A stretch of DNA of 64,000 bases from Hydrogenophaga sp. (GTDB lineage Bacteria; Pseudomonadota; Gammaproteobacteria; Burkholderiales; Burkholderiaceae_C), in NCBI GenBank assembly GCA_018333605.1, contig JAGXSV010000083.1, forward strand, positions 1-64,000. The letters run 5' to 3'. Below the pieces are notes generated by a model that made no database searches, was not told where the DNA came from, and saw nothing but the letters and a program-made list of their open reading frames with translations. Shown here piece by piece: positions 1-64,000 of this stretch; the stretch's first letter is position 1; every line of letters starts with the position of its first letter. The translations under genes were made by a program, and so were the position numbers.

Positions 1-199
1 GCAACAGCTTCTCGGGTGCGATGCTGGGACGTCCGCCCTTGACGTCGTCTTCATACATCCGGGCGAACAGCCCGCCCATCTCGGCCAGCGCCTTGTTGAC
101 CATCGTGCGGATGACTCGCAACGGGTGATTCCCTGGCACGAAGTCGTCGAGCTTCTTGAGGGTGAACAGGCCTTCGGTGTAGGTGTCAGCGCCGCGCAT
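1..199 (-). CDS. Transposase, N-terminal part (runs off window)
   Basis: The 66 visible codons start at an ATG at 199 and continue past the left edge. The protein begins MRGADTYTEGLFTL and contains DDFVPGNHPLR, GGLFARMY and GRPSIAPEKLL. These are hallmarks of the N-terminal DUF772-type domain of IS5/IS1182 family transposases. The catalytic DDE region would lie outside the window, so activity cannot be judged. Confidence 0.85.
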   Translation of the reverse strand, partial: MRGADTYTEGLFTLKKLDDFVPGNHPLRVIRTMVNKALAEMGGLFARMYEDDVKGGRPSIAPEKLL

Positions 200-297
200 G
201 AGGGAGTCGTTTCGAGGTGACGGGATGTGCCCCTACTGTGCCACGACACACCGTTTCGAGCGACTTGCCTATGAGGTATTTCAGCAGCCTGTTAGGG
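1..297 (-). mobile_element. Insertion sequence end, IS5/IS1182-like (partial)
   Basis: A transposase reading out of the window sits next to about 95 bases of untranslated IS end. The segment near 271-296 (ATTTCAGCAGCCTG) resembles the terminal inverted repeats of IS5/IS1182-type elements, so the boundary is placed near 297. Immediately after it comes the remnant of an intergenic leader module, so the IS appears to have landed in the untranslated region in front of the gene to its left. The exact end and target duplication cannot be fixed because the other IS end is outside the window. Confidence 0.6.
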
Positions 298-353
298 CTC
301 TCTCGTGGGCCCGCGCGGGCAGGCTCATGAGAGAGTCCCCCCGTGAGGGGGAC
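298..353 (-). repeat. Truncated intergenic leader module (M0)
   Basis: Two hairpins remain from the module that recurs through the cluster: an imperfect CTCTC...GAGAG stem (299-334) and a terminator-like GTCCCCC/GGGGGAC hairpin (335-353) behind the gene at 370-1281. The downstream half of the module (outer stem, CAAC, apical hairpin, Shine-Dalgarno) is missing and IS sequence starts instead, which marks the insertion point. Confidence 0.6.
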
Positions 354-369
354 TGGTGGGAGGTAGCGC

Positions 370-1281
370 TCAGCTGTCCAGACTGACGCCAAGTTCGGAT
401 GCCGCGGCCTTGAGCTGATCCAAAGGCACACTGAGCTCGCGCTCGGGGTATCCGTTGGACAAGTCGCAGGCGGCAGCAATCGCTTGGGCGGCAAGCTGCT
501 GGAGCTGCTCGATGCGTTCCTGGTGTTTTTCAGACTGCTTGACGAATGCCTCGCCACGAAGAGCCATGGCATCCAGGCGATCCGTGTCGATGCCGTTGCA
601 GATCTGCCAGGCCGAGCGCACGCGCCGAGCCATCCGGTCAAGTACTTCAGGATCCCCATGAACCACGCTGATCAGGTAGTAGTCTCGCTCTTCGTTTCCA
701 CCGTCAACATCATCCAGTACCAACTCGCACCCGTTGGGTGCAGCGCCGTTGGATCCCGTGTCCATCAGAAACAGTCTTTCTGGAAGCTGGCGTTCGATCT
801 CCATCGCATCCTTGGAAGGAACTTCGCACACTTCGCCAAAAGCGGTGCGGAATGTCTGCCTGGTGTGCAGGCAGTCCGTGAGCTTGTCCAAGGCGACTGC
901 GGCAACGACTTCGAAGTAGCCACTGCCCTCTTCCACAATGACATCGAAGTCTCCGTGGTCGAACATCTTGTCGAGTCTGATGCGAACCTGACTCCCGATG
1001 CTCATGGCCGTTTTCTGCGCCGACTCTCTCGGTTCGAAGCGCTCATCGTCTGGCCAGACGGGGTCCTCGTACGCCTGCGGAAGGACGGCAAGCGCATATG
1101 CCCTACCGTTGATCTCGCCGATGTATGTGCGCAGCACGCCAGGACCTTCTTCGAAGGTGACCTTGCGGAAGTGCTCCTCGGTCAACTCAATGGTCCCGTT
1201 TCCGGTGTGTTCGCCGCAGCCATTGGTGAGGTACACCACGTGGGTGAGTTGCACAAAACTTGGATTTTCAGTCGTTTGCAT
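370..1281 (-). CDS. Hypothetical protein, 303 aa
   Basis: I do not recognise the family. The start is the ATG at 1281, which follows an AAGGGAAG Shine-Dalgarno inside leader hairpin M1; an upstream in-frame TTG at 1302 would lie inside the hairpin and is rejected. The protein is acidic and soluble, with no signal peptide or membrane segment. The C-terminal third (KQSEKHQERIEQLQQLAAQA) looks helical or coiled-coil. It is the last intact cassette before the insertion sequence. Confidence 0.7.
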   Translation of the reverse strand: MQTTENPSFVQLTHVVYLTNGCGEHTGNGTIELTEEHFRKVTFEEGPGVLRTYIGEINGRAYALAVLPQAYEDPVWPDDERFEPRESAQKTAMSIGSQVRIRLDKMFDHGDFDVIVEEGSGYFEVVAAVALDKLTDCLHTRQTFRTAFGEVCEVPSKDAMEIERQLPERLFLMDTGSNGAAPNGCELVLDDVDGGNEERDYYLISVVHGDPEVLDRMARRVRSAWQICNGIDTDRLDAMALRGEAFVKQSEKHQERIEQLQQLAAQAIAAACDLSNGYPERELSVPLDQLKAAASELGVSLDS

Positions 1282-1288
1282 GTCTTCC

Positions 1289-1321
1289 CTTTCTTTCCTC
1301 AAGTTGAGGTGTTGATGAAAG
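1289..1321 (-). promoter_or_regulatory. Leader hairpin M1 (SD-sequestering)
   Basis: On the minus strand the arms CTTTC/GAAAG enclose ATCAAC and an apical CCTCAA/TTGAGG hairpin. The 3' arm runs into the AAGGGAAG ribosome-binding site of the gene at 370-1281. A terminator hairpin (ACCCCC/GGGGGT, 1363-1383) for the upstream gene precedes it. Confidence 0.6.
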
Positions 1322-1486
1322 AGAGGCAGGAAAGCTTTCTGTCGGGTTGATGTCCCGTCAGAAAACCCCCTCCAGGGGGTTTGTGCCTGTCACAGGGGCC
1401 TGGCAAGGCCCCTGTGGAAGTGACTTCATTGATGGAGCGCCGTCACCGGGAGCACATTGCTGTGGCTTCCGGTGATGCGCTTGTTC

Positions 1487-2299
1487 CTACGGGGTAACCC
1501 ATTTTTCGAACTGGATGCACAGGTCAGACTCGTGGAAGCAGGCCGTATGGGTCGGATCGATGTCTTCTTCTGCGAACACGTCGAGCACCAGGCCTTCGTT
1601 GCTGTAGTTCACAGTTGTGAAACCCCAGCCATTGCGGCCGACGTTGACACGGTGTCCTTCTTCTGCCGGTCTGATCTCCACATCGACATCGCTGTCAATC
1701 TGGATCGAGAACGGCTCCTTGACCACGCTGCGTGCTTGCTGCACCAGCCGGTTGATCTCTTCGATCAGTTCCTTCTCGGTGCCGTTCTCGCGCTGGGCGG
1801 TGGCATCCAGAGCGTCCGCGACCTCGTGCTTGCCGGCGCGGCGCAGGACGTTGAGCGCTAGGGTGAGCGCACCGCTGTTGACGCGCACATCGGCCTTGCA
1901 TGCCGGATGTGCTGCCTCACCGGCGGCGCTGTTCATGACGGCATCGAAGTCAGCCTGAATCGAGGCGACAGTCGCGAGGGTGTTGAACGGGTGATCCGTC
2001 CACTCACCGCGGTGGTCCACCTTCTCTCCAGCTTCGGTCACGCGCACCAGACGGAACTCGTCTTCGCGCAGACCGCTCAGGTAGCGCTGCAGGTCCAGCT
2101 CGCACTCCAGGTCGTAGGTCGATCCGGGCCCCTTGCGGGCGTACATCGGCGCGAAGTTCGTCTCGAAGACGAACACACGACCTTCTGCATGAGCGCGGTT
2201 GAAGCCGCTTTGCTCGACCAACCGCGAGAGGACCTCGATGCTGATCTTGGTGATGGCGCTGGAGCGCAGCGCCAGATAGTTCATGGCACGTTCTCCCAT
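1487..2299 (-). CDS. Hypothetical protein, 270 aa
   Basis: No family is recognised. The start at 2299 (MGERAMNYLALRS) has AAAGGA 6 bases upstream; MNYLALRS at 2284 is an alternative. The open frame extends upstream to 2605, but that part overlaps the neighbouring gene and lacks a ribosome site. The middle (LNVLRRAGKHEVADALDATAQ, split here as LNVLRRAG and ADALDAT) looks helical. The C-terminus is acidic (VFAEEDIDPTH). Confidence 0.65.
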   Translation of the reverse strand: MGERAMNYLALRSSAITKISIEVLSRLVEQSGFNRAHAEGRVFVFETNFAPMYARKGPGSTYDLECELDLQRYLSGLREDEFRLVRVTEAGEKVDHRGEWTDHPFNTLATVASIQADFDAVMNSAAGEAAHPACKADVRVNSGALTLALNVLRRAGKHEVADALDATAQRENGTEKELIEEINRLVQQARSVVKEPFSIQIDSDVDVEIRPAEEGHRVNVGRNGWGFTTVNYSNEGLVLDVFAEEDIDPTHTACFHESDLCIQFEKWVTP

Positions 2300-2350
2300 G
2301 ATGGTTCCTTTGAAAGAGTGCAGGCCAATTCGAAGGGCCTGCTGGTTGGT
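2300..2350 (-). promoter_or_regulatory. Divergent copy of the leader module (M2)
   Basis: Minus-strand reading gives AACCAACCA followed by a GCAGGCC/GGCCTGC hairpin and then an AAAGGA ribosome site. The CAAC motif and an apical stem are kept, but the long outer stem is not evident. It is either a diverged or a partly deleted copy of the repeated leader. Confidence 0.4.
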
Positions 2351-2388
2351 TGAATGACAGATGTCAGTGGTTGTGCTGCGCCGCAGAG

Positions 2389-2745
2389 CTACATTAGCGC
2401 TGCGCTTTCGGCCGACACCGGTTGAGGGTCTTCGCACCAAAAGTAGTCCGGGTTCCACCCTTGGTCGGTCATGACCTGGATGTACGACCCGACTTCCCGG
2501 TTGTGGCCCACCAGGTAGCTTTTCCACTCCCCGGCTTCGACCCCGGCCTTGGCCACCATCTCCATTTCCAGGCGGTTGGCTGTGGCATCGAACTGTTGCG
2601 CCCACATCGCGTGTTCACGGATGTCGCTGGCGCTGTGCGCCAGGTTGTTCGAACTTTCCTGGCGATGCCTCTTGGCACTGGATCGCAGTTTGACGATGGT
2701 CGGATGCTTGGCGGCACGCTGTTGGGCTTGCACCATCCAGTTCAT
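2389..2745 (-). CDS. Hypothetical protein, 118 aa
   Basis: The start ATG at 2745 overlaps the stop of the upstream gene as ATGA, so translation is probably coupled. A longer start at 2772 exists but overlaps more and lacks a better ribosome site. The protein is helical, rich in Ala and Gln in its first half, and has a Trp-rich end (GWNPDYFWCEDP). I cannot assign a function. Confidence 0.65.
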   Translation of the reverse strand: MNWMVQAQQRAAKHPTIVKLRSSAKRHRQESSNNLAHSASDIREHAMWAQQFDATANRLEMEMVAKAGVEAGEWKSYLVGHNREVGSYIQVMTDQGWNPDYFWCEDPQPVSAESAALM

Positions 2746-3128
2746 GCGCGGATCTTCCAGGCGTTGCGCCAACCTTGGATCTGGTCGGGCGTTGCAAACC
2801 CTGCAATTGCAGCGTCTACCAGGGCCATGACCTGCTGCATTTCCTCGGCTGACAACGACATACGATAGGGGTCTCCACCATCAAGGCACAAGCCACTCTC
2901 GGTGACCTTGTTCTTGCTGGAGAAGCGCAAAGTGGTGTAGTAGTAGCGCGAGACGAAGTACCCGCGCAGCTCGAACGACTTGGACACCTCGTTGTTGAGG
3001 TAGTAGAACTCGACGGCCGGCTCATCCTTGTCCCAGGTGAGGCAGTCTTCGCGGCCGTACTTTTCCCCCCTTTTGACCAGACGGATTGCGAAGTTCGAGA
3101 TCTGTCCGAGCATTTGTTTCGATTCCAT
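2742..3128 (-). CDS. Hypothetical protein, 128 aa
   Basis: The start MESKQM at 3128 follows the AAAGGCAC ribosome site at the base of leader hairpin M3. Tyr-rich central strands (YFVSRYYYTTLRF) suggest a small beta-rich fold, followed by a helical tail (EEMQQVMALVDAAI). It is first in a two-gene cassette with 2389-2745. No family is recognised. Confidence 0.7.
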   Translation of the reverse strand: MESKQMLGQISNFAIRLVKRGEKYGREDCLTWDKDEPAVEFYYLNNEVSKSFELRGYFVSRYYYTTLRFSSKNKVTESGLCLDGGDPYRMSLSAEEMQQVMALVDAAIAGFATPDQIQGWRNAWKIRA

Positions 3129-3132
3129 GTGT

Positions 3133-3170
3133 GTGCCTTTCCCGCAGAAGCGGTGTTGATGAAGCGGCAC
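3133..3170 (-). promoter_or_regulatory. Leader hairpin M3
   Basis: Outer arms GTGCC/GGCAC differ from the usual CCTTTC/GAAAGG yet still pair. ATCAAC lies inside, and the apical hairpin is CCGC/GCGG. The terminator for the upstream gene (ACCCGCC/GGCGGGT) is at 3207-3226. Confidence 0.65.
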
Positions 3171-3264
3171 AGCCGGTAGGCTTTCTGCTGGGTGGGCCCA
3201 GTAGAAAACCCGCCATTTGGCGGGTTTGAGTCATCTCCATTTCTGGTCGAAGGAAGATGGCCGG

Positions 3265-3987
3265 TTAGCAGTCCAGGGTGGCAACCCTGAACTCCCTGCT
3301 GGGATGCGCGGCCGCCAGGGCATCGCGACGCTCGCAGGCCTGCTCCCGGGTGTCAAAGCGAGCCACCATGTCGGAGTCGGTGGTGACGATGACAGTGTCC
3401 GGGTGTTGCTCATCGCTGGGCTGTGTGAGCCAGCCTTCGCCCGGGGTCCCGCCAACGCAGACGACATAGTCGCGTTTGATCTCACCGATGCAGAGGTAGT
3501 CCACTGTGCCCAGATCCGCCAGAGCAGAGAAGAACGCAAGGTCCTTTTCCTCTTTGGTGGCACCCTTGCGGCACTCGAAGTCCACCTCGATGGCCTCGGC
3601 ACCCGGGAGCTTGAACGTGCCTCGGTGCGCTTCGATTACGCCTCGATCACGCTCATTGAGCATGGCTTCGCTGGCCTCGATCGCTTGCTCCAGGCTTTGG
3701 CTCCCGTTGAGCCAGGACACGAACTCGGTGCCGGCGTCGTGGTGGCAGGGCTCAACGGGGACACCCTCGGCCACCACGTCACGACCTTGTTTGGCGGACA
3801 CGATGCGCAGGGCGCCTTCAGTGCTCCAGTCAGGGTCGAACGAGTAGCTCACCCCCTTATAGGTGTAGTCGGAGAAGACTTGTCTGGCGATGGCCTTGAG
3901 ATTGGACTCGGTCATCACCGTGTCATAAGGCAGATCGACCTCGCAGTAGGCTGCAACGTCGACGGCCAGCGTCATGGTCTTGGTCAT
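3265..3987 (-). CDS. Hypothetical protein, 240 aa
   Basis: The start MTKTMTLAV at 3987 lies behind a GAAAGGAAAG ribosome site in leader M4. It is a soluble protein with no visible signal or membrane segment. The N-terminal half mentions no known motif. The segment VEVDFECRKGATKEEKDLAF is Lys/Glu rich. It stands alone in its cassette, and function is unknown. Confidence 0.7.
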   Translation of the reverse strand: MTKTMTLAVDVAAYCEVDLPYDTVMTESNLKAIARQVFSDYTYKGVSYSFDPDWSTEGALRIVSAKQGRDVVAEGVPVEPCHHDAGTEFVSWLNGSQSLEQAIEASEAMLNERDRGVIEAHRGTFKLPGAEAIEVDFECRKGATKEEKDLAFFSALADLGTVDYLCIGEIKRDYVVCVGGTPGEGWLTQPSDEQHPDTVIVTTDSDMVARFDTREQACERRDALAAAHPSREFRVATLDC

Positions 3988-3993
3988 GATCTT

Positions 3994-4032
3994 TCCTTTC
4001 GGTCCCGCAGGATGCGGTGGTTGGTGAAAGGA
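3994..4032 (-). promoter_or_regulatory. Leader hairpin M4
   Basis: Outer arms TCCTTTC/GAAAGGA, the CCAAC motif, and an apical CCGCA/TGCGG hairpin. The upstream gene's terminator is a strong hairpin with a TCCGC/GCGGA core at 4085-4111. Confidence 0.65.
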
Positions 4033-4121
4033 GCGCCCAGTGGGCTTTCTGCTGCCACTTCTCTGGTGGAAGTGGCATCAGAAAACCCCCCGTCCGCAAA
4101 GCGGAGGGGAGTTGAAAGGCA

Positions 4122-4319
4122 TCAACCCTTGCGGGCTTCTTCCTTGGCGTCTCTTGCCGTTTCGAACCGGTCCACGCGGCCGTTGGGCAGCTTTTTGAGC
4201 AACCATTCACGGCCGTCGAAGACGATCGATGCAAAAGTGACTTTCGTTCCGACCGCCCGACGCTGTGCCAGGTACGCCGGCTTGCCGTTTTCGTGGCCGT
4301 TGAGCTTGAAGGTCACCAT
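4122..4319 (-). CDS. Hypothetical small protein, 65 aa
   Basis: It starts three bases after the stop of the ATPase gene, as the second gene of that cassette. It is short, basic and beta-like, with the pattern GREWLLKKLPNGRVDRF and a charged C-terminal helix (ETARDAKEEARKG). It could be a partner of the upstream ATPase; this is inferred from the coupling only. Confidence 0.65.
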   Translation of the reverse strand: MVTFKLNGHENGKPAYLAQRRAVGTKVTFASIVFDGREWLLKKLPNGRVDRFETARDAKEEARKG

Positions 4320-4322
4320 GGC

Positions 4323-6275
4323 TCAGTCCTTCGCCGCTTTGGCCTGCTGCGCCGTCTCTGGCTCCTGCCATCCTGGCTGAACCACGGTGGTGAACGCCAA
4401 ACGCAGCCTTTCTGCCATCTCCTGCGGACCGTCATTGGTGCCCTGCTCCATGGCTTTCGCCAGCTGGGCCCAGAACTCAGCGTCCATCAGATCGATGACA
4501 TCCGGTTTTGGGTTACGCAGAGATCCATCGCCGCTGCGGTGCTGAACTGTGCGAATGAGCGCCATGTGCTGGGCCTGCTTGAGGTCCAGGTTGGTCAGTT
4601 CCTCGCGCAGCACGGTCTGAGCCATCTGGCACAGACTCACCCCCTTCATGGCCCTGACCTTCTGCGACCAGTCCTTGGCTGCTTCGTCGCGCCATTCCTG
4701 CCGGTACGCATCGCCCTCGTCCCTGAAGCTGCTCATGGCATCCACCGGATGGTCGGGAGCATTGCCATGTCCGATGACGTAGCACTGCATGTCCATCTCG
4801 CCGCAGTGAACGTCCTCGTCGCCTTCCAAGGGTGCTGTAGCGTCGCCTTTTGGCACCAACAGCCAGTCATCCTTGAAGACGGTGGACAGGCGGTAGGCCG
4901 GTTCGGTTGTGCTGGTCACCTCGACAGTGATCTGATCGCACAAGCTGATGGTGCATGCGCCCATGTCTCCCCAGAACTGCGAGTCGCCATGGACGCCGTG
5001 AGGTACCCATGTGAAACGAAGATCATCGACTGAAGGTGCCATGTGACGCAGCCAATGGTCACCAGAAAGGTCCTCGGGCACCGCGATGTTCATTCGCTGC
5101 ATGACCTTGAGCACCAGGGCTGCGTGCGGCGTCCAGTCGGTGCTTTGCGGGCCATCGAACCAGACGAGTACCTTTCCTTCCGAGAAATCGGCCAAGGGAA
5201 TCAGATCTTCCTTGCTGCTGGTTGTCCACACATCCTCAGTTGCCTTGGCCACTTGACTGACGCTCCACAGCACCTTCTGCGGCACCCACGGGATGTCATC
5301 CATGAGCCGCATGAGGTGGTGGGTTTTGCAGTTCTCCCAGTGCTTGCGGACGAAGTCTTCGCCCGTCATGTTGGCCTTGAGCGTAGCCAGGCGATAGCTC
5401 ACCAGGTTGCGCAGCTCGACTTCCACCTTCTGCATTTGCTCAGTGGGGTCGAAAAGGTCAGACCGATCGGGCATCCTTGCGGTGAACTGAGTCGAGTCCA
5501 GATGAACGACGATCGGTCCGTTCTCCCCTCGCCGGCTGCCGATCGGAAGGCCTTGCAGGTACAGCCGATATTGGCGAACCTCGGGAATGCGCGGATCGTC
5601 GGTGGTCACCCCTGGATAGCTGACGAAGCCAACCGGCGTCATCACTCCCTGGAGGTGGTCTTGTGCGTCGGGTCGTGGACATTCCTGTCCATTGATGGAC
5701 ACCGGGATCGGAAAGCCCTTGGCTCGTGCCTGAATCTCGTTGACGATGGCGTAGTCCTGCTGGCCGGAGCGCCCGTAGTAGCCCTTGCCCAGCATGCTCT
5801 CTTTGAGGCCGATGAGCTCGACGCGCGTCCCCTGGGTGATGGCGCCTTCGCAATCGGCACGCACATCCAGGCTTCGCTTGTGGATGACGTCATCGAGGCT
5901 GACCTCAAGGCGCCGGCCGCCGGAGCGGAAGACCACCTTCTCGGCCGCAAAGAACAGGCTGAAGAGGCCCATCCCGAATGGCTTGTCAGTCAGGGTGACC
6001 TGCTCGTCCCATCCGGAGTCGCACAGGGCGATCACCAATTGGAAGTCGCTGATACCACTGCCGTCATCAACGATGCATGCCTTCTTGCCTTCGATGTCGA
6101 TTTCGAAGTCGATTCTGGTGGCACCGGCCCGGCGAGCGTTTTGCATCAGCTCGCCAAGAACTGAGAAGCTGGTGGCGAACAGGTGCTTCATCGACTCGAA
6201 GAACTTGCGTTCATTGATACTGGCACGCACGGCTGTGCTTGTGGGCAGCTCGGTGGTTGCGTTTGTCGTTTCCAT
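4323..6275 (-). CDS. GHKL (Hsp90/MutL-type) ATPase protein, 650 aa
   Basis: The N-terminal 250 residues carry a Bergerat ATP-binding fold. The N box is ELMQNARRAG, the G1 box is DDGSGI (about residue 70), and the G2 box is GMGLFSLFF. The order and spacing resemble Hsp90-like HATPase_c_3 proteins. The remaining 400 residues match no domain I know, so the substrate is open; Hsp90-like chaperone, topoisomerase VIB-like or defence ATPase are all possible. The start at 6275 has a GAAGGAAG site within leader M5, and the longer frame to 6419 would read through the terminator region. It is followed by a coupled 65-aa gene. Confidence 0.75.
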   Translation of the reverse strand: METTNATTELPTSTAVRASINERKFFESMKHLFATSFSVLGELMQNARRAGATRIDFEIDIEGKKACIVDDGSGISDFQLVIALCDSGWDEQVTLTDKPFGMGLFSLFFAAEKVVFRSGGRRLEVSLDDVIHKRSLDVRADCEGAITQGTRVELIGLKESMLGKGYYGRSGQQDYAIVNEIQARAKGFPIPVSINGQECPRPDAQDHLQGVMTPVGFVSYPGVTTDDPRIPEVRQYRLYLQGLPIGSRRGENGPIVVHLDSTQFTARMPDRSDLFDPTEQMQKVEVELRNLVSYRLATLKANMTGEDFVRKHWENCKTHHLMRLMDDIPWVPQKVLWSVSQVAKATEDVWTTSSKEDLIPLADFSEGKVLVWFDGPQSTDWTPHAALVLKVMQRMNIAVPEDLSGDHWLRHMAPSVDDLRFTWVPHGVHGDSQFWGDMGACTISLCDQITVEVTSTTEPAYRLSTVFKDDWLLVPKGDATAPLEGDEDVHCGEMDMQCYVIGHGNAPDHPVDAMSSFRDEGDAYRQEWRDEAAKDWSQKVRAMKGVSLCQMAQTVLREELTNLDLKQAQHMALIRTVQHRSGDGSLRNPKPDVIDLMDAEFWAQLAKAMEQGTNDGPQEMAERLRLAFTTVVQPGWQEPETAQQAKAAKD

Positions 6276-6285
6276 GGTTTTGCTT

Positions 6286-6323
6286 CCTTCTTGAAATGCC
6301 ACATGCGTGGCGGGTTGAGAAGG
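6286..6323 (-). promoter_or_regulatory. Leader hairpin M5
   Basis: Outer arms CCTTCT/AGAAGG with CAAC inside. The apical stem is GCCAC/GTGGC, a clear compensatory change from the usual CCGCA/TGCGG. The upstream terminator AGCCCCC/GGGGGCT is at 6369-6385. Confidence 0.65.
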
Positions 6324-6468
6324 AGCAAGCCGGTAGGCTTTCTGCTGGATGCTTTGCACCCAGAAGAAAGCCCCCATTGGGGGCTGCGGTCCCCGCGTCG
6401 AACGGGGCTTTGGAATCACCGAAGCGGAGACTTTGCTACCAGTTCGGGTCAGTTGCTGTTCGGCCTGG

Positions 6469-6945
6469 TTATGACGACAGGGCGCACGATGCGCCCTTGG
6501 TCATCTGAAGCCGCCTCTTGAGCATGCTGCTGTTTGCGTACCATGGAAACTGTCCGTGACACGCGCCGGCCAGCTGCTCCGCGTCGCGATCACCTGATTC
6601 AGCCACGGTCAGCGCTCCCCACTGGTCCTGATCGAACACAGCGCTGGTCCAGGTCTGGCAGCAGAGGTACATGAAAAGAGCGTTGTAGCGCTCGTTGATA
6701 CCTTCGGGAGCGGTGCGTTCCTTGAGCATCTGTTGTGCTGTCATGTCGGTCACCACGGGATGACTGGTGGCCTTGAGCGTATTCCACGCCAATCTGGCCT
6801 TCTCCCTGTAGCAGACATCGGCCGCAAAGTAGATGGCCACAGGTGCAATTGCATCGAATTCCTGTTCAGGGCTCAATCCAGGAAATGCTTCGAAATCTTC
6901 AACACGCCAGTGGAATGGGTGAACGCAATCGGTCATGTTGTACAT
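6469..6945 (-). CDS. Hypothetical protein, 158 aa
   Basis: The start MYNMTDC at 6945 has AAAGGA four bases upstream; MTDC at 6936 is an alternative. The segment ERYNALFMYLCCQTW is hydrophobic but short of a convincing membrane helix. Cys residues are scattered and form no clear metal site. No family is recognised. Confidence 0.65.
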   Translation of the reverse strand: MYNMTDCVHPFHWRVEDFEAFPGLSPEQEFDAIAPVAIYFAADVCYREKARLAWNTLKATSHPVVTDMTAQQMLKERTAPEGINERYNALFMYLCCQTWTSAVFDQDQWGALTVAESGDRDAEQLAGACHGQFPWYANSSMLKRRLQMTKGASCALSS

Positions 6946-6948
6946 GGG

Positions 6949-6988
6949 GTCCTTTCTGCCTCAAGTCGGAGGCTGCTTAGAGAAGGAC
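6949..6988 (-). promoter_or_regulatory. Leader hairpin M6
   Basis: Outer arms GTCCTT/AAGGAC, apical stem GCCTC/GAGGC. The usual CAAC is reduced to AAGC here. The upstream terminator is at 7026-7042. Confidence 0.55.
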
Positions 6989-7062
6989 GCTCGGTGCGCT
7001 TTCTGCTGGGCTTACCCACCAGAAAGCCCGCCGTAAGGGGGCTTTGGCCTGTTTCGGCACGA

Positions 7063-7359
7063 TCAGGATCGTGCCAGCCACTGTGCGTGAGTGGGCTCCT
7101 CCATCTTTTTCAAGGCTCTCACATACACGCTTACGTTGTGGCGGTGTTCCCTGAGGACAAGAAAGATGTCCCGCCAGTCGCCGCGCTTGTTGATGCCCGC
7201 GCCTCTTGCGCCGCTGATCAGGAACTTCGCCCCCGTGCGCGATAGCATCAAAGCCGATCGGATGGTGGAGGGTTGGTTGTTCCTAGCCAGCTGCTGAGCA
7301 TGGTGTTCGATGTCGCTGAGGACTGGCAACTCGCCCTTCCCCCATGGCATTGGTTTCAT
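7063..7359 (-). CDS. Hypothetical small protein, 98 aa
   Basis: The ATG at 7359 overlaps the stop of the upstream gene as ATGA. The long open frame up to 7779 is an artefact of the frame and antisense to nothing functional. The sequence is basic (RTGAKFLISGARGAGINKRGDW in part) and ends in a helix, VYVRALKKMEEPTHAQWLA. Function unknown. Confidence 0.6.
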   Translation of the reverse strand: MKPMPWGKGELPVLSDIEHHAQQLARNNQPSTIRSALMLSRTGAKFLISGARGAGINKRGDWRDIFLVLREHRHNVSVYVRALKKMEEPTHAQWLARS

Positions 7360-7664
7360 CGCCTTTGACCCTTGGCCTGGGCGAGAACTCTGGCAGCCTT
7401 GTGAGCCAGGTAATGGACCTTGCTGTCTCCCACCTTGAAGTCCGGATGCTGGGAGAGCATGGTGCTGACCTCCTCCAGAGCTTGCAGCATCTTGTTTGCC
7501 GAGGCCAGGAGCGTGGCGTTGGCGATGGCCTCTTCCTGAGGCATTCCGTTTCGAAGACAGACGCTGGCGATTCGGCGGCCGTCGGCAGTGATGTAGCGGA
7601 CATGGTGCAGATCCGATGACAGAGCGGTTTCGGATGCCCATTCGCCGGACGAGTGTTTGTTCAT
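7356..7664 (-). CDS. Hypothetical protein, 102 aa
   Basis: First gene of a two-gene cassette behind leader M7. The start MNKHSSGEW at 7664 has a GAAAGGT ribosome site. The N-terminal half has a short antiparallel pattern (HHVRYITADGRRIASVCL). The second half is helical (NATLLASANKMLQALEEVSTML, quoted in part). No family is recognised. Confidence 0.65.
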   Translation of the reverse strand: MNKHSSGEWASETALSSDLHHVRYITADGRRIASVCLRNGMPQEEAIANATLLASANKMLQALEEVSTMLSQHPDFKVGDSKVHYLAHKAARVLAQAKGQRR

Positions 7665-7668
7665 GTTG

Positions 7669-7706
7669 ACCTTTCATTTCCGCAGAGCGCGGTGGTTGAG
7701 AAAGGT
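7669..7706 (-). promoter_or_regulatory. Leader hairpin M7
   Basis: Outer arms ACCTTTC/GAAAGGT: the end pair is A-T where most copies have a different pair. CAAC and an apical CCGC/GCGG stem are present. The upstream terminator AGCCCCC/GGGGGCT is at 7755-7770. Confidence 0.65.
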
Positions 7707-7794
7707 GTAACGAAGTGGCTTTCTCATCTGTTCCATTTCGGAGCGAGATGAGAAAGCCCCCTTGGGGGCTTGGCGTCAAAGCGCTTGAGCACGC

Positions 7795-8946
7795 TCAGAA
7801 CAACTCGGGGCAGGAGGCGCCCCTCTGCTCTTCTTGTGCTTCTTCACGCTCGGTTGCCTCGTCTTGTCCTGTGATTACCAGTCGCGAACGATGAACGGAT
7901 GAGTCGAGGAGATACCGAAGTGCATTGAAGCCCGGCCGGCTGATCGACGCCAGCTCTTGCGAACTGACTTCCATTGACGGACCCTCTGGTTTTTGAAGCT
8001 TGATGCGCACTTCCTCAAGGTTCTTGGCGAACCACTGGCAATCGTCTTTGGTGAACGAGAAGCTTGCGCTGTCGCTACAAGGCAGGGGCTGCTTCAGGCC
8101 TGCGTCCACCTCGCGCAGGAGAGGCCTCAGAACCTTGTGGCCAGTGCTGGAATGGATGTCACCTGCGACTTTGATCACCGTAGCAGGAAGATCGTAGCCG
8201 TCTGCCTCTCCGATCCAGATCAGCTTCCCATTGAAGGTGGCCAGGTGAGCTAGCACCTCTGATGGGCTGCCTGGGTAGGCCATGTTGATGTTGGTCCGGT
8301 AGATTCGCAACTCCAGCGCCGGCTTCTGCGCCTGCGGCAGGGTGCTTTCGGCCGAGCCGCCAAGCCCGCCTGTTGTCGTGTTCGGGTGCTGAAAAGCTCT
8401 CCAGACAGAGATCCCCTTGAGTCGAGACTTGCGATCGTTGAAGTCCAGTCCGTCGTACTCCACGTCGTTGATGATCGCCTTAATCGCGTCAAAGTCCGTG
8501 GCCAGCGAGAACTCAACTTGCATCGGTTTGCTCTGCGGGTCGAGGATTTTGTGGGCCAGATCGAGACGACCGCTGTCCTGAAGGTGCCGACGGATCGCCG
8601 CCCGATTCTCATCGGTTATGGCCGCGTAGAAGCCCTTGTGAGCGTTCTCCAGAAAAACCTTGTCGGATGCCAACTGCAAAGGGGCTTCAAGCACCCTGAG
8701 CATGGCATCAACAAAGGCTGTTTCTGATCGTCCTCCAACCTTGAGCATTCCTCCTGGGATGCTGGATGCGACGCCGTAGATGCGACGGATGATGTCGGCC
8801 TTGCTGCCGAATGCCATGGCGCACCATGAAGAGTGCTTTGGCCCGTCTTTGATGCAGTGCGTTTTCTCTTCCCAGAGATACGCAACGCGGCCATCTGCGG
8901 TTTTCCATGTCTTGACGCGGGCAGCGTCGAATACTGTTGCACCCAT
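7795..8946 (-). CDS. Hypothetical protein, 383 aa
   Basis: The start MGATVFDAARV at 8946 lies behind GAAAGGAGAG in leader M8; the upstream extension to 9042 reads through the module and is rejected. It is soluble, with no signal or membrane segment. The C-terminus is Glu/Gln rich (TEREEAQEEQRGASC). It has the size of an enzyme, but no catalytic motif is recognised. Confidence 0.7.
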   Translation of the reverse strand: MGATVFDAARVKTWKTADGRVAYLWEEKTHCIKDGPKHSSWCAMAFGSKADIIRRIYGVASSIPGGMLKVGGRSETAFVDAMLRVLEAPLQLASDKVFLENAHKGFYAAITDENRAAIRRHLQDSGRLDLAHKILDPQSKPMQVEFSLATDFDAIKAIINDVEYDGLDFNDRKSRLKGISVWRAFQHPNTTTGGLGGSAESTLPQAQKPALELRIYRTNINMAYPGSPSEVLAHLATFNGKLIWIGEADGYDLPATVIKVAGDIHSSTGHKVLRPLLREVDAGLKQPLPCSDSASFSFTKDDCQWFAKNLEEVRIKLQKPEGPSMEVSSQELASISRPGFNALRYLLDSSVHRSRLVITGQDEATEREEAQEEQRGASCPELF

Positions 8947-8954
8947 GGTGCTCT

Positions 8955-8989
8955 CCTTTCGGTACCGCAGCTGCGGTGGTTGAGAAAGG
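8955..8989 (-). promoter_or_regulatory. Leader hairpin M8
   Basis: Outer arms CCTTTC/GAAAGG, CAACC motif, apical CCGCA/TGCGG. A long terminator hairpin (AGCCCGCC/GGCGGGCT-like) for the upstream gene is at 9033-9053. Confidence 0.65.
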
Positions 8990-9071
8990 GTCCCAGGTGG
9001 GCTTGCCGATGCAGTCCTGAACCGCATAGGGAAGCCCGCCAAAGCGGCGGGCTGGTGTGGATGGTGAGTTC

Positions 9072-9290
9072 TCAGCGGCGATAGTGGATTGGCCGTTCGT
9101 ATCGCCCGGTTTCGTCGCGGTAGATGCTGACAAACCGCCCGCGTTTGGACCCGTCTTCAAAGGTGAAGCTGAACGTCTCACCATAGGCCAGGGACTTAGT
9201 GATCGGCCAGGCTTCCACCAGGTTCTCGGCGGCCAATGCGGCGTTGAGCGTCTCGAAGCGGTTTTGCTTCGTTGCCTCAGGCCTGGCCAT
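9072..9290 (-). CDS. Hypothetical small protein, 72 aa
   Basis: It overlaps the end of the upstream gene by 14 bases. The first half is helical (FETLNAALAAENLVEAW). The second half is beta-rich and basic (FTFEDGSKRGRFVSIYRDE). No family is recognised. Confidence 0.6.
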   Translation of the reverse strand: MARPEATKQNRFETLNAALAAENLVEAWPITKSLAYGETFSFTFEDGSKRGRFVSIYRDETGRYERPIHYRR

Positions 9291-9528
9291 GGCACTTGTC
9301 CTCTGCGTAGTGCAGGTAGTACTGAGTACGAACCTCGCCGGAGGAAAGCAGGAGCTGACTGAAGCTGGGGTAGTTGTTGGGCCAGTCCGGCGACACCACC
9401 TTCATGGACAACAGGCGTTGGGTGGTATCCCCTTTGCTCTTCTGGACCTCGAAGGAATAGGCAATGCCATCCTTGTCGGCCTTGTTCAGCACATCGAAGA
9501 AGGATGCGGCTGTGATTTCGACTTGCAT
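9277..9528 (-). CDS. Hypothetical small protein, 83 aa
   Basis: The start MQVEITAASFF at 9528 follows AAAAGGAG within leader M9. The frame continues open to 9699 across the module, but that part is non-coding leader and terminator. The protein is compact and beta-rich (YSFEVQKSKGDTTQRLLSMKV), with Tyr-rich strands near the end. Function unknown. Confidence 0.65.
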   Translation of the reverse strand: MQVEITAASFFDVLNKADKDGIAYSFEVQKSKGDTTQRLLSMKVVSPDWPNNYPSFSQLLLSSGEVRTQYYLHYAEDKCHGQA

Positions 9529-9531
9529 CGT

Positions 9532-9571
9532 GACTCCTTTTCCGCAGATGCGGTGTTGAAAAACCGGAGTC
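9532..9571 (-). promoter_or_regulatory. Leader hairpin M9
   Basis: Outer arms GACTCC/GGAGTC continue into TTTT/AAAA. This is the most divergent outer stem and is fully paired. CAACA and an apical CCGCA/TGCGG hairpin follow. The upstream terminator is at 9618-9640. Confidence 0.7.
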
Positions 9572-9650
9572 GGCCTTGTAGAGGCGCTTTCTGCTGTGCC
9601 CGTCGGGCGCAGTAGAAAGCTCCCCCCAGGGGGAAAGCTTTGGATACAGA

Positions 9651-10136
9651 TCAGATGGAGGGTTCCTCCTGTGCGTTCATGCACACAGACGGATCGCACT
9701 CGACCAACTCGTTTCCAGCCACGGTGAAGGCGACCTCGCCGTCTTCGCTGAGAGCTTCGGTTCCATGCTCACGCATGAATTGCTGGATCCGGTTGATCTG
9801 CTTGCCATCGCAGGGGATGCGTTGGCCACCGGCCTTCAGGAACTTGCACCAGAGGTTGTGCCATGGCGCGATGGTTCCGCTGGGGAAGCCGTTGTCCATC
9901 GGCACTGGCAGCAGTTCCAGCGTTTTGCCGGAAGAGGTCTTGATGGTCAGGGGGGCGGTGAGTTTGAGTTGCATGGATGGTTTCTTCGATTGGTTGTTGA
10001 GTAGCGCCGCTTGTCGTTCATTGAATGCAACGATCTCCTCAATGTCGGAGATGTTGTCTTCAAGGGTCTGAAGAGCTCGCCGCGCATAAATCGGCAAGTG
10101 CTGCCACTGCTCCGTCGATGGTTGGGTGATGTTCAT
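9651..10136 (-). CDS. Hypothetical protein, 161 aa (paralogue of 10621-10920)
   Basis: Third gene of a coupled cassette; its ATG overlaps the preceding stop as ATGA. The first 25 residues (QHLPIYARRALQTLE) match the start of the gene at 10621-10920 (QHLPLYARCALEYLE), so the two share an N-terminal helical module. The rest is beta-rich and Cys-poor. Function unknown. Confidence 0.65.
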   Translation of the reverse strand: MNITQPSTEQWQHLPIYARRALQTLEDNISDIEEIVAFNERQAALLNNQSKKPSMQLKLTAPLTIKTSSGKTLELLPVPMDNGFPSGTIAPWHNLWCKFLKAGGQRIPCDGKQINRIQQFMREHGTEALSEDGEVAFTVAGNELVECDPSVCMNAQEEPSI

Positions 10137-10609
10137 TCGAGATCCTGATGGTTGTGGCCGAGGATGATCACTTCGGCGCCGTAGCGGTCTTTCACCGCCT
10201 TGATCCGCGCTTCATCGGTCTTTCCTTTGATCACAGTCCACTCACCCTTCTTGTACTGCTGGCCCGGCTTGCGCACATAGGTTTTGGTAGCAGTCATCCG
10301 GGCGATCCTGCGTCGCATGACTTCGTCTTCGACCAGGCAGCTGATCATGAGATCGGCATCCTGTTGGACGGGGTCCATGCCGTAATCGGACATGTCCATC
10401 GGCGGGAGCGTTGCGGCGATCTCGTTGAGGGTCTTCTCGATACTGAACGGGTCGTAGCGGTGTGCACTGCCTTGCCCATCATTGAAGGCTTTGCCGACGC
10501 GCTTGCCATCGACATAGACCGTCGCCTCGAAGCAGGGGGTCTCCTGCGAGGCGAACTCGCTGTGCTTGAGGTTCTTGAGGGTTACGCGCCCCGTTTCGTT
10601 CGTGCTCAT
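10133..10609 (-). CDS. Hypothetical protein, 158 aa
   Basis: The start MSTNETGRV at 10609 has a GAGG site that overlaps the stop of the upstream gene; a TTG at 10624 is the alternative. The C-terminal half is basic (TKTYVRKPGQQYKKGEW) and resembles nucleic-acid-binding tails. It sits between two paralogous genes in the same cassette. No family is recognised. Confidence 0.6.
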   Translation of the reverse strand: MSTNETGRVTLKNLKHSEFASQETPCFEATVYVDGKRVGKAFNDGQGSAHRYDPFSIEKTLNEIAATLPPMDMSDYGMDPVQQDADLMISCLVEDEVMRRRIARMTATKTYVRKPGQQYKKGEWTVIKGKTDEARIKAVKDRYGAEVIILGHNHQDLE

Positions 10610-10620
10610 GGATGTGCGCC

Positions 10621-10920
10621 TCAAGCAGATTGAACATCAGGCTGGCGACGGCAGACGGCGCTGGAGCCATCGCCATACCACCGGGCCACGCTTCCGGTGC
10701 AGTCCATTCCCGAGTGAGCGAAGCGGCGGATGGCGATTGCGTGCGCGGAAAAGCGCACGTGCTCGTCGATCTCGCTGCCACAAGACTTGGCGTAGTGTTC
10801 CAGGTAACCGTTGAGCTTGGCGATGCTGCGCTCGCCTTGGGCTTCCAGGTATTCCAGGGCGCATCGTGCGTACAGCGGCAGGTGCTGCATGGAGTCCGGG
10901 GGACGCTGGTCGCTGTTCAT
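10621..10920 (-). CDS. Hypothetical protein, 99 aa (paralogue of 9651-10136)
   Basis: First gene of a three-gene cassette behind leader M10. Its N-terminal stretch QHLPLYARCALEYLE is nearly repeated in the third gene of the same cassette. The middle has EHVRFSAHAIAIRRFAHSG. Duplicated N-terminal modules in one cassette suggest a shared partner or interaction. Confidence 0.65.
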   Translation of the reverse strand: MNSDQRPPDSMQHLPLYARCALEYLEAQGERSIAKLNGYLEHYAKSCGSEIDEHVRFSAHAIAIRRFAHSGMDCTGSVARWYGDGSSAVCRRQPDVQSA

Positions 10921-10925
10921 GTCGG

Positions 10926-10964
10926 TCCTTTCTCATTCCCGCAATCGCGGTGGTTGATAAAGGA
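10926..10964 (-). promoter_or_regulatory. Leader hairpin M10
   Basis: Outer arms TCCTTT/AAAGGA, CAACC motif, apical CCGC/GCGG. Here AAAGGA is exactly the ribosome-binding site of the gene at 10621-10920. The upstream terminator GCCCCC/GGGGGC is at 11016-11031. Confidence 0.7.
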
Positions 10965-11059
10965 GCGCCTGAGAGGCCTTCTCATGCTTGGGGCCATGGC
11001 ACGGAGCATGAGAAGGCCCCCGGGTGGGGGCTGGTGGTGTGTGTCTGCAGACTGACTGA

Positions 11060-11287
11060 CTACAGTCGGTCGACAGCGTGTTTGGCCAGCAGGAGCGTCG
11101 AGCCGGTTCCAGCCCGAAAATGCTTCACTGCTGAGACGATCCCAACGGTGTCCTTGAGCAGCTTGCACTGGGCAAGAAGGCTGTCGTTAGCCAACTCGTT
11201 GACGAGCGCATCTGCCGCTTCCTGTTCCAGGCGATAGAGCTCGGTCCGATGCCAGTTGATCAGTGCCTGGCGGTTCTCTGGTGTCAT
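11060..11287 (-). CDS. Hypothetical small protein, 75 aa
   Basis: The start MTPENRQAL at 11287 has GAAGGGAACC upstream in leader M11. The protein is almost entirely helical, with RTELYRLEQEAADALVNEL in the first half. It has no membrane segment. Function unknown. Confidence 0.65.
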   Translation of the reverse strand: MTPENRQALINWHRTELYRLEQEAADALVNELANDSLLAQCKLLKDTVGIVSAVKHFRAGTGSTLLLAKHAVDRL

Positions 11288-11294
11288 GTCGGTT

Positions 11295-11330
11295 CCCTTC
11301 ATTTCCGCAACTGCGGTGTTGGTCGAAGGG
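11295..11330 (-). promoter_or_regulatory. Leader hairpin M11
   Basis: Outer arms CCCTTC/GAAGGG, CCAAC motif, apical CCGCA/TGCGG. The upstream terminator AGCCCGC/GCGGGCT is at 11373-11390. Confidence 0.65.
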
Positions 11331-11415
11331 GTGTGATCGGACTTTCTTTTGCCCCCGCAGGAGGCAGAAGAAAGCCCGCCGAAGCGGGCTTGTGGTCATC
11401 GTTGGTCTGCGATGG

Positions 11416-11556
11416 TCACGACGAGCGCCGGCCTTCGAAAACCTCCTTCATCACCGCCTTGCTTTCAAGACGAGCTCCGTTGATCGCTCCCACCAGGGGG
11501 GCGAAGAACATCCGGAAGCTGTCACGCCAGATTCTGCGGATGTCGCTGAGTTTCAC
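11416..11556 (-). CDS. Hypothetical small protein, 46 aa, GTG start
   Basis: Its GTG overlaps the stop of the upstream membrane protein gene as GTGA. The protein begins MKLSDIRRIWRDSF and has an amphipathic stretch, MFFAPLVGAINGARL. It is probably a membrane-associated partner of the upstream 83-aa protein. A longer frame upstream is antisense-like and ignored. Confidence 0.55.
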   Translation of the reverse strand: MKLSDIRRIWRDSFRMFFAPLVGAINGARLESKAVMKEVFEGRRSS

Positions 11557-11804
11557 TTGAACATCTCCTTCACAAAAAGCCAGCTGGTCTTCGAAATATA
11601 CGCTGCAAAGAGGGTCAAGTCCATGGCCAGCAGGATGTCGGAGGAGCCGCTCAAGGCTGCCGCCGTGAACTTCGAGACACCGATGCTGGTGGCCCACTGG
11701 GCTGCCAGGTCAAGGCCTACGGCGGGCATCGCCAGAACCGAGAAAATCAAGGTTCCGAAGAACATGTGAACCAAAAGCTCCATTTCGTGTTTTTTGTTTT
11801 CCAT
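11553..11804 (-). CDS. Small membrane protein, 83 aa
   Basis: The start MENKKHEMELL at 11804 has AGAAAGGAT upstream. Two hydrophobic segments are visible: VHMFFGTLIFSVLAMPAVGL (about residues 11-30) and ILLAMDLTLFAAYI (about 58-71). This suggests a two-pass inner-membrane protein. The layout with the coupled 46-aa gene resembles small two-component holin-like or toxin pairs, but nothing in the sequence proves that. Confidence 0.65.
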   Translation of the reverse strand: MENKKHEMELLVHMFFGTLIFSVLAMPAVGLDLAAQWATSIGVSKFTAAALSGSSDILLAMDLTLFAAYISKTSWLFVKEMFK

Positions 11805-11810
11805 AACGAT

Positions 11811-11850
11811 CCTTTCTGAAAATCCCTTCGTGAGGGCTATGTTGGTGCTT
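11811..11850 (-). promoter_or_regulatory. Diverged leader module (M12)
   Basis: On the minus strand an ACCAAC motif is followed by a CCCT/AGGG apical hairpin and the AGAAAGGAT ribosome site of the 83-aa membrane protein. The outer 5' arm is absent, so the site is not sequestered in the same way. Confidence 0.4.
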
Positions 11851-12010
11851 CTGGTCACTACATCGACCTTCAGCTTGTCCGTATAGCAACGGAGGGTGGA
11901 AACCGAGGATCCGCAAGCGGATTGCTCTGGCGGGGACCACAGCGATACGCTCGAAGGACTTGAATTTCGCTCTGCAAGGCGTAGCATCAAGGGAACACAA
12001 GGAGTGCTCT

Positions 12011-12214
12011 ATGTCGAATTCCAATGCACCGCTGCCCAGCTATCGGCCTCAAAGCCCCGCCCAAAGCGACGCCGATTTCGCATCAGGCGTGACCGCCCCT
12101 TCTGCCCTTGACCGGGATGTGAACGTGATGGCCGGCCGATTCGAGGCCATGGGCTTGCCCCGCGATGAGTTCCTGGCCATGTGCGAGAAGGCAGCGAATT
12201 CCCAGCAGGCATAG
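12011..12214 (+). CDS. Hypothetical small protein, 67 aa, against the cluster direction
   Basis: This is the only plus-strand gene in the first 26 kb. The start MSNSNAPLP at 12011 has a good AAGGAG site. The C-terminal half (VMAGRFEAMGLPRDEFLAMC) is helical and resembles many short proteins of plasmids and phages. The upstream 180 bases hold divergent promoters for it and the membrane protein gene, with a possible TTGAAT / TAGCAT pair at about 11958-11986. It has no leader module. Confidence 0.65.
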   Translation: MSNSNAPLPSYRPQSPAQSDADFASGVTAPSALDRDVNVMAGRFEAMGLPRDEFLAMCEKAANSQQA

Positions 12215-12230
12215 CCCGCTGGGTTTCGCA

Positions 12231-12578
12231 TCAGATGACCCGGGCAAACTTCGCATTTGCCCATGCCTGCCCCACGCGTCGAATCACTGTGTCAGGTGCT
12301 TTCCCAATGATTCGCTCGATGTTTGCCATCGCGACCCATTGATCGCCGCCTGAACCCCAGTGGAACTGGGTGTGGTACGGCAGCCCCATGGCACCAAGCT
12401 CAGCGTCATCTGCGATGACAACCGTGGTTGGCTCGTTGACGAGGTTCTTTGTTGACCCCAGCAGCAGGTAGAGCCTGCTTGCTTGGACCTCGACCACGAT
12501 AGCTGGGCGTACCTTTGTTTGACTACCGTAGTGGGCGTTCGCGTAGACCACGTCGCCCGGTTTGATTTGTCCTTGCAT
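12231..12578 (-). CDS. PemK/MazF-like protein, 115 aa
   Basis: The start MQGQIKPGDVVYANA at 12578 follows AAAGGAGAG. The opening GDVVYANAHYG, then KVRPAIVVE and YLLLGSTKN, matches the beta-barrel pattern of the PemK/MazF/CcdB-like fold (GDVV...RPaiV). Those proteins are mostly mRNA interferase toxins. No antitoxin gene lies beside it; the neighbours are unknown cassette genes, so it may be a solitary member with another role. The last 40 residues differ from typical MazF. Confidence 0.6.
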   Translation of the reverse strand: MQGQIKPGDVVYANAHYGSQTKVRPAIVVEVQASRLYLLLGSTKNLVNEPTTVVIADDAELGAMGLPYHTQFHWGSGGDQWVAMANIERIIGKAPDTVIRRVGQAWANAKFARVI

Positions 12579-12584
12579 GATTGC

Positions 12585-12618
12585 TCTCCTTTCCGCAGCT
12601 GCGGTGTTGCGAAGGAGA
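12585..12618 (-). promoter_or_regulatory. Leader hairpin M13
   Basis: Outer arms TCTCCTT/AAGGAGA, CAACA motif, apical CCGCA/TGCGG. The 3' arm contains the ribosome site of the PemK-like gene. No clear terminator hairpin precedes it, only a CTTCCGGC/GCCG-type stem near 12635-12660. Confidence 0.65.
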
Positions 12619-12723
12619 TTCGTCATGGGCTTTCGGATGCGGCGGCACAGCCGGAAGACCACGGAGGGCTTATCTCGTTGACGTAGAGGAGCCAGCCAAG
12701 GGCCAGATGGCCCTTGAGCTGGT

Positions 12724-12963
12724 TCAGACAGACGTTCTTTGTCCCTGGCGGTTGCTGCCTTTGAGGGTTGCGCAGCCGATCGCGACGCTGACTCCGAGGT
12801 AGGCCCGCACCATGTTCAGGATTTGCGTTCCTCGCCCCGGCTTGATGAGGGCCGCGGTCTTGCGATCGGAACGCACCCTGGTGAGCCAAAGGGCGTCTTC
12901 CAGGGGCACGCCGGCGCTTCTCAGCAACTTGGGGTCAAGCGGGTTGTTGGTCGATGCTGTCAC
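12724..12963 (-). CDS. Hypothetical protein, 79 aa (tandem paralogue 1)
   Basis: It is clearly related to the gene at 13138-13338: both share NPLDP, AGVPL(E/D)DALW, SDRK and the pattern G..ILhxhRxYhGV. The unique C-terminal tail (CATLKGSNRQGQRTSV) is basic. A tandem duplication inside the cassette array is likely. Function unknown. Confidence 0.65.
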   Translation of the reverse strand: MTASTNNPLDPKLLRSAGVPLEDALWLTRVRSDRKTAALIKPGRGTQILNMVRAYLGVSVAIGCATLKGSNRQGQRTSV

Positions 12964-12968
12964 GGTTG

Positions 12969-13004
12969 CACTCCTTTCCGCAGTTGCGGTGTTACAAAGG
13001 AGTG
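12969..13004 (-). promoter_or_regulatory. Leader hairpin M14
   Basis: Nine perfect base pairs, CACTCCTTT/AAAGGAGTG, enclose AACA and an apical CCGCA/TGCGG. This is the longest uninterrupted outer stem, and the AAAGGAG ribosome site is wholly inside it. A terminator (GCCGGGGGC/GCCCCCGGC) with a TTGTTT tail for the upstream gene is at 13081-13103. Confidence 0.7.
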
Positions 13005-13137
13005 GCCAATGGGCTTTCGGCTAGGCAATACCAGCAGGAAACCCACTCGTTTGCGCATCAGTCGCTTGAGGCAGAAACAAGCCGGGGGCTATAAGCCCCC
13101 GGCATTGTCTGAACAAACACATCTCGAGCATCCGAAA

Positions 13138-13338
13138 TCAGTGCGCAGCCACCGGCGGCGACGCGACGACGCCGAAGTACATGCGCAGCTGATGGAGAAT
13201 GCGTTGGCCACGGGTTTGCCGCAGAGCCACGATCTTGCGATCGGAGGGTACCTTGGTAATCCACAGGGCATCGTCCAGAGGCACGCCAGCGGCTTGGAGG
13301 ACTTGGGGGTCGAGAGGGTTTTGTACGGTCTTGGCCAT
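13138..13338 (-). CDS. Hypothetical protein, 66 aa (tandem paralogue 2)
   Basis: The start MAKTVQNPLDP at 13338 has a GGAG site. About half of its residues match the neighbouring 79-aa protein. It lacks the full leader module: only AACACCG and the ribosome site are seen upstream. Function unknown. Confidence 0.65.
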   Translation of the reverse strand: MAKTVQNPLDPQVLQAAGVPLDDALWITKVPSDRKIVALRQTRGQRILHQLRMYFGVVASPPVAAH

Positions 13339-13724
13339 GATAGACTCCAAACGGTGTTCCGGGCACGACGCCCCCGAATGACCCGTGCAGATCATTTGGG
13401 GGCGTCGCGTTCCAGCTCCTGCCTGGACGGCATGGCCAATTCAAAGTCCGTCCACGCAGGGTGAACGACTTGGACTCGTTTCTCTGTCAGCAACAGCTGA
13501 CACTGTCTTGCCTTGGACGATCAGATCGACAATGGAGGTCAAAAACCCCAGTGTGATTGCTCTGACCGGTTCAGCAGCGCTCTCCTTCCCGTACGAACGG
13601 ATCATTGATGGAGAACCCCGATGGGCTTTCTCAAAGCTTTCCCTTTGAGAAAGCCCACTCCTGGCGGAGTGGGTTGAAACCGTAGTTTATTCGCAAGACG
13701 ACGTCACGGCAACACGTTGTCGCG
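13339..13724. other. Long intergenic region
   Basis: No credible gene is present. On the minus strand an ACCCACTCC/GGAGTGGGT hairpin running into CTTTCTC (13650-13680), followed by a GAGAAAG/CTTTCTC stem (13636-13660), terminates nrdJ. The stretch 13345-13410 has a GCGACGCCCCC/GGGGGCGTCG inverted repeat around the region where a promoter for the minus-strand paralogue pair could lie. The remainder shows nothing I can name. Confidence 0.4.
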
Positions 13725-16301
13725 TCAGCCGCACGCCCCGATGCTTCCGCAGTTTGTGCAGAAGTCGCAGCCATCCTTTCGGATCACTGCATGGTCGCCG
13801 CACTCTTTGCACTCTTTGCCCGCAAGACGCTGCGCCGGCCCTTGAGCCCGGGTAGCAGTTTCCTCGCTGACTTTCATGCTGGCGGCCTTCTTCGCGCGGA
13901 CCATGCTTGGCACGGGGTTTCCATCCACGTCCAACACTCCCTTGGAAATGAGCGCCTCCTGGACAGCATAGGCAACCAGTGCAACTTCCGATCCATGGAA
14001 CCGCGGAACGCGGGTGCCATCGTCCTTGATGTAGTGCCCGTATCGCACACGTCCTTTGTCCGAGCGCACGCCTCGGCCGTCCTGCAGTGCCTTGGCCAGA
14101 AGTGGGATCCCCGACCGTGCCAGCAGCGAGAGGCTACGGGCATACGCGGCCACCCATTCCGAGGGAACTCCATCAGGTGATGCCGTGATGAACACCTCGA
14201 CGGGGCGAAGGACTTGCACCTCTTGCCCGGCGATCATGCCCATCACATCCACGAACGAGACGGTCAGGTACATGGTTGCATCGCCAGCAGGCCCCATGTA
14301 GGCCACCTTCTTGACGACTGCCTCCAGATCACCCTTGGGGCGCTTGGTGAGAACGATCGTCGCTGGATCCTGGTTGTCTTCTCGCTTCTCGCTTGCGACC
14401 TCTTCTTTGGGCGCTGTCGGCTTCTCTTGGGCAGGTGCTACCTCCAGGACCGCGCCCCGGATCGGGTTTGGCCGGTAGCAGGCGACGCCTTTGAGACCGA
14501 GCTGGTGGGCCCGCTTGTAGATCGCCTTGAAGTCTGTGAACGGATAGTCCACCGGCACGTTGATGGTCTTGGAAATCGCGCTGTCAACGAATGGCTGCGC
14601 TGCTGCCAGCACAGCCAGGTGCTGGTCCACCGTCAGTGTCTGTGCCGTCACCAGTGAACTGGGCAGCACCTCCTTGACGCTGTAGTTGCCGTCCTCGAAG
14701 GCAAACGTTTCTTGGTAGCTGCAGATTGCATCCAGCAGCGCCTGCTTGAAGTCCTGTGCCTTCTCCTCGTGGCACCAGTTGCTGACATCGCCATGCTCGA
14801 TGAAGACACGCAGGGCGTGATCCATCACCGCGAACGAATCCGTTCCGCCATCGGCCGTGCGCTTGTTTCGCCTGTAGGCCAGACTGAAGATCGGTTCGAT
14901 GCCATTGGAGCAGTTGTCCGCAAAGGCCAGACTGATCGTGCCGGTGGGCGCGATCGACATCAGGTGGCTGTTTCGGATGCCGTGCTGTGCGATCCGCTCG
15001 CGCAGATCGTCAGGTAGGCGCATGGCAAACGCGCTTTGAAGGTACTTGTCCTTGTCGAGGGCCGGGAATGGCCCTCGCTCGATGGCCAGATCCACGGAGG
15101 CGTTGTAGACCGCGTCGCGCAGTCGGTTGGTCACCCTTTCTGCGAATGACGCTCCCATGTCCGATCCATACTCGATGCCCAGCATGGCCATGGTCGAGCC
15201 CAGTCCGGTGTACCCGGTCCCGATGCGGCGCTTGGCCTGGGCCTCCAGCTTCTGCTCTTCCAGGGGCCAGTAGGTGACATCCAGGACATTGTCCAGGAAG
15301 CGCACCAGCACTTTGGCGCATTTCTCGAACGTCACCCAGTCGAACGTGGCTTCGTCCGTGAACGGCCGATGCACGAACTTGGTCAGGATGATCTGACCCA
15401 GGTCGCAGCAGCCGTAGGGCGGCAGCATCTGTTCGGCACACGGGTTGGACGCTGCCAGGTTCTCGCAGTACCAGAGGTTGTTTTCCCGGTTGATGTTGCT
15501 GCCTAGCAGGATGCCCGGCTCAGCGAAGTCGTAGTTCGATTGCATCACCGTGTCCCACAGATCCCTGGCGTCCACCGTGCGGTAGACCCACTGACCATCA
15601 GCGCGCTGGTACACGCCGGCGTTGTTGTCCTTGAACCGCTGGCTGGGCTCGATCTGGTGGATCAGCTCCCAGGTGCGCCCTTCTTCGATGGCCTCGAAGA
15701 ACGCGTCTTCCACGAACAGGCTGACGTTGAAGTTGGTCCAGCGCCCTGGCTTTCGCTTGGCCGTGATGAACTCCATCACATCCGGATGGTCGATGCGCAG
15801 CACGCCCATCTGAGCGCCGCGGCGTGAACCAGCAGACTCGACCGTGGCACAGGATGCGTCGAACACATCCATGTAGCTGCAGGGCCCGCTGGCTTCGCTG
15901 TGGGTTCCCTTGACGAAGGCTCCGCGCGGGCGGATGCGGGAGAAGTCGTAACCGACGCCCCCTCCCCTGCGCATCGTTTCGCTGGCTTGGCGCAGCGCCT
16001 CGTAGATGCCAGGCACGCCGTCATGGTCCAGTCCCTGGATGCAGTCACCGACCGGTTGCACGAAGCAGTTGATCAGCGTGGCCTGGATTGTGGTCCCAGC
16101 CGCGCTCATGATGCGCCCGGCGCCGATCGCTCCATCCTGCATCATCTTCTCGAACTGCTTGGCCCAGTGCTTGCGGCTCTTGCTGTCTTTCTCGGCGCTG
16201 GCGATGCCGGCAGCCACGCGCTCGAAGAGCTGCATGGCCGTGGTTTCGCCTTTCTTGAGGTACTTCTCGGCCAGTACGACCTGGCTGATTTCGTTATGCA
16301 T
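13725..16301 (-). CDS. nrdJ: Vitamin B12-dependent (class II) ribonucleotide reductase
   Basis: It reduces ribonucleotides to deoxyribonucleotides using adenosylcobalamin, with or without oxygen. The 858-aa length fits NrdJ. Visible motifs are TLINCFVQP (redox Cys), MRRGGGVGYDFSRIRP, NPCAEQMLPPYGCCDLG (active-site N-x-C-x-E), PTGTISLAFADNCSNG, and a C-terminal Cys cluster, CKECG...CDFCTNCGSIGACG, typical of NrdJ tails. The start at 16301 has CAGGAG upstream in leader M15; the frame to 16547 is non-coding. Carrying an oxygen-independent reductase would let the element supply dNTPs in its host. It sits alone in its cassette. Confidence 0.95.
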   Translation of the reverse strand: MHNEISQVVLAEKYLKKGETTAMQLFERVAAGIASAEKDSKSRKHWAKQFEKMMQDGAIGAGRIMSAAGTTIQATLINCFVQPVGDCIQGLDHDGVPGIYEALRQASETMRRGGGVGYDFSRIRPRGAFVKGTHSEASGPCSYMDVFDASCATVESAGSRRGAQMGVLRIDHPDVMEFITAKRKPGRWTNFNVSLFVEDAFFEAIEEGRTWELIHQIEPSQRFKDNNAGVYQRADGQWVYRTVDARDLWDTVMQSNYDFAEPGILLGSNINRENNLWYCENLAASNPCAEQMLPPYGCCDLGQIILTKFVHRPFTDEATFDWVTFEKCAKVLVRFLDNVLDVTYWPLEEQKLEAQAKRRIGTGYTGLGSTMAMLGIEYGSDMGASFAERVTNRLRDAVYNASVDLAIERGPFPALDKDKYLQSAFAMRLPDDLRERIAQHGIRNSHLMSIAPTGTISLAFADNCSNGIEPIFSLAYRRNKRTADGGTDSFAVMDHALRVFIEHGDVSNWCHEEKAQDFKQALLDAICSYQETFAFEDGNYSVKEVLPSSLVTAQTLTVDQHLAVLAAAQPFVDSAISKTINVPVDYPFTDFKAIYKRAHQLGLKGVACYRPNPIRGAVLEVAPAQEKPTAPKEEVASEKREDNQDPATIVLTKRPKGDLEAVVKKVAYMGPAGDATMYLTVSFVDVMGMIAGQEVQVLRPVEVFITASPDGVPSEWVAAYARSLSLLARSGIPLLAKALQDGRGVRSDKGRVRYGHYIKDDGTRVPRFHGSEVALVAYAVQEALISKGVLDVDGNPVPSMVRAKKAASMKVSEETATRAQGPAQRLAGKECKECGDHAVIRKDGCDFCTNCGSIGACG

Positions 16302-16309
16302 GTGTCTTA

Positions 16310-16351
16310 CTCCTGATGAAAATGCGGCATCTGCCGCTGTTGATGAAGGAG
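16310..16351 (-). promoter_or_regulatory. Leader hairpin M15 (nrdJ)
   Basis: Outer arms CTCCT/AGGAG, ATCAACA motif, apical GCGGCA/TGCCGC. AGGAG is the nrdJ ribosome site. The upstream terminator (ACCCA/TGGGT, long loop) is at 16362-16393. nrdJ is the one enzyme of known function directly under this type of leader besides the methyltransferase. Confidence 0.65.
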
Positions 16352-16467
16352 GGCACAAGAAAACCCACCGCCCCCTTCCGGGAGCAATGGGTTCAATCTG
16401 CACTCTTCCAAAGCCGATCACGGAGTGAATGCGTGCATCCACTCCTGCGCTTTCAAGGCAGTCGGTT

Positions 16468-16986
16468 TCAGTAGAAGTCGGGATTGCGCAGCACCGGCGG
16501 ATCCATGAGCTCCTGAAGGCGCTCCCTGTATCCGCGACTCTTGGCACCCCAAAACTCCGCGCTTTGCCGGGCCAGCGGGTGGGCCCGCGCCTGTTGTTCG
16601 TTCATGGCGAAGGGTTCCAGCCGAAACACCCGGCATGGCAACTTGAAGTACCACGCGCGGCCTGCACCCGCAATTCCCTCGGAGAAGCACCAGAACTCCC
16701 CGTCCATGGTTTCCTCGGTCGACTTGAAGAACTCCTTCAGCTGAGGAGGCTGCAACCCACCGGAGAAGCTGGCAAAGCCGCTTTCTCCCATGTAGAAGCT
16801 TCCAGCCTTGCTGGTTTGCATGGTTTCGTCCCAGTCGTGGCTGCAGCGGCGGATCTCTCCGTTGGGCCAGCGCACGAAGTCGCCAATCCTCAGGCCCGGT
16901 CTGGCGTCAAAAGCCGCCTGAATTCGGGCCCGGATAGCCAAGTTCTTCTGCTGTGCTGTGCTTTGTGTGTTGTCACTGATATTCAT
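16468..16986 (-). CDS. Hypothetical protein, 172 aa
   Basis: The start MNISDNTQS at 16986 lies behind GAAGGAAGGC. The N-terminal 25 residues are helical, followed by LRIGDFVRWPNGEIRRCSHDW, which looks like a small beta domain seen in several plasmid and phage proteins. No catalytic motif is recognised. Confidence 0.65.
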   Translation of the reverse strand: MNISDNTQSTAQQKNLAIRARIQAAFDARPGLRIGDFVRWPNGEIRRCSHDWDETMQTSKAGSFYMGESGFASFSGGLQPPQLKEFFKSTEETMDGEFWCFSEGIAGAGRAWYFKLPCRVFRLEPFAMNEQQARAHPLARQSAEFWGAKSRGYRERLQELMDPPVLRNPDFY

Positions 16987-16999
16987 GAAAGCCTTCCTT

Positions 17000-17039
17000 C
17001 ATTCCCGCATCTGCGGTAGTTGCTGAATGGGCGCTTCGG
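17000..17039 (-). promoter_or_regulatory. Leader hairpin M16
   Basis: Outer arms CATTC/GAATG, a further change from the common stem; GCAACT motif and apical CCGCA/TGCGG. The upstream terminator GCCCGC/GCGGGC is at 17079-17096. Confidence 0.6.
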
Positions 17040-17114
17040 TGAGCTTTCTACTGGCCCCGGGACAGGAGACGGAAGAAAGCCCGCGCGAGGCGGGCTGGAG
17101 GTGAGTGCGGTAGT

Positions 17115-17999
17115 TCAGGCAATGGCCCAGACCCCGCGATCAACCGGCTTGAAGAGGTCTGCGTTCTGGTTGAGCGTTTGGCGAACCTTGGCCTTCCAGT
17201 TCGGGTTCTCGCTCAGCTTCTGTGGCGCCTCCCGCTGGACGTGCTCATAGATGGCGCCCAGGTCCCCCTTTCCGCCGAGCTGCATGAGCACACTCTTGAC
17301 GAGGTTCTTCCACGTGCTGGTCAGGCGACCGTACTGCTGATGCGCAAGCTTGTTCAGGAGCACCAGGACCGGCGTTGCCTTCTTTTGCCACAGCAGGATG
17401 TACTCGTGCAGGATGAAGGGTAGTTTCATCGAGCCGTACTGCTTTCGATCAGAGGTGCAGTTGTGCTGCGCCTTGATCAGCACGGCGGCCAGCTCTTCAC
17501 GGGGCATGCGGGCAATCATCTCTGCCTGGTAGCTGGTGTAGACGCCTGAGCGCCGCCAGTCTCCGATGATGGTGCCGTAGTACCCACGCCCGGCGGTAGC
17601 CTCGCGCTGGTTTAGCAGCACCAGCTGCATCTTCTCGTGAAAGTCCTCATCGGACTCGCACCGAGAGAGGTCATTCGGGTTGGCCTGCCCCCACACGTTG
17701 CCGCTGTAGACAATCATGCCCCCGTATGGAGGATGAGAGAGACAGAGGTCGGCAGGCTTGCCCACGGCCAGCAGGATGCTGTCGCTGATTGCGTTGAAGC
17801 CCGAGTGCAAATCCAGGCCGTGGGCCTCGATATTCATCTCTTTGGCCACTTCGACGGAGGTGCCGGAACCGACCATCGGATCCACAAAGACCTTGGGCTG
17901 CAGGCGCTCGAAGAGCTCCTTGTAGACATGGCCGCTGCAGTTTCCACGCCAGGAGGATTTGCCCCACTGGCCACGTTCAGGGTACGAAAGAATGCTCAT
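17115..17999 (-). CDS. DNA methyltransferase-like protein, 294 aa
   Basis: An S-adenosylmethionine motif I (FVDPMVGSGTSVEVA, about residue 35) is followed by motif IV SHPPYGGM (about 85), a variant of the (D/N/S)PP(Y/F) amino-methyltransferase motif. It probably methylates a base amino group in DNA. The C-terminal 80 residues (YEHVQREAPQKL...) look like a DNA-binding part. No nuclease gene is adjacent, so this is an orphan enzyme. The start MSILSYPERG at 17999 is chosen; MEKPMSIL (18011) is the alternative. The ribosome site inside the hairpin is weak (GGAAAAACC). Confidence 0.75.
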   Translation of the reverse strand: MSILSYPERGQWGKSSWRGNCSGHVYKELFERLQPKVFVDPMVGSGTSVEVAKEMNIEAHGLDLHSGFNAISDSILLAVGKPADLCLSHPPYGGMIVYSGNVWGQANPNDLSRCESDEDFHEKMQLVLLNQREATAGRGYYGTIIGDWRRSGVYTSYQAEMIARMPREELAAVLIKAQHNCTSDRKQYGSMKLPFILHEYILLWQKKATPVLVLLNKLAHQQYGRLTSTWKNLVKSVLMQLGGKGDLGAIYEHVQREAPQKLSENPNWKAKVRQTLNQNADLFKPVDRGVWAIA

Positions 18000-18000
18000 T

Positions 18001-18039
18001 GGTTTTTCCATTTCCGCAGATGCGGCAGTTGCAAAAACC
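18001..18039 (-). promoter_or_regulatory. Leader hairpin M17
   Basis: Seven perfect pairs, GGTTTTT/AAAAACC, replace the usual CCTTTC/GAAAGG; both arms changed together. GCAACTG and an apical CCGCA/TGCGG are kept. The Shine-Dalgarno is sacrificed here, so pairing rather than sequence is conserved. The upstream terminator is at 18082-18097. Confidence 0.7.
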
Positions 18040-18110
18040 GAAGGCGGAAGAGGCTTTCTGCTGGGCTGTCCCAATAGAAAGCCCCCTGTGGAGGGGGTAG
18101 AGAGTGAGCG

Positions 18111-19007
18111 TCACTCGCTGATGACGAACGCGTGCGTACCGTCAGGCAACGTTGTGGGCTTGAGTTGAACCTGGTTCTCTGGCCGGACGATGTATTGATC
18201 GCGACGCTTGAAGAGGCTGAAAGCTAGGTGATCGCTGTTGAAATGAAAGTGCGCGCAGGGCAGGTGCTCTTTGCCCTCAATCAGGTTGTTGATCTCGAAC
18301 GCAGCTCTCATCTGACCGATGTCGTCGGCCTCATTGGGTATCACGTCCACGTAGAACGAGTTGTTCAGCACCCGCTGGTCGGTAACTTCCAAGCTGAAGT
18401 TTGGCAAGTTGGCGCCCTTTTCGCTTGATCCGTCTGCCACCGACCAATGCTGGACCGGAACTGACGTGATGATCGGCGCCGGCAGTATGGCGATTGCCAG
18501 CTCAACGAACCGCTGGAGAGACTGCTCGTTGAATAGCCAGTGGGTCTGTCCCGGGGCAGAGGCGTCAGCTTCTTCGAAGGTGCTGTGGCGTCCTAGCGGC
18601 ACCAGTCGATCATCAGAGAAGGCATACCAGGAAGGGGTTGATGTTCTGGGTGGCGTGCGGCCAGCCCCAAGGATCTCGTCCTCTGGGTACGCGTTCCTCG
18701 CCTGTTCCACTGCGTGTGATTCGCTTTCGGCGAAGCACTCGAACGTGTGCACAAAGGGCCCTTCCTCTCCCTCCGTCGGCTCACTCAGTTGGACCGCGTA
18801 CTTTTCCAGCGATTCCACGAGCTGGAGACCGGATGGCGTCTGCTTCATCACCTTGCGCGAATGGCCTGCCGGGTCATCGAATTCGAGGTAGAAGCCATTG
18901 GAATCCGACCCCTCTTTCGGTTTTTGATGAGCCGCTTTGCCGAACGCGAGTCCTTCCATGAAGATCATGCGATCCTGGGCAAACTCGAAGTAGATGATGG
19001 TTGTCAT
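18111..19007 (-). CDS. Hypothetical protein, 298 aa
   Basis: The start MTTIIYFEFAQ at 19007 has AGAAAGGACACC upstream. It is soluble and acidic, and a long helical middle segment includes QRFVELAIAILPAPI. No family is recognised. It is a single-gene cassette behind leader M18. Confidence 0.65.
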   Translation of the reverse strand: MTTIIYFEFAQDRMIFMEGLAFGKAAHQKPKEGSDSNGFYLEFDDPAGHSRKVMKQTPSGLQLVESLEKYAVQLSEPTEGEEGPFVHTFECFAESESHAVEQARNAYPEDEILGAGRTPPRTSTPSWYAFSDDRLVPLGRHSTFEEADASAPGQTHWLFNEQSLQRFVELAIAILPAPIITSVPVQHWSVADGSSEKGANLPNFSLEVTDQRVLNNSFYVDVIPNEADDIGQMRAAFEINNLIEGKEHLPCAHFHFNSDHLAFSLFKRRDQYIVRPENQVQLKPTTLPDGTHAFVISE

Positions 19008-19012
19008 GGTGT

Positions 19013-19044
19013 CCTTTCTGCCCAATCAGGGCTGTTGTGAAAGG
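19013..19044 (-). promoter_or_regulatory. Leader hairpin M18
   Basis: Outer arms CCTTTC/GAAAGG, ACAACA motif, apical GCCC/GGGC instead of CCGC/GCGG. The upstream terminator ACCCGCC/GGCGGGT is at 19088-19103. Confidence 0.65.
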
Positions 19045-19126
19045 CGTTGCCGGTGGGCTTTCTGATGCCTTGGTCTGGCATAAGAAAACCCGCCGAGGCG
19101 GGTTCAGAGTCCGTATGTCGATGCCG

Positions 19127-19606
19127 TCACAGATGAGCTGGCACCACGACGGTCTCACCGAAGCGCCAGGCGGCGTGGCATCGGGCTGCAGCCTCGAAGG
19201 CTGTCACCCCGATAAAGCACTGGCGTCTGGATGTCGCTGCGGTCTTGGGCAGGTCCTTGAAGGTGAAATCCTTCCAGGATGCGCCGGGCTCATCGCCCAG
19301 ATCGTCGGATCGAATCGCCATCCAGATCTTGTTTCGGCGCTCCAGTCGTCGCAGGGCAATACCCTCGCGGTCGATGATGGGCCACATCCAGGCCTCTTCG
19401 CGCGTGTAGGGGTTGGATCTGGCGCCTGAGAGGATCTCCTCTTTGACCCAGTCCTTGATGTGGTCTCCTTCGTCTTCAGAACGATTGAGCTCTGCCAAAG
19501 TCACAAGCCAGTCGAGCTGGCTTGGGGTCGCATCAACGACTTTCACGGGACTCATGTCGCATCCACATCGGGCAATGGTCATGCTGTTGGACTGTGATCT
19601 CTCCAT
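19127..19606 (-). CDS. DUF2591-family protein, 159 aa
   Basis: The pattern VKVVDATPSQLDWLV near the N-terminus, WPIIDREGI in the middle and AAARCHAAWRFGETVVVPA at the end is that of the DUF2591 family found in phages and plasmids. The start at 19606 lies one base after the upstream stop. It is paralogous to the gene at 20523-20918. The biochemical role of the family is not known to me. Confidence 0.75.
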   Translation of the reverse strand: MERSQSNSMTIARCGCDMSPVKVVDATPSQLDWLVTLAELNRSEDEGDHIKDWVKEEILSGARSNPYTREEAWMWPIIDREGIALRRLERRNKIWMAIRSDDLGDEPGASWKDFTFKDLPKTAATSRRQCFIGVTAFEAAARCHAAWRFGETVVVPAHL

Positions 19607-19607
19607 G

Positions 19608-19820
19608 TCAGTTCTCCACGCCAGTGTCGGTGTGGACCAGGCCACTCTCGCTCAGTTCGTAGGTATGGTTGTCGCCCTCACCGTCGCATTCAATGAGGAG
19701 CCAATAGCCGCGTGTGTCGACGCTTTGCGTATAGGCTGCGGAACGGTCAGCGTTGAGGGAGTGGCCGTGTCTGAAGCCATCGAGCATCGCTTCGGTGTCG
19801 CAATAGATGAGGGTTTTCAC
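19608..19820 (-). CDS. Hypothetical small protein, 70 aa
   Basis: First gene of the cassette behind leader M19 and coupled to the DUF2591 gene. It is acidic and beta-rich, starting MKTLIYCDTEAML, with GYWLLIECDGEGDNHTYEL later. No family is recognised. Confidence 0.6.
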   Translation of the reverse strand: MKTLIYCDTEAMLDGFRHGHSLNADRSAAYTQSVDTRGYWLLIECDGEGDNHTYELSESGLVHTDTGVEN

Positions 19821-19825
19821 GATGT

Positions 19826-19858
19826 CCTTTCTTCCCCATCAGGGGTGGTTGAGAAAGG
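19826..19858 (-). promoter_or_regulatory. Leader hairpin M19
   Basis: Seven pairs CCTTTCT/AGAAAGG, CAACCA motif, apical CCCC/GGGG. The upstream terminator ACCCGC/GCGGGT is at 19899-19914. Confidence 0.7.
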
Positions 19859-19953
19859 CGCAGCCGGTAGGCTTTCTGCTGAGCGGTCCCAGTAGAAAAC
19901 CCGCCGAAGCGGGTTGAATTGGCCAGGGGTCTAAGCCAGAAGGCGGTAACGTG

Positions 19954-20526
19954 TCAGCCCTGCCGTTGTTCGACGAGCTGGATGATTCTGGTCACCGAGT
20001 GCTCAAGAAGGTACTGACGCTTCCAGTCCTCCAAGCCCAGCGTTGTGTGGCCACCCTGGACCGCGCCTTTCCAGTGAAGGTCCGCTACCTTGGTCATGGC
20101 CAATGACAGTGGCATTGCGAAGGGTACGACGTGGGGTACCACACACAACGGTTCGCCCGTGACCTGTTCGATGGCAAGCGCATCGCGTTTGCTGAAGGGA
20201 ACGAACTGACCACGCACCTGGGCACGAAATGGCGTCTTTGTGATCTCTGGGATATCCTGCTCAATCACCATGCCCCCCTTGCGGAAGGCCTGCACTAGGT
20301 GCTGGATGTCACCAGCCGGAAGATCAGCGATGACGCCCTCCTCGGATAGTGCCGTGGGTTGCTCGTCATCGCGCACGCCGGCGGCTTCGAGAAATCGGTC
20401 AGCTGCGCGAAGCGCCTCCCAGTCTTCCTCTCGCTGGTCTTCGTCATCGGCGATCTCGACCCAGAGGGCCAGACGATCACGAAGTAGCTTGATGAGGCTG
20501 ATGGTCTGTTGCATTGGCATGCTCAT
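19954..20526 (-). CDS. Hypothetical protein, 190 aa
   Basis: The start MSMPMQQTISL at 20526 overlaps the upstream DUF2591 stop as ATGA. The frame is open to 20778 but the extension has no start signal. The N-terminal third is helical and acidic (VEIADDEDQREEDWEAL). The C-terminus is also helical. Phage-type genes of this shape often sit beside DUF2591 genes; no function is known. Confidence 0.6.
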   Translation of the reverse strand: MSMPMQQTISLIKLLRDRLALWVEIADDEDQREEDWEALRAADRFLEAAGVRDDEQPTALSEEGVIADLPAGDIQHLVQAFRKGGMVIEQDIPEITKTPFRAQVRGQFVPFSKRDALAIEQVTGEPLCVVPHVVPFAMPLSLAMTKVADLHWKGAVQGGHTTLGLEDWKRQYLLEHSVTRIIQLVEQRQG

Positions 20527-20918
20527 GACAGCGCCTCCGGCACCTCGACTATTTCGCCAAGTTTGCTGACGATGCAGCACCGGGCCGCTGCGATGCTGAG
20601 GTTTGGACCGATTCCAACGTAGCGGATCAGCCCGCCATGGTTTTTGGGGTGTGTTGCTCGGTATCCGAGGAAGCCGGTGCGCACACCACATCCGCGGGTA
20701 CTCCACATGCTTTCGTAGTCCATCTTCTCCCGATCCATGATCGGCCCCATCTGGTTGGGGAGACGGGTCGGCTTCCATGGAGCTTTGACTCCAAGGCCAG
20801 GCACTTGAGCCTTGATCGAAGGGTCGACGCCGTAGAGGGAAAGCTCATAGCCTTCCACCACACCCAGCATCCAGTCGAGTTGAGCTTCTGTCGCTTCAGC
20901 TACTTTGACGTGTTTCAC
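20523..20918 (-). CDS. DUF2591-family protein, 131 aa
   Basis: The signature VKVAEATEAQLDWML, MGPIMDREKM and IAAARCCIVSKLGEIVEVP is closer to the family consensus than its paralogue at 19127-19606. It is the first gene of a two-gene cassette behind leader M20. Family members are widespread in prophages; their job is unknown. Confidence 0.8.
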   Translation of the reverse strand: MKHVKVAEATEAQLDWMLGVVEGYELSLYGVDPSIKAQVPGLGVKAPWKPTRLPNQMGPIMDREKMDYESMWSTRGCGVRTGFLGYRATHPKNHGGLIRYVGIGPNLSIAAARCCIVSKLGEIVEVPEALS

Positions 20919-20929
20919 TGTGTCTTCCT

Positions 20930-20960
20930 TACCGCAGTAGCGGTTGTTGAGAAAAGCACA
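20930..20960 (-). promoter_or_regulatory. Leader hairpin M20
   Basis: A GTG..TTC / GAA..CAC outer stem with internal mismatches, CAACA motif, apical CCGC/GCGG. This is the weakest outer stem of the set. The upstream terminator ACCCC/GGGGT is at 20996-21011. Confidence 0.55.
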
Positions 20961-21035
20961 GCCGGTGGGCTTTCTGCTGAGTGGTCCCAGTAGAAAACCC
21001 CCGAAGGGGTTGTGTAGGGTGAGGCACGCTGCCAG

Positions 21036-21446
21036 TCACGCCGTGCCGACGGGGACACGGTCAGAGGCCATGTCGAAGCCAGGCGGCACGCTGACCGTGA
21101 GCTCTTTGGTGTCGCAGTAGCAGTCTGAGCAGAATGGGGTGTCGAAACTGGATGCAACCCTGGACGAGTTGGCTTCGATCATGGCCTCGAAGCTGATGCG
21201 AGGCGAACCGCATTTGCCGCAGACCCTGACTTCCCGCTCATCGTCTGTCGCGTCGATCAGATCGCCACTCCAGGAGCATTCCTGGTTGCCGCAGACCGCG
21301 TGAGAGTTTTCGCCGAATTCCAGATCACCGTAGGGGCCATCAGTGACCTCGTGGTCCCCGTCTTCGTCAAACGTCACATCGGCAGTTTGCGAGATGGTCA
21401 GCTTGAACTTGCGAGAGCCGCATTTGGGGCACTTGTAGCTGCTCAT
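21036..21446 (-). CDS. Zinc-ribbon protein, 136 aa
   Basis: Several CxxC knuckles are visible: CPKCG at residue 6, CGNQEC near 52, CGKCG near 77 and CSDCYC near 107. They would form two zinc ribbons. The ATG at 21446 overlaps the upstream stop as ATGA. Such small zinc-ribbon proteins often bind nucleic acid or other proteins. The specific role is unknown. Confidence 0.65.
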   Translation of the reverse strand: MSSYKCPKCGSRKFKLTISQTADVTFDEDGDHEVTDGPYGDLEFGENSHAVCGNQECSWSGDLIDATDDEREVRVCGKCGSPRISFEAMIEANSSRVASSFDTPFCSDCYCDTKELTVSVPPGFDMASDRVPVGTA

Positions 21447-21664
21447 GATGTCGCTCCCTCGAAGGAGGCGGACATGAGCGTGACGCTGGTTTCCCGGGGA
21501 TGAACGTCGGCCCTCCAGTCTGTGATGCGGCAGTCCGAGTCATGCCATCCTGGGGTGGCACAACCAAAGGACTTTCTTACGATCTGAATTGCGTCCAATG
21601 CGGTGTTCGCGTCAACCGCCACCTCGGCTTCAAAGGTGACTCGGACCTTTACTTTGTGTGTCAT
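21443..21664 (-). CDS. Hypothetical small protein, 73 aa
   Basis: First gene of the cassette, behind leader M21. It begins MTHKVKVRVTFEAEVAVDAN, a beta hairpin, followed by a short helix. It is translationally coupled to the zinc-ribbon gene. No family is recognised. Confidence 0.6.
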   Translation of the reverse strand: MTHKVKVRVTFEAEVAVDANTALDAIQIVRKSFGCATPGWHDSDCRITDWRADVHPRETSVTLMSASFEGATS

Positions 21665-21670
21665 GGGGTT

Positions 21671-21705
21671 TCCTTCCTTCCCCAGTCAAGGGGTGTTTCG
21701 AAGGA
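21671..21705 (-). promoter_or_regulatory. Leader hairpin M21
   Basis: Outer arms TCCTTC/GAAGGA, AAACA in place of CAACA, apical CCCC/GGGG. The upstream terminator AACCCCC/GGGGGTT is at 21744-21761. Confidence 0.6.
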
Positions 21706-21795
21706 TGGCCAATGAGGCTTTCTGATGCCACAGGGCATTAGAAAACCCCCAGTCGGGGGTTCAGAAGCTGACGTTTTTGACGGAGCGGAGAAGGG

Positions 21796-21939
21796 TCAGG
21801 CACCTTCGGTGTCGAAGTTCTCCAGAGCCGCCTCTCGCAGTTCATCTGTCGTCTCGTGGTCGTAGCATTGAAAGCCCCACCCCTCCAGGTAGGCGATCAG
21901 CTCTTGCCTGTCCATCTTCTCGATCTCTTCTCGCGTCAT
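21796..21939 (-). CDS. Small SAP-like helical protein, 47 aa
   Basis: The ATG at 21939 overlaps the upstream stop as ATGA. The sequence MTREEIEKMDRQELIAYL followed by a Gly turn and TTDELREAAL resembles the two-helix SAP/LEM-type DNA-binding motif (short helix, turn, helix). It is small, so the assignment is tentative. Confidence 0.5.
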   Translation of the reverse strand: MTREEIEKMDRQELIAYLEGWGFQCYDHETTDELREAALENFDTEGA

Positions 21940-22127
21940 GTTGCGACTCCTTGCATGATTTCGTTGAACCAATCGGCATGATTGGCGCCGGCGTCGTAGG
22001 CTTCGTTCCAGTCCTGATTGAGCTCGTGGGTCCGGCCGAAGCCGTCGCCCCACCGTGTGCGCTCGTACAGGCCACACAGGTATGCGTGCAGAAGTGTCTC
22101 ACGCCACCAAGAAAGCAGCTTGCTCAT
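21936..22127 (-). CDS. Hypothetical small protein, 63 aa
   Basis: First gene of the cassette behind leader M22. It is Trp-rich and helical (MSKLLSWWRETLLHAYLCG), with the pattern EAYDAGANHADWF at the end. It is coupled to the 47-aa SAP-like gene. Function unknown. Confidence 0.6.
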   Translation of the reverse strand: MSKLLSWWRETLLHAYLCGLYERTRWGDGFGRTHELNQDWNEAYDAGANHADWFNEIMQGVAT

Positions 22128-22134
22128 GTTCGAT

Positions 22135-22181
22135 CCTACCTTGTAGATTGCCGCAAAGACGGCAGTTGATGAACTGGTAGG
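22135..22181 (-). promoter_or_regulatory. Leader hairpin M22
   Basis: Outer arms CCTACC/GGTAGG, different from all other copies but perfectly paired. CAACT motif, apical GCCG/CGGC. The 3' arm GGTAGGA doubles as the ribosome site. The upstream terminator is at 22217-22232. Confidence 0.7.
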
Positions 22182-22250
22182 GCAGAGGCTTTCTGCTGGG
22201 TCGTTTCCAGTAGAAAGCCCCCTACAAGGGGGTATCCCGAAGTGGACAAA

Positions 22251-22727
22251 TCAGATGGACGGCCCGCTGATCCCCAGCAGTTCGCGAAAGCGCTGCCTCA
22301 TGATCTCCTGACCGGTTCGCAGTCCACGTTGGTAACTGCGGCGACCATAGTCGATTGCAGCGCCAAGGTCTCTTGCGGCGATTCTCTTGCTCACTTCGAT
22401 GACCTTTTCGCCATCCAAGTCGTGCAGAACCATGGTCTCCCCCTTCTCTCGGAAGGAGGGGAAAAGCTCGTTGTCTTCGAGGTACCTTTGCAAGTCCTCA
22501 TCTGCTGGCGCAGAGCCAACGGACAGCTCGCCCGGAGTGTCGTCCGAGCAGGTCCACCGTCTGAGTTGATCTTCGGCAGCCAGAATGCCTGCCAAAGCAC
22601 CTTGGACGTTGGCTCCGTCCTTCATCGCCTGTTCCATCGTCTCATGGGCCTCCAGATAGGCTTTGCATGCCTGACATAGGGCTTGTGGGCGGTGGGTGAT
22701 CGAATCCTGTGTCGTGTTGGTTTCCAT
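22251..22727 (-). CDS. Hypothetical protein, 158 aa
   Basis: The start METNTTQDS at 22727 lies one base beyond the upstream stop. A possible CxxC (CQACK) is near residue 17, and there is a basic helical C-terminus (YGRRSYQRGLRTGQEIMRQ). It is the last gene of a cassette with the Cys-rich 68-aa gene. No family is recognised. Confidence 0.6.
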   Translation of the reverse strand: METNTTQDSITHRPQALCQACKAYLEAHETMEQAMKDGANVQGALAGILAAEDQLRRWTCSDDTPGELSVGSAPADEDLQRYLEDNELFPSFREKGETMVLHDLDGEKVIEVSKRIAARDLGAAIDYGRRSYQRGLRTGQEIMRQRFRELLGISGPSI

Positions 22728-22728
22728 A

Positions 22729-22935
22729 TCAATTCCCGTGGGTTGCGTCGGTAGACGCCTTGCTGACGAGTGCAATGTGGGCCTTGCAGTGGCTGCAGTA
22801 ATGCGGACATCCAGGGCCGGCGCGGCAACCTGTCAGCACGCACATGCACCGCACGCCCGTGTACTCCCCGCGCTCGGGCGCCGGGCGCCCAACTCGTTGG
22901 TCAACCGGGTCAGGACTGGTGGTGATTTTGTTCAT
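22729..22935 (-). CDS. Cys-rich small protein, 68 aa
   Basis: Six Cys and three His lie within 25 residues (RCMCVLTGC, GCPHYCSHCKAH), consistent with a compact zinc-binding knot. The start at 22935 has a GAGGAAAA site. No leader module precedes it; only 43 bases separate it from the upstream gene, so it is probably co-transcribed with 22979-23251. Confidence 0.6.
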   Translation of the reverse strand: MNKITTSPDPVDQRVGRPAPERGEYTGVRCMCVLTGCRAGPGCPHYCSHCKAHIALVSKASTDATHGN

Positions 22936-22978
22936 CGTGATTTTCCTCTCGGCGCAGGCCGGCTATCGTGGTCGAGCG

Positions 22979-23251
22979 CTAGTAGCAGTCCGGAACGCCC
23001 CTGGGCGTGTTGAAGTGCCCATTGACGATTCGTACTGGTCTGCCGTTGTGGTGGGTGGGTGGGCGGCGAAAGTTGATTTCGATCTGGTTCACAGCGATGT
23101 GGCGCTGTGGCCAGACTTCAGTCTTGTGTGCCTCGCGCAAGGCCCCCACTGCTGCCGGTTTCCGATCGTAGAGCAGCAGGTTGTGAATGGCGGTGTGCAT
23201 GTCGCGCACTTGTGCGGCGTAGATCACGGGAGTTCGCGCATCTTTCGTCAT
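22979..23251 (-). CDS. Hypothetical small protein, 90 aa
   Basis: The start MTKDARTPV at 23251 is behind AAAGGACGAAGTC in leader M23. A helical N-terminal half is followed by a basic, His/Pro-rich segment (NFRRPPTHHNGRP). Function unknown. Confidence 0.6.
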   Translation of the reverse strand: MTKDARTPVIYAAQVRDMHTAIHNLLLYDRKPAAVGALREAHKTEVWPQRHIAVNQIEINFRRPPTHHNGRPVRIVNGHFNTPRGVPDCY

Positions 23252-23256
23252 GACTT

Positions 23257-23289
23257 CGTCCTTTCCGCAGTTGCGGTGTTGAAAAGACG
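23257..23289 (-). promoter_or_regulatory. Leader hairpin M23
   Basis: Outer arms CGTCTTTTC/GAAAGGACG with one internal G-T pair, CAACA motif, apical CCGCA/TGCGG. The upstream terminator GCCCC/GGGGC is at 23328-23341. Confidence 0.65.
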
Positions 23290-23361
23290 TGTGTCAGAGG
23301 CTTTCCGTTGGTTCATGCCAATGAAAAGCCCCCGAAGGGGCATGGTGTCTCGTGTAGCTGG

Positions 23362-23943
23362 TCAATCGGCGAGTTCGAAGAGATCGCGTACGACAGGTGC
23401 TGACTGGGGTGTGGCCTTGCGTGTGAGCGTCGCCTCAGGCCAATTGGCTCGATCAAGCCGAAAGTGACGGCCATCCGTGACTCTTGCAATCACGATTTGA
23501 TCGCCCAGATCGAACCGTTCAACGTACCGATACGTCTCCTGGCCGATTTGGATCACGTCGCCGCTCTGGAGCGTTTTCCAGGTGTGTTGATCCTGCTCCA
23601 GCTTCTTATGGTGGGCGATAACGGCCTCCCTCCATTGCCGATCTGTCTCGCTCATCCCCTGAACAGGGATCAGGTCAAGCAGGGTCATCGGAATGTCGAC
23701 AGCATCCAGGTGGGACTCGCTTTTGTATCCCCAGCCGTGCGTCGGCCGACCAGATTGCATTCGTACCAGGCAGGGCTCTCGCACCCCATTGTCCCGGCGC
23801 TCGAGGACGAACCACAAATGGTTGCCCACCGCCTTGTGGGCAACATATCCCCATTGGTTGTCCTGGCGCATGAATCCGTTGACCTGCTGTTGGATGATTT
23901 CCATCCGGCCGACGTGCTTGTCAATTGCGTAGCTCCAACCCAT
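23362..23943 (-). CDS. Hypothetical protein, 193 aa
   Basis: It starts MGWSYAIDKHVG, an opening common among phage and plasmid proteins of unknown function, and has WGYVAHKAVGNHLWFVLER in the first third. The last 60 residues (LQSGDVIQIGQETYRYVERF) look like a small beta barrel. It lies three bases after the upstream gene. Confidence 0.6.
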   Translation of the reverse strand: MGWSYAIDKHVGRMEIIQQQVNGFMRQDNQWGYVAHKAVGNHLWFVLERRDNGVREPCLVRMQSGRPTHGWGYKSESHLDAVDIPMTLLDLIPVQGMSETDRQWREAVIAHHKKLEQDQHTWKTLQSGDVIQIGQETYRYVERFDLGDQIVIARVTDGRHFRLDRANWPEATLTRKATPQSAPVVRDLFELAD

Positions 23944-23946
23944 GAC

Positions 23947-24324
23947 TTAGGCCTCCGCGACTGCGTAGCACATGCGCGCACCGCCAACCATCTGCAGCTC
24001 AAGGGCTGTTCCGTCAGCGCTCAGTTGCAGGTCCTTGATCTGTCCTTCGGACTGTTGATCCTCCCAGCAAAACGCGTATCTCGTCGAGCCGGCAGAGAGC
24101 GTCCCCAGACGTTCGCGAGTGAACCTGGGCTTGAGGATGAAGCGTTCCTGGCCTTCTGCTCCAGCAAAGTGGATGGCTCTCTCGGACTCTCGTGCATCGG
24201 GGTGCGCTGCCTTGGTTTGGGCAACGACTTGGGGCCAATCCTCAGCGGCCAGGCCCCCGATCATCGTTGCTTTGACCTTGCTGCCCTGCAGGGTGGCCAA
24301 CAAGCTCTTCTTGGTGATTTTCAT
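23947..24324 (-). CDS. Hypothetical protein, 125 aa
   Basis: First gene of a two-gene cassette behind leader M24, with a good GAAAGGACC site. The protein begins MKITKKSLLATLQG and is mixed alpha/beta. It looks cytoplasmic. No family is recognised. Confidence 0.6.
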   Translation of the reverse strand: MKITKKSLLATLQGSKVKATMIGGLAAEDWPQVVAQTKAAHPDARESERAIHFAGAEGQERFILKPRFTRERLGTLSAGSTRYAFCWEDQQSEGQIKDLQLSADGTALELQMVGGARMCYAVAEA

Positions 24325-24329
24325 ATGGT

Positions 24330-24364
24330 CCTTTCATCCCCGAATTCGGGTGGTTGTTGAAAGG
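24330..24364 (-). promoter_or_regulatory. Leader hairpin M24 (rightmost copy)
   Basis: Outer arms CCTTTCA/TGAAAGG, CAACA motif, apical CCCG/CGGG. The upstream terminator, which would end the radC-like gene, is a large CACATCGG/CCCGATGTG hairpin at 24371-24417. No further copy is seen to the right in the window. Confidence 0.65.
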
Positions 24365-24443
24365 GGGCCACATCGGCTTTCCCATGGGCTTTCCCATGGG
24401 GAAACCGCCCGATGTGAATCGGGACGGTATCAATTCGGCGTGC

Positions 24444-25016
24444 TCAGAGAAGACCGTGCTTGGCAAACGAGTACGAACCCGTGTTGCACAAGATGAAGTG
24501 ATCCAGTAGCCGCACGTCGATGCTTCCTAGCGCATTTTTCAGACTCTTGGTCAAGAGCTCGTCAGCCCTGCTGGGAATCAGGCCGCCAGAGGGGTGGTTG
24601 TGGGCCACGATCAACGACGAGGCGTTGACCTGCAATGCCCGTTTGACGAGTTCCCTGGGATAGACGGAGGTCTGCCCAACGGTGCCTCTGAACGCCTCTT
24701 CGGCTGTAATCACCCTGTGCTGGGAATCCAGATAGATGCACCAGAAGGATTCGTATTCCTGGGGTCCAATGATCCGCTGCACGAGTGCCACAGCGCCTTT
24801 AGGGTCATTGGCATTGGTCAGCTCGATCTGGGCTCTGCGCCGGTCAATCTCCAGGGCTGCCTTGAGGCGCGCAAGGTGATCTTCGGTGGAGCTGTCCATG
24901 GCGAAGAGTGTGCCCTGCTTGGGGAATAGCTGTTCATACGCTTCGTTTGCTGCGCTGCCGCTGAGACCCAGGGCGAAGGCCACGAGCTGGCGGTCGGTTG
25001 CGGTTTGAATGTCCAT
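24444..25016 (-). CDS. radC: RadC-like JAB/MPN (JAMM) domain protein, 190 aa
   Basis: The JAMM metal site is complete: HNHPSGGLIPSRAD (H-x-H...S..D) around residue 137, with an upstream Glu (TAEEAF). The family is widespread on mobile elements and is thought to act in DNA maintenance, though its reaction is unsettled. It is shorter than chromosomal RadC at the N-terminus, where the helix-hairpin-helix region is reduced. The start at 25016 has GAGGAAA seven bases upstream. It marks the right end of the leader-module cluster and itself lacks the module. Confidence 0.9.
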   Translation of the reverse strand: MDIQTATDRQLVAFALGLSGSAANEAYEQLFPKQGTLFAMDSSTEDHLARLKAALEIDRRRAQIELTNANDPKGAVALVQRIIGPQEYESFWCIYLDSQHRVITAEEAFRGTVGQTSVYPRELVKRALQVNASSLIVAHNHPSGGLIPSRADELLTKSLKNALGSIDVRLLDHFILCNTGSYSFAKHGLL

Positions 25017-25361
25017 TGCATTTCCTCAGTGAAGGAGTTCGAAATGGACAGGGCAAAGCCTGGCGCAAACAGGGGCTTGCGTCAGGACTCGCTGTGATTG
25101 GTGGCGTGCGGTCGACGTGAGCAAACGCAGAAAAGCGAGCGTGGATCCGCCGCTTTAGCGTGCCAGTACGTTTCTGAGCCCGCCACGAAGATTCGCAGTG
25201 GCAGACCGATCCTTCCGTAACAACGGATTCATGGATACGCGATGTTACCCAAAATGCCCCCTACTTCGCAAGCCGCCACGGACATGAAAGTGGCCTTGAA
25301 GGCGTGCTTTTTCGAGATGAGGCTCTAGAGCCGGGGCGCTGACCGCCAGCAGTCCGCGATT
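25017..25361. other. Intergenic region upstream of radC
   Basis: No coding signal. The whole minus-strand cluster may be read from here, but I find no convincing -35/-10 pair. A short GTTGTTACGG/CCGTAACAAC palindromic stretch lies at about 25216-25227. Nothing else stands out. Confidence 0.35.
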
Positions 25362-25793
25362 CTATGATCCCGGGTCGATATCTCGGCTGACGCCTTTGAG
25401 GATGCGCTCGACCTTGACCTTGTGATCCTTGTCCTGCTGCTCCATGGCCATCAGGACCGCGTCTTCCCATTTGATCCGATCGATGGCGGAGCGCAGCGTT
25501 TGGGTTCTCTCATCCAAGGGCAAGGCATGCGCCACAAAGTCGCCGGCGGCGAAGATCGCGTTCGTGTGCGGCTGCATGTCCATGGTGAACGGCCGCTGGA
25601 AGAATGGTTCGAACATCCAGTCCCACTGGAGCCGATACTTGCGCTCCCCATAGGTTGCCGACCAGACAGTGGACCCAGAGTATGCAGCCGTTTCGCCAAG
25701 GGTGCTCAGTGTCGTGCGCACGTGTTCCCACTGAAGCGACACGAAGACCTCTGCAGGTATCGCGATAGGTGCCTCGAACGTGCCGTCAGGCAT
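25362..25793 (-). CDS. Hypothetical protein, 143 aa
   Basis: The start MPDGTFEAPIA at 25793 has GGGGGATCC upstream. The frame is open to 25901, where a GGAGG sits in front of a TTG, so the N-terminus is uncertain. The protein looks soluble, with a basic helix at the end (KDHKVKVERILKGV). No family is recognised. Confidence 0.55.
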   Translation of the reverse strand: MPDGTFEAPIAIPAEVFVSLQWEHVRTTLSTLGETAAYSGSTVWSATYGERKYRLQWDWMFEPFFQRPFTMDMQPHTNAIFAAGDFVAHALPLDERTQTLRSAIDRIKWEDAVLMAMEQQDKDHKVKVERILKGVSRDIDPGS

Positions 25794-25934
25794 GGATCCC
25801 CCGGGGTTTGGGCATACTTTTGTGGTCACGGGTGGCTCGCCTGCAATACGTTTACTTGCTTCTGGCAATGATTTTAGTAATCCTCCGCGCGCCACGGGCA
25901 AGGATACACCTCAAAATTTGATAGTTGACAGCCA

Positions 25935-26357
25935 CTAATCGCTTAGCAGGAGCCTGCGAACCAGGACGTATTCGTGCAGTCGCAGCAGATCCTTTTCCGA
26001 GACCTCCTTCAGCCGGGCGAGGTCCAAGTTGTCCGCGTTGTCAGCGATCTTGACTTCCCTGGCTATCGGATTGGCCTTTGCTCGCTTCGCCGCCTCAAGC
26101 CGCGTCTCCTTGCGGCGCTTGGTCAGGGCGTCGACTGCCTCAACGACATCGGCATCGAAGCCGATTTTCTTGAGCTCATCCAGTGTCACCTCCGTGTCTT
26201 CAACAAGATCGTGCAAGGCCGCAGCTATTCTGGCTTGTGGTGACTTGACGGCAAGGATGACTCGCAGAACGTGGAGGATGTAAGGCTCACCGGCCTTGTC
26301 GACCTGGCCGGCATGGTGAGTGGCCGCCAGGGCGATGGCTTTTTCAAGTGTTGACAT
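25935..26357 (-). CDS. HD-domain protein, (p)ppGpp hydrolase-like, 140 aa
   Basis: It resembles the RelA/SpoT hydrolase domain: HAGQVDKAGEPYILH (first His), ALHDLVEDT (the HD pair), and VKIADNADNL in place of the usual VKLADRLHN. Stand-alone proteins of this size are small alarmone hydrolases or related HD phosphohydrolases. No synthetase domain is present. Degrading (p)ppGpp would counter the host stringent response; that role is inferred. It is divergent from the helicase gene. Confidence 0.75.
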   Translation of the reverse strand: MSTLEKAIALAATHHAGQVDKAGEPYILHVLRVILAVKSPQARIAAALHDLVEDTEVTLDELKKIGFDADVVEAVDALTKRRKETRLEAAKRAKANPIAREVKIADNADNLDLARLKEVSEKDLLRLHEYVLVRRLLLSD

Positions 26358-26485
26358 GCCAAGGTTGTAGCAGAAAGCGTCTGGGGCTAATGCGAAGAAA
26401 CTGCGCCCATTCGCGGGCTGTTTCAAACTTGCTTTTGATCTGGCATGGCCTACCTTGTCGATGAAGAAACACGAGGTGGTACGAA

Positions 26486-27931
26486 ATGCTCAGTGAAGAA
26501 CAGAACGCTGTTTTAGACGCTCCGCTGCGAGGGGTCACCATGGTGTACGCATGCGCGGGCGCCGGCAAGACCACTTCTCTGGTGGCAAAGGCACAGCGTC
26601 ATGCGGCCATGGATGGCATGAAGGGCTTGTATGTGGCGTTCGCCAAGCCGGCCCAGCTCGACGCAGCAAAGCGATTTGGTGCCGCTGCTTTATGTAAAAC
26701 AGGTCATGCACTTGCCTTCCCGAGGTTCGGCCAGAAATACGCGCACAAGCTGCGTTCCATGAAGCCATTGGACGTGATCAGAGAATCAGGCCTGGTCGAT
26801 GACTATCTGGAGGCCAAGGTGCTGATCGACTCCGTCAACGAATGGTGTATCTCGGACGCCATGCAGTTTCCCAGTCGAATTCGATTGCATAACTTGGCCG
26901 GTCGGATATCACCGGTGCGGGCAGCCCAGCTGGCCAAACTCGCTGAGCAACTATGGAGCGAGATGTGCGATCCTCAATCGCCAGTTCCTATGCCTCACGA
27001 TGGCTACCTGAAGCTCTACCAGCTGACGCAGCCGCGCCTGCCTGGCGATTACCTGATGGTCGACGAGTTCCAGGACACCAACCCGGTCCTGCTGGACATC
27101 ATCCGTCGTCAGCCTCAGCCCATTATTGCCGTGGGTGATCCGCACCAGTCCATTTTCGCGTTCCGTGGTGCTGTCAACGCCATGGCAGAGCTCAAAGCCG
27201 ATCGGAAGCTGCACATCAGCCAGAGCTTCCGCTTCGGTCCAAAGGTGGCACGCGTAGCCAATGATCTCCTGGGCGGACTCAAAAAAGAGACAACAAGGGT
27301 GATCGGCAGCGGCTTCAACACAGAGCTGCGGTGGGACGGCCGTGTCCCTACTGACGTGCCTTCAATCACGATCATTTCGCGCACCAACGGCGGGCTCTTC
27401 GAGCACGCGGTGACCGCCCTGCGCGAAGGCAAGAGCCTTAGCTTTGTGGGCGGTGTCCTGTCCTATGGCTTCTCCAAGTTGTGTGATGTGCGGCACATTG
27501 CCAATGACTGTCGTGATCAGGTCAAGGACACGTTCTTGCGCTCCTTCCACTCGCTCTGGCAGCTGCAGGAATACGCCGATCAAGTCGAGGATCTGGAGTT
27601 GCTGAGGCTGCTGCGGGTGAGCGAGGACTACGGCGACCGGATCTTCGACCTGGTCGAGCAGATCCATTCAAGGGCGCTGACTGACCTGGATGCCCAGGTA
27701 GTGCTGACCACGGCACACAAGAGCAAGGGATTGACGCGGGATCATGTCTTCTTGGCAGATGACTTCCCCGCTTTCGTGGATGACGGTGAGATCGTCAACG
27801 ACTTGGATCCTCAAGAGGTCAACCTTGCCTATGTGGCAGTCACGCGCGCAGTGCGCACGTTGTGTTTGAACGAAACGACATTGGCTTACCTGCGCTGGTT
27901 GCGTGACCGGCGTGTGGCGGGCGGTGCTTGA
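26486..27931 (+). CDS. UvrD/Rep-type SF1 DNA helicase, 481 aa
   Basis: It unwinds DNA using ATP. Motifs in order: I ACAGAGKTT, II DEFQDTNPV, III GDPHQSIFAFRGA, V TTAHKSKGLT, VI YVAVTRA. It is shorter than UvrD (720 aa); the insertion domains are reduced, as in compact FBH1-like or plasmid helicases. The start at 26486 has GAGGTGG upstream. It is likely to act in replication or repair of the element. Confidence 0.9.
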   Translation: MLSEEQNAVLDAPLRGVTMVYACAGAGKTTSLVAKAQRHAAMDGMKGLYVAFAKPAQLDAAKRFGAAALCKTGHALAFPRFGQKYAHKLRSMKPLDVIRESGLVDDYLEAKVLIDSVNEWCISDAMQFPSRIRLHNLAGRISPVRAAQLAKLAEQLWSEMCDPQSPVPMPHDGYLKLYQLTQPRLPGDYLMVDEFQDTNPVLLDIIRRQPQPIIAVGDPHQSIFAFRGAVNAMAELKADRKLHISQSFRFGPKVARVANDLLGGLKKETTRVIGSGFNTELRWDGRVPTDVPSITIISRTNGGLFEHAVTALREGKSLSFVGGVLSYGFSKLCDVRHIANDCRDQVKDTFLRSFHSLWQLQEYADQVEDLELLRLLRVSEDYGDRIFDLVEQIHSRALTDLDAQVVLTTAHKSKGLTRDHVFLADDFPAFVDDGEIVNDLDPQEVNLAYVAVTRAVRTLCLNETTLAYLRWLRDRRVAGGA

Positions 27932-28004
27932 ACTTGCTTTAGCGTCGACTGCAGGTACCTTGAATGGCAGCCCGATCCCGGGCGAACCATTCTAGGAGCC
28001 AATC

Positions 28005-28184
28005 ATGACTATCGTGAACCATATTCCCGTCTCTCAACCCGGCCTGTACCTTTGTGAACGTGTTGGTCGTGGCCATCAGAAGATCCGTTCCATCACCTGC
28101 CGGGCATCAGAGGCCCAACGGTTGGAGCGACGAGGTGCAACGATCTGGGTGGCTCGTGCGGGTGGCTGGGTTCGCAGAGACTGA
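28005..28184 (+). CDS. Small protein, 59 aa
   Basis: A short gene with a clear TAGGAGCCAATC ribosome site before the ATG at 28005 and a TGA at 28182-28184. The product starts MTIVNHIPVSQPGLYLC and ends VARAGGWVRRD. It is basic and contains EAQRLERRGATIWV. It lies 73 bases downstream of the helicase gene and may share its transcript. No family is recognised. Confidence 0.6.
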   Translation: MTIVNHIPVSQPGLYLCERVGRGHQKIRSITCRASEAQRLERRGATIWVARAGGWVRRD

Positions 28185-28202
28185 TGTCACCCCAAACGCA
28201 GT

Positions 28203-28703
28203 ATGGCAAAGCGCAAGACTTCACCCCAGCCACCTTCCAGGTCGCGCTCGACGCGCGCTTCACGGTCGGCGATCGAGACGGCCATTGCCCGTTGTCGCCT
28301 CATGAGCCCCACCGATGTGGACGTGCTCTGTGGCGCCCTTACGCGCAGTGCGAGCGCGCTGAAAACGGGCAATGGCACTTCGCACTCTCTTGTGGACTTT
28401 GAGCAGGCCGGCGTGGTTGCAGCAGCGATCGAGAAGACCGGCGTCGTAAAGGGCCTGGCCAGCGAGATCGCGCAACTGCAGCTGGTGATCACGAACATCC
28501 GCTGTCGCATGCAGGATTCAGCCGATGGTCCGGTTATCCTCTACGGGCCCGAGATCGCAACCCTAGATGATTTCTGTCGATTTCACAGGTTTCAACTCAG
28601 CCACCTGAGCGTGGGCGAATACGCCAAGATCTTGCAGCGAGCAGGGCCCTCGCTGGGACCTCAATTGCATTCAACGATCGCACAAACACTGGCGGGTAAA
28701 TAG
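28203..28703 (+). CDS. Hypothetical protein, 166 aa
   Basis: The N-terminus is Ser/Arg rich (KRKTSPQPPSRSRSTR), then helical. There is no strong ribosome site at 28203, and a start at 28302 (MSPTDVDVL) is possible. The protein has no membrane segment. It follows the 59-aa gene in the same direction. Function unknown. Confidence 0.5.
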   Translation: MAKRKTSPQPPSRSRSTRASRSAIETAIARCRLMSPTDVDVLCGALTRSASALKTGNGTSHSLVDFEQAGVVAAAIEKTGVVKGLASEIAQLQLVITNIRCRMQDSADGPVILYGPEIATLDDFCRFHRFQLSHLSVGEYAKILQRAGPSLGPQLHSTIAQTLAGK

Positions 28704-28907
28704 GCAGGCGGGGTGGGTTGGTTCGCAGGCCGAGAGTTCGGCACAAACGGTCAAAGCCGTGCATTGAGGAGACTGTTTCGTGCGACGGCGGTCTCAATTT
28801 GGTGGCACAGTACACAGCAGCCTAGTTCTGCTGGACACCCGTTGGTCCGGATCCACCTCCCTATTTGCTTTTCGGGGCGACCACTTGAGCCGCCTGCAGC
28901 CGCCACA

Positions 28908-29444
28908 ATGAATTGCATCAGCACCCGCGTGCATTCTCTTCACGTCTCTTCTGGTCCGCGTGGACCGGTGATCAGGAACGTTTCCCAGTCCAGTCCAGAT
29001 GCTACCGCCTATGTGATTGCTGTTCGGGCTGAGGCGCTCCCGCCCATGGTGCTGATCGTAGACCGCGAGGCCCTCAATAGGCGGTCGGTCGGCATGCCTG
29101 CATCGGCCGCCATTCACACGATTACAGCCTGGACCAGGCGCCAGCTGCCGTCTTCATGGTTGGATGATGATGGCGTCACCTGGGTCTGCATGAATGGAAG
29201 CTCATCCTTCCATGTTCTGTTGGTCGATCGCGCTGGTGTGGTCACATGGCGCAAGGTCAAATGGCCCCGCCACGACGACGGTACGCTTGACAGCTTCAAA
29301 CGTGCATTTCCTGTCTATGCCGATGCGTTCCTCAGGGTGATTGAGATGATGGGCGCTGTCGAGCGTGATGCGTCTCTACAGGTCGAACGTGGCTCAGCAA
29401 GCCCGTCCTCTCTCAATTTCGACGGGCGGCACCCAGACCAATAG
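28908..29444 (+). CDS. Hypothetical protein, 178 aa
   Basis: The frame opens at 28713, but the sequence before MNCISTRVH (28908) does not look coding. The body has TAYVIAVRAEALPPMVLIVD and a basic strand, WRKVKWPRHDD. Its 3' end overlaps the convergent integrase gene by 32 bases. No family is recognised and the start is uncertain. Confidence 0.45.
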   Translation: MNCISTRVHSLHVSSGPRGPVIRNVSQSSPDATAYVIAVRAEALPPMVLIVDREALNRRSVGMPASAAIHTITAWTRRQLPSSWLDDDGVTWVCMNGSSSFHVLLVDRAGVVTWRKVKWPRHDDGTLDSFKRAFPVYADAFLRVIEMMGAVERDASLQVERGSASPSSLNFDGRHPDQ

Positions 29445-30867
29445 CTTCGAGCTGCTTTTGGACTCTGTCCCCGATCGAGGGCCAGGTTTTCAGGAGTTCT
29501 TCGACCGTGATCTCCTGGACGGGGCCATCCCCTTCCACGACAGCCGTGAGAGCGGTTTTCTTGACGCTGCTGCGGGGCACCCTGATGGTCCCATCCGAGG
29601 CAGGCCTCGGAGCAGGGTTGCACCACAGTGTCGCGCTGATCTGGCGCTCAAACGACAAGACCAGGGCAGGGCCAATCTTGGCGCCCAGGCGGTGCATGGC
29701 TTGCGGTTTTGTAAAGCTGCCGTAATAGGCCCCGGACGTGTGGGCATCGTTGTGCCCCATGGCATTGGCCACCTTGATCACAGCGGAGTCGCGCACCAGT
29801 GGATCGACCTGAGCTACGTGACCTCCAAGGGTTGGGGGAACGATCCCCTGTAGTAGCAAGGTGATTTCTGCGTACTCGGCCCTTGCGCCGTGACCTGTCA
29901 CACCCAAGTCTGACTTGGTGAGACCGAGCTTCTTCATCAAATAATAGTATCGGTTCTCACCCTGCTTGAGGGACAGGTCTGGCCAGCACATTGAACTGGT
30001 TCGCGAGCACATCTGCTTGGCCAGATTCAGTGCCTTGCGTTGGGACTCTCCGTGATCGCCCTGCTCGATCGGAACTTGTCTGTACCGACCGTTCTTGGCC
30101 ACGCTGTCGGCGATTTCAAGGAATGTGCCCTTGTCAGCTTTCCACGGCTTGAGCAGGAGCATTTCCTTTTTGCGCAGCCCAAAGGCCAGGCCCATGGCCA
30201 GCATGACGCCGTGCCGGTGGTCGTTTTCGAAGGCACGACTCAGGATCACTGCGGCGTCCAGGCCACGGCCGGACCATGATTTGCTCTGCTCGGCCACAGT
30301 GGTGACCTTGAAGGCATCTGCAGGCGCCTCCGGGATGTAATAGGAGACACCCTTTCTCTCGCCGTTGATGATGTCGCTCTTGCCAATCCATCTACAGAAG
30401 ATCTTGAGCCTGCTGTACTGGTTTTGCATGGTCTTTGGCGATGCTCTGTCCTCCCACCAGCTGCGCACCACCGCTCGAATGTGCTTTTCTTTCAGGAACG
30501 CCACGTCTTCGACAAAAAAACCGAGCTTGTGCAGGCGCCTACAGAACGATGCCATCACTTCGTGGGTCTGCCGGAACGTTCGGACCGAGGCTGCTTTGCC
30601 GTTGACTCTGGTGTGACCTCTTTCATTGACGATGGCCGCCACGTTGCGCAGAAGTCGTCGCAGGCTTGGCGTGTCTGAGTCGATGAACCTTGGGAATTGC
30701 ATATGGCCGCAATCGTCGCAAAGACGAAGAGCGCTGATGTAGGGAAAGAGGCACTTGGTATGGTCGCTTTTGTCCTGCCCAAAGCATCCCCGGCCAGCAT
30801 GGACGGAGCGGACAAATTTGTCCGCTCCGAACCCAAGACGGTATTTGTCACTGCTTATCGCTTTCAC
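29413..30867 (-). CDS. Tyrosine recombinase (integrase domain protein), 484 aa
   Basis: All catalytic positions of the tyrosine recombinases appear: Arg in GLRKKEM, Lys in SVAKNGRYRQ, His and Arg in GHGAR, a second His in MGHNDAH, and the Tyr nucleophile in SGAYYG. The N-terminus has a Cys/His-rich stretch (CLFPYISALRLCDDCGHM, in part) that could bind zinc. The GTG start at 30867 is uncertain; MQFPRF at 30702 is an alternative. It probably integrates or resolves the element. Divergent from the degenerate recombinase at 30968. Confidence 0.8.
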   Translation of the reverse strand: MKAISSDKYRLGFGADKFVRSVHAGRGCFGQDKSDHTKCLFPYISALRLCDDCGHMQFPRFIDSDTPSLRRLLRNVAAIVNERGHTRVNGKAASVRTFRQTHEVMASFCRRLHKLGFFVEDVAFLKEKHIRAVVRSWWEDRASPKTMQNQYSRLKIFCRWIGKSDIINGERKGVSYYIPEAPADAFKVTTVAEQSKSWSGRGLDAAVILSRAFENDHRHGVMLAMGLAFGLRKKEMLLLKPWKADKGTFLEIADSVAKNGRYRQVPIEQGDHGESQRKALNLAKQMCSRTSSMCWPDLSLKQGENRYYYLMKKLGLTKSDLGVTGHGARAEYAEITLLLQGIVPPTLGGHVAQVDPLVRDSAVIKVANAMGHNDAHTSGAYYGSFTKPQAMHRLGAKIGPALVLSFERQISATLWCNPAPRPASDGTIRVPRSSVKKTALTAVVEGDGPVQEITVEELLKTWPSIGDRVQKQLEAIGLGAARRN

Positions 30868-30936
30868 CGGTGAAAATACCCTCCCCCTCTCTTGGGGACT
30901 GTTGGAATACCTAAAGTGTTCGAGGTTGCTTGGCTG

Positions 30937-30961
30937 ATGTAAGCAGTGAAGTAAGTTACAT
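30937..30961. promoter_or_regulatory. Inverted repeat between divergent recombinase genes
   Basis: ATGTAA and TTACAT are separated by 13 bases, just upstream of the start at 30968. The position in the 100-base divergent region suggests an operator or a recombinase core site. This is seen in sequence only; no binding protein is known. Confidence 0.4.
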
Positions 30962-30967
30962 TACGGC

Positions 30968-31963
30968 ATGATCACAAGCAATCATCCCCCATTGACCGCC
31001 GAAGACCACTTCAGCAACTGGTCAAGAAAAAAGGAGGTGCAGCCAATTGCCGGCGACCGCCTGTCCGGGCGGTCAGCGTCTCTCTACCGGTACGTGTGGG
31101 CCGCCTGGAACACCTTCCTCAAAACCCATGGTCCAGGCGGTCTCGGTACCGACTGGCTGGAGGCTGATGCGATAGCTGTTGAGCGCTTTCTGCGCGACGC
31201 TGTGTCGCCCTCTTCTGCAAGAAAGTCCCGCACAACCCCCATCAGTCCAGTCACCAGGCAACGCTATTTGCGCCTTCTGAGCTGGATCTACCAGGACGCA
31301 GTAAACGCCGGGATGGCAGCCCACAACCCTGCCCGCACTCTTCTCGAAGGCGTGCTGCCTCTGGGCGATGTGGATGGCCAAGTCTTCAACCGCGTACAGT
31401 GGCAGTGGATACACAACGCCTTTCCCGACGCAAACGATCGCTGGTCAGTGCGCGACCGGGCCATCTTGTTGTTGCTGACCGAGCAAGGCCTCACCACTGG
31501 CGAGATATGTAGCCTGGACATCAACAGCCTCAAGCTGACTCTCAAGCCGCCGCTGCTGGAACTCTCCGGCCGTCGCCATGCGCAGCAAAGAACGCTCTAC
31601 TTAGGAGATGACGAGTCCAGTGCCCTTCGGCAGTGGATGCTTGAACGAAGCACTGTTTCGATTCGAAATCCAACACACGCGCAATCCCTGTTCGTCACAA
31701 AAAAGGGCTACCCGATGTCTCCCAGGGCATTGTTCCACCTTGCCGCAAAAACGATCACCCGGGCGTTTGTGGCCAACGGCGTTGAGGTTCCCAATCACAT
31801 CGGCCCCGCCACACTTCGCAATACCCGCATCGTGATGTGGCTAAACGACGGCGTGCCTGTTGAGAAGGTCCTGGCGATGTCCGGCTACAAGGACTTTCGA
31901 AGTCTGCGCTGCCTGAGATCTCACGTCCACTCTCCACTGGCGAAGCTCCCTCCTTCTGACTAG
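30968..31963 (+). CDS. Degenerate tyrosine recombinase-like protein, 331 aa
   Basis: The overall fold is recognisable: an N-terminal SAM-like part with RQRYLRLLSWIYQDAV, then a catalytic-type domain with RDRAILLLLTEQGL. The catalytic residues, however, are largely absent. The first Arg is Thr (GLTTGEICSLD), the His of HxxR is lost (GPATLRNTRI), the second His is lost (MSGYKDF), and no Tyr follows in the expected place. It is probably a catalytically dead accessory or DNA-binding protein. It is divergent from an intact recombinase. Confidence 0.7.
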   Translation: MITSNHPPLTAEDHFSNWSRKKEVQPIAGDRLSGRSASLYRYVWAAWNTFLKTHGPGGLGTDWLEADAIAVERFLRDAVSPSSARKSRTTPISPVTRQRYLRLLSWIYQDAVNAGMAAHNPARTLLEGVLPLGDVDGQVFNRVQWQWIHNAFPDANDRWSVRDRAILLLLTEQGLTTGEICSLDINSLKLTLKPPLLELSGRRHAQQRTLYLGDDESSALRQWMLERSTVSIRNPTHAQSLFVTKKGYPMSPRALFHLAAKTITRAFVANGVEVPNHIGPATLRNTRIVMWLNDGVPVEKVLAMSGYKDFRSLRCLRSHVHSPLAKLPPSD

Positions 31964-32022
31964 CCAGTTGCATTTGGACCGTAGTGCTTCATCCTTGAAG
32001 CACTTTTCAGCACGTGTCTTTC

Positions 32023-32388
32023 ATGCAAACCCTTACCTGCTCTGTCGAAGTACCACGCAAGCTCCTTGCGACCGCGTCATCCACATGGGAACGTGTTCGG
32101 TCACTGCACCCCCCGGGGCCCAATGGATCCTTCCTGCTGCGGATCGAAAAGCCTGCTGCCTGGCGTTTGAAGATGAACCGTGGTGCCACCTCGATAGGCA
32201 TGTCCATGAGTGCCAATGGATGCCTGTACGAGCTCTCTGAGATCGACGAGAGCGTGAGTGGTGGCTGGATGGGAAGTTGTATGCCAAGCGCCCTGGTCGT
32301 GATCTTCCTGCGTCACTGGATCGCCCAGTCCAATTCCTCATCCACAGCCCTGGGCCCTCAGTATCGCCAGCCGAGCCTATTCGACTAG
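32023..32388 (+). CDS. Hypothetical protein, 121 aa
   Basis: The start MQTLTCSVEV at 32023 is chosen over 32014; neither has a strong ribosome site. The protein has a basic middle, LKMNRGATSIGM, and ends QYRQPSLFD. Coding character is moderate. It precedes rdgC in the same direction by about 190 bases. No family is recognised. Confidence 0.4.
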   Translation: MQTLTCSVEVPRKLLATASSTWERVRSLHPPGPNGSFLLRIEKPAAWRLKMNRGATSIGMSMSANGCLYELSEIDESVSGGWMGSCMPSALVVIFLRHWIAQSNSSSTALGPQYRQPSLFD

Positions 32389-32581
32389 CGCCCCGTGCGT
32401 TCTTCATAGCGACACATCCTGAATACGTCGCCCGGCATCCCAGTATTCATCCACGGCAACTGGAGATCCCACGATATCTTCGAAGCCTTGAGCCGGGTGT
32501 GTCCACCTGGGATCTACCAACACAGCCCTATCAAGAAGACCCTTCTAGTCCGCCTTCCATCCCAGGAAAGAGAGTTTCTAC

Positions 32582-33505
32582 GTGTTCAAAAATGTCGCCG
32601 TCTATCAACTTGGTGCTCCATGGACTTCCGATCTGCCTGAACTTGAGGCGGCCATGGACGCGGCGCGGTTCATACCATGCACGGGCACGCAGGAGAAGTC
32701 GGTTGGATTCGTTGAACCACGAGGCCAAAGCCATGGGCCTCTGGTCGAGTCCATCAATGGTCAACGCATCCTGAAGCTCAAGATCTCCACAAAGACAGTC
32801 CCTGCTGCCGAGATTCGCAAAAGGGCCCAAGAAGCCGCCGATCGCATCGAGGCTGAGACCGGCCGCAAGCCGGGGAAAAAGGAGATGAAGTCACTGCAGG
32901 ATGAGGCGAAGCTATCCCTTCTTCCCGATGCGTTCGCCAAAGAGGCTGTGGTTGTCGTCTGGCACGATCCATCCTCCAACCTGGTGGTGACCGACGCCGT
33001 CTCTCAGGGCAAGCTCGACGACGTCATCACCTTGATGGTGCGAACCTTCGTCGGCTTGGCTCTGACCCCACTTCAGACCAACATTGCCCCTCAGACGGCG
33101 ATGGCCCAATGGCTTCTTGCAGCGTCGCCCGACGAATGGCCGCAGGGCGTTTCTGTGGAAAGAGAGTGCGAGCTTCGCGCGAGCGATGAGTCCAAATCCA
33201 GGGTGAAATTCACCCATCACCATCTGCAAAACGATGACGTTCGGCGCCACATCAAGGAAGGCAAGCTGCCTACTCAACTGGCTCTGAGCTGGGATGGCCG
33301 CCTCGAGTTTGTCCTGACCGACTCGCTGCAGCTGAAAAAGCTCAGCTACCTGGATGGCGTATTCGATAACCGGGGCTCCCAGCAGGGCGATGACTACGAT
33401 CCATTCGACGCCGACGTCAGCCTTGCTACTGGGGAACTGGGCAAGGCACTGCAGGGCCTTTTCGATGCCCTGGGAGGCTTGGCCAACTCCGGTCAGCCAG
33501 CCTAG
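32582..33505 (+). CDS. rdgC: Recombination-associated protein RdgC, 307 aa
   Basis: RdgC forms a ring on DNA and limits RecA action. The start is GTG at 32582 (product MFKNVAVYQL), with AGGAAAGAG upstream. The characteristic order is seen: the opening strand FKN..hY.l, GF.EP, KTVPAAEIRK, FVGLALTPL and a C-terminal DGRLEFVLTDSL. Length fits the family. It is probably used by the element to control homologous recombination. Confidence 0.92.
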   Translation: MFKNVAVYQLGAPWTSDLPELEAAMDAARFIPCTGTQEKSVGFVEPRGQSHGPLVESINGQRILKLKISTKTVPAAEIRKRAQEAADRIEAETGRKPGKKEMKSLQDEAKLSLLPDAFAKEAVVVVWHDPSSNLVVTDAVSQGKLDDVITLMVRTFVGLALTPLQTNIAPQTAMAQWLLAASPDEWPQGVSVERECELRASDESKSRVKFTHHHLQNDDVRRHIKEGKLPTQLALSWDGRLEFVLTDSLQLKKLSYLDGVFDNRGSQQGDDYDPFDADVSLATGELGKALQGLFDALGGLANSGQPA

Positions 33506-33520
33506 CTGTCTGGCCTACAA

Positions 33521-33547
33521 AGCCCTGCTGCACACCCGAGCAGGGCT
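33521..33547 (+). terminator. Hairpin downstream of rdgC
   Basis: AGCCCTGCT and AGCAGGGCT form nine pairs 15 bases after the stop. There is no clear U-run, so this may be a weak or factor-dependent terminator. Confidence 0.35.
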
Positions 33548-33652
33548 CTGCGACTTCCTCGGAGCGATCACTTGCCATGCAGAGGCGGCGGTCGATCCTC
33601 CGACGCACGCCGTCTACCCGACGCCTACCGGATGACGTCGCGCTGGGCCACT

Positions 33653-33687
33653 GCCAAATTTGATAGCTCCATCATTTGAGAGTTGGC
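33653..33687 (+). repeat. Dyad element, left flank of the quorum-sensing island
   Basis: GCCAA...TTGGC encloses AATTTGAT/ATCATTTG-like arms. The first 15 bases (CCAAATTTGATAGCT) recur with one change, inverted, at 35496-35510 upstream of luxI. This could be a shared regulator site or an island boundary. Confidence 0.4.
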
Positions 33688-33716
33688 GCCTGGCCACGCC
33701 AAGTCTACATTGGACC

Positions 33717-34415
33717 TCACTCCAGCAGGCCCAGGCGAAACGCTGCAGCAATGGCTTGCGGACGATTGATCACGTTCAGCTTGCTCATCGCGTTCTTCAC
33801 ATGGAACACCACCGTCGACTCAGCAATGTTCATGATCTGGCTAATTTCCCAGCCAGTCTTGCCATGAGCGACCCAGCGCAAAGCCTCGATCTCGGACTGG
33901 GTGAGCTGTTTAGGCAATACGCCTTGAATTTGCGGTGTGATCAGCCTTCGAAACGTGAAATGGGCCACATTGCCCAGAATTTCCCCAGCCTTAACGAGTT
34001 GGGCTGTCTCTCTCAGATCCTGGTCAATGGGTTGATCGCGGACGAAACTGACCATGGTCTTGACACCCGCGGCCTCGTGAATGGGGACACTCATTCCACA
34101 GCCCAGTCCAACGGCCCTCGCCTCTTCGTACAACTCCATGGCATTTGCCTGGCGGAACTGCGCCTGGTTCCAGACAAGGGACTGGGTGTGATTCTGGCAA
34201 TAGCTGACCGTCGGGTCCATGGCCATGTAGCCCCGTTGGGCATACTTGGTCTGCCAGTCAATCGGGTAGCCGCTGAGGACTTGAAAACACCGATCCCCCC
34301 GGGCACTCACCCACTGGGTTCCTACAAGTACTCGCTCGAAGCCACATCTACTGGCGGCCGAAGACACCGCCGCAAGCAAGTCCGCTTCCGACTGTGCGCT
34401 AATGATTGAGGACAT
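33717..34415 (-). CDS. luxR: LuxR-family quorum-sensing regulator
   Basis: It binds an N-acyl-homoserine lactone and DNA. The ligand domain shows WQTKYAQRGYMAMDP (the Tyr/Trp/Asp ligand contacts) and GCGMSVPIH. The C-terminal helix-turn-helix is LTQSEIEALRWVAHGK, then NIAESTVVFHVKNAM and NRPQAIAAAF. A start at 34415 (MSSIISAQS) with AGAGGG upstream gives 232 residues, the typical length. The frame goes to 34487, but that start would overlap the divergent rsaM-like gene's start. Confidence 0.92.
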   Translation of the reverse strand: MSSIISAQSEADLLAAVSSAASRCGFERVLVGTQWVSARGDRCFQVLSGYPIDWQTKYAQRGYMAMDPTVSYCQNHTQSLVWNQAQFRQANAMELYEEARAVGLGCGMSVPIHEAAGVKTMVSFVRDQPIDQDLRETAQLVKAGEILGNVAHFTFRRLITPQIQGVLPKQLTQSEIEALRWVAHGKTGWEISQIMNIAESTVVFHVKNAMSKLNVINRPQAIAAAFRLGLLE

Positions 34416-34485
34416 CAGGTCGATGCCCTCTGACAGGGAACCACCCATACCGCTGGTCAGCCATCCCCAAGATTCAGGAGTTGCC

Positions 34486-34869
34486 ATGATACTTCGGCAG
34501 TCGACGTCTGTCGCCTATCCCTCCTTTGACCGCTACCTGCGAGTCACTCGCACAGAGCTGGAGGACATCAGCCTCGAACACCTGTGGACTGACCAACCTT
34601 CAAGCGCCGATGGCCGCACCTTGGGGTACACGGAATGGTCCGGCTCGTACGCGGGGCGTGTGGTGAGTGTGGCGTGCTTCTGGCGCCTGTACGCTGATGG
34701 CCCCTCGCTATCCAGCGATCCCTTGGATGTCTCAACGAATGTGATGCTGGTTGACGCAAAGGGCTACGACATGGGAACGCATGAGACTGGCAACGCGTTC
34801 CTGGCCATCCTTCGAATGCACTTCAGTTCGTCAGGCGAAGCTCTGGCCCAAAATGTCCAACGGCACTGA
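34486..34869 (+). CDS. RsaM-like quorum-sensing repressor, 127 aa
   Basis: It lies between luxR and luxI, as RsaM genes do in Burkholderia and Acidithiobacillus. The sequence has the family pattern: FDRYLRVTRTELE, LWTD, DGRTLGYTEW, SVACFWRLYADG and TNVMLVDAKGYD. RsaM proteins repress AHL production and balance the circuit. The start at 34486 has AGGAG upstream. Its 3' end overlaps that of luxI by 47 bases in convergent orientation. Confidence 0.75.
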   Translation: MILRQSTSVAYPSFDRYLRVTRTELEDISLEHLWTDQPSSADGRTLGYTEWSGSYAGRVVSVACFWRLYADGPSLSSDPLDVSTNVMLVDAKGYDMGTHETGNAFLAILRMHFSSSGEALAQNVQRH

Positions 34870-35434
34870 GCGTCTGGTGGTCCACCTCAATGATCAGAGC
34901 CACAGCAGCTGCAACCCCAATCCTGATCGATGGGCCCATCCTGTGAACATGGAGCCCCTGCTGGCGAAGCATTCGCTCCATGGGCGGTGTCGTAACTGTC
35001 ACATAGCGGGTGATCCCCCGCTCAATGGCAAATCGCGCTGACTCTCTCATCAACGCCATGGAAATTGGCCCAAACGCCGCGTTGTCAGTGGCAGTGCGGG
35101 CGGTAGCCACTGCGAACCTGCTCAGCTCCCATGTTTCAGGGCCCACAGGGGCTGGCTGTCCGTGCAGAAGCTCAGGGAACGTGTCCTTGAGCATGTACGG
35201 CCCGGTTGTTGGCAGCAGACGCCAGCAAGCATCGACACCGCCTTGCTCCCCCTGTCCCAGTATGTAGGTGACCTGCGGGAGCTCATCGAACCGGTCGCGC
35301 TCCATGCCATCGCTGGTCTCAACCTCCCACCCCAGCTTCTCGTGGAACACCTCATACCTGAGCCGGAACATTGCGTCCAAGCAAACAGACGGGGTCTTCT
35401 GAGGTACATGTGTGCTCACTTGCATTTGGCTCAT
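34823..35434 (-). CDS. luxI: N-acyl-homoserine lactone synthase
   Basis: It makes the signal from S-adenosylmethionine and acyl-ACP. All invariant family residues are visible: Arg, Phe and Trp in RLRYEVFHEKLGWEV, Glu/Asp/Asp in MERDRFDEL, Arg in CWRLLPT, Phe in DTFPEL, and Glu/Arg in WELSRFAV. Its 203-aa length is typical. The start at 35434 has GTAGGAGATCCAG upstream. With luxR and the rsaM-like gene it forms a complete circuit. Confidence 0.95.
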   Translation of the reverse strand: MSQMQVSTHVPQKTPSVCLDAMFRLRYEVFHEKLGWEVETSDGMERDRFDELPQVTYILGQGEQGGVDACWRLLPTTGPYMLKDTFPELLHGQPAPVGPETWELSRFAVATARTATDNAAFGPISMALMRESARFAIERGITRYVTVTTPPMERMLRQQGLHVHRMGPSIRIGVAAAVALIIEVDHQTLSAVGHFGPELRLTN

Positions 35435-35484
35435 CTGGATCTCCTACCAACAGCATCAACTGGCAGGAAATTAAGAGGGGTCGG

Positions 35485-35510
35485 CCAACTTCACAAGCTG
35501 TCAAATTTGG
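35485..35510 (-). promoter_or_regulatory. Candidate LuxR box upstream of luxI
   Basis: An imperfect dyad, CCAA(A/C)TT ... AA(A/G)TTGG, is centred about 63 bases upstream of the luxI start. A TTGACA -35-like hexamer lies inside it on the minus strand. It does not match the classic lux box well. It is related to the element at 33653-33687 in inverted orientation. Confidence 0.35.
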
Positions 35511-35662
35511 GAGTACCCGACCGGGGCCGGCCGGCTTGATACTTGCACTGTCACACACGAATGCCTTTCATGCGAGGTCTGGTCAGGCTCTGCGCGTCGG
35601 TCGCACCCGAAGCGCCATACCCGGGGGTCATCTTCTTCTTGGCAAACAGGGTTCGTACTGAC

Positions 35663-35941
35663 ATGCGCTTTCGCCTCTCCATGCTCCGGTTCTTTAGAAC
35701 TGTCGACTCGCCGCCACAGGATTTGAAGCGGGAGAAACAACAGTTGCTGGCGTGCCTGGACAGGGCGAATCTCACTGATGCCCTGATCATCGAGAAGATC
35801 CGCCATTGCACCTCTCACTCAGATCTGGTTCTGGTGCGAGCGGATGTCATGCAAAGGTTGGCCAATGAAATCGGAGAGGCGCAAGCGGCATCCTTGCTGC
35901 TTTCCGTGTGGACAGAAGATGCTGAGGCCAATTCGCAATAG
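35663..35941 (+). CDS. Hypothetical protein, 92 aa
   Basis: The start MRFRLSMLRFF at 35663 has a weak CAGGG site. The frame is open from 35543, but the extra part overlaps the luxI upstream region. It is helical and acidic in the second half (EIGEAQAASLLLSVW). No family is recognised. Confidence 0.45.
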   Translation: MRFRLSMLRFFRTVDSPPQDLKREKQQLLACLDRANLTDALIIEKIRHCTSHSDLVLVRADVMQRLANEIGEAQAASLLLSVWTEDAEANSQ

Positions 35942-36048
35942 GCCTCCCTGCCCAATGCCGGTTACCGCTTCCACCACCGCATTCCTTCAAACGGACACGA
36001 CCCAATGACTGCTATCATTGGCATCACGGTATGCAAAGTGCTTTTGGG

Positions 36049-36082
36049 CAATGATTGAGGGCCCCGCTTTGCCCAATCATTG
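36049..36082. promoter_or_regulatory. Perfect inverted repeat upstream of the lipoprotein gene
   Basis: CAATGATTG (36049-36057) and CAATCATTG (36074-36082) are perfect complements with 16 bases between. A GACTTGTTTTC tract follows on the plus strand, so it may act as a terminator for the preceding gene or as an operator for the esterase. Confidence 0.45.
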
Positions 36083-36110
36083 ACTTGTTTTCTGGAACGG
36101 AGGGATCCTG

Positions 36111-37334
36111 TTGCGCCGACTGATCAGCCTAATTTTGTCCGTAGCCTTTCTGACAGGCTGTGCAAGTTCAGTGGTCAATGTTCCCGACTCTGTTCTACAT
36201 GCCAATGAGAACGCGAAGCGCGCAATCGTTTTTATTCATGGATTGAACGGACATCCAACAGACACCTGGAAGAACCCGGAGTCCGGCGGCGTGTGGCATG
36301 AGATGCTGTCGACCGACAAGGACCTCCCCGGGGACTTCAAAGTCATTTCACTTTCCTACAACGCGAGTCTGCTGGAAAGCAACTTGACTCTTCAAGAAAT
36401 GGGGCGATCTCTCAAGGCCGATTTGCGTGTCAATCGCCTCACAAACGAGGGGCCGTACAAGGAAATCTATTTCATCGCCCACTCCATGGGCAATTTGGCA
36501 CTGCGCTCACTCCTTGCCGATGAACCCGAGCTGTTTCGTGGCGTCCGTATTCCGCTGATTATTTCCATGGGCTCGCCCTCAACAGGATCGGAATTGGCAG
36601 CGCTCGGCAAATGGCTCATCCCAGGCAACTCCCAGCTGGAGAACCTGTCGAGTTCCAACAACCAGTACCTGGCCGATCTGAACAAGCGCTGGAGCGAGAG
36701 CCAGGGCGATACCCGCATCTCTTGCGGCTATGAAACCGTGATCACCTCTGGGCTTGGCATGATCGTGACCCCAGAGTCTGCTCAGGCAGTCTGCAATGGC
36801 GCCAGATGGCCCATCGCAGCCAACCACTCCTACATGGTGAAACCAAGAGACCGGCGCGATCGCATCTACACGTGGACCAAGGACGAGCTGCAATCCACCA
36901 TCCGTGCCATGGATGCGAGGCCCGACATACAGTTCGTCAACGCCTACGGAGCCGCCCCTGTGGCCATCAGCCCTGCGCCAGCTCCGCCCGTTCAGCGACG
37001 CACCAACGATGTCACCGTAGAAAACCTGGCTGAAGCCGCTAAAGGAATTTCGATCTACGAGGTGGGAGGATTCCTGATCGACATGATCCCAAAGGTTGAA
37101 GGTGGCGTGTCCTGTGCGCAGCTGACAACCCTCCTGTCACAAGCATCGTTATACGACCGCGCAAATGTGATCGTGCGTGTTGCCGGCTATGTGCAGCGTC
37201 CCCTGGATGCCGACTGTATGAGCCGTGTGCGGCGTTCTGTCGTCGTCTATGACGCCGACAAGGCAATTCGAGCTCTATTGCAACCAGTTGCCCGCAATAC
37301 GGCCCCATTGCCACAGCCAGGTCACACGAAGTGA
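36111..37334 (+). CDS. Lipoprotein alpha/beta hydrolase (esterase-like), 407 aa
   Basis: A TTG start at 36111 has GGAGGG upstream. The N-terminus is a lipoprotein signal ending in the lipobox LTGC (Cys about 17). The hydrolase core has FIHGLNGHPTDTW (oxyanion region) and AHSMGN with the nucleophile Ser. A catalytic His is probably in NHSYM. The last 120 residues (from about 290) are an extra domain of unknown role. The protein is probably anchored in the envelope. The substrate is unknown. Confidence 0.8.
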   Translation: MRRLISLILSVAFLTGCASSVVNVPDSVLHANENAKRAIVFIHGLNGHPTDTWKNPESGGVWHEMLSTDKDLPGDFKVISLSYNASLLESNLTLQEMGRSLKADLRVNRLTNEGPYKEIYFIAHSMGNLALRSLLADEPELFRGVRIPLIISMGSPSTGSELAALGKWLIPGNSQLENLSSSNNQYLADLNKRWSESQGDTRISCGYETVITSGLGMIVTPESAQAVCNGARWPIAANHSYMVKPRDRRDRIYTWTKDELQSTIRAMDARPDIQFVNAYGAAPVAISPAPAPPVQRRTNDVTVENLAEAAKGISIYEVGGFLIDMIPKVEGGVSCAQLTTLLSQASLYDRANVIVRVAGYVQRPLDADCMSRVRRSVVVYDADKAIRALLQPVARNTAPLPQPGHTK

Positions 37335-37495
37335 TCTCGTTCACAGCGCCCCGCCTGCATTTCCTCCTCTGACGACGCTCATCCACGCGCCTACGGCCTA
37401 TCTCGGCAGCTAGCCGATCGTGCCGGTGCCGTCGACGCAAGCGCTCCCGACACACTGGTTTGTTACGATGCAGGCTTCAAGACCACGGAGGCGGC

Positions 37496-37939
37496 ATGGC
37501 CAACTTCAATGACGCCCTGAGGGCAGAGATCGCTCGGCTTGTGCGCAAGTCCACCAAGGCCGATTTCGAACACCTTCGCAAGCAACTGGCCAGCCAACGC
37601 CATGAACTTTCTCTACTCAAGCGCGAGAACAAGGAACTACGGGCTCAGCTGAAGAAGGCCTTGGGTAGCATCAACGTCGCTTCCTTTGCGCAAGATGACA
37701 ACAGTGGTCCAGCGCTGGTTGCGCCTCGCGACTTTGGCCCTCAGACTCTTGTGACCCTGCGTCGGAAACTGGGCTTGTCGCAGGAGCATATGGCCCTCCT
37801 TCTGAACTGCTCATCCCTGTCGGTCAGCCGGTGGGAAACCGGGAAAGCAGTTCCCCGGCGCGTTCAGCTGGCCAAGATCCTTGAGGTCCGGGCGATGTCC
37901 AAGCAGGATGCCAATCAGGCCTTGGCAAAGCTCAGGTAA
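37496..37939 (+). CDS. XRE-type helix-turn-helix regulator, 147 aa
   Basis: The start MANFNDALR at 37496 has GGAGGCGGC upstream. The N-terminal 60 residues form a coiled coil (LRKQLASQRHELSLLKREN). The C-terminal part is an XRE HTH: LRRKLGLSQEHMALLLNCSS then VSRWETGK. This order (coiled coil then HTH) occurs in plasmid and phage regulators. The target is not evident. Confidence 0.75.
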   Translation: MANFNDALRAEIARLVRKSTKADFEHLRKQLASQRHELSLLKRENKELRAQLKKALGSINVASFAQDDNSGPALVAPRDFGPQTLVTLRRKLGLSQEHMALLLNCSSLSVSRWETGKAVPRRVQLAKILEVRAMSKQDANQALAKLR

Positions 37940-38187
37940 CAGACCATTTGCTTGCCCGCCTCGACGAGATAAACACCTGGCGCCTGCCCCCTCCCTTTCA
38001 TGCCCTCCGCGCTGACTGCCGTGGAGGCAAAAGCCGCTGCCCCCTGCCCAACACCACTACCTTCGCGTCTCGCCGACCAGCTGCCAGGCACCTGTGATCG
38101 AAAGCCCCGCGTCCGTACGCTGCTTTCAGCGCCCTGACCATGCTTGCGCGTGTCAACCTCGAATCTCTCATGAGTCGCGAGGTCAAT

Positions 38188-39516
38188 ATGCTGCAGGAAC
38201 CCCCGATCCAAAACCGAGTTGCGCAAGAAACACAAGCTTGGCTATCCGCTCTTGAACGCTACAGGGCCCTGAAGGCTTCGGGCTGGAATGGCATGACACC
38301 GCGTGGCCACGAGCTGGAGAAATGGGTTCAAAAGCAACGCACTCTTCACAACCAGAAGAAGCTACTGGAATGGAAAAGGGCGGCACTTTGCGCGGCAGAC
38401 TTCGACTTCCAATCTCCGCGTGCCGAGCAAACGCCCACCGACCAGGATCACGCCCATGCACTGGTCTTGTTCTATCGAGAACATGGCCACTACTCGCCAA
38501 CTCAAACTCACGGTGGCGCGGCCCTTACCAAATGGTGGGCCAGGTTTCGTGCATCGAAGGGTGCTCAGGGACTGCTTAGCGGCACAAGAGAAGATGCGCA
38601 GGATGCATTGCGCATCCTCCAGGACGGCATTGCAGACTTCACCTTCGATGCCCCATGCAAGTCGGAGATCAATGAATCTCGTGGCTTGTCATTCAACGGG
38701 TTTTCTCCCACAACCAGGGCAGAACGACAGCCTCCGCAAGACCTGGCGCTGCACATTCAACAATCGCGTCGATCGCAGGCACTGGACCGAAACTTCCCGC
38801 TTGTGGTGTGCTGGGAGTCACACCACGTGCTTCGTGACCTCGTCCGGCGTGCGGCGCTGTTTGGCCAGGTCTTGCGCGTCGGCGTACATGACAACGATCG
38901 CCAGCTACTGCGTAGCTACTGGCTCACTGACCTCAAAGGGTCCGATGGGGGCGGTACTCTGTGCCACGCTTGCCCTTGGCCATCGCAAGATGATGAACCG
39001 CACAAGATCTTCCTTCCAAGCCCTGCCACTCCAGTAGCTCGCTACTTTGGCAGAGGCGCTGGCTATGGCGCCTGGTTCGGCGACACCCTTGTTTGGTATG
39101 ACGTCACCTTGGCCGATCAAACCTCAGTCATCGAACCTGCTCGATACAGCAGCAAAGGCTCCAGATCCTATCGGGTGAGGAGTAACCGATGGGTGATGAC
39201 CTCGCTAATCGAGGGAACGTGTCGCCGAATGTCATCCGAGACGACGGCCAACGAGCGCTTCCAGCTGAACCTTGAGCAGCTTCGCTCATGGGTCAAGAAG
39301 CATTCGGACATCGGCCGCCCCCATGTTGTGTGGACGCCCAACAACCCACTGTTCAAGTTTCTGGAACACATGGTCCGAAAAATGGACAGCGGCAAGATGA
39401 GCTTTTCTCATGCCGAGCAACTGGCAGAGATCGACGCGACCTGGGGAAAGGACCGCAGAAGCCTTGCAGATCTCTTCGGTGATGTTCTACACCCAGATGA
39501 TCGCCAGCCCGTGTAG
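38188..39516 (+). CDS. Helicase-associated (HA)-like repeat protein, 442 aa
   Basis: Two N-terminal repeats resemble HA domains: RGHELEKWVQKQRTLH, and LVLFYREHGHYSP followed by LTKWWARFRASKG. The C-terminal 300 residues are not recognised and contain no helicase motifs. HA repeats normally follow helicase domains and bind DNA. The start at 38188 has GAGGTCAAT; 38140 and 38170 are alternatives. Confidence 0.55.
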   Translation: MLQEPPIQNRVAQETQAWLSALERYRALKASGWNGMTPRGHELEKWVQKQRTLHNQKKLLEWKRAALCAADFDFQSPRAEQTPTDQDHAHALVLFYREHGHYSPTQTHGGAALTKWWARFRASKGAQGLLSGTREDAQDALRILQDGIADFTFDAPCKSEINESRGLSFNGFSPTTRAERQPPQDLALHIQQSRRSQALDRNFPLVVCWESHHVLRDLVRRAALFGQVLRVGVHDNDRQLLRSYWLTDLKGSDGGGTLCHACPWPSQDDEPHKIFLPSPATPVARYFGRGAGYGAWFGDTLVWYDVTLADQTSVIEPARYSSKGSRSYRVRSNRWVMTSLIEGTCRRMSSETTANERFQLNLEQLRSWVKKHSDIGRPHVVWTPNNPLFKFLEHMVRKMDSGKMSFSHAEQLAEIDATWGKDRRSLADLFGDVLHPDDRQPV

Positions 39517-39581
39517 GTGGGCTTCGTACCGGCGCAATCGACCTCTCTACTCAATTTGCAACCGCATCTCTGGACTATCGA

Positions 39582-40061
39582 ATGACGCCCCTGCCCATCG
39601 ACGACTACGACCACGCCCCATTCAACTCAGCTTGCGCCGACTTGGCTCGCGCCGAATCGTGGTTGGCCCCCCTGTGCACGCTTGCTTCGGTTGCACCCGC
39701 TACCCACAGGGTTGCTCAGGCACGACTGGATCAAGGGCTATATCACATCAACCGGGCGATCACAGGTCTCTGGGAGTTTGGCGTTGACACCGTGGTGGTT
39801 GGTCACGAAGACCATCCCCAGGTTGGGCCCGTCCCTGTTGTGGAGATCACGACAAAGGACCACGAGGCCATTGAAGCGGCACAGGCACTCGAAACCTTGG
39901 CCCGAGACCTTCGCAGCGCCTGGTGTCAGTCCAAGCCTGGAGAGGCGCTGCCTGTGTCCCTTGTCATGGTGCTTTCGTCCTCCCTGTCCCAGTTGTATGG
40001 ATCAAGAATCGCCGCTGAGCTTCACGTCGACCAGCCCGCCCGAAAGCAACAACTCCACTGA
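39582..40061 (+). CDS. Hypothetical protein, 159 aa
   Basis: The start MTPLPIDDYDH has no strong ribosome site. The protein is helical, with ALETLARDLRSAWCQ in the second half and a short hydrophobic patch, VSLVMVLSSSL. No family is recognised. Confidence 0.5.
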   Translation: MTPLPIDDYDHAPFNSACADLARAESWLAPLCTLASVAPATHRVAQARLDQGLYHINRAITGLWEFGVDTVVVGHEDHPQVGPVPVVEITTKDHEAIEAAQALETLARDLRSAWCQSKPGEALPVSLVMVLSSSLSQLYGSRIAAELHVDQPARKQQLH

Positions 40062-40129
40062 AGCAGCCCGACTTGCATTCCCAGTTTTCCGTGTCATCTT
40101 GGTGCATGTCTATGGAATTGGAGCCTACG

Positions 40130-40582
40130 ATGGAAGCCACTGCAGTCCGCCGTGACAGTCAGCTATGCGATGAACCACATCGCCCTGGCCGGGTCTATCC
40201 GCCTGGCACCAGGTACTCGGATTCGACCTACTACGACGTTGCCACAGACCGCTTCGTCCATGGGTTTCAAGTGTTCACCCAACATGCACCTGATGGGACA
40301 CCAACCGGACGGCAATCCATCCTGGACAACAACGGGCTTCTATGTGGCTTGGCCACCGCGGAGGCCAAGCGCCTGGAGGCAATTCGAAGTGCTGCCCCCG
40401 CAATGCTCCATTCGCTTCGAGAACTCGTGCAAGTGCTGGAATCGGCTGGCTTGCTGAATCTGAGTCGAGGTGTTCAGCTTGGCCAAACTGCTTGGTACAT
40501 CAAGGCAAGCGACGCCGTAGGACAAGCCACCGCGACGATCAGCAGGGCGGCAGGACATGCTCATGTCGGAGACAAGTTCTGA
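40130..40582 (+). CDS. Hypothetical protein, 150 aa
   Basis: The start MEATAVRRDSQ at 40130 has GGAG seven bases upstream; the frame opens at 40073. A Tyr-rich segment (YSDSTYYDVATDRFVHGF) and a helical C-terminus are visible. No family is recognised. Confidence 0.5.
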   Translation: MEATAVRRDSQLCDEPHRPGRVYPPGTRYSDSTYYDVATDRFVHGFQVFTQHAPDGTPTGRQSILDNNGLLCGLATAEAKRLEAIRSAAPAMLHSLRELVQVLESAGLLNLSRGVQLGQTAWYIKASDAVGQATATISRAAGHAHVGDKF

Positions 40583-40619
40583 ACACCGAAACTGAGGCCG
40601 AGCCTCAGGAGCACAACTT

Positions 40620-40898
40620 ATGAGCAACACACCGGAGAGCAGCATGAGTAAGCAAGAGTTCCAGGGCGTTCTTTTTGACATCGTGGAAGAAGTCATCATC
40701 GAACGCGCCCCGGTCCTGCGAGCCACTTACGCCGAAGCGCTGAACGACGCTCATACGCTGGTGGCCAAAATGAACGAGCAAGCCGAGCGCTGGGACGACG
40801 ATTGCAACGGGAACACGAGCGTTGGCCGCGTTGACGACAGCTATTGCTTCGTGCTCATCGACGGCTTGATCGCGTACAGCGAGGCGGAAGCTGCGTGA
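40620..40898 (+). CDS. Hypothetical protein, 92 aa
   Basis: The start at 40620 has AGGAG upstream. The protein is acidic and helical (YAEALNDAHTLVAKMNEQ). Its stop overlaps the next start as TGATG. The base composition of this and the next three genes is GC-richer than the genes to the left, so they may be a separate acquisition. Confidence 0.6.
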   Translation: MSNTPESSMSKQEFQGVLFDIVEEVIIERAPVLRATYAEALNDAHTLVAKMNEQAERWDDDCNGNTSVGRVDDSYCFVLIDGLIAYSEAEAA

Positions 40899-41476
40899 TG
40901 GTAGGCGATGCCATCTTGCTGCGAGCAGCAGACATGCTGACAGCCTACGCGGAGTTGATCCGCCGTGACGGCGCTAGCCGTGTGGAAGAACACCACTACA
41001 TCACCGAGGTCGAATGGGTGGCCGGAGAGTTGCGGGCGCGGGCCAGCAGCACGTCGGCCAACGCGGAGACCGGCGGCGACATTCAGGCGTCCGATGCGCG
41101 TAGGGTTAGCGCGAGATCGGAGGGCGACATGATTTTTGTTTTCGGTAGCAACCTCGCAGGCCGTCACGGCAAGGGTGCGGCTCTGCACGCCCGACAGACC
41201 TACGGCGCGAAGTATGGCGTTGGCGTCGGCCCGACCGGGCGAGCCTATGCGATTCCGACCAAGGACGAGCAGATCAGGACGCTGCCGCTTGAGTGCATTG
41301 CGCCCTACGTCACCGACTTCCTGGCCTACGCCAGAGACAATCCACACCTTGAATTTGCGGTGACACGGATCGGCTGCGGCCTCGCTGGCTACATGGACGT
41401 GCAGATTGCGCCGATGTTCAAAGCTGCGCCCGAGAACTGCCATCTCCCAGATGGCTGGCGATCGACACACCGATGA
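40898..41476 (+). CDS. A1S_2505-type phage protein with N-terminal extension, 192 aa
   Basis: The last 115 residues (IFVFGSNLAGRHGKGAALHA, then GPTGRAYAIPTKD and RIGCGLAGY) match the phage non-structural family known as A1S_2505, which resembles macrodomains. The first 70 residues (DMLTAYAELIRRDG...) are an additional helical part. An internal ATG at 41130 could give the family protein alone, so this may be a fusion or two products from one frame. Confidence 0.7.
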   Translation: MVGDAILLRAADMLTAYAELIRRDGASRVEEHHYITEVEWVAGELRARASSTSANAETGGDIQASDARRVSARSEGDMIFVFGSNLAGRHGKGAALHARQTYGAKYGVGVGPTGRAYAIPTKDEQIRTLPLECIAPYVTDFLAYARDNPHLEFAVTRIGCGLAGYMDVQIAPMFKAAPENCHLPDGWRSTHR

Positions 41477-41529
41477 TCGGCGGTCAGTCCGATCGATCTT
41501 GAGTTGGGCTGCAGCCCGGAAAGGAATTC

Positions 41530-41712
41530 ATGGAGTATCGAGAAACCGACGACGAATGTCCGAGCTGCGGTGCAACAGCAGAAGATCGCAAACGGAACAA
41601 GCCAAACGAGCCTCAAGGGCTGGAAACGTGCCCTCACTGCAACAGTGAGAAGTGCTGCATGTGCGACATGGGCGACGACGTGGAATGCCTGTCGTGCGAT
41701 ATGGGCGACTGA
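41530..41712 (+). CDS. Small zinc-binding Cys-rich protein, 60 aa
   Basis: Three Cys pairs are visible: CPSCG, CPHC, and CCMC followed later by CLSC. They suggest one or two zinc knuckles. AAAGGA lies six bases before the ATG. It is acidic overall. No family is recognised; similar small proteins are common in phages. Confidence 0.65.
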   Translation: MEYRETDDECPSCGATAEDRKRNKPNEPQGLETCPHCNSEKCCMCDMGDDVECLSCDMGD

Positions 41713-41766
41713 GCAGTCCAACATCGAATCCAGCCACGCCACTTGACGGCGGATGGAATGAGGGTT

Positions 41767-41792
41767 TGTGCTTCACCCACCCGAAGCGCGCA
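41767..41792 (+). repeat. Conserved leader hairpin, copy A
   Basis: TGTGCTTC ACCCACCC GAAGCGCGCA can fold as a short hairpin in front of the DUF5131 gene. A near-identical copy lies at 62293-62318 in front of another small gene. TGACGGC precedes both copies. Confidence 0.5.
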
Positions 41793-41808
41793 GATCGTGG
41801 AGTGCCTG

Positions 41809-42558
41809 ATGGCCGAAACAACAGGAATTGCCTGGACCGACAGCACCTTCAACCCTTGGATCGGGTGCACCAAGGTGGGCCCGGGCTGCGACAACTGCTA
41901 TGCCGAGGCGCTGATGGAGAAGCGCTGGCATCGCGTGCAGTGGGGCAGCGGCCGAGCGCGCCAGAAGACCAGCGCCTCGAACTGGCAGGCGCCACTGCAT
42001 TGGGAGAAGCACCACGAGGATTTCGCGCTGGCGCACGGCCGGCGGCGCCGGGTGTTCTGCGCTTCGCTGGCCGACGTTTTCGACAACGAGGTGCCGCCGC
42101 AGTGGCGCGGTGAGCTGTGGGCGCTTATGAAATCGACCCCGCACCTTGACTGGCTGGTGCTGACAAAGCGCGTGGGCAACGTGCAAAGCATGGCGCCTGC
42201 CGAAGGCTTGCCGCCGAACGTGTGGCTGGGCGCGACGATGGTGAACCAAGCCGAGTACGACCGTGACGTGCGCAAGCTGCTGGCCGTAGATGCCAGCGTG
42301 CGGTTCCTGAGCGTCGAGCCGATGCTCGGTCCAATCCACGGCGGCCTGGACCTGCACGGCCTGGACTGGGTGATCGTGGGCGGCGAGAGCGGCCGCGGCG
42401 CGCGGCCGATTCACCGCGAGTGGATCGACAGCCTGCGGCGCGAGTGCGATGCGGCCGGCGTGGCGTTCTTCTTCAAGCAGTGGGGCGGCGAGAGCGCCAC
42501 GGCCGGCGGGTGCAGCCTGGACGGCGCCGAGGTGAAGCAATGGCCGTGCACCGCGTGA
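41809..42558 (+). CDS. DUF5131 / phage Gp37-Gp68 family protein, 249 aa
   Basis: The family signature is clear: GIAWTDSTFNPWIGC, then KVGPGCDNCYAE, LTKR, FLSVEPMLGP and VGGESG. The Cys spacing and fold relate to radical-SAM-like TIM barrels, though the usual CxxxCxxC is not exact. The enzymatic role is unknown; it is frequent in phages and plasmids. The start at 41809 has GGAG upstream; the frame is open from 41743. Confidence 0.85.
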   Translation: MAETTGIAWTDSTFNPWIGCTKVGPGCDNCYAEALMEKRWHRVQWGSGRARQKTSASNWQAPLHWEKHHEDFALAHGRRRRVFCASLADVFDNEVPPQWRGELWALMKSTPHLDWLVLTKRVGNVQSMAPAEGLPPNVWLGATMVNQAEYDRDVRKLLAVDASVRFLSVEPMLGPIHGGLDLHGLDWVIVGGESGRGARPIHREWIDSLRRECDAAGVAFFFKQWGGESATAGGCSLDGAEVKQWPCTA

Positions 42559-42799
42559 AAATTGCTGTTCCTCACCCGATACGCGGTCCTGAAGGCGAAT
42601 CACATTGGACGCCATGAACCGTAACGCAGAACATCACTTCGAGGCGCCCTACAGGGGGTCGCCTTACCTCTCTCCGAAGTTGCCGGCCGCTGTGCAATCG
42701 GTGTACCCTTCAGGCCATTGAAGCGCCGTCCAGACGATCAAACTGTCAATGCGAACACTCTGAGTCCTTCTAAAGCGATGAACTGAAGCAGAACCTCCC
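42559..42799. other. Intergenic region upstream of dnaB terminators
   Basis: No gene is supported. A CGCCCTACAGGGGGTCGCC stretch at about 42641 may form a weak hairpin. The region separates GC-rich phage-type genes from dnaB and may contain the dnaB promoter, but none is obvious. Confidence 0.3.
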
Positions 42800-42830
42800 G
42801 CGAGCGCTTCCCTCCCTTGCGCTCGCTTTT
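42800..42830 (+). terminator. Terminator 1 before dnaB
   Basis: GCGAGCGC and GCGCTCGC form eight pairs around an 11-base loop, followed by TTTT. It is a canonical intrinsic terminator. Confidence 0.75.
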
Positions 42831-42831
42831 G

Positions 42832-42858
42832 GCCTCGCATCGCGCGAGGCTTTTTTTT
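42832..42858 (+). terminator. Terminator 2 before dnaB
   Basis: GCCTCGC and GCGAGGC with a short loop, followed by eight T residues. It lies only 20 bases before the dnaB start codon, so dnaB must either be read through it (attenuation) or be transcribed from a start inside these 20 bases. Confidence 0.8.
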
Positions 42859-42878
42859 CCCTACCCTGACCTGGTCCG

Positions 42879-44303
42879 ATGTCCACTGTTCATCCCTTTC
42901 CTCACTTCACGTCAAGTCCCGACGACTTTCCAAGTCCACCCGACGAGCAGGTGACGCAGCTGCGGGTCCCGCCTCACTCCATTGAGGCCGAATCCAGCGT
43001 GCTGGGCGGGTTGCTGCTGGACAACGGCGCCTGGGACCGCGTGGCCGACCTGGTCAACGATTCCGACTTCTACCGCTACGAGCACCGACTGACCTACTCG
43101 GCCATCGCGGCCCTGGTCAACGCCAGCAAGCCGGCCGACGTGGTGACGGTGTTCGAGCACCTGCAAAGCCTGGGCAAGGCCGACGAGGCCGGTGGGCTGG
43201 CCTACCTCAACAGCCTGGCCCAGTACGTGCCCAGTGCGGCCAACATTCGCCGCTACGCCGAGATCGTGCGCGAGCGGGCCATCCTGCGCAAACTGGTGGC
43301 CGCCAGCGATGAAATCGCCACCGCAGCCTTCAACCCGCAGGGGCGGGCGGTCGACAAGATCCTGGACGAGGCCGAGCAGAAGATCTTCCACATCGGCGAG
43401 GAAGGCTCGCGCATGAAGGAAGGTTTCCAGTCCATGGACAAGCTGGTGGTCGACCTGCTGGACCGGGTGACGGAGATGTCGGACAACCCCAACGACATCA
43501 CCGGTGTACCCACGGGCTTCCGCGATCTCGACCGCATGACCTCCGGGTTGCAGGCCGGCGACCTGGTGGTGCTGGCGGCGCGTCCTTCCATGGGCAAGAC
43601 CGCCTTTGCCATCAACATCGCCGAGCACGTGGCCCTCAACGAGGGCCTTCCTGTGGCCGTGTTCTCGATGGAAATGGGGGCTTCCCAACTGGCTGTGCGT
43701 ATCGTGGGTTCCATCGGCCGCATCAACCAGAGCCATCTGCGCACCGGCAAGCTCACCGACGACGAATGGCCGCGGTTGACCGAGGCGATCGAAAAGCTGA
43801 GGCAGGTGTCGCTGCACATCGACGAGACCCCCGGCCTGACGCCAGGCGCCCTGCGTGCCAATGCGCGGCGCCTGTCCCGCCAGTGCGGCAAGCTGGGCTT
43901 GATCGTGGTGGACTATCTGCAGCTGATGAGCGGCAGCGGGTCCGACGGTGACAACCGCGCGTCCGAGCTGGGCGAGATCTCGCGTGGTCTGAAGATGCTG
44001 GCCAAGGAGTTGCAGTGCCCGGTGATTGCCCTGTCGCAGCTGAACCGGTCGGTCGAGCAGCGCACCGACAAGCGCCCGATGATGAGCGACTTGCGCGAAT
44101 CGGGTGCCATCGAACAGGATGCCGACATCATCATGTTCATCTATCGCGACGAGTACTACACCAAGGATGCCTGCAAGGAGCCCGGTGTGGCCGAGATCAT
44201 CATTGGCAAGCAGCGCAACGGCCCCACCGGGACCGTCAAGCTGGCCTTCCTCAACATGCTCACCCGCTTCGAAAGCTTGGCCATGGGCCATGACGACTTC
44301 TGA
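42879..44303 (+). CDS. dnaB: Replicative DNA helicase DnaB, 474 aa
   Basis: It unwinds the fork as a hexamer. The N-terminal primase-binding domain (HSIEAESSVLGGLLL) and the RecA-like C-terminal domain are complete. Visible motifs are Walker A ARPSMGKTAF, Walker B LIVVDYLQLM, ALSQLNRSVEQR, and the arginine finger region KQRNGPTGT. Length and sequence look like a chromosomal Comamonadaceae DnaB rather than a phage type. The codon use is GC-richer than the neighbours. It was probably captured from a host together with its upstream terminators. Confidence 0.95.
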   Translation: MSTVHPFPHFTSSPDDFPSPPDEQVTQLRVPPHSIEAESSVLGGLLLDNGAWDRVADLVNDSDFYRYEHRLTYSAIAALVNASKPADVVTVFEHLQSLGKADEAGGLAYLNSLAQYVPSAANIRRYAEIVRERAILRKLVAASDEIATAAFNPQGRAVDKILDEAEQKIFHIGEEGSRMKEGFQSMDKLVVDLLDRVTEMSDNPNDITGVPTGFRDLDRMTSGLQAGDLVVLAARPSMGKTAFAINIAEHVALNEGLPVAVFSMEMGASQLAVRIVGSIGRINQSHLRTGKLTDDEWPRLTEAIEKLRQVSLHIDETPGLTPGALRANARRLSRQCGKLGLIVVDYLQLMSGSGSDGDNRASELGEISRGLKMLAKELQCPVIALSQLNRSVEQRTDKRPMMSDLRESGAIEQDADIIMFIYRDEYYTKDACKEPGVAEIIIGKQRNGPTGTVKLAFLNMLTRFESLAMGHDDF

Positions 44304-44313
44304 GGAACAGCTC

Positions 44314-44979
44314 ATGCTCATTGTTGATTCACGCGAGACACGCTGCGACATTCCAAACACGTTGCGCTCTCTGGGCGTACCTTTCGAAATCGCTGAGTTG
44401 TCGGCGGGAGACTACAAGCTTGGCCCATTTCTCATTGAGCGCAAGTCCGCGAATGATCTGGTGGCCTCGATCCTGGATGGTCGTCTCTTCGAGCAAGCAG
44501 AGGCAATCTGCTTAAATGCAGACCGCCCCATGATCGTGATTGAGGGAGACCTCACTGCCGTGGTGTCGGCGATCGACTACGAATCGCTACTCGGAGCCAT
44601 TTCCGCTCTGACGGTTTTCTGGGAGATTCAGGTTCTCCATCTGCCATCGTCACAAAGCAGCGCCAGGCTGGTGGCCAGGATGCACAAGCACCTCACAGAT
44701 GGTCTTGGCTACGAGGTGGCCACTCGGGTTGCAAAGCCCCGGGCGGCGCCAGACGGAGCGATGTCCCAGTATCTTGTGTCCGGGCTGCCAGGTGTTGGGC
44801 CCGAGCTGGCCAGGCGACTCGTACAGCACTTCGGATCTGCAGGTGCAGTCTTTGCAGCTTCTGAGAAGGATCTGTGCAGCGTGAAGGGGATTGGTGCCGG
44901 CACTGCACGAAAGATCGTTGAAAGCCTGCAGCTGCGACCAAGCAGCTTCCGGTCAACGAAATCAGCACCCATCCTCTAA
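44314..44979 (+). CDS. ERCC4/XPF-type nuclease with HhH domain, 221 aa
   Basis: The nuclease motif IERKSANDL (ERKxxxD) with DSRE and GDY before it is intact, as in XPF/Mus81/Hef enzymes that cut branched DNA. The C-terminus has helix-hairpin-helix repeats, LPGVGPELARRL and VKGIGAGTARKI. The start at 44314 has GAGGA and lies 10 bases after dnaB, so the two genes may be co-transcribed. A role in fork repair is likely. Archaeal-type ERCC4 nucleases in bacteria are mostly on phages and plasmids. Confidence 0.9.
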   Translation: MLIVDSRETRCDIPNTLRSLGVPFEIAELSAGDYKLGPFLIERKSANDLVASILDGRLFEQAEAICLNADRPMIVIEGDLTAVVSAIDYESLLGAISALTVFWEIQVLHLPSSQSSARLVARMHKHLTDGLGYEVATRVAKPRAAPDGAMSQYLVSGLPGVGPELARRLVQHFGSAGAVFAASEKDLCSVKGIGAGTARKIVESLQLRPSSFRSTKSAPIL

Positions 44980-45202
44980 CCCAGTATGAATGCCGAACGA
45001 CGCTTACATTGACTGGATGCACGCGTTCATGATCCGCGCATGAAAGGCCTTCTGTCCTCAATTTCTCGCCTTCTGAGTCGCTGCCGCAGCGTGTCTGTCT
45101 TGTAATGGCAGGCCGCCACCTGGTGCAAGCGGGCTCAGCGCTCCCAGAATTGGGTTGCGGCGCTGAAGTCGACAAGCGACGGTTACGTGATAAAACAAGA
45201 AC

Positions 45203-45433
45203 ATGAACCAGAGAACCACAATCGTGCGTCCTGAATACCATGCTTGGAAGAAGCAATTCAAGCAGGAGCGGAGTCGGGAACCCACTGCATACGAAGCTTG
45301 GTGCGCCAGTGCCGACCACTGTCGCGTTGTGGCCTCCGATACGTCCAGCAGCGAACACCAGTCGAGCCCTCGTTCGCATGGCGAATTGGCTGATCTCTGC
45401 GCCCGAGTGTCTCCACCCTCTGCTACCCGATGA
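45203..45433 (+). CDS. Hypothetical small protein, 76 aa
   Basis: It begins MNQRTTIVRPEYHAWKKQF. The first half is helical and basic, and the tail is Ser-rich. There is no strong ribosome site. Its stop overlaps the next start as ATGA. No family is recognised. Confidence 0.5.
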   Translation: MNQRTTIVRPEYHAWKKQFKQERSREPTAYEAWCASADHCRVVASDTSSSEHQSSPRSHGELADLCARVSPPSATR

Positions 45434-45645
45434 ATACGTCATCACCTGGCTATGAGGGCGTGCCTCCACATCCCCCAGTGGATCGCCCTTGCTCCGCTTG
45501 CGCGAACTACGGTGGTCCTATTGGGCCCGCCCACGTGACGGCCGCCTGGTGTCTGGACGCCAAGATTGTCCGCGCCCAACCTGAGCGTGGGTGTGCATTC
45601 TGGAAAGCGGCGGTACCTTCCCACAACTCCATCCCCCCTCGTTGA
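45430..45645 (+). CDS. Hypothetical small protein, 71 aa
   Basis: Coupled to the preceding gene by an ATGA overlap. Four Cys (CSACANYG, then AAWCLDAK and GCAFW) hint at a metal site. The final residues are Pro-rich. No family is recognised. Confidence 0.5.
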   Translation: MNTSSPGYEGVPPHPPVDRPCSACANYGGPIGPAHVTAAWCLDAKIVRAQPERGCAFWKAAVPSHNSIPPR

Positions 45646-45723
45646 AGCGCCACCATCGGCATACCGCCTCGACACACAGTCCATTGGCTCCCTTGGCCGA
45701 CGTGTCCCCCTACAAATTCCCGT

Positions 45724-47619
45724 ATGACTCGAACCCTCCTCTCCAAGCTGTCGACAATGACCGAGGATGAACTGCGACGCGAGTTGGCTGAGCTGCTGAC
45801 CCGCCAGAAGCTAGGTCTTGTCTGGGAGCACAGCGCCATCGATCGCGATAAGGCCATCAACGCCAACGTCGTTCTCCCCCGACTGGATCACGCTCTATCG
45901 CACAACCTCGGTTCCGAGCCCTGCCAGAACCTGATCATCGAAGGAGACAACTTCGACTCACTGCGGTTGCTGCGTGCCACTCATGCCAACAAGATCAGGG
46001 TGATCTACATTGATCCCCCGTACAACACTGGCAACAAGGACTGGGTCTACAACGACCGATACACGGGCAAGAACGATAGGTGGCGGCACAGCCAATGGCT
46101 GGAGTTTCTTTATCAGCGCCTAGTCTTGGCGCGTGACCTCCTTACACCTGATGGAGTGATCCTGGTCAGCATCAACGAAGACAATCGAGCCCGCCTGGAG
46201 CTTCTCATGGACGAGGTGTTTCCAAGCAGGAAGCTGGGCTCCTTCGTCTGGAAAACACGTTCCGGCTCAAATGATGAGCAGGCCCTATTTTCGGTCGATC
46301 ACGAGTATGTCCTCGTGTATGCACAGCCTGGCTTCAAGTTTCGTGGTGAGGCAAAAGATTTCGCACAGTACAAGAACCCGGACAACGATCCTCGCGGACC
46401 TTGGAAAACGGGCGATCTCGGCAAAGGTCACACTCGCGCCGAACGTCCCAATGCTTACTACCCCATTCAGAATCCGCGAACCGGCATCTGGTATCCATGC
46501 AACCCCGCCGTTGTTTGGCGGTTCGCAAGCGAAACTCGGGTCAAAGACAAGAGCACCTTGCGGGCAAAAACCATGGAGCAATACATCAGAGAGGATAAGG
46601 TCATCTTCCCTGACCCCAGAACCGAGCGCGTAGTGGTCTGGAAAACAAAGGCCGAATTGCATGCTGCCATCGCAGCGGGTGACGTTCCTTTGCGCCCAAA
46701 GACAAAGATGCCCCTTTTGACCATGGATTTGCCCGATCTGGACTTCTGGATCGGCAAGCCTGTCGGCTTTGGTCGCCCCTGGTTTAAGCGACATCTGCGC
46801 GACGTGCAAAGCGAGTTGCGTCCTGTTTCAAGCTGGATACGTGGTGCCGTCGAGGATGACTTGAGCGACGACTTGACCATCAACTTGATGGCGCAGCGCA
46901 GCGGTACTGGTGAGCATTCCGCTAATGAAATCCTTGGGACCAACGCATTTCCCTATCCAAAGCCTCTGTCTCTGATCAAGGCATTGCTTGAACAGGCCAC
47001 TCAGCCAAACGATATCGTTTTGGACTTTTTCGCGGGCTCTGGCACCACCGGGCATGCCGTGCTGGCCATAAATGCATCCGATGGCGGGAATCGGCAGTTC
47101 ATCCTGTGCTCTAGCACGGAATCCAACGTCAAGGATACTGACCGCAATATCTGCCGCGACATCACTGCTGAACGGATGCGGCGCGTCATGGCTGGATACG
47201 TGGGCACTCCGGGCCTAGGTGGCTCTTTTGCATACCTGACCCTTGACCTGGTCGACCCAGCCGACGCGCAGTTGGATGCCGGTTCGCACCAGATCACTCA
47301 ATTGCTTTCACTGCGCCTGCAGGGGGCAGCCATCGCACCCTCTTCCTACCTCGATCCTATGATCGTCCTGGCCGCGAACCAGGACATCGCAGCGGTCTAT
47401 ATCCCGAGCGTCACGCAGGATGCCATCGCTGCTACCGTTGCCCTTCCCCATCGGCGACTTCTGGTTTTCTCTACCCGCCCCGACACTGTTGGCGAACTGC
47501 TCACGGCGGCAGGCAAGCTCTGTGACAGCCGTTCCGTTGGCAAGGAAATCAGCGCCGGCCAAGCCGGCTCTGAGCAGACCGACCTACGCGTTCGTCCCGT
47601 AACGGAGGAATCCCTGTGA
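45724..47619 (+). CDS. mod: Type III restriction-modification methyltransferase (Mod), 631 aa
   Basis: It methylates an adenine in the target and gives specificity to the Res subunit. Motif IV IDPPYNTGN (about residue 98) comes before motif I DFFAGSGTTGHAVL (about 440), the order of beta-class type III enzymes. The central 300 residues are the target-recognition part. The stop overlaps the res start as GTGA, so the two subunits are made together. Confidence 0.92.
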   Translation: MTRTLLSKLSTMTEDELRRELAELLTRQKLGLVWEHSAIDRDKAINANVVLPRLDHALSHNLGSEPCQNLIIEGDNFDSLRLLRATHANKIRVIYIDPPYNTGNKDWVYNDRYTGKNDRWRHSQWLEFLYQRLVLARDLLTPDGVILVSINEDNRARLELLMDEVFPSRKLGSFVWKTRSGSNDEQALFSVDHEYVLVYAQPGFKFRGEAKDFAQYKNPDNDPRGPWKTGDLGKGHTRAERPNAYYPIQNPRTGIWYPCNPAVVWRFASETRVKDKSTLRAKTMEQYIREDKVIFPDPRTERVVVWKTKAELHAAIAAGDVPLRPKTKMPLLTMDLPDLDFWIGKPVGFGRPWFKRHLRDVQSELRPVSSWIRGAVEDDLSDDLTINLMAQRSGTGEHSANEILGTNAFPYPKPLSLIKALLEQATQPNDIVLDFFAGSGTTGHAVLAINASDGGNRQFILCSSTESNVKDTDRNICRDITAERMRRVMAGYVGTPGLGGSFAYLTLDLVDPADAQLDAGSHQITQLLSLRLQGAAIAPSSYLDPMIVLAANQDIAAVYIPSVTQDAIAATVALPHRRLLVFSTRPDTVGELLTAAGKLCDSRSVGKEISAGQAGSEQTDLRVRPVTEESL

Positions 47620-50312
47620 CCGAAGGCCAGTTTGCCAAAGACCTGATCGCTGCTCAGCAAGCGGCAGTCATCCCCGAAGAATTTCAATCCCGCCTGATCA
47701 ACAGCATGGCGGCTGAATTGATCAGGCAGGCGCCGGCTCCGGCAGTGCTGCGAGCCCCGACTGGATCTGGCAAGACCTTCATGATCGCCAGATCGATCGA
47801 GATCGTGAGTCAGTCGGCCCCCACCGTCTGGTTCTGGTTCGTTCCCTTTGCCAACCTGGTTCAGCAAACCGAAGGCGCCCTTGCTGCTGACGCGAAGCAC
47901 TTGCACCCCATCCGTTTGGACCGTGGCCGGAACCAGCTGCCAGAAAACGGGATGGTGATCATCTCCACGGCAGCGGCAGTAGCTCGTGCCAAATCCCGGA
48001 CCCAGGGCTACGACGATGGCGTCGACGATTTCGAACGCAGCCTTGCCCAGTTTCGTGAGCTGGCGGTGGCGCGAGGCCTGCGATTGGGCGTTGTCATCGA
48101 CGAGGCTCATATCGGTGTGGAGAGCCAGACAGAGTTTGGCCGATTCGTTCACTGGCTACGCCCAGATTGCCTTCTCATGGCCACCGCAACCCCCAAGGAC
48201 AGGAAGCTCAACGACTTCCTCGGCGCCGCAGGCTACGATGGCCTGGTCACCTATTCCGTTTCCCGTGATGAGGTGGTCGATGCGCGCCTGAACAAGCGCT
48301 ACATCGAAGCGGTGATCTACAACCTGCGCGAAAGTCTGCAGGGCATCACCGACCTGCAAGCCACCGTTCTCAAGCAGGCCTGGCGCCGCAATGTGCGGCT
48401 GGGCCGCATACTGTCCGAGGCCGGCGTGGACGTCCGCCCGCTACTTCTGGTTCAGGTGGGCAACGGCGCCGATGCGGTCAAGATCGCCCGCGAGACGCTG
48501 ATCAAGGTGTGCGGCGTGCCCTTGACTTGCATCGGTGAGCACTCCGCTGATGACCCAGATCCAGTGCTGATGGCTCAGATCGCCAACGACACGACCAAGG
48601 ACGTGCTGATTTTCAAGCAGTCGGCCGGTACCGGCTTCGACGCCCCCCGGGCCTTTGTCCTGGCCTCAACGAAGCCGGTCAACGATCCGGACTTTGCCAT
48701 GCAGTTCGTCGGACGGGTCATGCGGGTTCATCGCCAGATCCGCTCATCCTTCCCGGCGCCTACCCCAATTCCAGAAGAGCTGGACTCGGCCTACATCTAC
48801 CTGGCCAACGCGCAGGCGCAGCCGGGGTTTGAAGCTGCCGTTCGGTCAGCCAGTGAGCTTCGTACCAACCTGCAAGGGCAATCTGAGGCGCTCACGGTTC
48901 GTGAGACCGCATCGGGTGCAGTCCACCTGTCGAACAAACCAGAGCCAGAGGTCCGCCTGTTCTACGAAAACAGCATCCTTCCTCGTGTTATTTCGCCTCC
49001 TCCCCTTCATTCAGACGTTGCACCCCCGCCCTCTCCCCGCCCTTTTGCAGGACCGACGCCTTTTCTCTTTGGGGAACACGATCTGGATATTCCGATCCCG
49101 AATCCTGTTGCGCAGAAGGGCCACCCACCCCCTGCCAGGGCGGCAGAGTCCATCAGCGACGCCGTAGGCGACCTTGCCAGCCTGGATATCAAGGCCTACC
49201 CGCTGCAACGCGATCGATTCGACATCCCCATCGCCCTCAAGACCGAAGAGCGCCCGGTGCTCAACGATATGTCTGCCGCAACACGGCTGGCTGCGGCTCG
49301 GTTGAACATCGACGACGCGCTCAAGGCGATGGCTTTGCGAGTGGCCACAGGAAAGGTGACTGAGACGGAGGTCCACAAGGAACTTCTATCTGGCCGCGTC
49401 ACCCGCAAGGACGTGGCGATCGTGATCGAGCGCAGGGCATTGGCTGCCGCCGCTCGATCGGCCATGCGTGAGCTTCCTCAGTTCGAAGAGGCCGATGAAC
49501 AGATTTTGGTCGAGGTGCTCACATCCCGGATGTCTGAAGCTGTTGAGCATTCGCTGGCCGGCATCGACGACGAAGAGAGGCCAGATGCCAAGGAAATCGC
49601 ACGCATGGCCAGAGACTGTGCCTACTGGGTAATTCTGCGCTCCCGGCACGAGCTTGCTGAGGCGTTGCATGCAGCCATCGCTGAACAGTCCAGGCTGCTG
49701 GATGCAAGTCCCCTGCCTGACTTCATGTTGTTCCCGCAAAGCATTGCCCTTGAAGACTCGCTCAAGAACGTGTATGGCGTCATGCCACCGACCCACGCTG
49801 ACATGGACACTGTGCAGCAAGAGGTCCCTCTGCAGGTGCGGTCTCTCCTCAAGCCCTTGAACCTGGCCTTTGACGATCGCGCCTGGGCCCTTGCCGAGTA
49901 TGACGGCAGTCATGCCATGGGCGAAGGTGAGATCGCCTTTGCCAAGGCTCTGGATAGGGCTCCGTTCGTGAAGTGGTGGCACCGCAATCCAGACCGCAAG
50001 CCGTATTCGGTACGCCTCGTTCGTGGCGAGCACAAGCACTACTTTCATCCGGACTTCATCGTGTTCCTTGAGCACTTCCGCGGCGACACGCCGCTGCTAC
50101 GCCTCATCGAAACCAAGGAGAGCACCAAGGACGCGGCCAACAAGTCAAAGCGGTTCAACCCTTTCTACGGCAGAGTCCTCTTCTTGACCGAGAACAAGCG
50201 CGAGCTGTACTGTGTGAACGAGGATGGCAGCTTGGGCATGAAGGTCGATCCGGACTCACTGGAAGGCCTGCGAGAGTGGCTCAGAGCCAGTCGCCCAGCG
50301 TCTCAGGTGTGA
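47616..50312 (+). CDS. res: Type III restriction enzyme Res subunit, 898 aa
   Basis: It has an ATP-dependent SF2 helicase domain and a C-terminal nuclease. Helicase motifs: I APTGSGKTF, II VIDEAHIG (DEAH), III MATATPKD, VI QFVGRVMR. Near the end HPDFIVFLE and LIETKES form a PD-(D/E)xK nuclease site. The GTG start at 47616 overlaps the mod stop. It restricts unmethylated DNA entering the cell. The system looks intact. Confidence 0.92.
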   Translation: MTEGQFAKDLIAAQQAAVIPEEFQSRLINSMAAELIRQAPAPAVLRAPTGSGKTFMIARSIEIVSQSAPTVWFWFVPFANLVQQTEGALAADAKHLHPIRLDRGRNQLPENGMVIISTAAAVARAKSRTQGYDDGVDDFERSLAQFRELAVARGLRLGVVIDEAHIGVESQTEFGRFVHWLRPDCLLMATATPKDRKLNDFLGAAGYDGLVTYSVSRDEVVDARLNKRYIEAVIYNLRESLQGITDLQATVLKQAWRRNVRLGRILSEAGVDVRPLLLVQVGNGADAVKIARETLIKVCGVPLTCIGEHSADDPDPVLMAQIANDTTKDVLIFKQSAGTGFDAPRAFVLASTKPVNDPDFAMQFVGRVMRVHRQIRSSFPAPTPIPEELDSAYIYLANAQAQPGFEAAVRSASELRTNLQGQSEALTVRETASGAVHLSNKPEPEVRLFYENSILPRVISPPPLHSDVAPPPSPRPFAGPTPFLFGEHDLDIPIPNPVAQKGHPPPARAAESISDAVGDLASLDIKAYPLQRDRFDIPIALKTEERPVLNDMSAATRLAAARLNIDDALKAMALRVATGKVTETEVHKELLSGRVTRKDVAIVIERRALAAAARSAMRELPQFEEADEQILVEVLTSRMSEAVEHSLAGIDDEERPDAKEIARMARDCAYWVILRSRHELAEALHAAIAEQSRLLDASPLPDFMLFPQSIALEDSLKNVYGVMPPTHADMDTVQQEVPLQVRSLLKPLNLAFDDRAWALAEYDGSHAMGEGEIAFAKALDRAPFVKWWHRNPDRKPYSVRLVRGEHKHYFHPDFIVFLEHFRGDTPLLRLIETKESTKDAANKSKRFNPFYGRVLFLTENKRELYCVNEDGSLGMKVDPDSLEGLREWLRASRPASQV

Positions 50313-50627
50313 ACCTTCACTGAACCTGCGCGTTGTCAAACTTGCTTTCTGGATCTGTTGGTTCAGCCTATCGGCATGACCAGCAGAACTCCATCCGTAC
50401 TTGTTGCAGCGGAATATTCCGCCTCGATCGAGGTTGCTGGCTTCAGAGTCCACGCCGCTCTGTAGCCAGGCCAAGACTGAGGGGCTGTTCGCAAGATGTG
50501 CAGTGCCCCAGCCTTGGCAGGTAGACAAATCCTTGCAGAATTCACCCAGCTTTCGAAATCTAGTCAGGCTTTAGGCCATTTATCCTTTCAACACCACACA
50601 TCAACAACCCGCTTTTTAGGAGAAGCA
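50313..50627. other. Intergenic region after the restriction operon
   Basis: It contains a perfect GCGGAATATTCCGC palindrome at about 50407-50420 and a short unsupported frame (29 codons from 50375). No terminator with a U-run is clear. Confidence 0.3.
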
Positions 50628-50921
50628 ATGATTGCAGTCGATTCCTCAGCAGCCTCCAGCCATCATGAAGTGGATGACGAACCATCCGAGCGCAATCCCA
50701 ATCGTCGCTACTACGTGAGCAGCATCCGCGAAGATCGTTCTATCAGATTTGAGGCCGGTCCCTTCGACACCGATGAACAGGCGAGTGCCGTCCTCCCCCG
50801 TGTCAAGGAGATTGCTGTCCAAGTCAATCCCCGTGCCGTCACTCACACCTTTGCCACCTTTGGCTTCAGTTCTGATATTTTCCCGAACGGTGAACTCAAC
50901 CGCCTGCTTGGTCTTTCTTGA
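50628..50921 (+). CDS. Hypothetical protein, 97 aa
   Basis: The start MIAVDSSAASS at 50628 has TAGGAGAAGCA upstream, a strong site. The core (RRYYVSSIREDRSIRFEAGPF) is a beta sheet pattern. It ends FPNGELNRLLGLS. No family is recognised. Confidence 0.6.
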   Translation: MIAVDSSAASSHHEVDDEPSERNPNRRYYVSSIREDRSIRFEAGPFDTDEQASAVLPRVKEIAVQVNPRAVTHTFATFGFSSDIFPNGELNRLLGLS

Positions 50922-51061
50922 TCCCAGCAACCAGCCTGCTCGTGTGGGGCTTTCTGCCTCACATCGTGGTCTCGATTTCGCGCCTGATGCCCCATTCACC
51001 GGCGAGCTCACCGAGCCAGCTGCATAAACGAGTTGGGCGGGTTTGACTGAAACGCTACAGC

Positions 51062-51289
51062 ATGGCAAAGAAACTTACACCGGAGCGGCTTAGGGCGCGT
51101 GCAAACGCCTACGAAGAGGCCGCCGAACACCTTGAACTTGAGTGGACAGAGGAGCCGAACGAGCGATCCGAAGGAGACGCACTGATACGAGCGTTTCGCG
51201 CTGAGTGCCAACGCCTGCGCGCCATTGCGCTCGCTCGTGAATTCGGCAATCCGCTGCTGGCTCCTATTGGCCTCGCAGGAAAGCCATGA
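51062..51289 (+). CDS. Hypothetical small protein, 75 aa
   Basis: Helical and charged throughout: MAKKLTPERLRARANAYEEA, then a second helix with FRAECQRLRAIALAREF. It could be a small coiled-coil protein. The ribosome site is weak. No family is recognised. Confidence 0.5.
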   Translation: MAKKLTPERLRARANAYEEAAEHLELEWTEEPNERSEGDALIRAFRAECQRLRAIALAREFGNPLLAPIGLAGKP

Positions 51290-51472
51290 TGCCCAAATTC
51301 ACGTTCAAGGAAGCCATCGAGGTCGATTTTCCCTAGGCCGCTCTGTCGGCAGTCTCCAACAACCGATGAACGAGCGAATGAGACCAGCATCGGATGGTGG
51401 CCGACACGATCCTGATCTCACTGGCGACGTCCCCCCGCCATTCCCGTTCACAGCAGCGCCCAGGGAAGCTAC

Positions 51473-51898
51473 ATGGAACCCAGATTCAGCAGGTCCAACA
51501 ATTCGGAGGTCAACTACCTCCTGTGGCTCGTCGTCATTGCCCTGGCCGTTGCTTTGGGCAACATCCTGTCCACGGCCGTCATCGGTGCATATGCGGAACA
51601 CCAGGCACGCCAGGCTCTTGCCGAGACCAACAAAGTCCTTCGCGCTCAGGCCAAGGCAGCCGAAAACGCATCACAGCGCGCCCGCCAAGTACAGGCCGAT
51701 CAAGATGCATTTCGACGGCAACAGCTGCGCCAGCAACGTGCGGCTGATGCCACTGGCACAAAGCTTGGCCGATCGTGCTCCGAATGGCAGGACGCGAACT
51801 CAACTTTGAACACATACACAACACGCACCGAGGTGTCGCGCCACTGCACCAGATACGAGCAGTACTTGGACACCGGAATCGTCCCGCGTGGCCGGTAG
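51473..51898 (+). CDS. Membrane-anchored coiled-coil protein, 141 aa
   Basis: One N-terminal membrane helix (LLWLVVIALAVALGNIL, about residues 16-32) is followed by a long coiled coil rich in Ala, Gln and Arg (residues 42-95). The C-terminal 40 residues have two Cys that may form a disulfide. CAGGGAAG lies before the ATG. It is probably an inner-membrane protein facing the periplasm. The shape recalls phage Rz spanins, but no partner gene of that type is seen. Confidence 0.55.
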   Translation: MEPRFSRSNNSEVNYLLWLVVIALAVALGNILSTAVIGAYAEHQARQALAETNKVLRAQAKAAENASQRARQVQADQDAFRRQQLRQQRAADATGTKLGRSCSEWQDANSTLNTYTTRTEVSRHCTRYEQYLDTGIVPRGR

Positions 51899-51952
51899 CC
51901 AAGACGCCTCCTTTCTGAATTCTTGACCCGCTCTTTCTGACAGGACGACTTC

Positions 51953-52117
51953 ATGACCTCCAAGCGCCCTCCGCCACCGGCGACAAAGCCAGCTCCAAGA
52001 CCATCACATAAGCCCAACCCCACACCGCCACGGGATACACGCGATGGCGGCAGCGTCAAGGGAGGTGTCATCTATTTCACGCCTCCGCCACCGCCTCCCC
52101 CACGCCCTCCGAAGTGA
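51953..52117 (+). CDS. Small proline-rich protein, 54 aa
   Basis: A short gene with an AGGA ribosome site, ATG at 51953, TGA at 52115-52117. The product is mostly Pro, Lys and Arg, with a run of seven Pro near the end after GGVIYFTP. It sits between two membrane-protein genes. No family is recognised. Confidence 0.5.
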   Translation: MTSKRPPPPATKPAPRPSHKPNPTPPRDTRDGGSVKGGVIYFTPPPPPPPRPPK

Positions 52118-52136
52118 CGACACAAGGATAAGCCTG

Positions 52137-52685
52137 ATGCAACCCGATGCCCCCGGGCTGACCACCGCCGATTCATCGGAAGATGAACGTCTGGGCAAGA
52201 TGTGGAGTGCCCGCTGTGCAACCCTTCACAGGGCTTGGGTTCAAGTTCGGTACCACCGCCGTCGTCAGCGATTCTTCGACCTCCTGGACAAGCTGACGAA
52301 GTCCGCGACAGTGGTTCTTGGCGCCTCCTTGATGGGGCAACACCTCTACTCCCTACTGCCCTGGTTGGCGACGTCCATCACCGCTTTGGGCCTTCTGGCA
52401 TTGGTGTTCGGGTACGGTGATCGCAAGCAAACACACAAGGAGCTAGCTGAGCAGGCCGCCGGAATCGTCGCCGACATTGTCGCCGTGCCGGTTGCAGACC
52501 TTGACTTCAAAAAGACGGCGCACTGGGACAGTGCGTATGCCCGGCTGGTGGCCAAGGCGCCTCCCCCGCTGAAGACCCTGATGCTCATCTGCGAAAAGGA
52601 ACAATCGAACGCGGACGGGCACCACACGCTGCCTCACTTCCCAAAGCTGCGCTGGTACAGACGCTGGCTCGCGCAGTTCTTCTGA
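52137..52685 (+). CDS. Two-TM membrane protein, SLATT-like, 182 aa
   Basis: The start MQPDAPGLTT at 52137 has AAGGA upstream. A charged N-terminal helix (YHRRRQRFFDLLDKLTKSA) is followed by two adjacent membrane helices (ATVVLGASLMG and LATSITALGLLALVFG) and a cytoplasmic helical tail. This layout is that of SLATT proteins, membrane effectors in some defence systems. The match is by architecture only. Confidence 0.5.
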   Translation: MQPDAPGLTTADSSEDERLGKMWSARCATLHRAWVQVRYHRRRQRFFDLLDKLTKSATVVLGASLMGQHLYSLLPWLATSITALGLLALVFGYGDRKQTHKELAEQAAGIVADIVAVPVADLDFKKTAHWDSAYARLVAKAPPPLKTLMLICEKEQSNADGHHTLPHFPKLRWYRRWLAQFF

Positions 52686-52833
52686 CCCGGTGCGCGGCAA
52701 GTCCCACCGTTCAGGGTTGGGAGGATGTCAGGAGGTTGAAATATCCAGCTCATGCCCTACGATTATTTGGCAGGCAAGTTCTGCTTTTGTGGTGGTTCAT
52801 GACCACCTTTCGCAAGGCCAGAGGAGTCATTCC

Positions 52834-53268
52834 ATGTCCGTCCCCTACGAGCAGCTGGTCACCGGTGCTGCGTTCCGCTTCAAGAATGGCATCAGGCGCA
52901 TAACGGGCATGAGGGGGCATGTCGGCACTGGTTTCATGGTCGATTGGGAATATGCAGATGGCTTGCCTCGGCGGCGCCAGACAGGCTCTCTCTGGTCCCA
53001 TTCGTTTCGCATGCAGGCTCTTGAGCTGGTACTTGACCCTAGTACCGTTGGCGAGCAGCGCCAGCTGCTACCTTCACAGCGCATCGTTGCGTGCCTTGAT
53101 CAACCGGTGGTCATCACCATCAAGAGTCGCTGCCCGGCAAAGTGGGTGATGGTCGATATGGAGACGGGTCAGCTGTGGGGACACGATGGCAAGACGTTCC
53201 AGCGACTGACAGATCAGCAGGCAGGAGAAGTGGCCGCCGTAGCAAGCCTGGCATGCAAGGGAGCGTGA
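52834..53268 (+). CDS. Hypothetical protein, 144 aa
   Basis: The start MSVPYEQLVTG at 52834 has GGAG upstream. The N-terminal half is beta-rich and basic (FRFKNGIRRITGM). The C-terminal half contains WVMVDMETGQLWGHDGKTF, a compact beta hairpin. It may be the first gene of the operon that continues to 55312, being one base from the next start. Confidence 0.55.
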   Translation: MSVPYEQLVTGAAFRFKNGIRRITGMRGHVGTGFMVDWEYADGLPRRRQTGSLWSHSFRMQALELVLDPSTVGEQRQLLPSQRIVACLDQPVVITIKSRCPAKWVMVDMETGQLWGHDGKTFQRLTDQQAGEVAAVASLACKGA

Positions 53269-53269
53269 C

Positions 53270-53887
53270 GTGCTCTCCATCCAGACCTTCATCGAGCGCC
53301 TGGGTGTTCTTGGCCACCCCGGTTTGAAGATCTCGCTTCAACAGGAGGGCTATCGGGACTACACCTTCGGCTGCCGAGCTGGTCCAGGCCGTGCCACAGT
53401 TCGCAACCTCGCTCATGAACTTGCACACGCTGCCGAGTTCGGGGCCGCTGCGTTTCCTCAGCGATGCCTTATGGGTAGCTATGTCTTCAAGACTCGCAAG
53501 GTCAAGGTCCTTGGAAGGTATTACACCGAGCCCACGACGTGTAGCGCCACCAAACGGGAGTTGCGTACCTATGCCCTGCAATTACACCTGCTGCAATACG
53601 CTGGCGAATCCGTTAACGAGCAGGCATTTGCGCAGGATGCCGCGAGGCTCATGACCACATTCATGCATGACTGGTGGCAGATTCCGGGGCAAGACGATGC
53701 AGAGCGGCGCCTTTGGTGTGCCACCCAGGTGCTCGACAATCACGGACAAACCTCCGCAGACGACGTGATCAACCGACTGGTTGGATGGCTCGACGCTACA
53801 GACCGGCGTCTGTCTCGCAAGAGGACCAATGGAGCCAGGAAACTGGAGTCTCTATCAGCCACAAGTGGTTCAATCTCTTCTGCTTGA
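53270..53887 (+). CDS. Putative zincin-type metalloprotein, 205 aa, GTG start
   Basis: A zinc-protease signature HELAHAAEF (HExxH) lies at about residue 49 in RNLAHELAHAAEFG. The third ligand is not certain. The second half is helical. Its stop overlaps the next start (TGATG), so it is part of a coupled operon with the YkgJ-like gene. It is larger than a typical anti-restriction or ImmA/IrrE peptidase domain, but of the same general type. Confidence 0.6.
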   Translation: MLSIQTFIERLGVLGHPGLKISLQQEGYRDYTFGCRAGPGRATVRNLAHELAHAAEFGAAAFPQRCLMGSYVFKTRKVKVLGRYYTEPTTCSATKRELRTYALQLHLLQYAGESVNEQAFAQDAARLMTTFMHDWWQIPGQDDAERRLWCATQVLDNHGQTSADDVINRLVGWLDATDRRLSRKRTNGARKLESLSATSGSISSA

Positions 53888-54594
53888 TGATGAACCTTCA
53901 GGAAGCCCTCGATCTTTGGCAGTACGGCCATCAGCCTACGGATACTTCGAAGCTGCCCACCGATATCCAGGCTCGCCTAGAGACCGCGCCAGAGCACGCA
54001 CGAGCCGCCGTAGCTCGCGTGACTTCCGAGGACGCAAATCGGGCTCTTCCCCTGCTGGCCAACGCAGCTGCCAGCTCTACCTCTGGGAAGCGTGTCTTTT
54101 GGTTGCACAAGGCTGCTCAGTCTTTGGCCGACACCTACGGCACCCACTCCGCCTGCCGGCCCGGCTGCTCTCACTGCTGTCATATCCCAGTCAAGATCAC
54201 TCAAGCCGAAGCCATCTACATCGGCCGCCAGATCGGACGGCGCCCGCGCGCAGCGAAGCATCTAGGTCCGCCCCCGTCCATCGTCGGCTACGAGTCACCC
54301 TGCCCTTTTCTTGCCAGCGACAGCTGCTCGATCTACGAGTGGCGTCCTATGGTCTGTCGCTCGCACTTGAACTTCGACCAGGACGATCTACTATGCCGAT
54401 TGCTTCCCGGGATGTCCGTGCCGGTTCCCTACCTCGACACGCGCCTGTTGGTACTGGCGGCCATCGACATCCTTGGGCAGACTCAGCCCATTGCCGACAT
54501 TCGTCAATGGTTTGGCGATGTGGGCTCCGAACAGCATGACCGGCCTAGCACCGGTCGAACATCACTTCACAAGCAACTGCGAGGTAATGAATGA
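53887..54594 (+). CDS. YkgJ-family cysteine cluster protein, 235 aa
   Basis: The Cys pattern CRPGCSHCCHIPVKIT then CPFL, SCSIYEWRPMVCRSH fits the YkgJ family, which probably binds zinc or an iron-sulfur cluster. The first 80 residues are a helical extension. The start is at 53887 or the next codon at 53890. The stop overlaps the next start as ATGA. Confidence 0.8.
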   Translation: MMNLQEALDLWQYGHQPTDTSKLPTDIQARLETAPEHARAAVARVTSEDANRALPLLANAAASSTSGKRVFWLHKAAQSLADTYGTHSACRPGCSHCCHIPVKITQAEAIYIGRQIGRRPRAAKHLGPPPSIVGYESPCPFLASDSCSIYEWRPMVCRSHLNFDQDDLLCRLLPGMSVPVPYLDTRLLVLAAIDILGQTQPIADIRQWFGDVGSEQHDRPSTGRTSLHKQLRGNE

Positions 54595-54893
54595 CCCAGC
54601 CGTCCTCTGAAAACATCAAGCTCACCATCGGCGCACGCTTCTGGGATGACCACTGCGACAGGTGTCCATGCGACGGCGATCCCGAGTTGGCTATGGCAAA
54701 CGAAATCGGCCGCAGCGGCAGCCGCGTCACCATTGAAGGCTCCCCCGAGCAGATCGAAACCCTGCGCAGTGATGCGGCCTTCTATTCCGATCGATGGGGC
54801 CCGGACGAGTGCCCGCCGGGCCTGAAGCGCAGTGCTGCAGCCACTTTGAAGGTCATCAATGCTCACCTGACAGCCAAGGCGAAGCACTCATGA
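54591..54893 (+). CDS. Hypothetical protein, 100 aa
   Basis: Coupled on both sides by ATGA overlaps. It contains WDDHCDRCPCDGDP, a possible Cys3-Asp metal site, and ANEIGRSGSRVTIEG. No family is recognised. It is the third member of a four-gene operon of metal-motif proteins. Confidence 0.65.
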   Translation: MTQPSSENIKLTIGARFWDDHCDRCPCDGDPELAMANEIGRSGSRVTIEGSPEQIETLRSDAAFYSDRWGPDECPPGLKRSAAATLKVINAHLTAKAKHS

Positions 54894-55312
54894 GCACATT
54901 CCGACCCAGGGTCACAGACATTCGCTCTGCTGGCCCGTTCGACCAGGTAGTCACAGTCACTGGTGGGAAAGGAGCCTACCGCAAGCGCCCTTGCGCGGGA
55001 TGCCCGTGGGTGAAGTCCAATGATGGTGTCTTCCCCGCGAAAGCGTTCGAGCATTCTGCCGCCACGGCCTATGACATGTCCGACAAGCGCTTCGCCTGCC
55101 ACGAATCCGGTGTGAACAGGCCCTCGACATGTGCGGGCTTCTTTCTCCGTGGAGCAGAACACAACATGGCCGTTCGCCTGGACATCATCCGTGGGCGTTT
55201 GGACCCGGCAGGCATCTCCGATGGCGGACGTGAGCTGCACGAAAGCTACAGGTCCATGGCAATTGCCAATGGCGTTGCCCCGGACTCCCATGCCCTGAAG
55301 CGATGCCGCTGA
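54890..55312 (+). CDS. DUF6283-family Cys protein, 140 aa
   Basis: The core KRPCAGCPWVKSN, then RFACHESG and CAGFF is the DUF6283 pattern, with four Cys and one His for a probable metal site. It is the last gene of the operon; the stop is seven bases from the end of the convergent repressor gene. Function of the family is unknown. Confidence 0.75.
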   Translation: MSTFRPRVTDIRSAGPFDQVVTVTGGKGAYRKRPCAGCPWVKSNDGVFPAKAFEHSAATAYDMSDKRFACHESGVNRPSTCAGFFLRGAEHNMAVRLDIIRGRLDPAGISDGGRELHESYRSMAIANGVAPDSHALKRCR

Positions 55313-55318
55313 AACGCA

Positions 55319-55717
55319 CTACTCGCTACTTTGAAGGGCACGCTTGATATCGTGCATCAATGCCCTTTTGCCACGGGCATTCGCTCTGCGCCAGGCAAGG
55401 CTTGCCAGGGCCAAGAAGGCGTCCTCCGCCGGATCTGGAACCTCCTTCACCTCGCCCTCTTCGTCCAGCCATCCTGCGGTGCGTCTGCACGCAACCTCGA
55501 TTTGTCGCGCCAGCTTGTCTCCTATGGGGCGAGACTTCTTGATCTGACTCAGCAAGCTCGGCGAAATCTGCAGCCGTGCAGCGAATGCCTGCTCAAGTCC
55601 CTTCGGTGGCTGCCCTCTGGCCGCCTGTTCCTGCACGAACTCGGAGAGCAACTGCAACAACTGCCTTCTTCGTACGACAGTGACGTTGGCCGTGTGTGTT
55701 TCTTGCAACGATGACAT
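55319..55717 (-). CDS. HTH repressor-like protein, 132 aa
   Basis: The HTH region LEQAFAARLQISPSLLSQI is followed by KKSRPIGDKLARQIE, as in small phage or plasmid repressors. The start MSSLQETHTA at 55717 has almost no ribosome site. A -10-like CACAAT ends about 8 bases upstream, so its mRNA may be leaderless, as for lambda cI. It probably represses its own promoter and the opposite one. Confidence 0.7.
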   Translation of the reverse strand: MSSLQETHTANVTVVRRRQLLQLLSEFVQEQAARGQPPKGLEQAFAARLQISPSLLSQIKKSRPIGDKLARQIEVACRRTAGWLDEEGEVKEVPDPAEDAFLALASLAWRRANARGKRALMHDIKRALQSSE

Positions 55718-55731
55718 TCTTCTATTGTGCG

Positions 55732-55765
55732 CTGCGTTGACAATCGGGTAAAGACTCTTTACAGT
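55732..55765. promoter_or_regulatory. Divergent promoters with palindromic operator
   Basis: A plus-strand promoter TTGACA (55737-55742), 17 bases, TACAGT (55760-55765). The minus strand has TTTACC, 17 bases, CACAAT toward the repressor gene. A perfect palindrome GTAAAGA-C-TCTTTAC (55748-55762) lies between and overlaps both -35/-10 spacers. This is a classic autoregulatory arrangement, inferred from sequence. Confidence 0.6.
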
Positions 55766-55812
55766 CCAACTCATCGCAATTCGAAGCAACTCGCCCATAC
55801 CGCACTGACATC

Positions 55813-55962
55813 ATGAAATCGATCAGCTCATCCATCAGCAAAACCACCAGGACACACCTGGGGTGCGTTGCTGCGCTGTCGTTTTCTGCATTGTCCAACT
55901 GGTATGACGACATGCTTGAGCAACCCAGCACACCCGATCCGGGACAGGAGACGGCCACGTAG
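55813..55962 (+). CDS. Possible small protein, 49 aa
   Basis: It lies behind the plus-strand promoter and starts MKSISSSISKTTRTHLG, with a hydrophobic stretch LGCVAALSFSALSNW, then DDMLEQPSTPDPG. No ribosome site is good. The transcript may be a non-coding RNA instead, because a terminator follows at once. Confidence 0.35.
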   Translation: MKSISSSISKTTRTHLGCVAALSFSALSNWYDDMLEQPSTPDPGQETAT

Positions 55963-55991
55963 CCGCAGCTGTAACACCTGAACACCCTCAG

Positions 55992-56022
55992 GCCCGGATA
56001 CCGCAAGGTACCGGGCCTTTTT
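55992..56022 (+). terminator. Terminator before the tRNA array
   Basis: GGCCCGGATACC and GGTACCGGGCC with a GCAA loop, followed by TTTTTG. It is a strong intrinsic terminator that separates the repressor-controlled transcript from the tRNA array. Confidence 0.8.
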
Positions 56023-56157
56023 GTATTTCAACCGCAGCGAAAACGCTGCATTGCACTGGTGGTGATCGCGCCGCCTACCTCCCAACGGAGGATGTTCCTT
56101 CAAAACTTGACGCGCTGGAGCACGCCCGACTGGAGGCGTAGCGCTCAGCGCAAACTT

Positions 56158-56231
56158 GCGGATGTGGCCCATGGGTTGGGCACCTGCCTTCCAAGCAGGC
56201 TAACCGAGTTCGAGTCTCGGCTTCCGCTCCA
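56158..56231 (+). tRNA. tRNA-Gly(TCC)
   Basis: Acceptor GCGGATG/CTTCCGC (one mismatch), anticodon loop CTTCCAA, T-loop TTCGAGT, CCA encoded. Confidence 0.85.
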
Positions 56232-56374
56232 ATTCGGGTGTGTCCGAGCACTTGGCGTCCAAGATCTGCCGCGGGAACGGTGGGCGCTATGTGCTGGATC
56301 CGAGAGGCTCTGGTGCAGCGGGCGCACCGGGTGGTGTACGCGCCACCCCCCGCGATCGGGCACAGCCGAATTGG
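56229..56374 (+). ncRNA. Structured insert within the tRNA array
   Basis: The terminal arms CCAATTCGG (56229-56237) and CCGAATTGG (56366-56374) are perfect complements across about 128 bases, and GTGTG/CACA next to them extends the stem. An inner GGTGG/CCACC hairpin is also present. It is not a tRNA that I can fold. It may be a spacer RNA or a processing structure. Confidence 0.4.
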
Positions 56375-56382
56375 GAGTCACC

Positions 56383-56460
56383 GCCCCGGTGGCGAAACTG
56401 GTAGACGCGCCCGCCTCAGAAGCGGGTTATCTGGGAGTTCGACTCTCCCCTGGGGCACCA
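56383..56460 (+). tRNA. tRNA-Leu(CAG)
   Basis: Acceptor GCCCCGG/CTGGGGC-like, anticodon loop CTCAGAA, D-arm TGGCGAAACTGGTAGACG typical of Leu, short variable arm, CCA encoded. Confidence 0.85.
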
Positions 56461-56470
56461 ATTTTTCCAG

Positions 56471-56556
56471 ATCCGTAAGGAGGCCCGACCTATTCGCTGG
56501 TCTCGCCTGGCGAAGACAATGGGGCCCACGCTCCTGAGTCGGGCCTCCTCACGGAT
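56471..56556 (+). ncRNA. Long hairpin within the tRNA array
   Basis: Arms of 19 bases (56471-56489 and 56538-56556) pair with one mismatch around a 48-base loop. The arms contain AGGAGGCCCGAC and its complement. It sits between tRNA-Leu and tRNA-Thr. It could be an RNase III site, a protein-binding hairpin or a recombination relic. Confidence 0.55.
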
Positions 56557-56561
56557 TTCCC

Positions 56562-56639
56562 GCCCTCGTAGCTCAGCTGGTAGTAGCAACCGCCTTGTAA
56601 GCGGTAGGTCGTCCGTTCGAATCGTGACCGAGGGCACCA
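56562..56639 (+). tRNA. tRNA-Thr(TGT)
   Basis: Acceptor GCCCTCG/CGAGGGC, anticodon loop CTTGTAA. The T-arm is odd: GTCGT/GTGAC pairs only with G-T wobbles and encloses an 11-base loop. CCA encoded. Confidence 0.75.
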
Positions 56640-56644
56640 GTTCT

Positions 56645-56719
56645 ATCGCGTTCGACTTCGGGTGAGGTCACCAGCCTTTCAAGCTGGTCAGACGGGTTCG
56701 AGCCCCGTACGCGATGCCA
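56645..56719 (+). tRNA. tRNA-Glu(TTC)
   Basis: Acceptor ATCGCGT/ACGCGAT, anticodon loop CTTTCAA, T-loop TTCGAGC, discriminator G and CCA encoded. A1-T72 is unusual for Glu. Confidence 0.8.
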
Positions 56720-56768
56720 GAAGAATTCGTTTCCTCAATGCGCGTGAAGGCATTCAAGAAGCGAATTT

Positions 56769-56844
56769 CGCGGGATAGCTCAGCTGGCAGAGCGCGGGCC
56801 TCATACGCCCGAGGTCGGTGGATCATTCCCACCTCCCGCAACCA
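56769..56844 (+). tRNA. tRNA-Met(CAT), initiator-like first pair
   Basis: Anticodon loop CTCATAC. Reading the acceptor as CGCGGGA/TCCCGCA leaves a C1-A72 mismatch, the hallmark of bacterial initiator tRNA, but the three G-C pairs next to the loop are not complete. The T-loop is ATCATTC instead of TTCRANY. Confidence 0.65.
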
Positions 56845-56859
56845 GACAAGCGGCAGTGA

Positions 56860-56944
56860 TGCGCCCGTCTCAAAGGGCCACTGTCGTGACAACCGGCCGC
56901 AAAAATAGGGCGGCACCGGAACTCGTCACCGGTGGGCGCAACCA
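56860..56944 (+). pseudogene. tRNA-like remnant ending in ACCA
   Basis: TGCGCCC and GGGCGCA followed by ACCA look like an acceptor stem, but the interior lacks a normal T-loop and anticodon arm. Part of it (56849-56889) instead forms a separate CGGCAGTG/CACTGTCG hairpin. Treated as a degenerate tRNA. Confidence 0.35.
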
Positions 56945-56945
56945 T

Positions 56946-57032
56946 GGAAGGTTGGCAGAGTGGTAATGCACCGGCTTGCTAAGCCGCCGTTCAGCAATGG
57001 GCGCACTGGTTCGATCCCAGTACCTTCCGCCA
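56946..57032 (+). tRNA. tRNA-Ser(GCT)
   Basis: Acceptor GGAAGGT/ACCTTCC, anticodon loop TTGCTAA, long variable arm, T-loop TTCGATC, discriminator G, CCA encoded. Confidence 0.88.
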
Positions 57033-57041
57033 AGTACACGA

Positions 57042-57131
57042 GGAGCGATGCCGGAGAGGCCCATCGGCACACGTTGGAAACGTGATGGCTGCGCAAGTGG
57101 CACCTGAGTTCGAATCTCAGTCGCTCCGCCA
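57042..57131 (+). tRNA. tRNA-Ser(GGA)
   Basis: Acceptor GGAGCGA/TCGCTCC, anticodon loop TTGGAAA, long variable arm, T-loop TTCGAAT, CCA encoded. Confidence 0.88.
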
Positions 57132-57143
57132 GATTTCGGTTGT

Positions 57144-57219
57144 TGGCCCTTAGCTCAGTTGGTAGAGCACCGGATTTTGATTCCGGCTGTCGTTGGTTCG
57201 AGCCCAACAGGGTCTGCCA
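57144..57219 (+). tRNA. tRNA-Gln(TTG)
   Basis: Acceptor TGGCCCT/AGGGTCT with an unpaired first position as usual for Gln, anticodon loop TTTTGAT, T-stem GTTGG/CCAAC, discriminator G, CCA encoded. Confidence 0.88.
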
Positions 57220-57226
57220 AACATTC

Positions 57227-57301
57227 TGTCCAATAGCTCAGCGGCAGAGCACCGGCCTCATAAGCCGGCGTGCGGTGGTTCGAGCCCACCTTGGACAACC
57301 A
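57227..57301 (+). tRNA. tRNA-Met(CAT), elongator-like
   Basis: Acceptor TGTCCAA/TTGGACA, anticodon loop CTCATAA in a CCGGC/GCCGG stem, T-loop TTCGAGC, CCA encoded. A lysidine-modified Ile tRNA cannot be excluded from sequence. Confidence 0.8.
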
Positions 57302-57307
57302 GGCATG

Positions 57308-57383
57308 TGTGCGTAGCTCAGTCGCACCAGACTGTCAGCCAACGAATTCGTGGGTTGCACGTTCGAATCGTGTAATGGGCGGC
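57308..57383 (+). pseudogene. Degenerate tRNA (possible GTC anticodon)
   Basis: A D-arm (TAGCTCAGT) and a T-arm (GCACG TTCGAAT CGTGT) are present, and a CTGTCAG loop-like stretch lies between, but no acceptor stem can be formed and CCA is missing. Confidence 0.5.
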
Positions 57384-57393
57384 AGTCAGACAT

Positions 57394-57482
57394 GGATCGT
57401 GGGCGGCATGGGCGACCGCGGCGGACTGTAAATCCGTTCTCCCTCGGGACACCACCTGGTTCGAACCCAGGACGATCCACCA
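57394..57482 (+). tRNA. tRNA-Tyr(GTA)
   Basis: Acceptor GGATCGT/ACGATCC, anticodon loop CTGTAAA, long variable arm (type II), T-loop TTCGAAC, discriminator A, CCA encoded. Confidence 0.88.
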
Positions 57483-57550
57483 GGTTGCACCGCCTCGTCA
57501 GAGGGTCATGGTGTGTTGCGGTTGCATCGGTTCGACTCCGGTGGGCCATG
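57483..57550 (+). pseudogene. tRNA 3'-half remnant
   Basis: A clear T-arm (ATCGG TTCGACT CCGGT) followed by GGGCCA, but no matching 5' acceptor, D-arm or anticodon arm. Confidence 0.4.
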
Positions 57551-57771
57551 AAAGCGTAGTGGCGTCAAGCCAGGGATCAACTGCAACACACGATGACGAC
57601 AGGTTCGCTGTGAGCCCCAACGGGGCGGCAGGCATGCCGTTGACCGTGGTAGGCCACTGTGGCACGTCCACCAAACCAGCAACACCGCCACACACGCCAG
57701 CCGGCGCATGTTGTGGGACGGATTGCTGTACGAGGCCAAAGCGGTGCAGGCCCGTTGTCATCGACCTTTTC
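57551..57771. other. Gap in the tRNA array
   Basis: No tRNA can be folded here. The stretch TGCAACACAC (about 57588-57597) is complementary to GTGTGTTGCG in the preceding remnant, so the two may pair. There is otherwise nothing I recognise. Confidence 0.35.
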
Positions 57772-57847
57772 GGGGGTGTAGCTCAGTTGGGAGAGCACCT
57801 GCTTTGCAAGCAGATGGTCGCCGGTTCGAGGCCGGCCACTTCCACCA
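57772..57847 (+). tRNA. tRNA-Ala(TGC)
   Basis: Acceptor GGGGGTG/CACTTCC with G-T pairs, anticodon loop TTTGCAA, T-loop TTCGAGG, discriminator A, CCA encoded. The characteristic G3-T70 pair of Ala is present. Confidence 0.9.
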
Positions 57848-57925
57848 TTTTTGGCCTTGGGGATTACGCAGTGATGCGTGGGTTCCCGTACCAGACTTAG
57901 CTGCTCTGGAAGGCCATATCTCTTT

Positions 57926-58001
57926 CTCGGTGTAGCGCAGCTGGTAGCGCACGTGCTTTGGGAGCATGGGGTCGGGAGTTCGAGCCTCTCCATCGAGACC
58001 A
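57926..58001 (+). tRNA. tRNA-Pro(TGG)
   Basis: Acceptor CTCGGTG/CATCGAG, anticodon loop TTTGGGA, D-arm TAGCGCAGC, T-loop TTCGAGC, discriminator A, CCA encoded. Confidence 0.88.
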
Positions 58002-58006
58002 TTTTC

Positions 58007-58082
58007 GCCTCGTTAACTCAGCGGCCAGAGTGCCCGCCTGTCTAGCGGGAAGCCACCGGTTCGATCCCGGTACGAGGCGCCA
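58007..58082 (+). tRNA. tRNA-Asp(GTC)
   Basis: Acceptor GCCTCGT/ACGAGGC, anticodon loop CTGTCTA, T-loop TTCGATC, discriminator G, CCA encoded. Confidence 0.88.
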
Positions 58083-58123
58083 CCAATGCATACGTCCAGA
58101 TACCGATCATCCACATTTTCCAG

Positions 58124-58199
58124 GCCTTTGTAGCTCAGTTGGTAGAGCGCTGCGTTGAAAGCGCAGGCGTCAGTGGTTCGAACCCACTCGGAGGCACCA
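58124..58199 (+). tRNA. tRNA-Phe(GAA)
   Basis: Acceptor GCCTTTG/CGGAGGC, anticodon loop TTGAAAG, T-loop TTCGAAC, discriminator A, CCA encoded. Confidence 0.9.
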
Positions 58200-58210
58200 A
58201 ACAAACACAT

Positions 58211-58297
58211 GCCCAGGTGGCGGAACTGGTAGACGCGCAGCGTTGAGGGCGCTGTGCCACAAGTGGCGTGCCGGTTCGATTCCGGCCCTGGGCACCA
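58211..58297 (+). tRNA. tRNA-Leu(GAG)
   Basis: Acceptor GCCCAGG/CCTGGGC, anticodon loop TTGAGGG, long variable arm, T-loop TTCGATT, CCA encoded. Confidence 0.9.
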
Positions 58298-58304
58298 CAC
58301 ACCT

Positions 58305-58382
58305 GCGCGAATGGCGGAATTGGCAGACGCGGCCGGCTCAAACCCGGTCTACCTAAGGGTTCGAGTCCCTTTTCGCGCACCA
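58305..58382 (+). tRNA. tRNA-Leu(CAA)
   Basis: Acceptor GCGCGAA/TTCGCGC, anticodon loop CTCAAAC, Leu-type D-arm, short variable arm for a Leu tRNA, T-loop TTCGAGT, CCA encoded. Confidence 0.85.
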
Positions 58383-58390
58383 TCCATCTC

Positions 58391-58484
58391 GGACAGTTGG
58401 CAGAGCGGTCTATTGCCCCGGTCTTGAAAACCGAGTGGTCGGGTGAACCCCGGCGCGAGCGTTCGAATCGCTCACTGTCCGCCA
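58391..58484 (+). tRNA. tRNA-Ser(TGA)
   Basis: Acceptor GGACAGT/ACTGTCC, anticodon loop CTTGAAA, long variable arm, T-loop TTCGAAT, discriminator G, CCA encoded. Confidence 0.9.
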
Positions 58485-58543
58485 GTTCTCTCCACAACTG
58501 CATCTTCACCCCCTCGACGTTGTGGTTCGAATGTCAACGCCAT

Positions 58544-58621
58544 ATCCGGGTAGCTCAGCTGGCAGAGCGGCGGTCTCCAAAACCGCAGGTCGATTGGGTT
58601 CGAATCCCTCCCTGGATGCCA
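58544..58621 (+). tRNA. tRNA-Trp(CCA)
   Basis: Acceptor ATCCGGG/CCTGGAT, anticodon loop CTCCAAA, T-loop TTCGAAT, discriminator G, CCA encoded. Confidence 0.88.
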
Positions 58622-58629
58622 TCTCACAC

Positions 58630-58716
58630 AGCGGCTTGGCCGAGCGGTCGAAGGCAGCGGTTTGCAAGTCCGCATGCGAAAAGCACACGTCGGTTCGAAT
58701 CCGACAGCCGCTTCCA
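58630..58716 (+). tRNA. tRNA-Cys(GCA), type II shape
   Basis: Acceptor AGCGGCT/AGCCGCT and discriminator T, the main Cys identity base. The anticodon loop is TTGCAAG in a GCGGT/TCCGC stem with one T-T mismatch. A 15-base variable arm with a TGC/GCA stem is unusual, because Cys tRNAs are normally short-arm. An Ala(TGC) reading needs a worse stem. Confidence 0.7.
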
Positions 58717-58722
58717 TTTTTC

Positions 58723-58814
58723 CCGCCCGTAGCTCAACCGGATAGAGCACCCGACTTCTAATCGGACAGCCAGCGAAGGCCTCGATGCAAGTTCGACTCT
58801 TGCCGGGCGGGCCA
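58723..58814 (+). tRNA. tRNA-Arg(TCT) with extended variable region
   Basis: Acceptor CCGCCCG/CGGGCGG, anticodon loop CTTCTAA, T-stem GCAAG/CTTGC. About 20 bases lie between the anticodon and T stems, longer than normal for Arg. CCA encoded. Confidence 0.78.
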
Positions 58815-58840
58815 TGACTCACTGCCACCAGGAGAGCACC

Positions 58841-59011
58841 ATGCATGTCAGGAAACTTTCCCTTCCAGCGATCACCCCGCGCAACCGCGTTGTGATTGCG
58901 CTCGCCCTGCTGGCCCGCAAAGGCAGTGGCAAGCACACATCAGCAACGCGCAGGAAGGATGCCGATCGCCGCGACCTGGATCAACGGGTTCGTGAGTGCG
59001 GCGAGTGGTAA
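58841..59011 (+). CDS. Small basic protein inside the tRNA array, 56 aa
   Basis: The start MHVRKLSLP at 58841 has a strong CAGGAGAGCACC site. The product is basic: RNRVVIALALLARKGSG, then SATRRKDADRRDLDQ. It is the only convincing gene between the tRNAs. Its basic nature suggests RNA binding, but no family is recognised. An upstream ATG at 58814 overlaps the tRNA-Arg end. Confidence 0.65.
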   Translation: MHVRKLSLPAITPRNRVVIALALLARKGSGKHTSATRRKDADRRDLDQRVRECGEW

Positions 59012-59042
59012 CAAAGCATCGCTCGCTCCTGTACCTTTCAAT

Positions 59043-59118
59043 TCCCCGGTAGCTCAGCTGGTAGAGCGCCGCACTGTTAATGCGGTGGCCCGTGGTTCGA
59101 TCCCACGTCGGGGAGCCA
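59043..59118 (+). tRNA. tRNA-Asn(GTT)
   Basis: Acceptor TCCCCGG/TCGGGGA, anticodon loop CTGTTAA, T-loop TTCGATC, discriminator G, CCA encoded. Confidence 0.9.
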
Positions 59119-59126
59119 ACACCCAT

Positions 59127-59201
59127 TGCCGTGTAGCTCAGCGGTAGAGCAGCGTCTTGATAAGGCGAGGGCCGCTGGTTCGAATCCAGCCCCGGCAACC
59201 A
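59127..59201 (+). tRNA. tRNA-Ile(GAT)
   Basis: Acceptor TGCCGTG/CCCGGCA (one mismatch), anticodon loop TTGATAA, T-loop TTCGAAT, discriminator A, CCA encoded. Confidence 0.85.
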
Positions 59202-59207
59202 GTCTAA

Positions 59208-59284
59208 GGTGCTTTTAGCGCAGTTGGCAGCGCACCGGGATGTGACCCCGGGGGGCGCCGGTTCGATCCCGGCAAAGCACCCCA
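59208..59284 (+). tRNA. tRNA-His(GTG)
   Basis: The extra G at position -1 pairs with C73, the His hallmark. Acceptor GTGCTTT/AAAGCAC, anticodon loop ATGTGAC, T-loop TTCGATC, CCA encoded. Confidence 0.92.
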
Positions 59285-59300
59285 CCCTTCACCACGTCAT

Positions 59301-59375
59301 GCGGGCGTAGCTCAGCGGTAGAGCATCCGGCTTTTACCCGGTTGGTCCATGGTTCGAATCCATGTGCCCGCACCA
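59301..59375 (+). tRNA. tRNA-Lys(TTT)
   Basis: Acceptor GCGGGCG/TGCCCGC, anticodon loop CTTTTAC, T-loop TTCGAAT, discriminator A, CCA encoded. Confidence 0.88.
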
Positions 59376-59385
59376 AAAACACACC

Positions 59386-59460
59386 AGCCCTTTAGCTCAG
59401 AGGCAGAGCAGCGCCCTTACAAGGCGACGGTCGGGATCTCGGAATTCCCAGGGGCTACCA
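59386..59460 (+). tRNA. tRNA-Val(TAC)
   Basis: Acceptor AGCCCTT/AGGGGCT, anticodon loop CTTACAA. The T-loop is irregular (GGGA / TCCC around TCTCGGAAT instead of TTCRANY). CCA encoded. It is the last tRNA, 18 bases before rtcB. Confidence 0.75.
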
Positions 59461-59478
59461 ATACCGAGGAGAGCACAG

Positions 59479-60687
59479 ATGTCACTCACTACGATCTCAA
59501 ACGTTCGCGCCTGGACTGAAGGTCTCAGCGTCGAGCATGAGGCTGTCGCACAGATCCGCAACATCGCCGGCCTACCCATCCTGGCGGGCCACATCGCCAT
59601 CATGCCAGACGTTCATCTGGGCAAGGGGGCGACGGTGGGGTCTGTCATCCCTACGCGTGGCGCCATCGTGCCCGCAGCCGTAGGCGTGGACATCGGCTGT
59701 GGCATGTGCGCAGTGCGTACCGATCTGCGAGCAAGCGATCTACCAGACAACCTGGCAAGCATGCGCGCAACGATCGAGAGTCTTATACCGGTGGGCTTCT
59801 CTGTCCACGACAAGGACATCAACCCGACGCATGACGGTCCCAATGGACGTGCCCTGAAACTTCGCATGGACGCCTTGTGGCAACGCTTTGAACGGCTGCA
59901 AATCCTGTCTGTGCTGGGGCAGGTCGACGCCCGGCGGATCTGGCGCCAGCTGTGCACGCTTGGCGGCGGCAATCACTTCATCGAAGTTTGCCTCGATGAG
60001 GTCGGCGCCGTCTGGGTGATGCTGCATTCAGGATCTCGCTACATCGGCAAGACCATCGGCGAGGCGGCTATCTCCATGGCCCGAGAGTCCGCCATGAAAT
60101 CCGGCGTGCACCTGCCGGACAAGGACTTGGCCTGGCTCAACGAAGGCACAGAGGCCTTTGCGCAGTACACCCAGGCCCTGTCCTGGGCGCAGGACTATGC
60201 ATCGCTCAATCGCGACTTGATGATGCTGCGCGTTATGAACGCGCTGCGCACATCGCTTGGCCGCAATGTTGGCACGACCAAGGAAGCTGTGAACTGCCAC
60301 CACAACTACGCAACGCTCGAAGAGCACTTCGGCTCCAAGGTGTGGATCACGCGCAAAGGTGCAGTCAGTGCTCGGGAAGGGCAGCTGGGCATCATTCCCG
60401 GATCGATGGGCGCCAAGAGCTTCATCGTGCGCGGCAAGGGCAATCCGATGTCCTACTGCTCGTGCAGCCACGGAGCCGGACGCATCCACTCCCGCGGCGC
60501 AGCCAAACGACTCTTCGATCTGCAGACTCTGGCCACCCAGACCGCCGGCGTCGAGTGCCGAAAAGACGAGGGCGTCCTGGACGAGATTCCCGGTGCCTAC
60601 AAGGACATCGAAACAGTCATGGCCGCCCAGAGCGACCTGGTCGATGTTGTTCACACCCTCAAACAGGTGTTGTGCGTCAAGGGATGA
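59479..60687 (+). CDS. rtcB: RNA-splicing ligase RtcB, 402 aa
   Basis: It joins a 2',3'-cyclic phosphate or 3'-phosphate RNA end to a 5'-OH end with GTP and Mn2+. Metal and guanylate-site motifs are complete: MPDVHLGKGATVGSV, GVDIGCGM (metal Cys), GGGNHFIE, HSGSR, NCHHNYA and SHGAGR (guanylated His). The start MSLTTISN at 59479 has GAGGAGAGCACAG. It lies 18 bases after the tRNA array, so it may repair cleaved tRNAs. Confidence 0.95.
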   Translation: MSLTTISNVRAWTEGLSVEHEAVAQIRNIAGLPILAGHIAIMPDVHLGKGATVGSVIPTRGAIVPAAVGVDIGCGMCAVRTDLRASDLPDNLASMRATIESLIPVGFSVHDKDINPTHDGPNGRALKLRMDALWQRFERLQILSVLGQVDARRIWRQLCTLGGGNHFIEVCLDEVGAVWVMLHSGSRYIGKTIGEAAISMARESAMKSGVHLPDKDLAWLNEGTEAFAQYTQALSWAQDYASLNRDLMMLRVMNALRTSLGRNVGTTKEAVNCHHNYATLEEHFGSKVWITRKGAVSAREGQLGIIPGSMGAKSFIVRGKGNPMSYCSCSHGAGRIHSRGAAKRLFDLQTLATQTAGVECRKDEGVLDEIPGAYKDIETVMAAQSDLVDVVHTLKQVLCVKG

Positions 60688-60738
60688 CCTACTGAGGACA
60701 GGTCTCCCGGTGGCTGCAACACCATCAAGGAGATCATC

Positions 60739-61305
60739 ATGGTTCCTCAAGTTCTTCAACTCGACATCCAGGGAACGCCACAAGCTTGGATCACACCTGA
60801 GCAAGCTGCGCTGCATCTGAGTACGGACGATGTGGCCTGGGCGATCGGTGAGAGCCGTCCTTTGGCGGTCCTGCGCGGCGGCATCAACGCCCTCCTGCAG
60901 CGTCAGTCCGTCCTTGCCATCCCGCCCATCATCGCGCTGCGCGGGCAGGCCCGGGTGAACCTGTTCGATGTGGAGCCAACGGTGACAAGACGAAAGCTCT
61001 TCATCCGAGACCGCTTCACGTGCGCGTACTGCGGAGATCTCCAGGACCCGCGCAAGCTTCAGGCAGAACACATTCACCCGGAGTCTCGAGGTGGTCAGTA
61101 CTCCTGGCGGAACCTCTGCGCGAGTTGCCCTGCATGCAATGCACGCAAGAAGGATCGCACCCCGGAAGAAGCTGGCATGCCTCTGCTGTTCGTGCCCTAT
61201 GTGCCCAGCCGATACGAGGACTTCCTGCTGCAGGGACGCAATGTCCGTGCAGATGTTCACGAATGGTTGGCTGCTCGGCTACCCTCCCATTCACGCCTTC
61301 ACTGA
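60739..61305 (+). CDS. HNH endonuclease, 188 aa
   Basis: The HNH core is clear: CAYCGD, then AEHIHPESRGG and CASCPACNARKKDRTPEEA, with two CxxC zinc pairs. The first 80 residues are an extra alpha/beta part. AAGGAG lies before the ATG at 60739. It is 51 bases after rtcB and probably on the same transcript. Homologues of this type are common in beta-proteobacteria, often annotated only as HNH proteins. Confidence 0.88.
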   Translation: MVPQVLQLDIQGTPQAWITPEQAALHLSTDDVAWAIGESRPLAVLRGGINALLQRQSVLAIPPIIALRGQARVNLFDVEPTVTRRKLFIRDRFTCAYCGDLQDPRKLQAEHIHPESRGGQYSWRNLCASCPACNARKKDRTPEEAGMPLLFVPYVPSRYEDFLLQGRNVRADVHEWLAARLPSHSRLH

Positions 61306-61318
61306 CTCGCGCAAGGGC

Positions 61319-61430
61319 TGGTATATTCTCGACGCCGCGATGCGGTGCCCGTTCTCCTCCCTGCGGGCTCCAGGCAAGCAACTTCCTGGTTTGGCCTCCG
61401 ATGCCTCATGCGTCGGAGGCCTTTTGTTTT
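61319..61430 (+). ncRNA. Candidate small RNA with extended -10 promoter
   Basis: TGG-TATATT at 61319-61327 is an extended -10 promoter. The predicted transcript begins near 61334 and ends at a strong terminator. It contains TTCTCCTCCCT at about 61352, complementary to Shine-Dalgarno sequences. No start codon with a ribosome site is seen. All of this is inferred from sequence. Confidence 0.45.
61393..61430 (+). terminator. Intrinsic terminator
   Basis: GGCCTCCGA and TCGGAGGCC form nine pairs around an 11-base loop, followed by TTTTGTTTT. Confidence 0.85.
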
Positions 61431-61632
61431 GCAGAATGACGAAGCGATTCAGACCGATGAATCTGGCGTGGGATTCGCCATAACCATCGCAGGGCTTCTT
61501 GTAGCCTGGCAGCTCAATTCCTGTCCACCAAGGTGGCTCTTTCATCACTTGCATCACCCGAAACTGCGCCTATCCTTTTGTCAGTGGGTTGACCACACCC
61601 GTTTCCGAGGGAATCCGAGGTAGAGAACCACG

Positions 61633-61935
61633 ATGACAATCGATATCAAGACCATGACAGTGGCGGACCTGCACGCACAGCTCCAGGCCCTTATGGACCA
61701 GGGCCTCGGGAACGTCCCCGTTTGCGCGACCGATTGCCGAGCCCGCTATCCGTTTCAGGCCTACACCGTGCTCAATGCTTCGGGCTACACGGATGCCATG
61801 CTCATCTATGTTCGCCCGGATGCACACTTCGCTCAGCGGAACCCACTTCCGCCAAACTGGGGGCCCAGGCGAGTTGCAGAATGGAACCAAGAGGCCGATG
61901 CCGTCAAGCAGCGGTGTGGTGCGTTCGCTACCTGA
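61633..61935 (+). CDS. Hypothetical protein, 100 aa
   Basis: The start MTIDIKTMTVADLH has GAGGTAGAGAACCACG upstream. The first 30 residues (VADLHAQLQALMDQGLGNV) are a helix and a turn seen in many phage proteins of unknown role. Strands follow, with ARYPFQAYTVLNAS. Function unknown. Confidence 0.6.
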   Translation: MTIDIKTMTVADLHAQLQALMDQGLGNVPVCATDCRARYPFQAYTVLNASGYTDAMLIYVRPDAHFAQRNPLPPNWGPRRVAEWNQEADAVKQRCGAFAT

Positions 61936-61997
61936 GGCCCCGGTCCCGTTCGCTGCTCAGGCGAGCATCTTCCAACCCATCTCCACCCCAAAGCAGG

Positions 61998-62249
61998 ATG
62001 AGTACACCTGATAGTCCGTACGAAGTGGCCAGACAAGCACAAGCGTTCATCGCGAAGTGTCTGGGAGGTCCTGTCCAGGCAGAGCTTGAGAGCGCCGCAA
62101 GGCATCTCCGGCAAGCCCGGCTTGAGCTTCACAGCAGCTCTGCCGTCTCCACGTCATCCGATGTCGAGGTTGCTGAGATCATCGAGCAGGCACGTTGTCT
62201 TATCGACCGTGCCCACCATCTGCTGGCGCAGCGGAAAAAAAGAGCCTAA
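61998..62249 (+). CDS. Hypothetical small protein, 83 aa
   Basis: The start MSTPDSPYEVARQ has GCAGG directly before the ATG. It is helical over its length (ELESAARHLRQARLELHS), with a basic end (LLAQRKKRA). No family is recognised. Confidence 0.5.
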   Translation: MSTPDSPYEVARQAQAFIAKCLGGPVQAELESAARHLRQARLELHSSSAVSTSSDVEVAEIIEQARCLIDRAHHLLAQRKKRA

Positions 62250-62292
62250 CGATCGAAATCAGTCGCCGCGCAGCTGACGGCTGGGGGACGGG

Positions 62293-62318
62293 CTGTGCTT
62301 CACCGATCCGAAGCGCAC
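62293..62318 (+). repeat. Conserved leader hairpin, copy B
   Basis: TGTGCTTC ACCGATCC GAAGCGCACA, matching 22 of 26 bases of the element at 41767-41792. It lies 20 bases before the start of the 108-aa gene. Confidence 0.5.
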
Positions 62319-62337
62319 ACACAGATAAAGGCACAAC

Positions 62338-62664
62338 ATGGAACTGATGACCCGCGACGAAATGCGCCTGCTGCTGTACTTCGAGACGCAGGCTTCCGAA
62401 TACGGCGGAACGCTGGAGAGCGTGCGCATGAACGCCGACGACTTCGAGCTGGCGAAGCGCTGGCACGCGGCCGGGTTCATCCAGTTTGGGCGCATCGCGT
62501 TCAACGATATCAAGCGCCAAAGCGGCGTGGCCCGAGATCACTGGGTGGTACTCAGCGAAGAGGCCTGGAAGCTGGCGCACGCCGAGCGCCGGGCGCGCTG
62601 CGAGCGAGCGATGGCGACGCTGATGGTGGAGCGCAGGGGCCTGCAAGACCCGCAGGCAGCGTGA
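62338..62664 (+). CDS. Hypothetical protein, 108 aa
   Basis: The start MELMTRDEMRLLLY has AAAGGCACAAC upstream. It is helical, with a compact middle (DDFELAKRWHAAGFIQFG) that resembles small winged-helix-like DNA-binding proteins. Its GC-rich codon use resembles the group at 40620-42558. Function unknown. Confidence 0.6.
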   Translation: MELMTRDEMRLLLYFETQASEYGGTLESVRMNADDFELAKRWHAAGFIQFGRIAFNDIKRQSGVARDHWVVLSEEAWKLAHAERRARCERAMATLMVERRGLQDPQAA

Positions 62665-62684
62665 AGCACAACGGGGTCAACGTC

Positions 62685-63170
62685 ATGTCCGCCTCAATCA
62701 GTGCATGTGGCCGGTATCGATACAGGCTGGAGCGCGATGTAGCCCTGACTGGCCCGGTCTACGCCTTCTTCGGGATCAATCCAAGCATTGCTGATGCAAT
62801 CAGAGATGATCCTACCGTTCGCAAGTGGATCGGGTTTGCAAGGGTGTGGGGTGCGAGTCGATTCATCGTCGGCAACGTATCTCCGCTTCGGGCAACGGCT
62901 GTTCGATTGTTGAAAACGCAGCCGGTCGAAGACCATGCGTATCAGGCCAACCAGGCTGCTCTGAGGCAGATCATTTTGGATGCCGATTTTCTGGTCCCCT
63001 GCTGGGGTGATCGATACAAAGTTCCACGGGTCGTTCACGCGGAGATAGACGAGCTCCTGTCCCTGATCAAACGCAGCGAAAAGCCTGTCATGCATCTCGG
63101 CCTCACAAAGGGGGGAGATCCCAAGCATCCACTGATGCTCGCATATGACACACCACTGACTCCACTCTAA
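62685..63170 (+). CDS. DUF1643-family protein, 161 aa
   Basis: The family pattern is complete: CGRYRYRLERD, FFGINPSIAD, DPTVRKWIGFAR, VGNVSPLRATA, VPCWGD and LGLTKGGDPKHPLML. The function of the family is unknown; it is frequent on mobile elements. A GTG at 62661 overlapping the previous stop is an alternative start. Confidence 0.85.
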   Translation: MSASISACGRYRYRLERDVALTGPVYAFFGINPSIADAIRDDPTVRKWIGFARVWGASRFIVGNVSPLRATAVRLLKTQPVEDHAYQANQAALRQIILDADFLVPCWGDRYKVPRVVHAEIDELLSLIKRSEKPVMHLGLTKGGDPKHPLMLAYDTPLTPL

Positions 63171-63185
63171 TAATTCGTACACTCG

Positions 63186-63449
63186 ATGTCCGTACCTCTC
63201 GCTCTGCTCTCCGAGTACATATGGGTTGTCGCTCTAGTCCTCTCGGCAATCAACTTCCTAGGTGCTGCTCGCAGCGGCGATCCTGGGCACAAACTCTATC
63301 AGCGCCAGCAGTGGCACTTCAGTGGCTCTCGACGCTGTCCCAGCAAGATGACACATCGCTCGATAGCGCGCCGCGTCATTGTGCGATTGAGCGATCCAGC
63401 ATGGCTGGGCTCTTTTGGTCCGCAGAGTTCCGCAACTGAGTACAGATGA
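63186..63449 (+). CDS. Doubtful small membrane protein, 87 aa
   Basis: An N-terminal hydrophobic stretch (LSEYIWVVALVLSAINFLG) could be a membrane helix; the rest is basic and Ser/Arg rich and looks poorly coding. It may be a truncated or frame-shifted gene. Confidence 0.3.
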   Translation: MSVPLALLSEYIWVVALVLSAINFLGAARSGDPGHKLYQRQQWHFSGSRRCPSKMTHRSIARRVIVRLSDPAWLGSFGPQSSATEYR

Positions 63450-63679
63450 TCGAGAGCGCCAGGGGCGCGGCCCCGTTTGACAGAGGCAGGCGTGCTGCAT
63501 TGAGAGGCAGGCCGAAAAAATCGAACCCGTTTGACCAACCGCAGACGCAGACCCAAAGAGGTCTTGCGTGGGAGCGCAAATGCAGCGAATGGGATGAAGG
63601 CTGGGAGGCTGGAAAGGCTGAGTTGCAGAACGATCCAGGTGAGGCGGGCGCCCACAGAAGGAGCAACGATGACTACTGA
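63446..63679 (+). CDS. Ribosome modulation factor-like small protein, 77 aa
   Basis: The pattern RGRRAALRGRPKKSNPFDQ then WERKCSEWDEGWEAGKAEL resembles the Rmf domain (G..A..G.....NP(Y/F) ... W..GW..G). Rmf shuts ribosomes into dimers in stationary phase. Here the spacing between the two parts is longer. The start overlaps the previous stop. Confidence 0.45.
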   Translation: MIESARGAAPFDRGRRAALRGRPKKSNPFDQPQTQTQRGLAWERKCSEWDEGWEAGKAELQNDPGEAGAHRRSNDDY

Positions 63680-64000
63680 AAGCACGTCGGGCGGCCTCGC
63701 CTCGACCGAGGGATTAGGAATGTTTGCGGCACTCGCCCGCGTGCTGCCCGGGGCCTACTGCGTGGACGTGAAGCGCCCGTGGTGGCGCTGGTGGCAACCG
63801 TCGGAACGCGGAGGCTGGCTGACGGTTGAGCGCTGGAATGACGGCAGTACCTCTGTGATGTGGACGACCGACAAAGACACGCACTGGCCGCACGGGCCCT
63901 GGGGGTGCGCGCGATCTGTGACGCTGGGGCCGGATGGCGCGCTGTTGGCTTACTTCGAGAGCGCTTTGAGTATGTGGATGCAGTGGGGCTACGGGCGCGG
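63669..64000 (+). CDS. Hypothetical protein, partial (runs off window)
   Basis: The start MTTESTSGGL at 63669 has AAGGAGCAACG upstream and overlaps the end of the preceding gene. At least 110 residues are coding, Trp-rich (RPWWRWWQP) with GWLTVERWNDGSTSV. No family is recognised. Confidence 0.65.
   Translation, partial: MTTESTSGGLASTEGLGMFAALARVLPGAYCVDVKRPWWRWWQPSERGGWLTVERWNDGSTSVMWTTDKDTHWPHGPWGCARSVTLGPDGALLAYFESALSMWMQWGYGR

Follow-up and report, generated by a model that had tools for sequence, protein, structure and literature searches.

Hiding the Shine-Dalgarno (SD) sequence is a known principle of translational control. In ribosomal-protein operators, riboswitches and RNA thermometers the SD lies in the 3' arm of a stem, and opening of the stem permits translation. 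Such elements usually serve one or a few related genes, whereas on one contig the leader considered here precedes as many as 34 genes, most of them unrelated.

Among elements repeated at gene starts, SAS and ESAS of cluster K mycobacteriophages recur at many genes, at the ribosome-binding site (RBS), and have a function given as unknown in the available text of the source; about half of the SAS have an upstream inverted repeat, and from one genome to the next SAS stay with the same gene families (PMC3203893). The leader resembles SAS in its recurrence at many gene starts, its upstream hairpin and its retention on gene families. As far as that text goes, SAS are a conserved sequence pairing with 16S rRNA, and an SD-hiding stem is absent from their description (PMC3203893). 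Set against this description, the outer arms of the plasmid leaders vary with compensation, GAAAGG being common; ESAS likewise appears there as a sequence consensus, whereas in the leaders the arms vary and the pairing is kept. EGeRS1, from conjugative plasmids of the pLS20 family, consists of strongly folded repeats before the RBS of several operons, and the accessible part of the report describes it as having no strong sigma-A promoter and an unknown mechanism (PMC8708921). It shares with the leader the arrangement of repeated folded elements directly before the RBS on plasmids. EGeRS1 is, on the same partial source, 420–750 bp long, 62–95% identical, hosted by Gram-positive bacteria and present in five copies on pLS20 (PMC8708921), in contrast to the plasmid leader, which is about 40 nt long with a further hairpin upstream, has 16–34 detected copies per replicon on three contigs and a mean column identity of 49%, and on that account falls outside EGeRS1. 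Frpo single-strand promoters are also folded elements before plasmid genes on one strand, and in the portion of the source at hand they carry -35 and -10 boxes (PMC11541004), whereas in our locus (positions 1000–20900) promoter-like sites were not enriched, with 1 found and 4.5 expected in a scan that excludes folded-strand promoters.

Searches of Rfam 15 with positions 1000–26000 gave no family match up to E 5; at gathering thresholds the whole window returned only tRNAs, and L034, L155, L156 and L030 returned only HEARO. The leader class is undescribed in the literature and databases searched, in agreement with the preliminary description, which knew of no RNA class with this build. Integron attC sites were considered and rejected: in attC, AAC pairs with GTT within a folded site located at the cassette's 3' end, whereas here AAC is unpaired, in a loop close to the start of a gene. 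Sigma-54 sites were also considered and dropped on inspection.

The leader array

The window is the whole 64,000-nucleotide stretch analysed, part of a 155,653-bp Hydrogenophaga contig. All 22 SD-hiding leaders initially reported on its minus strand were located, each before its start codon, and the observation could be extended: the array continues beyond the coordinates first noted, at about 105–117 kb and 139–145 kb of the same contig, and 16–34 copies were detected per replicon on three contigs. The features, in window coordinates and all on the minus strand, are as follows.

24325..24364, minus: SD-sequestering leader, gene start 24324
23252..23289, minus: leader, gene start 23251
22128..22181, minus: leader, gene start 22127; compensated variant outer stem CCTACC:GGTAGG
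21665..21705, minus: leader, gene start 21664; GAAACA replaces CAAC
20919..20955, minus: leader, GTG start 20918
19821..19858, minus: leader, GTG start 19820
19008..19044, minus: leader, gene start 19007
18000..18038, minus: leader, gene start 17999; outer stem GTTTTT:AAAAAC
16987..17029, minus: leader, gene start 16986
16302..16351, minus: leader of ribonucleotide reductase gene, start 16301
12964..13004, minus: leader, GTG start 12963; outer stem of 9 bp, CACTCCTTT:AAAGGAGTG
12579..12618, minus: leader, gene start 12578
11288..11330, minus: leader, gene start 11287
10921..10964, minus: leader, gene start 10920
9529..9571, minus: leader, gene start 9528
8947..8989, minus: leader, gene start 8946; best-scoring copy in the first two models
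7665..7706, minus: leader, gene start 7664
6946..6988, minus: leader, gene start 6945; divergent, without AAC
6276..6324, minus: leader of HATPase-domain protein gene, start 6275
3988..4032, minus: leader, gene start 3987
3129..3171, minus: leader, gene start 3128
1282..1324, minus: leader, gene start 1281
6335..6385, minus: upstream block of the 6275 leader; terminator-like hairpin 6369–6385, then long hairpin HP2, about 6335–6373
3178..3224, minus: upstream block of the 3128 leader; terminator-like hairpin and HP2, about 3178–3211
13725..16301, minus: ribonucleotide reductase large subunit, leader-bearing gene
4323..6275, minus: ATP-binding (HATPase-domain) protein, leader-bearing gene; domain match under the curated cut-off

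The window leaders are 37–54 nt long, with a mean column identity of 49%. The proposed build, with the SD in an outer stem, a 5' loop, a GC-rich inner hairpin and then the start codon, was found throughout, but its CAAC is exact in just 19 of the 22 copies; AAC occurs in the 5' loop of 21, the exception being the leader of 6945. The distance from stem to start, given as about 3–10 bases, measures 2–13 nt across the 22 copies, and the start codons, taken to be ATG, comprise 19 ATG and three GTG (20918, 19820 and 12963). A leader had been placed at almost every cassette boundary; some gene boundaries are without one, and many second genes of cassettes lack it. The leader as initially drawn is also only the last part of a unit: just upstream lies a strong hairpin, in many cases accompanied by a terminator-like one.

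Covariation and position of the SD stem

A model made from six copies retrieved seven more window copies at E ≤ 0.0065, each located before a gene on the leader strand, while the 26 other matches, with E of 0.1–10, were mixed, some of them lying in reverse on the same palindromic sites. A structure descriptor matched 31/199, 20/226 and 14/200 genes on the three contigs, compared with 7/796, 10/904 and 7/800 dinucleotide shuffles; the gene starts used came from a crude caller and some are wrong, and 8 of the 65 matches, deemed spurious by eye, were excluded from later leader tables. Three of 75 starts were without the descriptor, leaving 72 rows in the leader table, and two rows represent one leader, hence 71 in some counts. 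Without the AAC requirement, the fold was found at 69 of 332 leader-strand genes and 14 of 293 on the opposite strand. AAC lay in the 5' loop of 46 of these 69 folds (23.9 expected from shuffled loops) and in 1 of the 14; this is the unbiased count, as AAC was preferred when folds were chosen for the per-leader table. With AAC, an inner hairpin and a gene start as sole criteria, 46 of 49 candidates fell on the leader strand.

In this 49-candidate set, outer arms paired better with their own partners (mean 16.1) than with swapped ones (13.1), a result reached in 0 of 2000 permutations. Alignment of 56 matches showed seven of nine pairs altered on both sides and a covariation score of 0.319, against 0.154 when shuffled and at most 0.138 when slid; this alignment is a fit to the model and includes two members (C83 77677 and C2 114533) without a start codon by the rule used. 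Compensated swaps of the outer stem include CCTACC:GGTAGG, GACTCC:GGAGTC and CGTTTTC:GAAAACG. The permutation and covariation results, together with confinement to one contig and one strand (see below), show that the leader is not due to chance.

The SD lies in the 3' arm of the conserved stem, and its position, the covariation and the arm swaps mark the leader as a putative SD-sequestering translational control element. The predicted probability that the SD is unpaired is 0.17 for 71 leader genes and 0.39 for 183 others on the same strand (p = 5e-9), a gap that describes rather than tests since the leader genes were picked by their fold; by the same measure the SD is also buried in 38% of the other same-strand genes. 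Leader stability averages -12.3 kcal/mol (sd 3.1, n = 72), and the weakest leaders, at -4.5 kcal/mol, might not repress.

Distribution across replicons and genes

In three whole genomes, 53 of 54 model matches lay on one contig and one strand per genome, and in a wider set 79 of 80 fell on a single replicon and strand per genome or record. The carriers are eight related large replicons: three of the Hydrogenophaga group, two Giesbergeria, one Burkholderiaceae MAG and two Polaromonas. Eight is a lower bound, because of the 53 plasmid records with an sbcD match only the top two, both Polaromonas, were searched. A second model applied to further genomes at E ≤ 3 gave 4 stray matches among 40 (off the main replicon or strand, or the lone match in G752), and 1 of 11 inspected sites on the Giesbergeria and MAG contigs had no start codon. 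On 78 sbcD loci the same model gave 10 matches at E ≤ 10, the best (E 0.14) in Giesbergeria; upstream of sbcD, in the 64 of 78 loci tested, five similar folds were seen, of which two from Giesbergeria are convincing, one (L080) is possible and two look spurious.

Four control genomes of the same genus gave no matches. Nor did 369 genomes of the class, apart from the leader's own; this and the other multi-genome searches apply stricter filters, by which weak copies may be lost. The sole match in 399 genomes of the order (E 0.005, in G346) lies inside an apparent coding region and was taken as chance. Genomes with homologues of either the 1657-aa methylase-helicase or the HATPase protein, 14 in all, gave no leader match at E ≤ 1. 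Matches to the HATPase protein occur in 94 plasmid records, and the four of these searched for the leader gave nothing below E 0.6; the viral contigs searched had no match to the HATPase protein or sbcD. Within the genomes and records searched, the leader is restricted to one plasmid group.

The leader tends to follow orthologous genes, although conservation is partial. For orthologue pairs on the leader strand of contigs C83 and C28, the leader is on both members in 8, on one side in 6 and 2, and on neither in 32 (p = 2.7e-4). The corresponding numbers are 4, 3 and 4, and 28 for C28 and C2 (p = 0.022), and 4, 7 and 4, and 36 for C83 and C2 (p = 0.055, not significant); with both strands counted, p is smaller (2.5e-5, 0.017 and 0.006, respectively). 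The original view that one RNA design is common to genes of unrelated sequence is supported, as are the covarying SD stem and this partial retention by orthologues.

Upstream hairpins and regulatory readings

Of 71 leaders, 57 have a strong hairpin, HP2, whose end lies no more than 20 nt upstream, compared with 27 of 212 other genes and 17 of 355 shuffles. By a rule-based search, terminator-like hairpins lie upstream of 27 of 72 leaders, compared with 8 of 212 other genes and 8 of 360 shuffles; a general terminator scan found 23 where 18.3 were expected (sd 3.9), which is not a clear excess. A mismatch in HP2 is present in 46/57 leader, 20/27 control and 10/17 shuffled hairpins, and given these similar counts and a finder that tolerates one mismatch, its conservation is not claimed. 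An arm-swap test of HP2 was not counted as evidence, since the arms had been selected for how well they pair. The idea that the 3' arm of HP2 pairs with the anti-SD arm was rejected on inspection, as these arms do not covary.

The presence of the same folded, RBS-hiding leader before many unrelated plasmid genes suggests a shared switch or brake. The explanation we favour, with confidence little better than even, is a default-closed compound element that restrains a set of plasmid genes until an opening factor acts. The leader would be the 3' part of a compound RNA in which a short linker separates HP2 from the two-stem SD hairpin downstream, and in which HP2 is often preceded by a terminator-like hairpin. 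Long transcripts probably cover the gene array, as proposed from the lack of enrichment of promoter-like sites. With the RBS paired in the SD hairpin, little translation would be the default state, to which the upstream hairpins may add a lock on transcription. A trans factor, or the ribosome itself, would probably recognize the unpaired AAC along with the inner hairpin and open many messages together, perhaps as the plasmid becomes established after transfer.

It is possible, though rather doubtful, that the leaders are instead a constant brake, keeping translation low and cassettes insulated and thereby lowering the cost of carrying a large plasmid, with nothing that opens them together. Their conserved structure with widely varying stabilities, the empty search for a trans factor, and their location on plasmid-type replicons, where a low burden would be favoured, all fit; against this reading, a constant brake needs neither an AAC kept unpaired above chance nor a second hairpin upstream. 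Little probability attaches to opening by temperature, one of the conditions first suggested, or by a metabolite. In its favour, thermometers and riboswitches commonly hold the SD in a stem interrupted by an internal loop. Even so, stabilities from -4.5 to -19.5 kcal/mol disfavour a melting point common to all copies, the conserved unpaired core, about four bases, is small for an aptamer, and the Rfam search of positions 1000–26000 noted above found no match; we regard melting of the SD stem in this way as very improbable.

Two further readings treat the SD pairing as incidental. In processive antitermination, AAC and the hairpin would form a nut-like boxA and boxB, letting polymerase pass terminators. 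The order of C/U-rich stretch, AACA and hairpin is like that of boxA-boxB, terminator-like hairpins precede 27 of 72 leaders, and internal terminators with antitermination exist in conjugation operons of Gram-positive bacteria, on the part of the source available (PMC8955417). The C/U-rich arm is swapped along with its partner (e.g. CCTACC:GGTAGG), which is incompatible with a boxA read as sequence, and inspection against the boxA consensus found a contiguous boxA in 0 of 22 window copies, so a lambda-type nut site was rejected and antitermination seems quite improbable. That the hairpins work in the single strand entering during conjugation, as promoters of the Frpo type or as other ssDNA signals, is improbable as well. 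Leader genes share one orientation; homologues of DNA methylase and methylase-helicase are among them, RadC lies nearby, and such gene types lie on the transferred strand in conjugative leading regions, by the available account (PMC11541004). Against this, the outer stem tracks the SD and, in the 22 window copies, stops 2–13 nt short of the start codon; promoter-like sites number 1 against 4.5 expected in the scan that excludes folded-strand promoters.

Returning to the default-closed element, a speculative and, as a whole, unlikely extension is a plasmid-borne post-transcriptional regulon: 16–34 mostly unrelated genes would be silenced by a two-stage RNA lock (terminator-like hairpin and HP2, then the SD hairpin), and one plasmid or host reader of the AAC-hairpin would open all of them together at a defined stage, for instance when the plasmid enters a new host, possibly along with the plasmid tRNA set present on two of the three contigs. 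Large plasmids have many genes to carry harmlessly and maybe to switch on after transfer, for which one small repeated leader would give a post-transcriptional solution, a regulon built into the messages. The leader also offers an SD lock that is short and portable, and a way into the functionally unknown gene blocks of betaproteobacterial plasmids.

Candidate proteins examined as the trans factor did not identify one. A 144-aa candidate had only weak family matches, and the predicted fold of a 122-aa candidate (mean pLDDT 84.3, from a three-sequence alignment) had no fold match at E ≤ 0.001. The gene of the 122-aa protein carries the leader on all three contigs.

Build of the leader and tests against chance

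All 22 leaders proposed in the preliminary description were found in the window, all on the minus strand, and the 3' arm of the outer stem holds the Shine-Dalgarno sequence (SD). The CAAC placed on the 5' side is exact in 19 of the 22, while AAC alone stands in the 5' loop of 21. The inner hairpin that follows is rich in GC, and a variable loop on its 3' side leads to the start codon. A first covariance model, of six copies, returned seven further copies in the window (E ≤ 0.0065), each before a gene and on the leader strand; weaker matches of this model in the window were mixed. Two sites, possibly leader remnants, have a leader-like hairpin and an SD without AAC:

13580-13613, minus strand: leader-like hairpin with SD
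about 25205-25240, minus strand: leader-like hairpin with SD

The leader array is beyond chance. Applied to gene starts from a crude caller on three contigs, a structure descriptor passed 31 genes of 199, 20 of 226, and 14 of 200; dinucleotide-shuffled sequences passed it in 7 of 796, 10 of 904, and 7 of 800 cases. These contigs are C83, whose first 64,000 bases form the window, C2, assigned to Hydrogenophaga sp. NFH-34, and C28, assigned to Hydrogenophaga aromaticivorans D2P1. When AAC was not demanded, 69 of 332 leader-strand genes and 14 of 293 opposite-strand genes passed; the 5' loop contained AAC in 46 of these 69 (23.9 by shuffling each loop) and in 1 of the 14. Conversely, candidates chosen by AAC, inner hairpin and gene start alone fell on the leader strand in 46 of 49 cases. 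In AAC-chosen candidates, outer arms paired better with their own partners (mean 16.1) than with swapped ones (13.1), the observed sum being reached in 0 of 2000 permutations. Across 56 aligned model matches, 93.4% of cells pair and both-side changes occur in 7 of 9 pairs, with a covariation score of 0.319 (0.154 shuffled, at most 0.138 with slid partners), although this alignment is model-fitted and leans to the model.

Upstream hairpins and possible mechanism

The preliminary description saw part of the unit, as a strong hairpin (HP2) and often a terminator-like hairpin belong upstream. In 57 of 71 cases, no more than 20 nt separate the end of HP2 from the leader downstream of it; the counts by the same measure were 17 of 355 for shuffles and 27 of 212 for other genes. 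A rule-based terminator-like hairpin accompanies 27 of 72 leaders (8 of 360 shuffles, 8 of 212 other genes), and in many copies its T-rich tail is the 5' arm of HP2, so that the hairpins abut or overlap (e.g. window 6335-6373). A mismatched pair in HP2 was considered as a special trait and rejected: it is frequent, occurring in 46 of 57 leader hairpins, and no commoner than in controls by the same rule (20 of 27). Over window 1000-20900, a general terminator scan gave no clear excess (23 seen, 18.3 expected) and promoter-like sites were fewer than expected (1 seen, 4.5 expected). From this pattern, the gene array is probably read as long transcripts, with putative terminators at the boundaries. 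Conjugation operons of Gram-positive bacteria are described as combining terminators with antitermination (PMC8955417).

Predicted SD unpaired probability was 0.17 for 71 leader genes and 0.39 for 183 other same-strand genes (p = 5e-9), a difference that is descriptive because the leader genes were chosen by fold. Predicted leader stability averages -12.3 kcal/mol, and since stems of about this strength usually lower translation, the leader is probably closed by default, with the SD paired and translation low. The main rival explanation is that the leader acts as a constant brake on translation, with no switch. It is likely, however, that a recognition event takes place at the AAC, because this unpaired motif is kept while the helices change freely. 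If the AAC is recognized in this way, its reader could be a protein, possibly plasmid-borne or possibly host Hfq, which prefers A-rich triplets of such kind, or the ribosome itself. Shared proteins scanned with Pfam and NCBIfam showed no clear RNA-binding domain, and the predicted fold of one small leader-bearing protein had no structural match at E ≤ 0.001.

Distribution across replicons and genes

C83 (155,653 bp, from a genome 62% complete) is most likely a conjugative plasmid, because its genes include those for type IV secretion, a coupling protein of the TraD/TraG type, DnaB, ParM-like and ParB-like proteins and ribonucleotide reductase, along with a MobH-type relaxase match under the curated cut-off. 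In pairwise comparisons, the reciprocal best protein pairs shared among C83, C28 and C2 number 74, 71 and 54. Other genes observed on C83 include:

25935-26357, minus strand: 140-aa HD-domain protein, possibly a small enzyme resembling (p)ppGpp hydrolases (specific function a guess)
56158-59375, plus strand: run of 24 tRNA genes covering most amino acids
59362-60687, plus strand: RtcB RNA ligase gene, directly after the tRNA run
106899-111872 of C83 (excerpt L030, 2899-7872, minus strand): 1657-aa methylase-helicase, leader-bearing in all three Hydrogenophaga-group contigs

A comparable array of 20 tRNA genes lies on the NFH-34 contig (L051), and none was found on the H. aromaticivorans contig. 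Of the 299 family genomes examined, 13 encode a homologue of the methylase-helicase, own genome counted.

In orthologous pairs, the leader tends to go with its gene across contigs.

Leader presence in reciprocal best orthologue pairs, leader strand
C83-C28: both 8; one-sided 6 and 2; neither 32; p = 2.7e-4
C28-C2: both 4; one-sided 3 and 4; neither 28; p = 0.022
C83-C2: both 4; one-sided 7 and 4; neither 36; p = 0.055

The leader is present in all three contigs for four of the 46 three-way orthologue sets, one being a DUF932 gene (family assigned from the C28 orthologue), whose homologues on both Polaromonas plasmids described below are likewise leader-bearing.

A second model (13 copies; E ≤ 5) gave 54 matches in the three genomes carrying these contigs, 53 of them on one contig each (C83, C2 and C28) and on a single strand per contig. 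Through an sbcD-based search and plasmid records, the same kind of leader was found before genes in Giesbergeria anulus, a Giesbergeria MAG and a Burkholderiaceae MAG, on pPNAP01 of Polaromonas naphthalenivorans and on a plasmid of Polaromonas sp. P1-6; a start codon was present at 10 of 11 inspected sites in the Giesbergeria and MAG contigs. The loop is UUAAC rather than UCAAC in the Polaromonas plasmids and several Giesbergeria copies. A third model (E ≤ 0.5) gave 80 matches in eight genomes or records, the Polaromonas records being single plasmids; in each genome or record the matches were confined to a single replicon and a single strand, with one exception among the 80, and four same-genus control genomes had no match. 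Of the 40 second-model matches in these further genomes (E ≤ 3), four were strays. Two HEARO RNAs adjoin IscB genes on pPNAP01:

L155, 34558-34802: HEARO RNA
L155, 37715-37957: HEARO RNA

Outside the Hydrogenophaga, Giesbergeria, Burkholderiaceae MAG and Polaromonas group, nothing convincing appeared in the genome sets examined. The first model matched only the own genome and those of C2 and C28 among 118 relatives; 399 order genomes gave the own genome and one match, likely chance; 369 class genomes gave the own genome only; and no match came from 14 genomes that have homologous genes of a plasmid or island. Among homologue-bearing plasmid records, the leader search covered 2 of 53 with sbcD and 4 of 94 with the HATPase gene.

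Comparison with known systems

SD hiding is a known principle, and it is the scale and compound build of the leader that appear to be new; searches of open-licence PubMed Central articles brought up none on the leader. The nearest in layout among the systems found are the SAS/ESAS of mycobacteriophages (PMC3203893) and EGeRS1 of pLS20 plasmids (PMC8708921), neither described with this build in the portions of those papers drawn on here. The Frpo single-stranded DNA promoters, by the portion of their description used here, have promoter boxes, by which they would differ from the leader (PMC11541004). A different repeated folded leader, for example GGGCACC...GGTGCCC enclosing an inner hairpin, stands before several genes on two other plasmids. 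It leaves the SD downstream of it free and may represent a class of its own that follows the same idea:

L004, 6372-13844: Azospira pAZI09
L005, 7074-11980: Sulfuricystis pSTJ1
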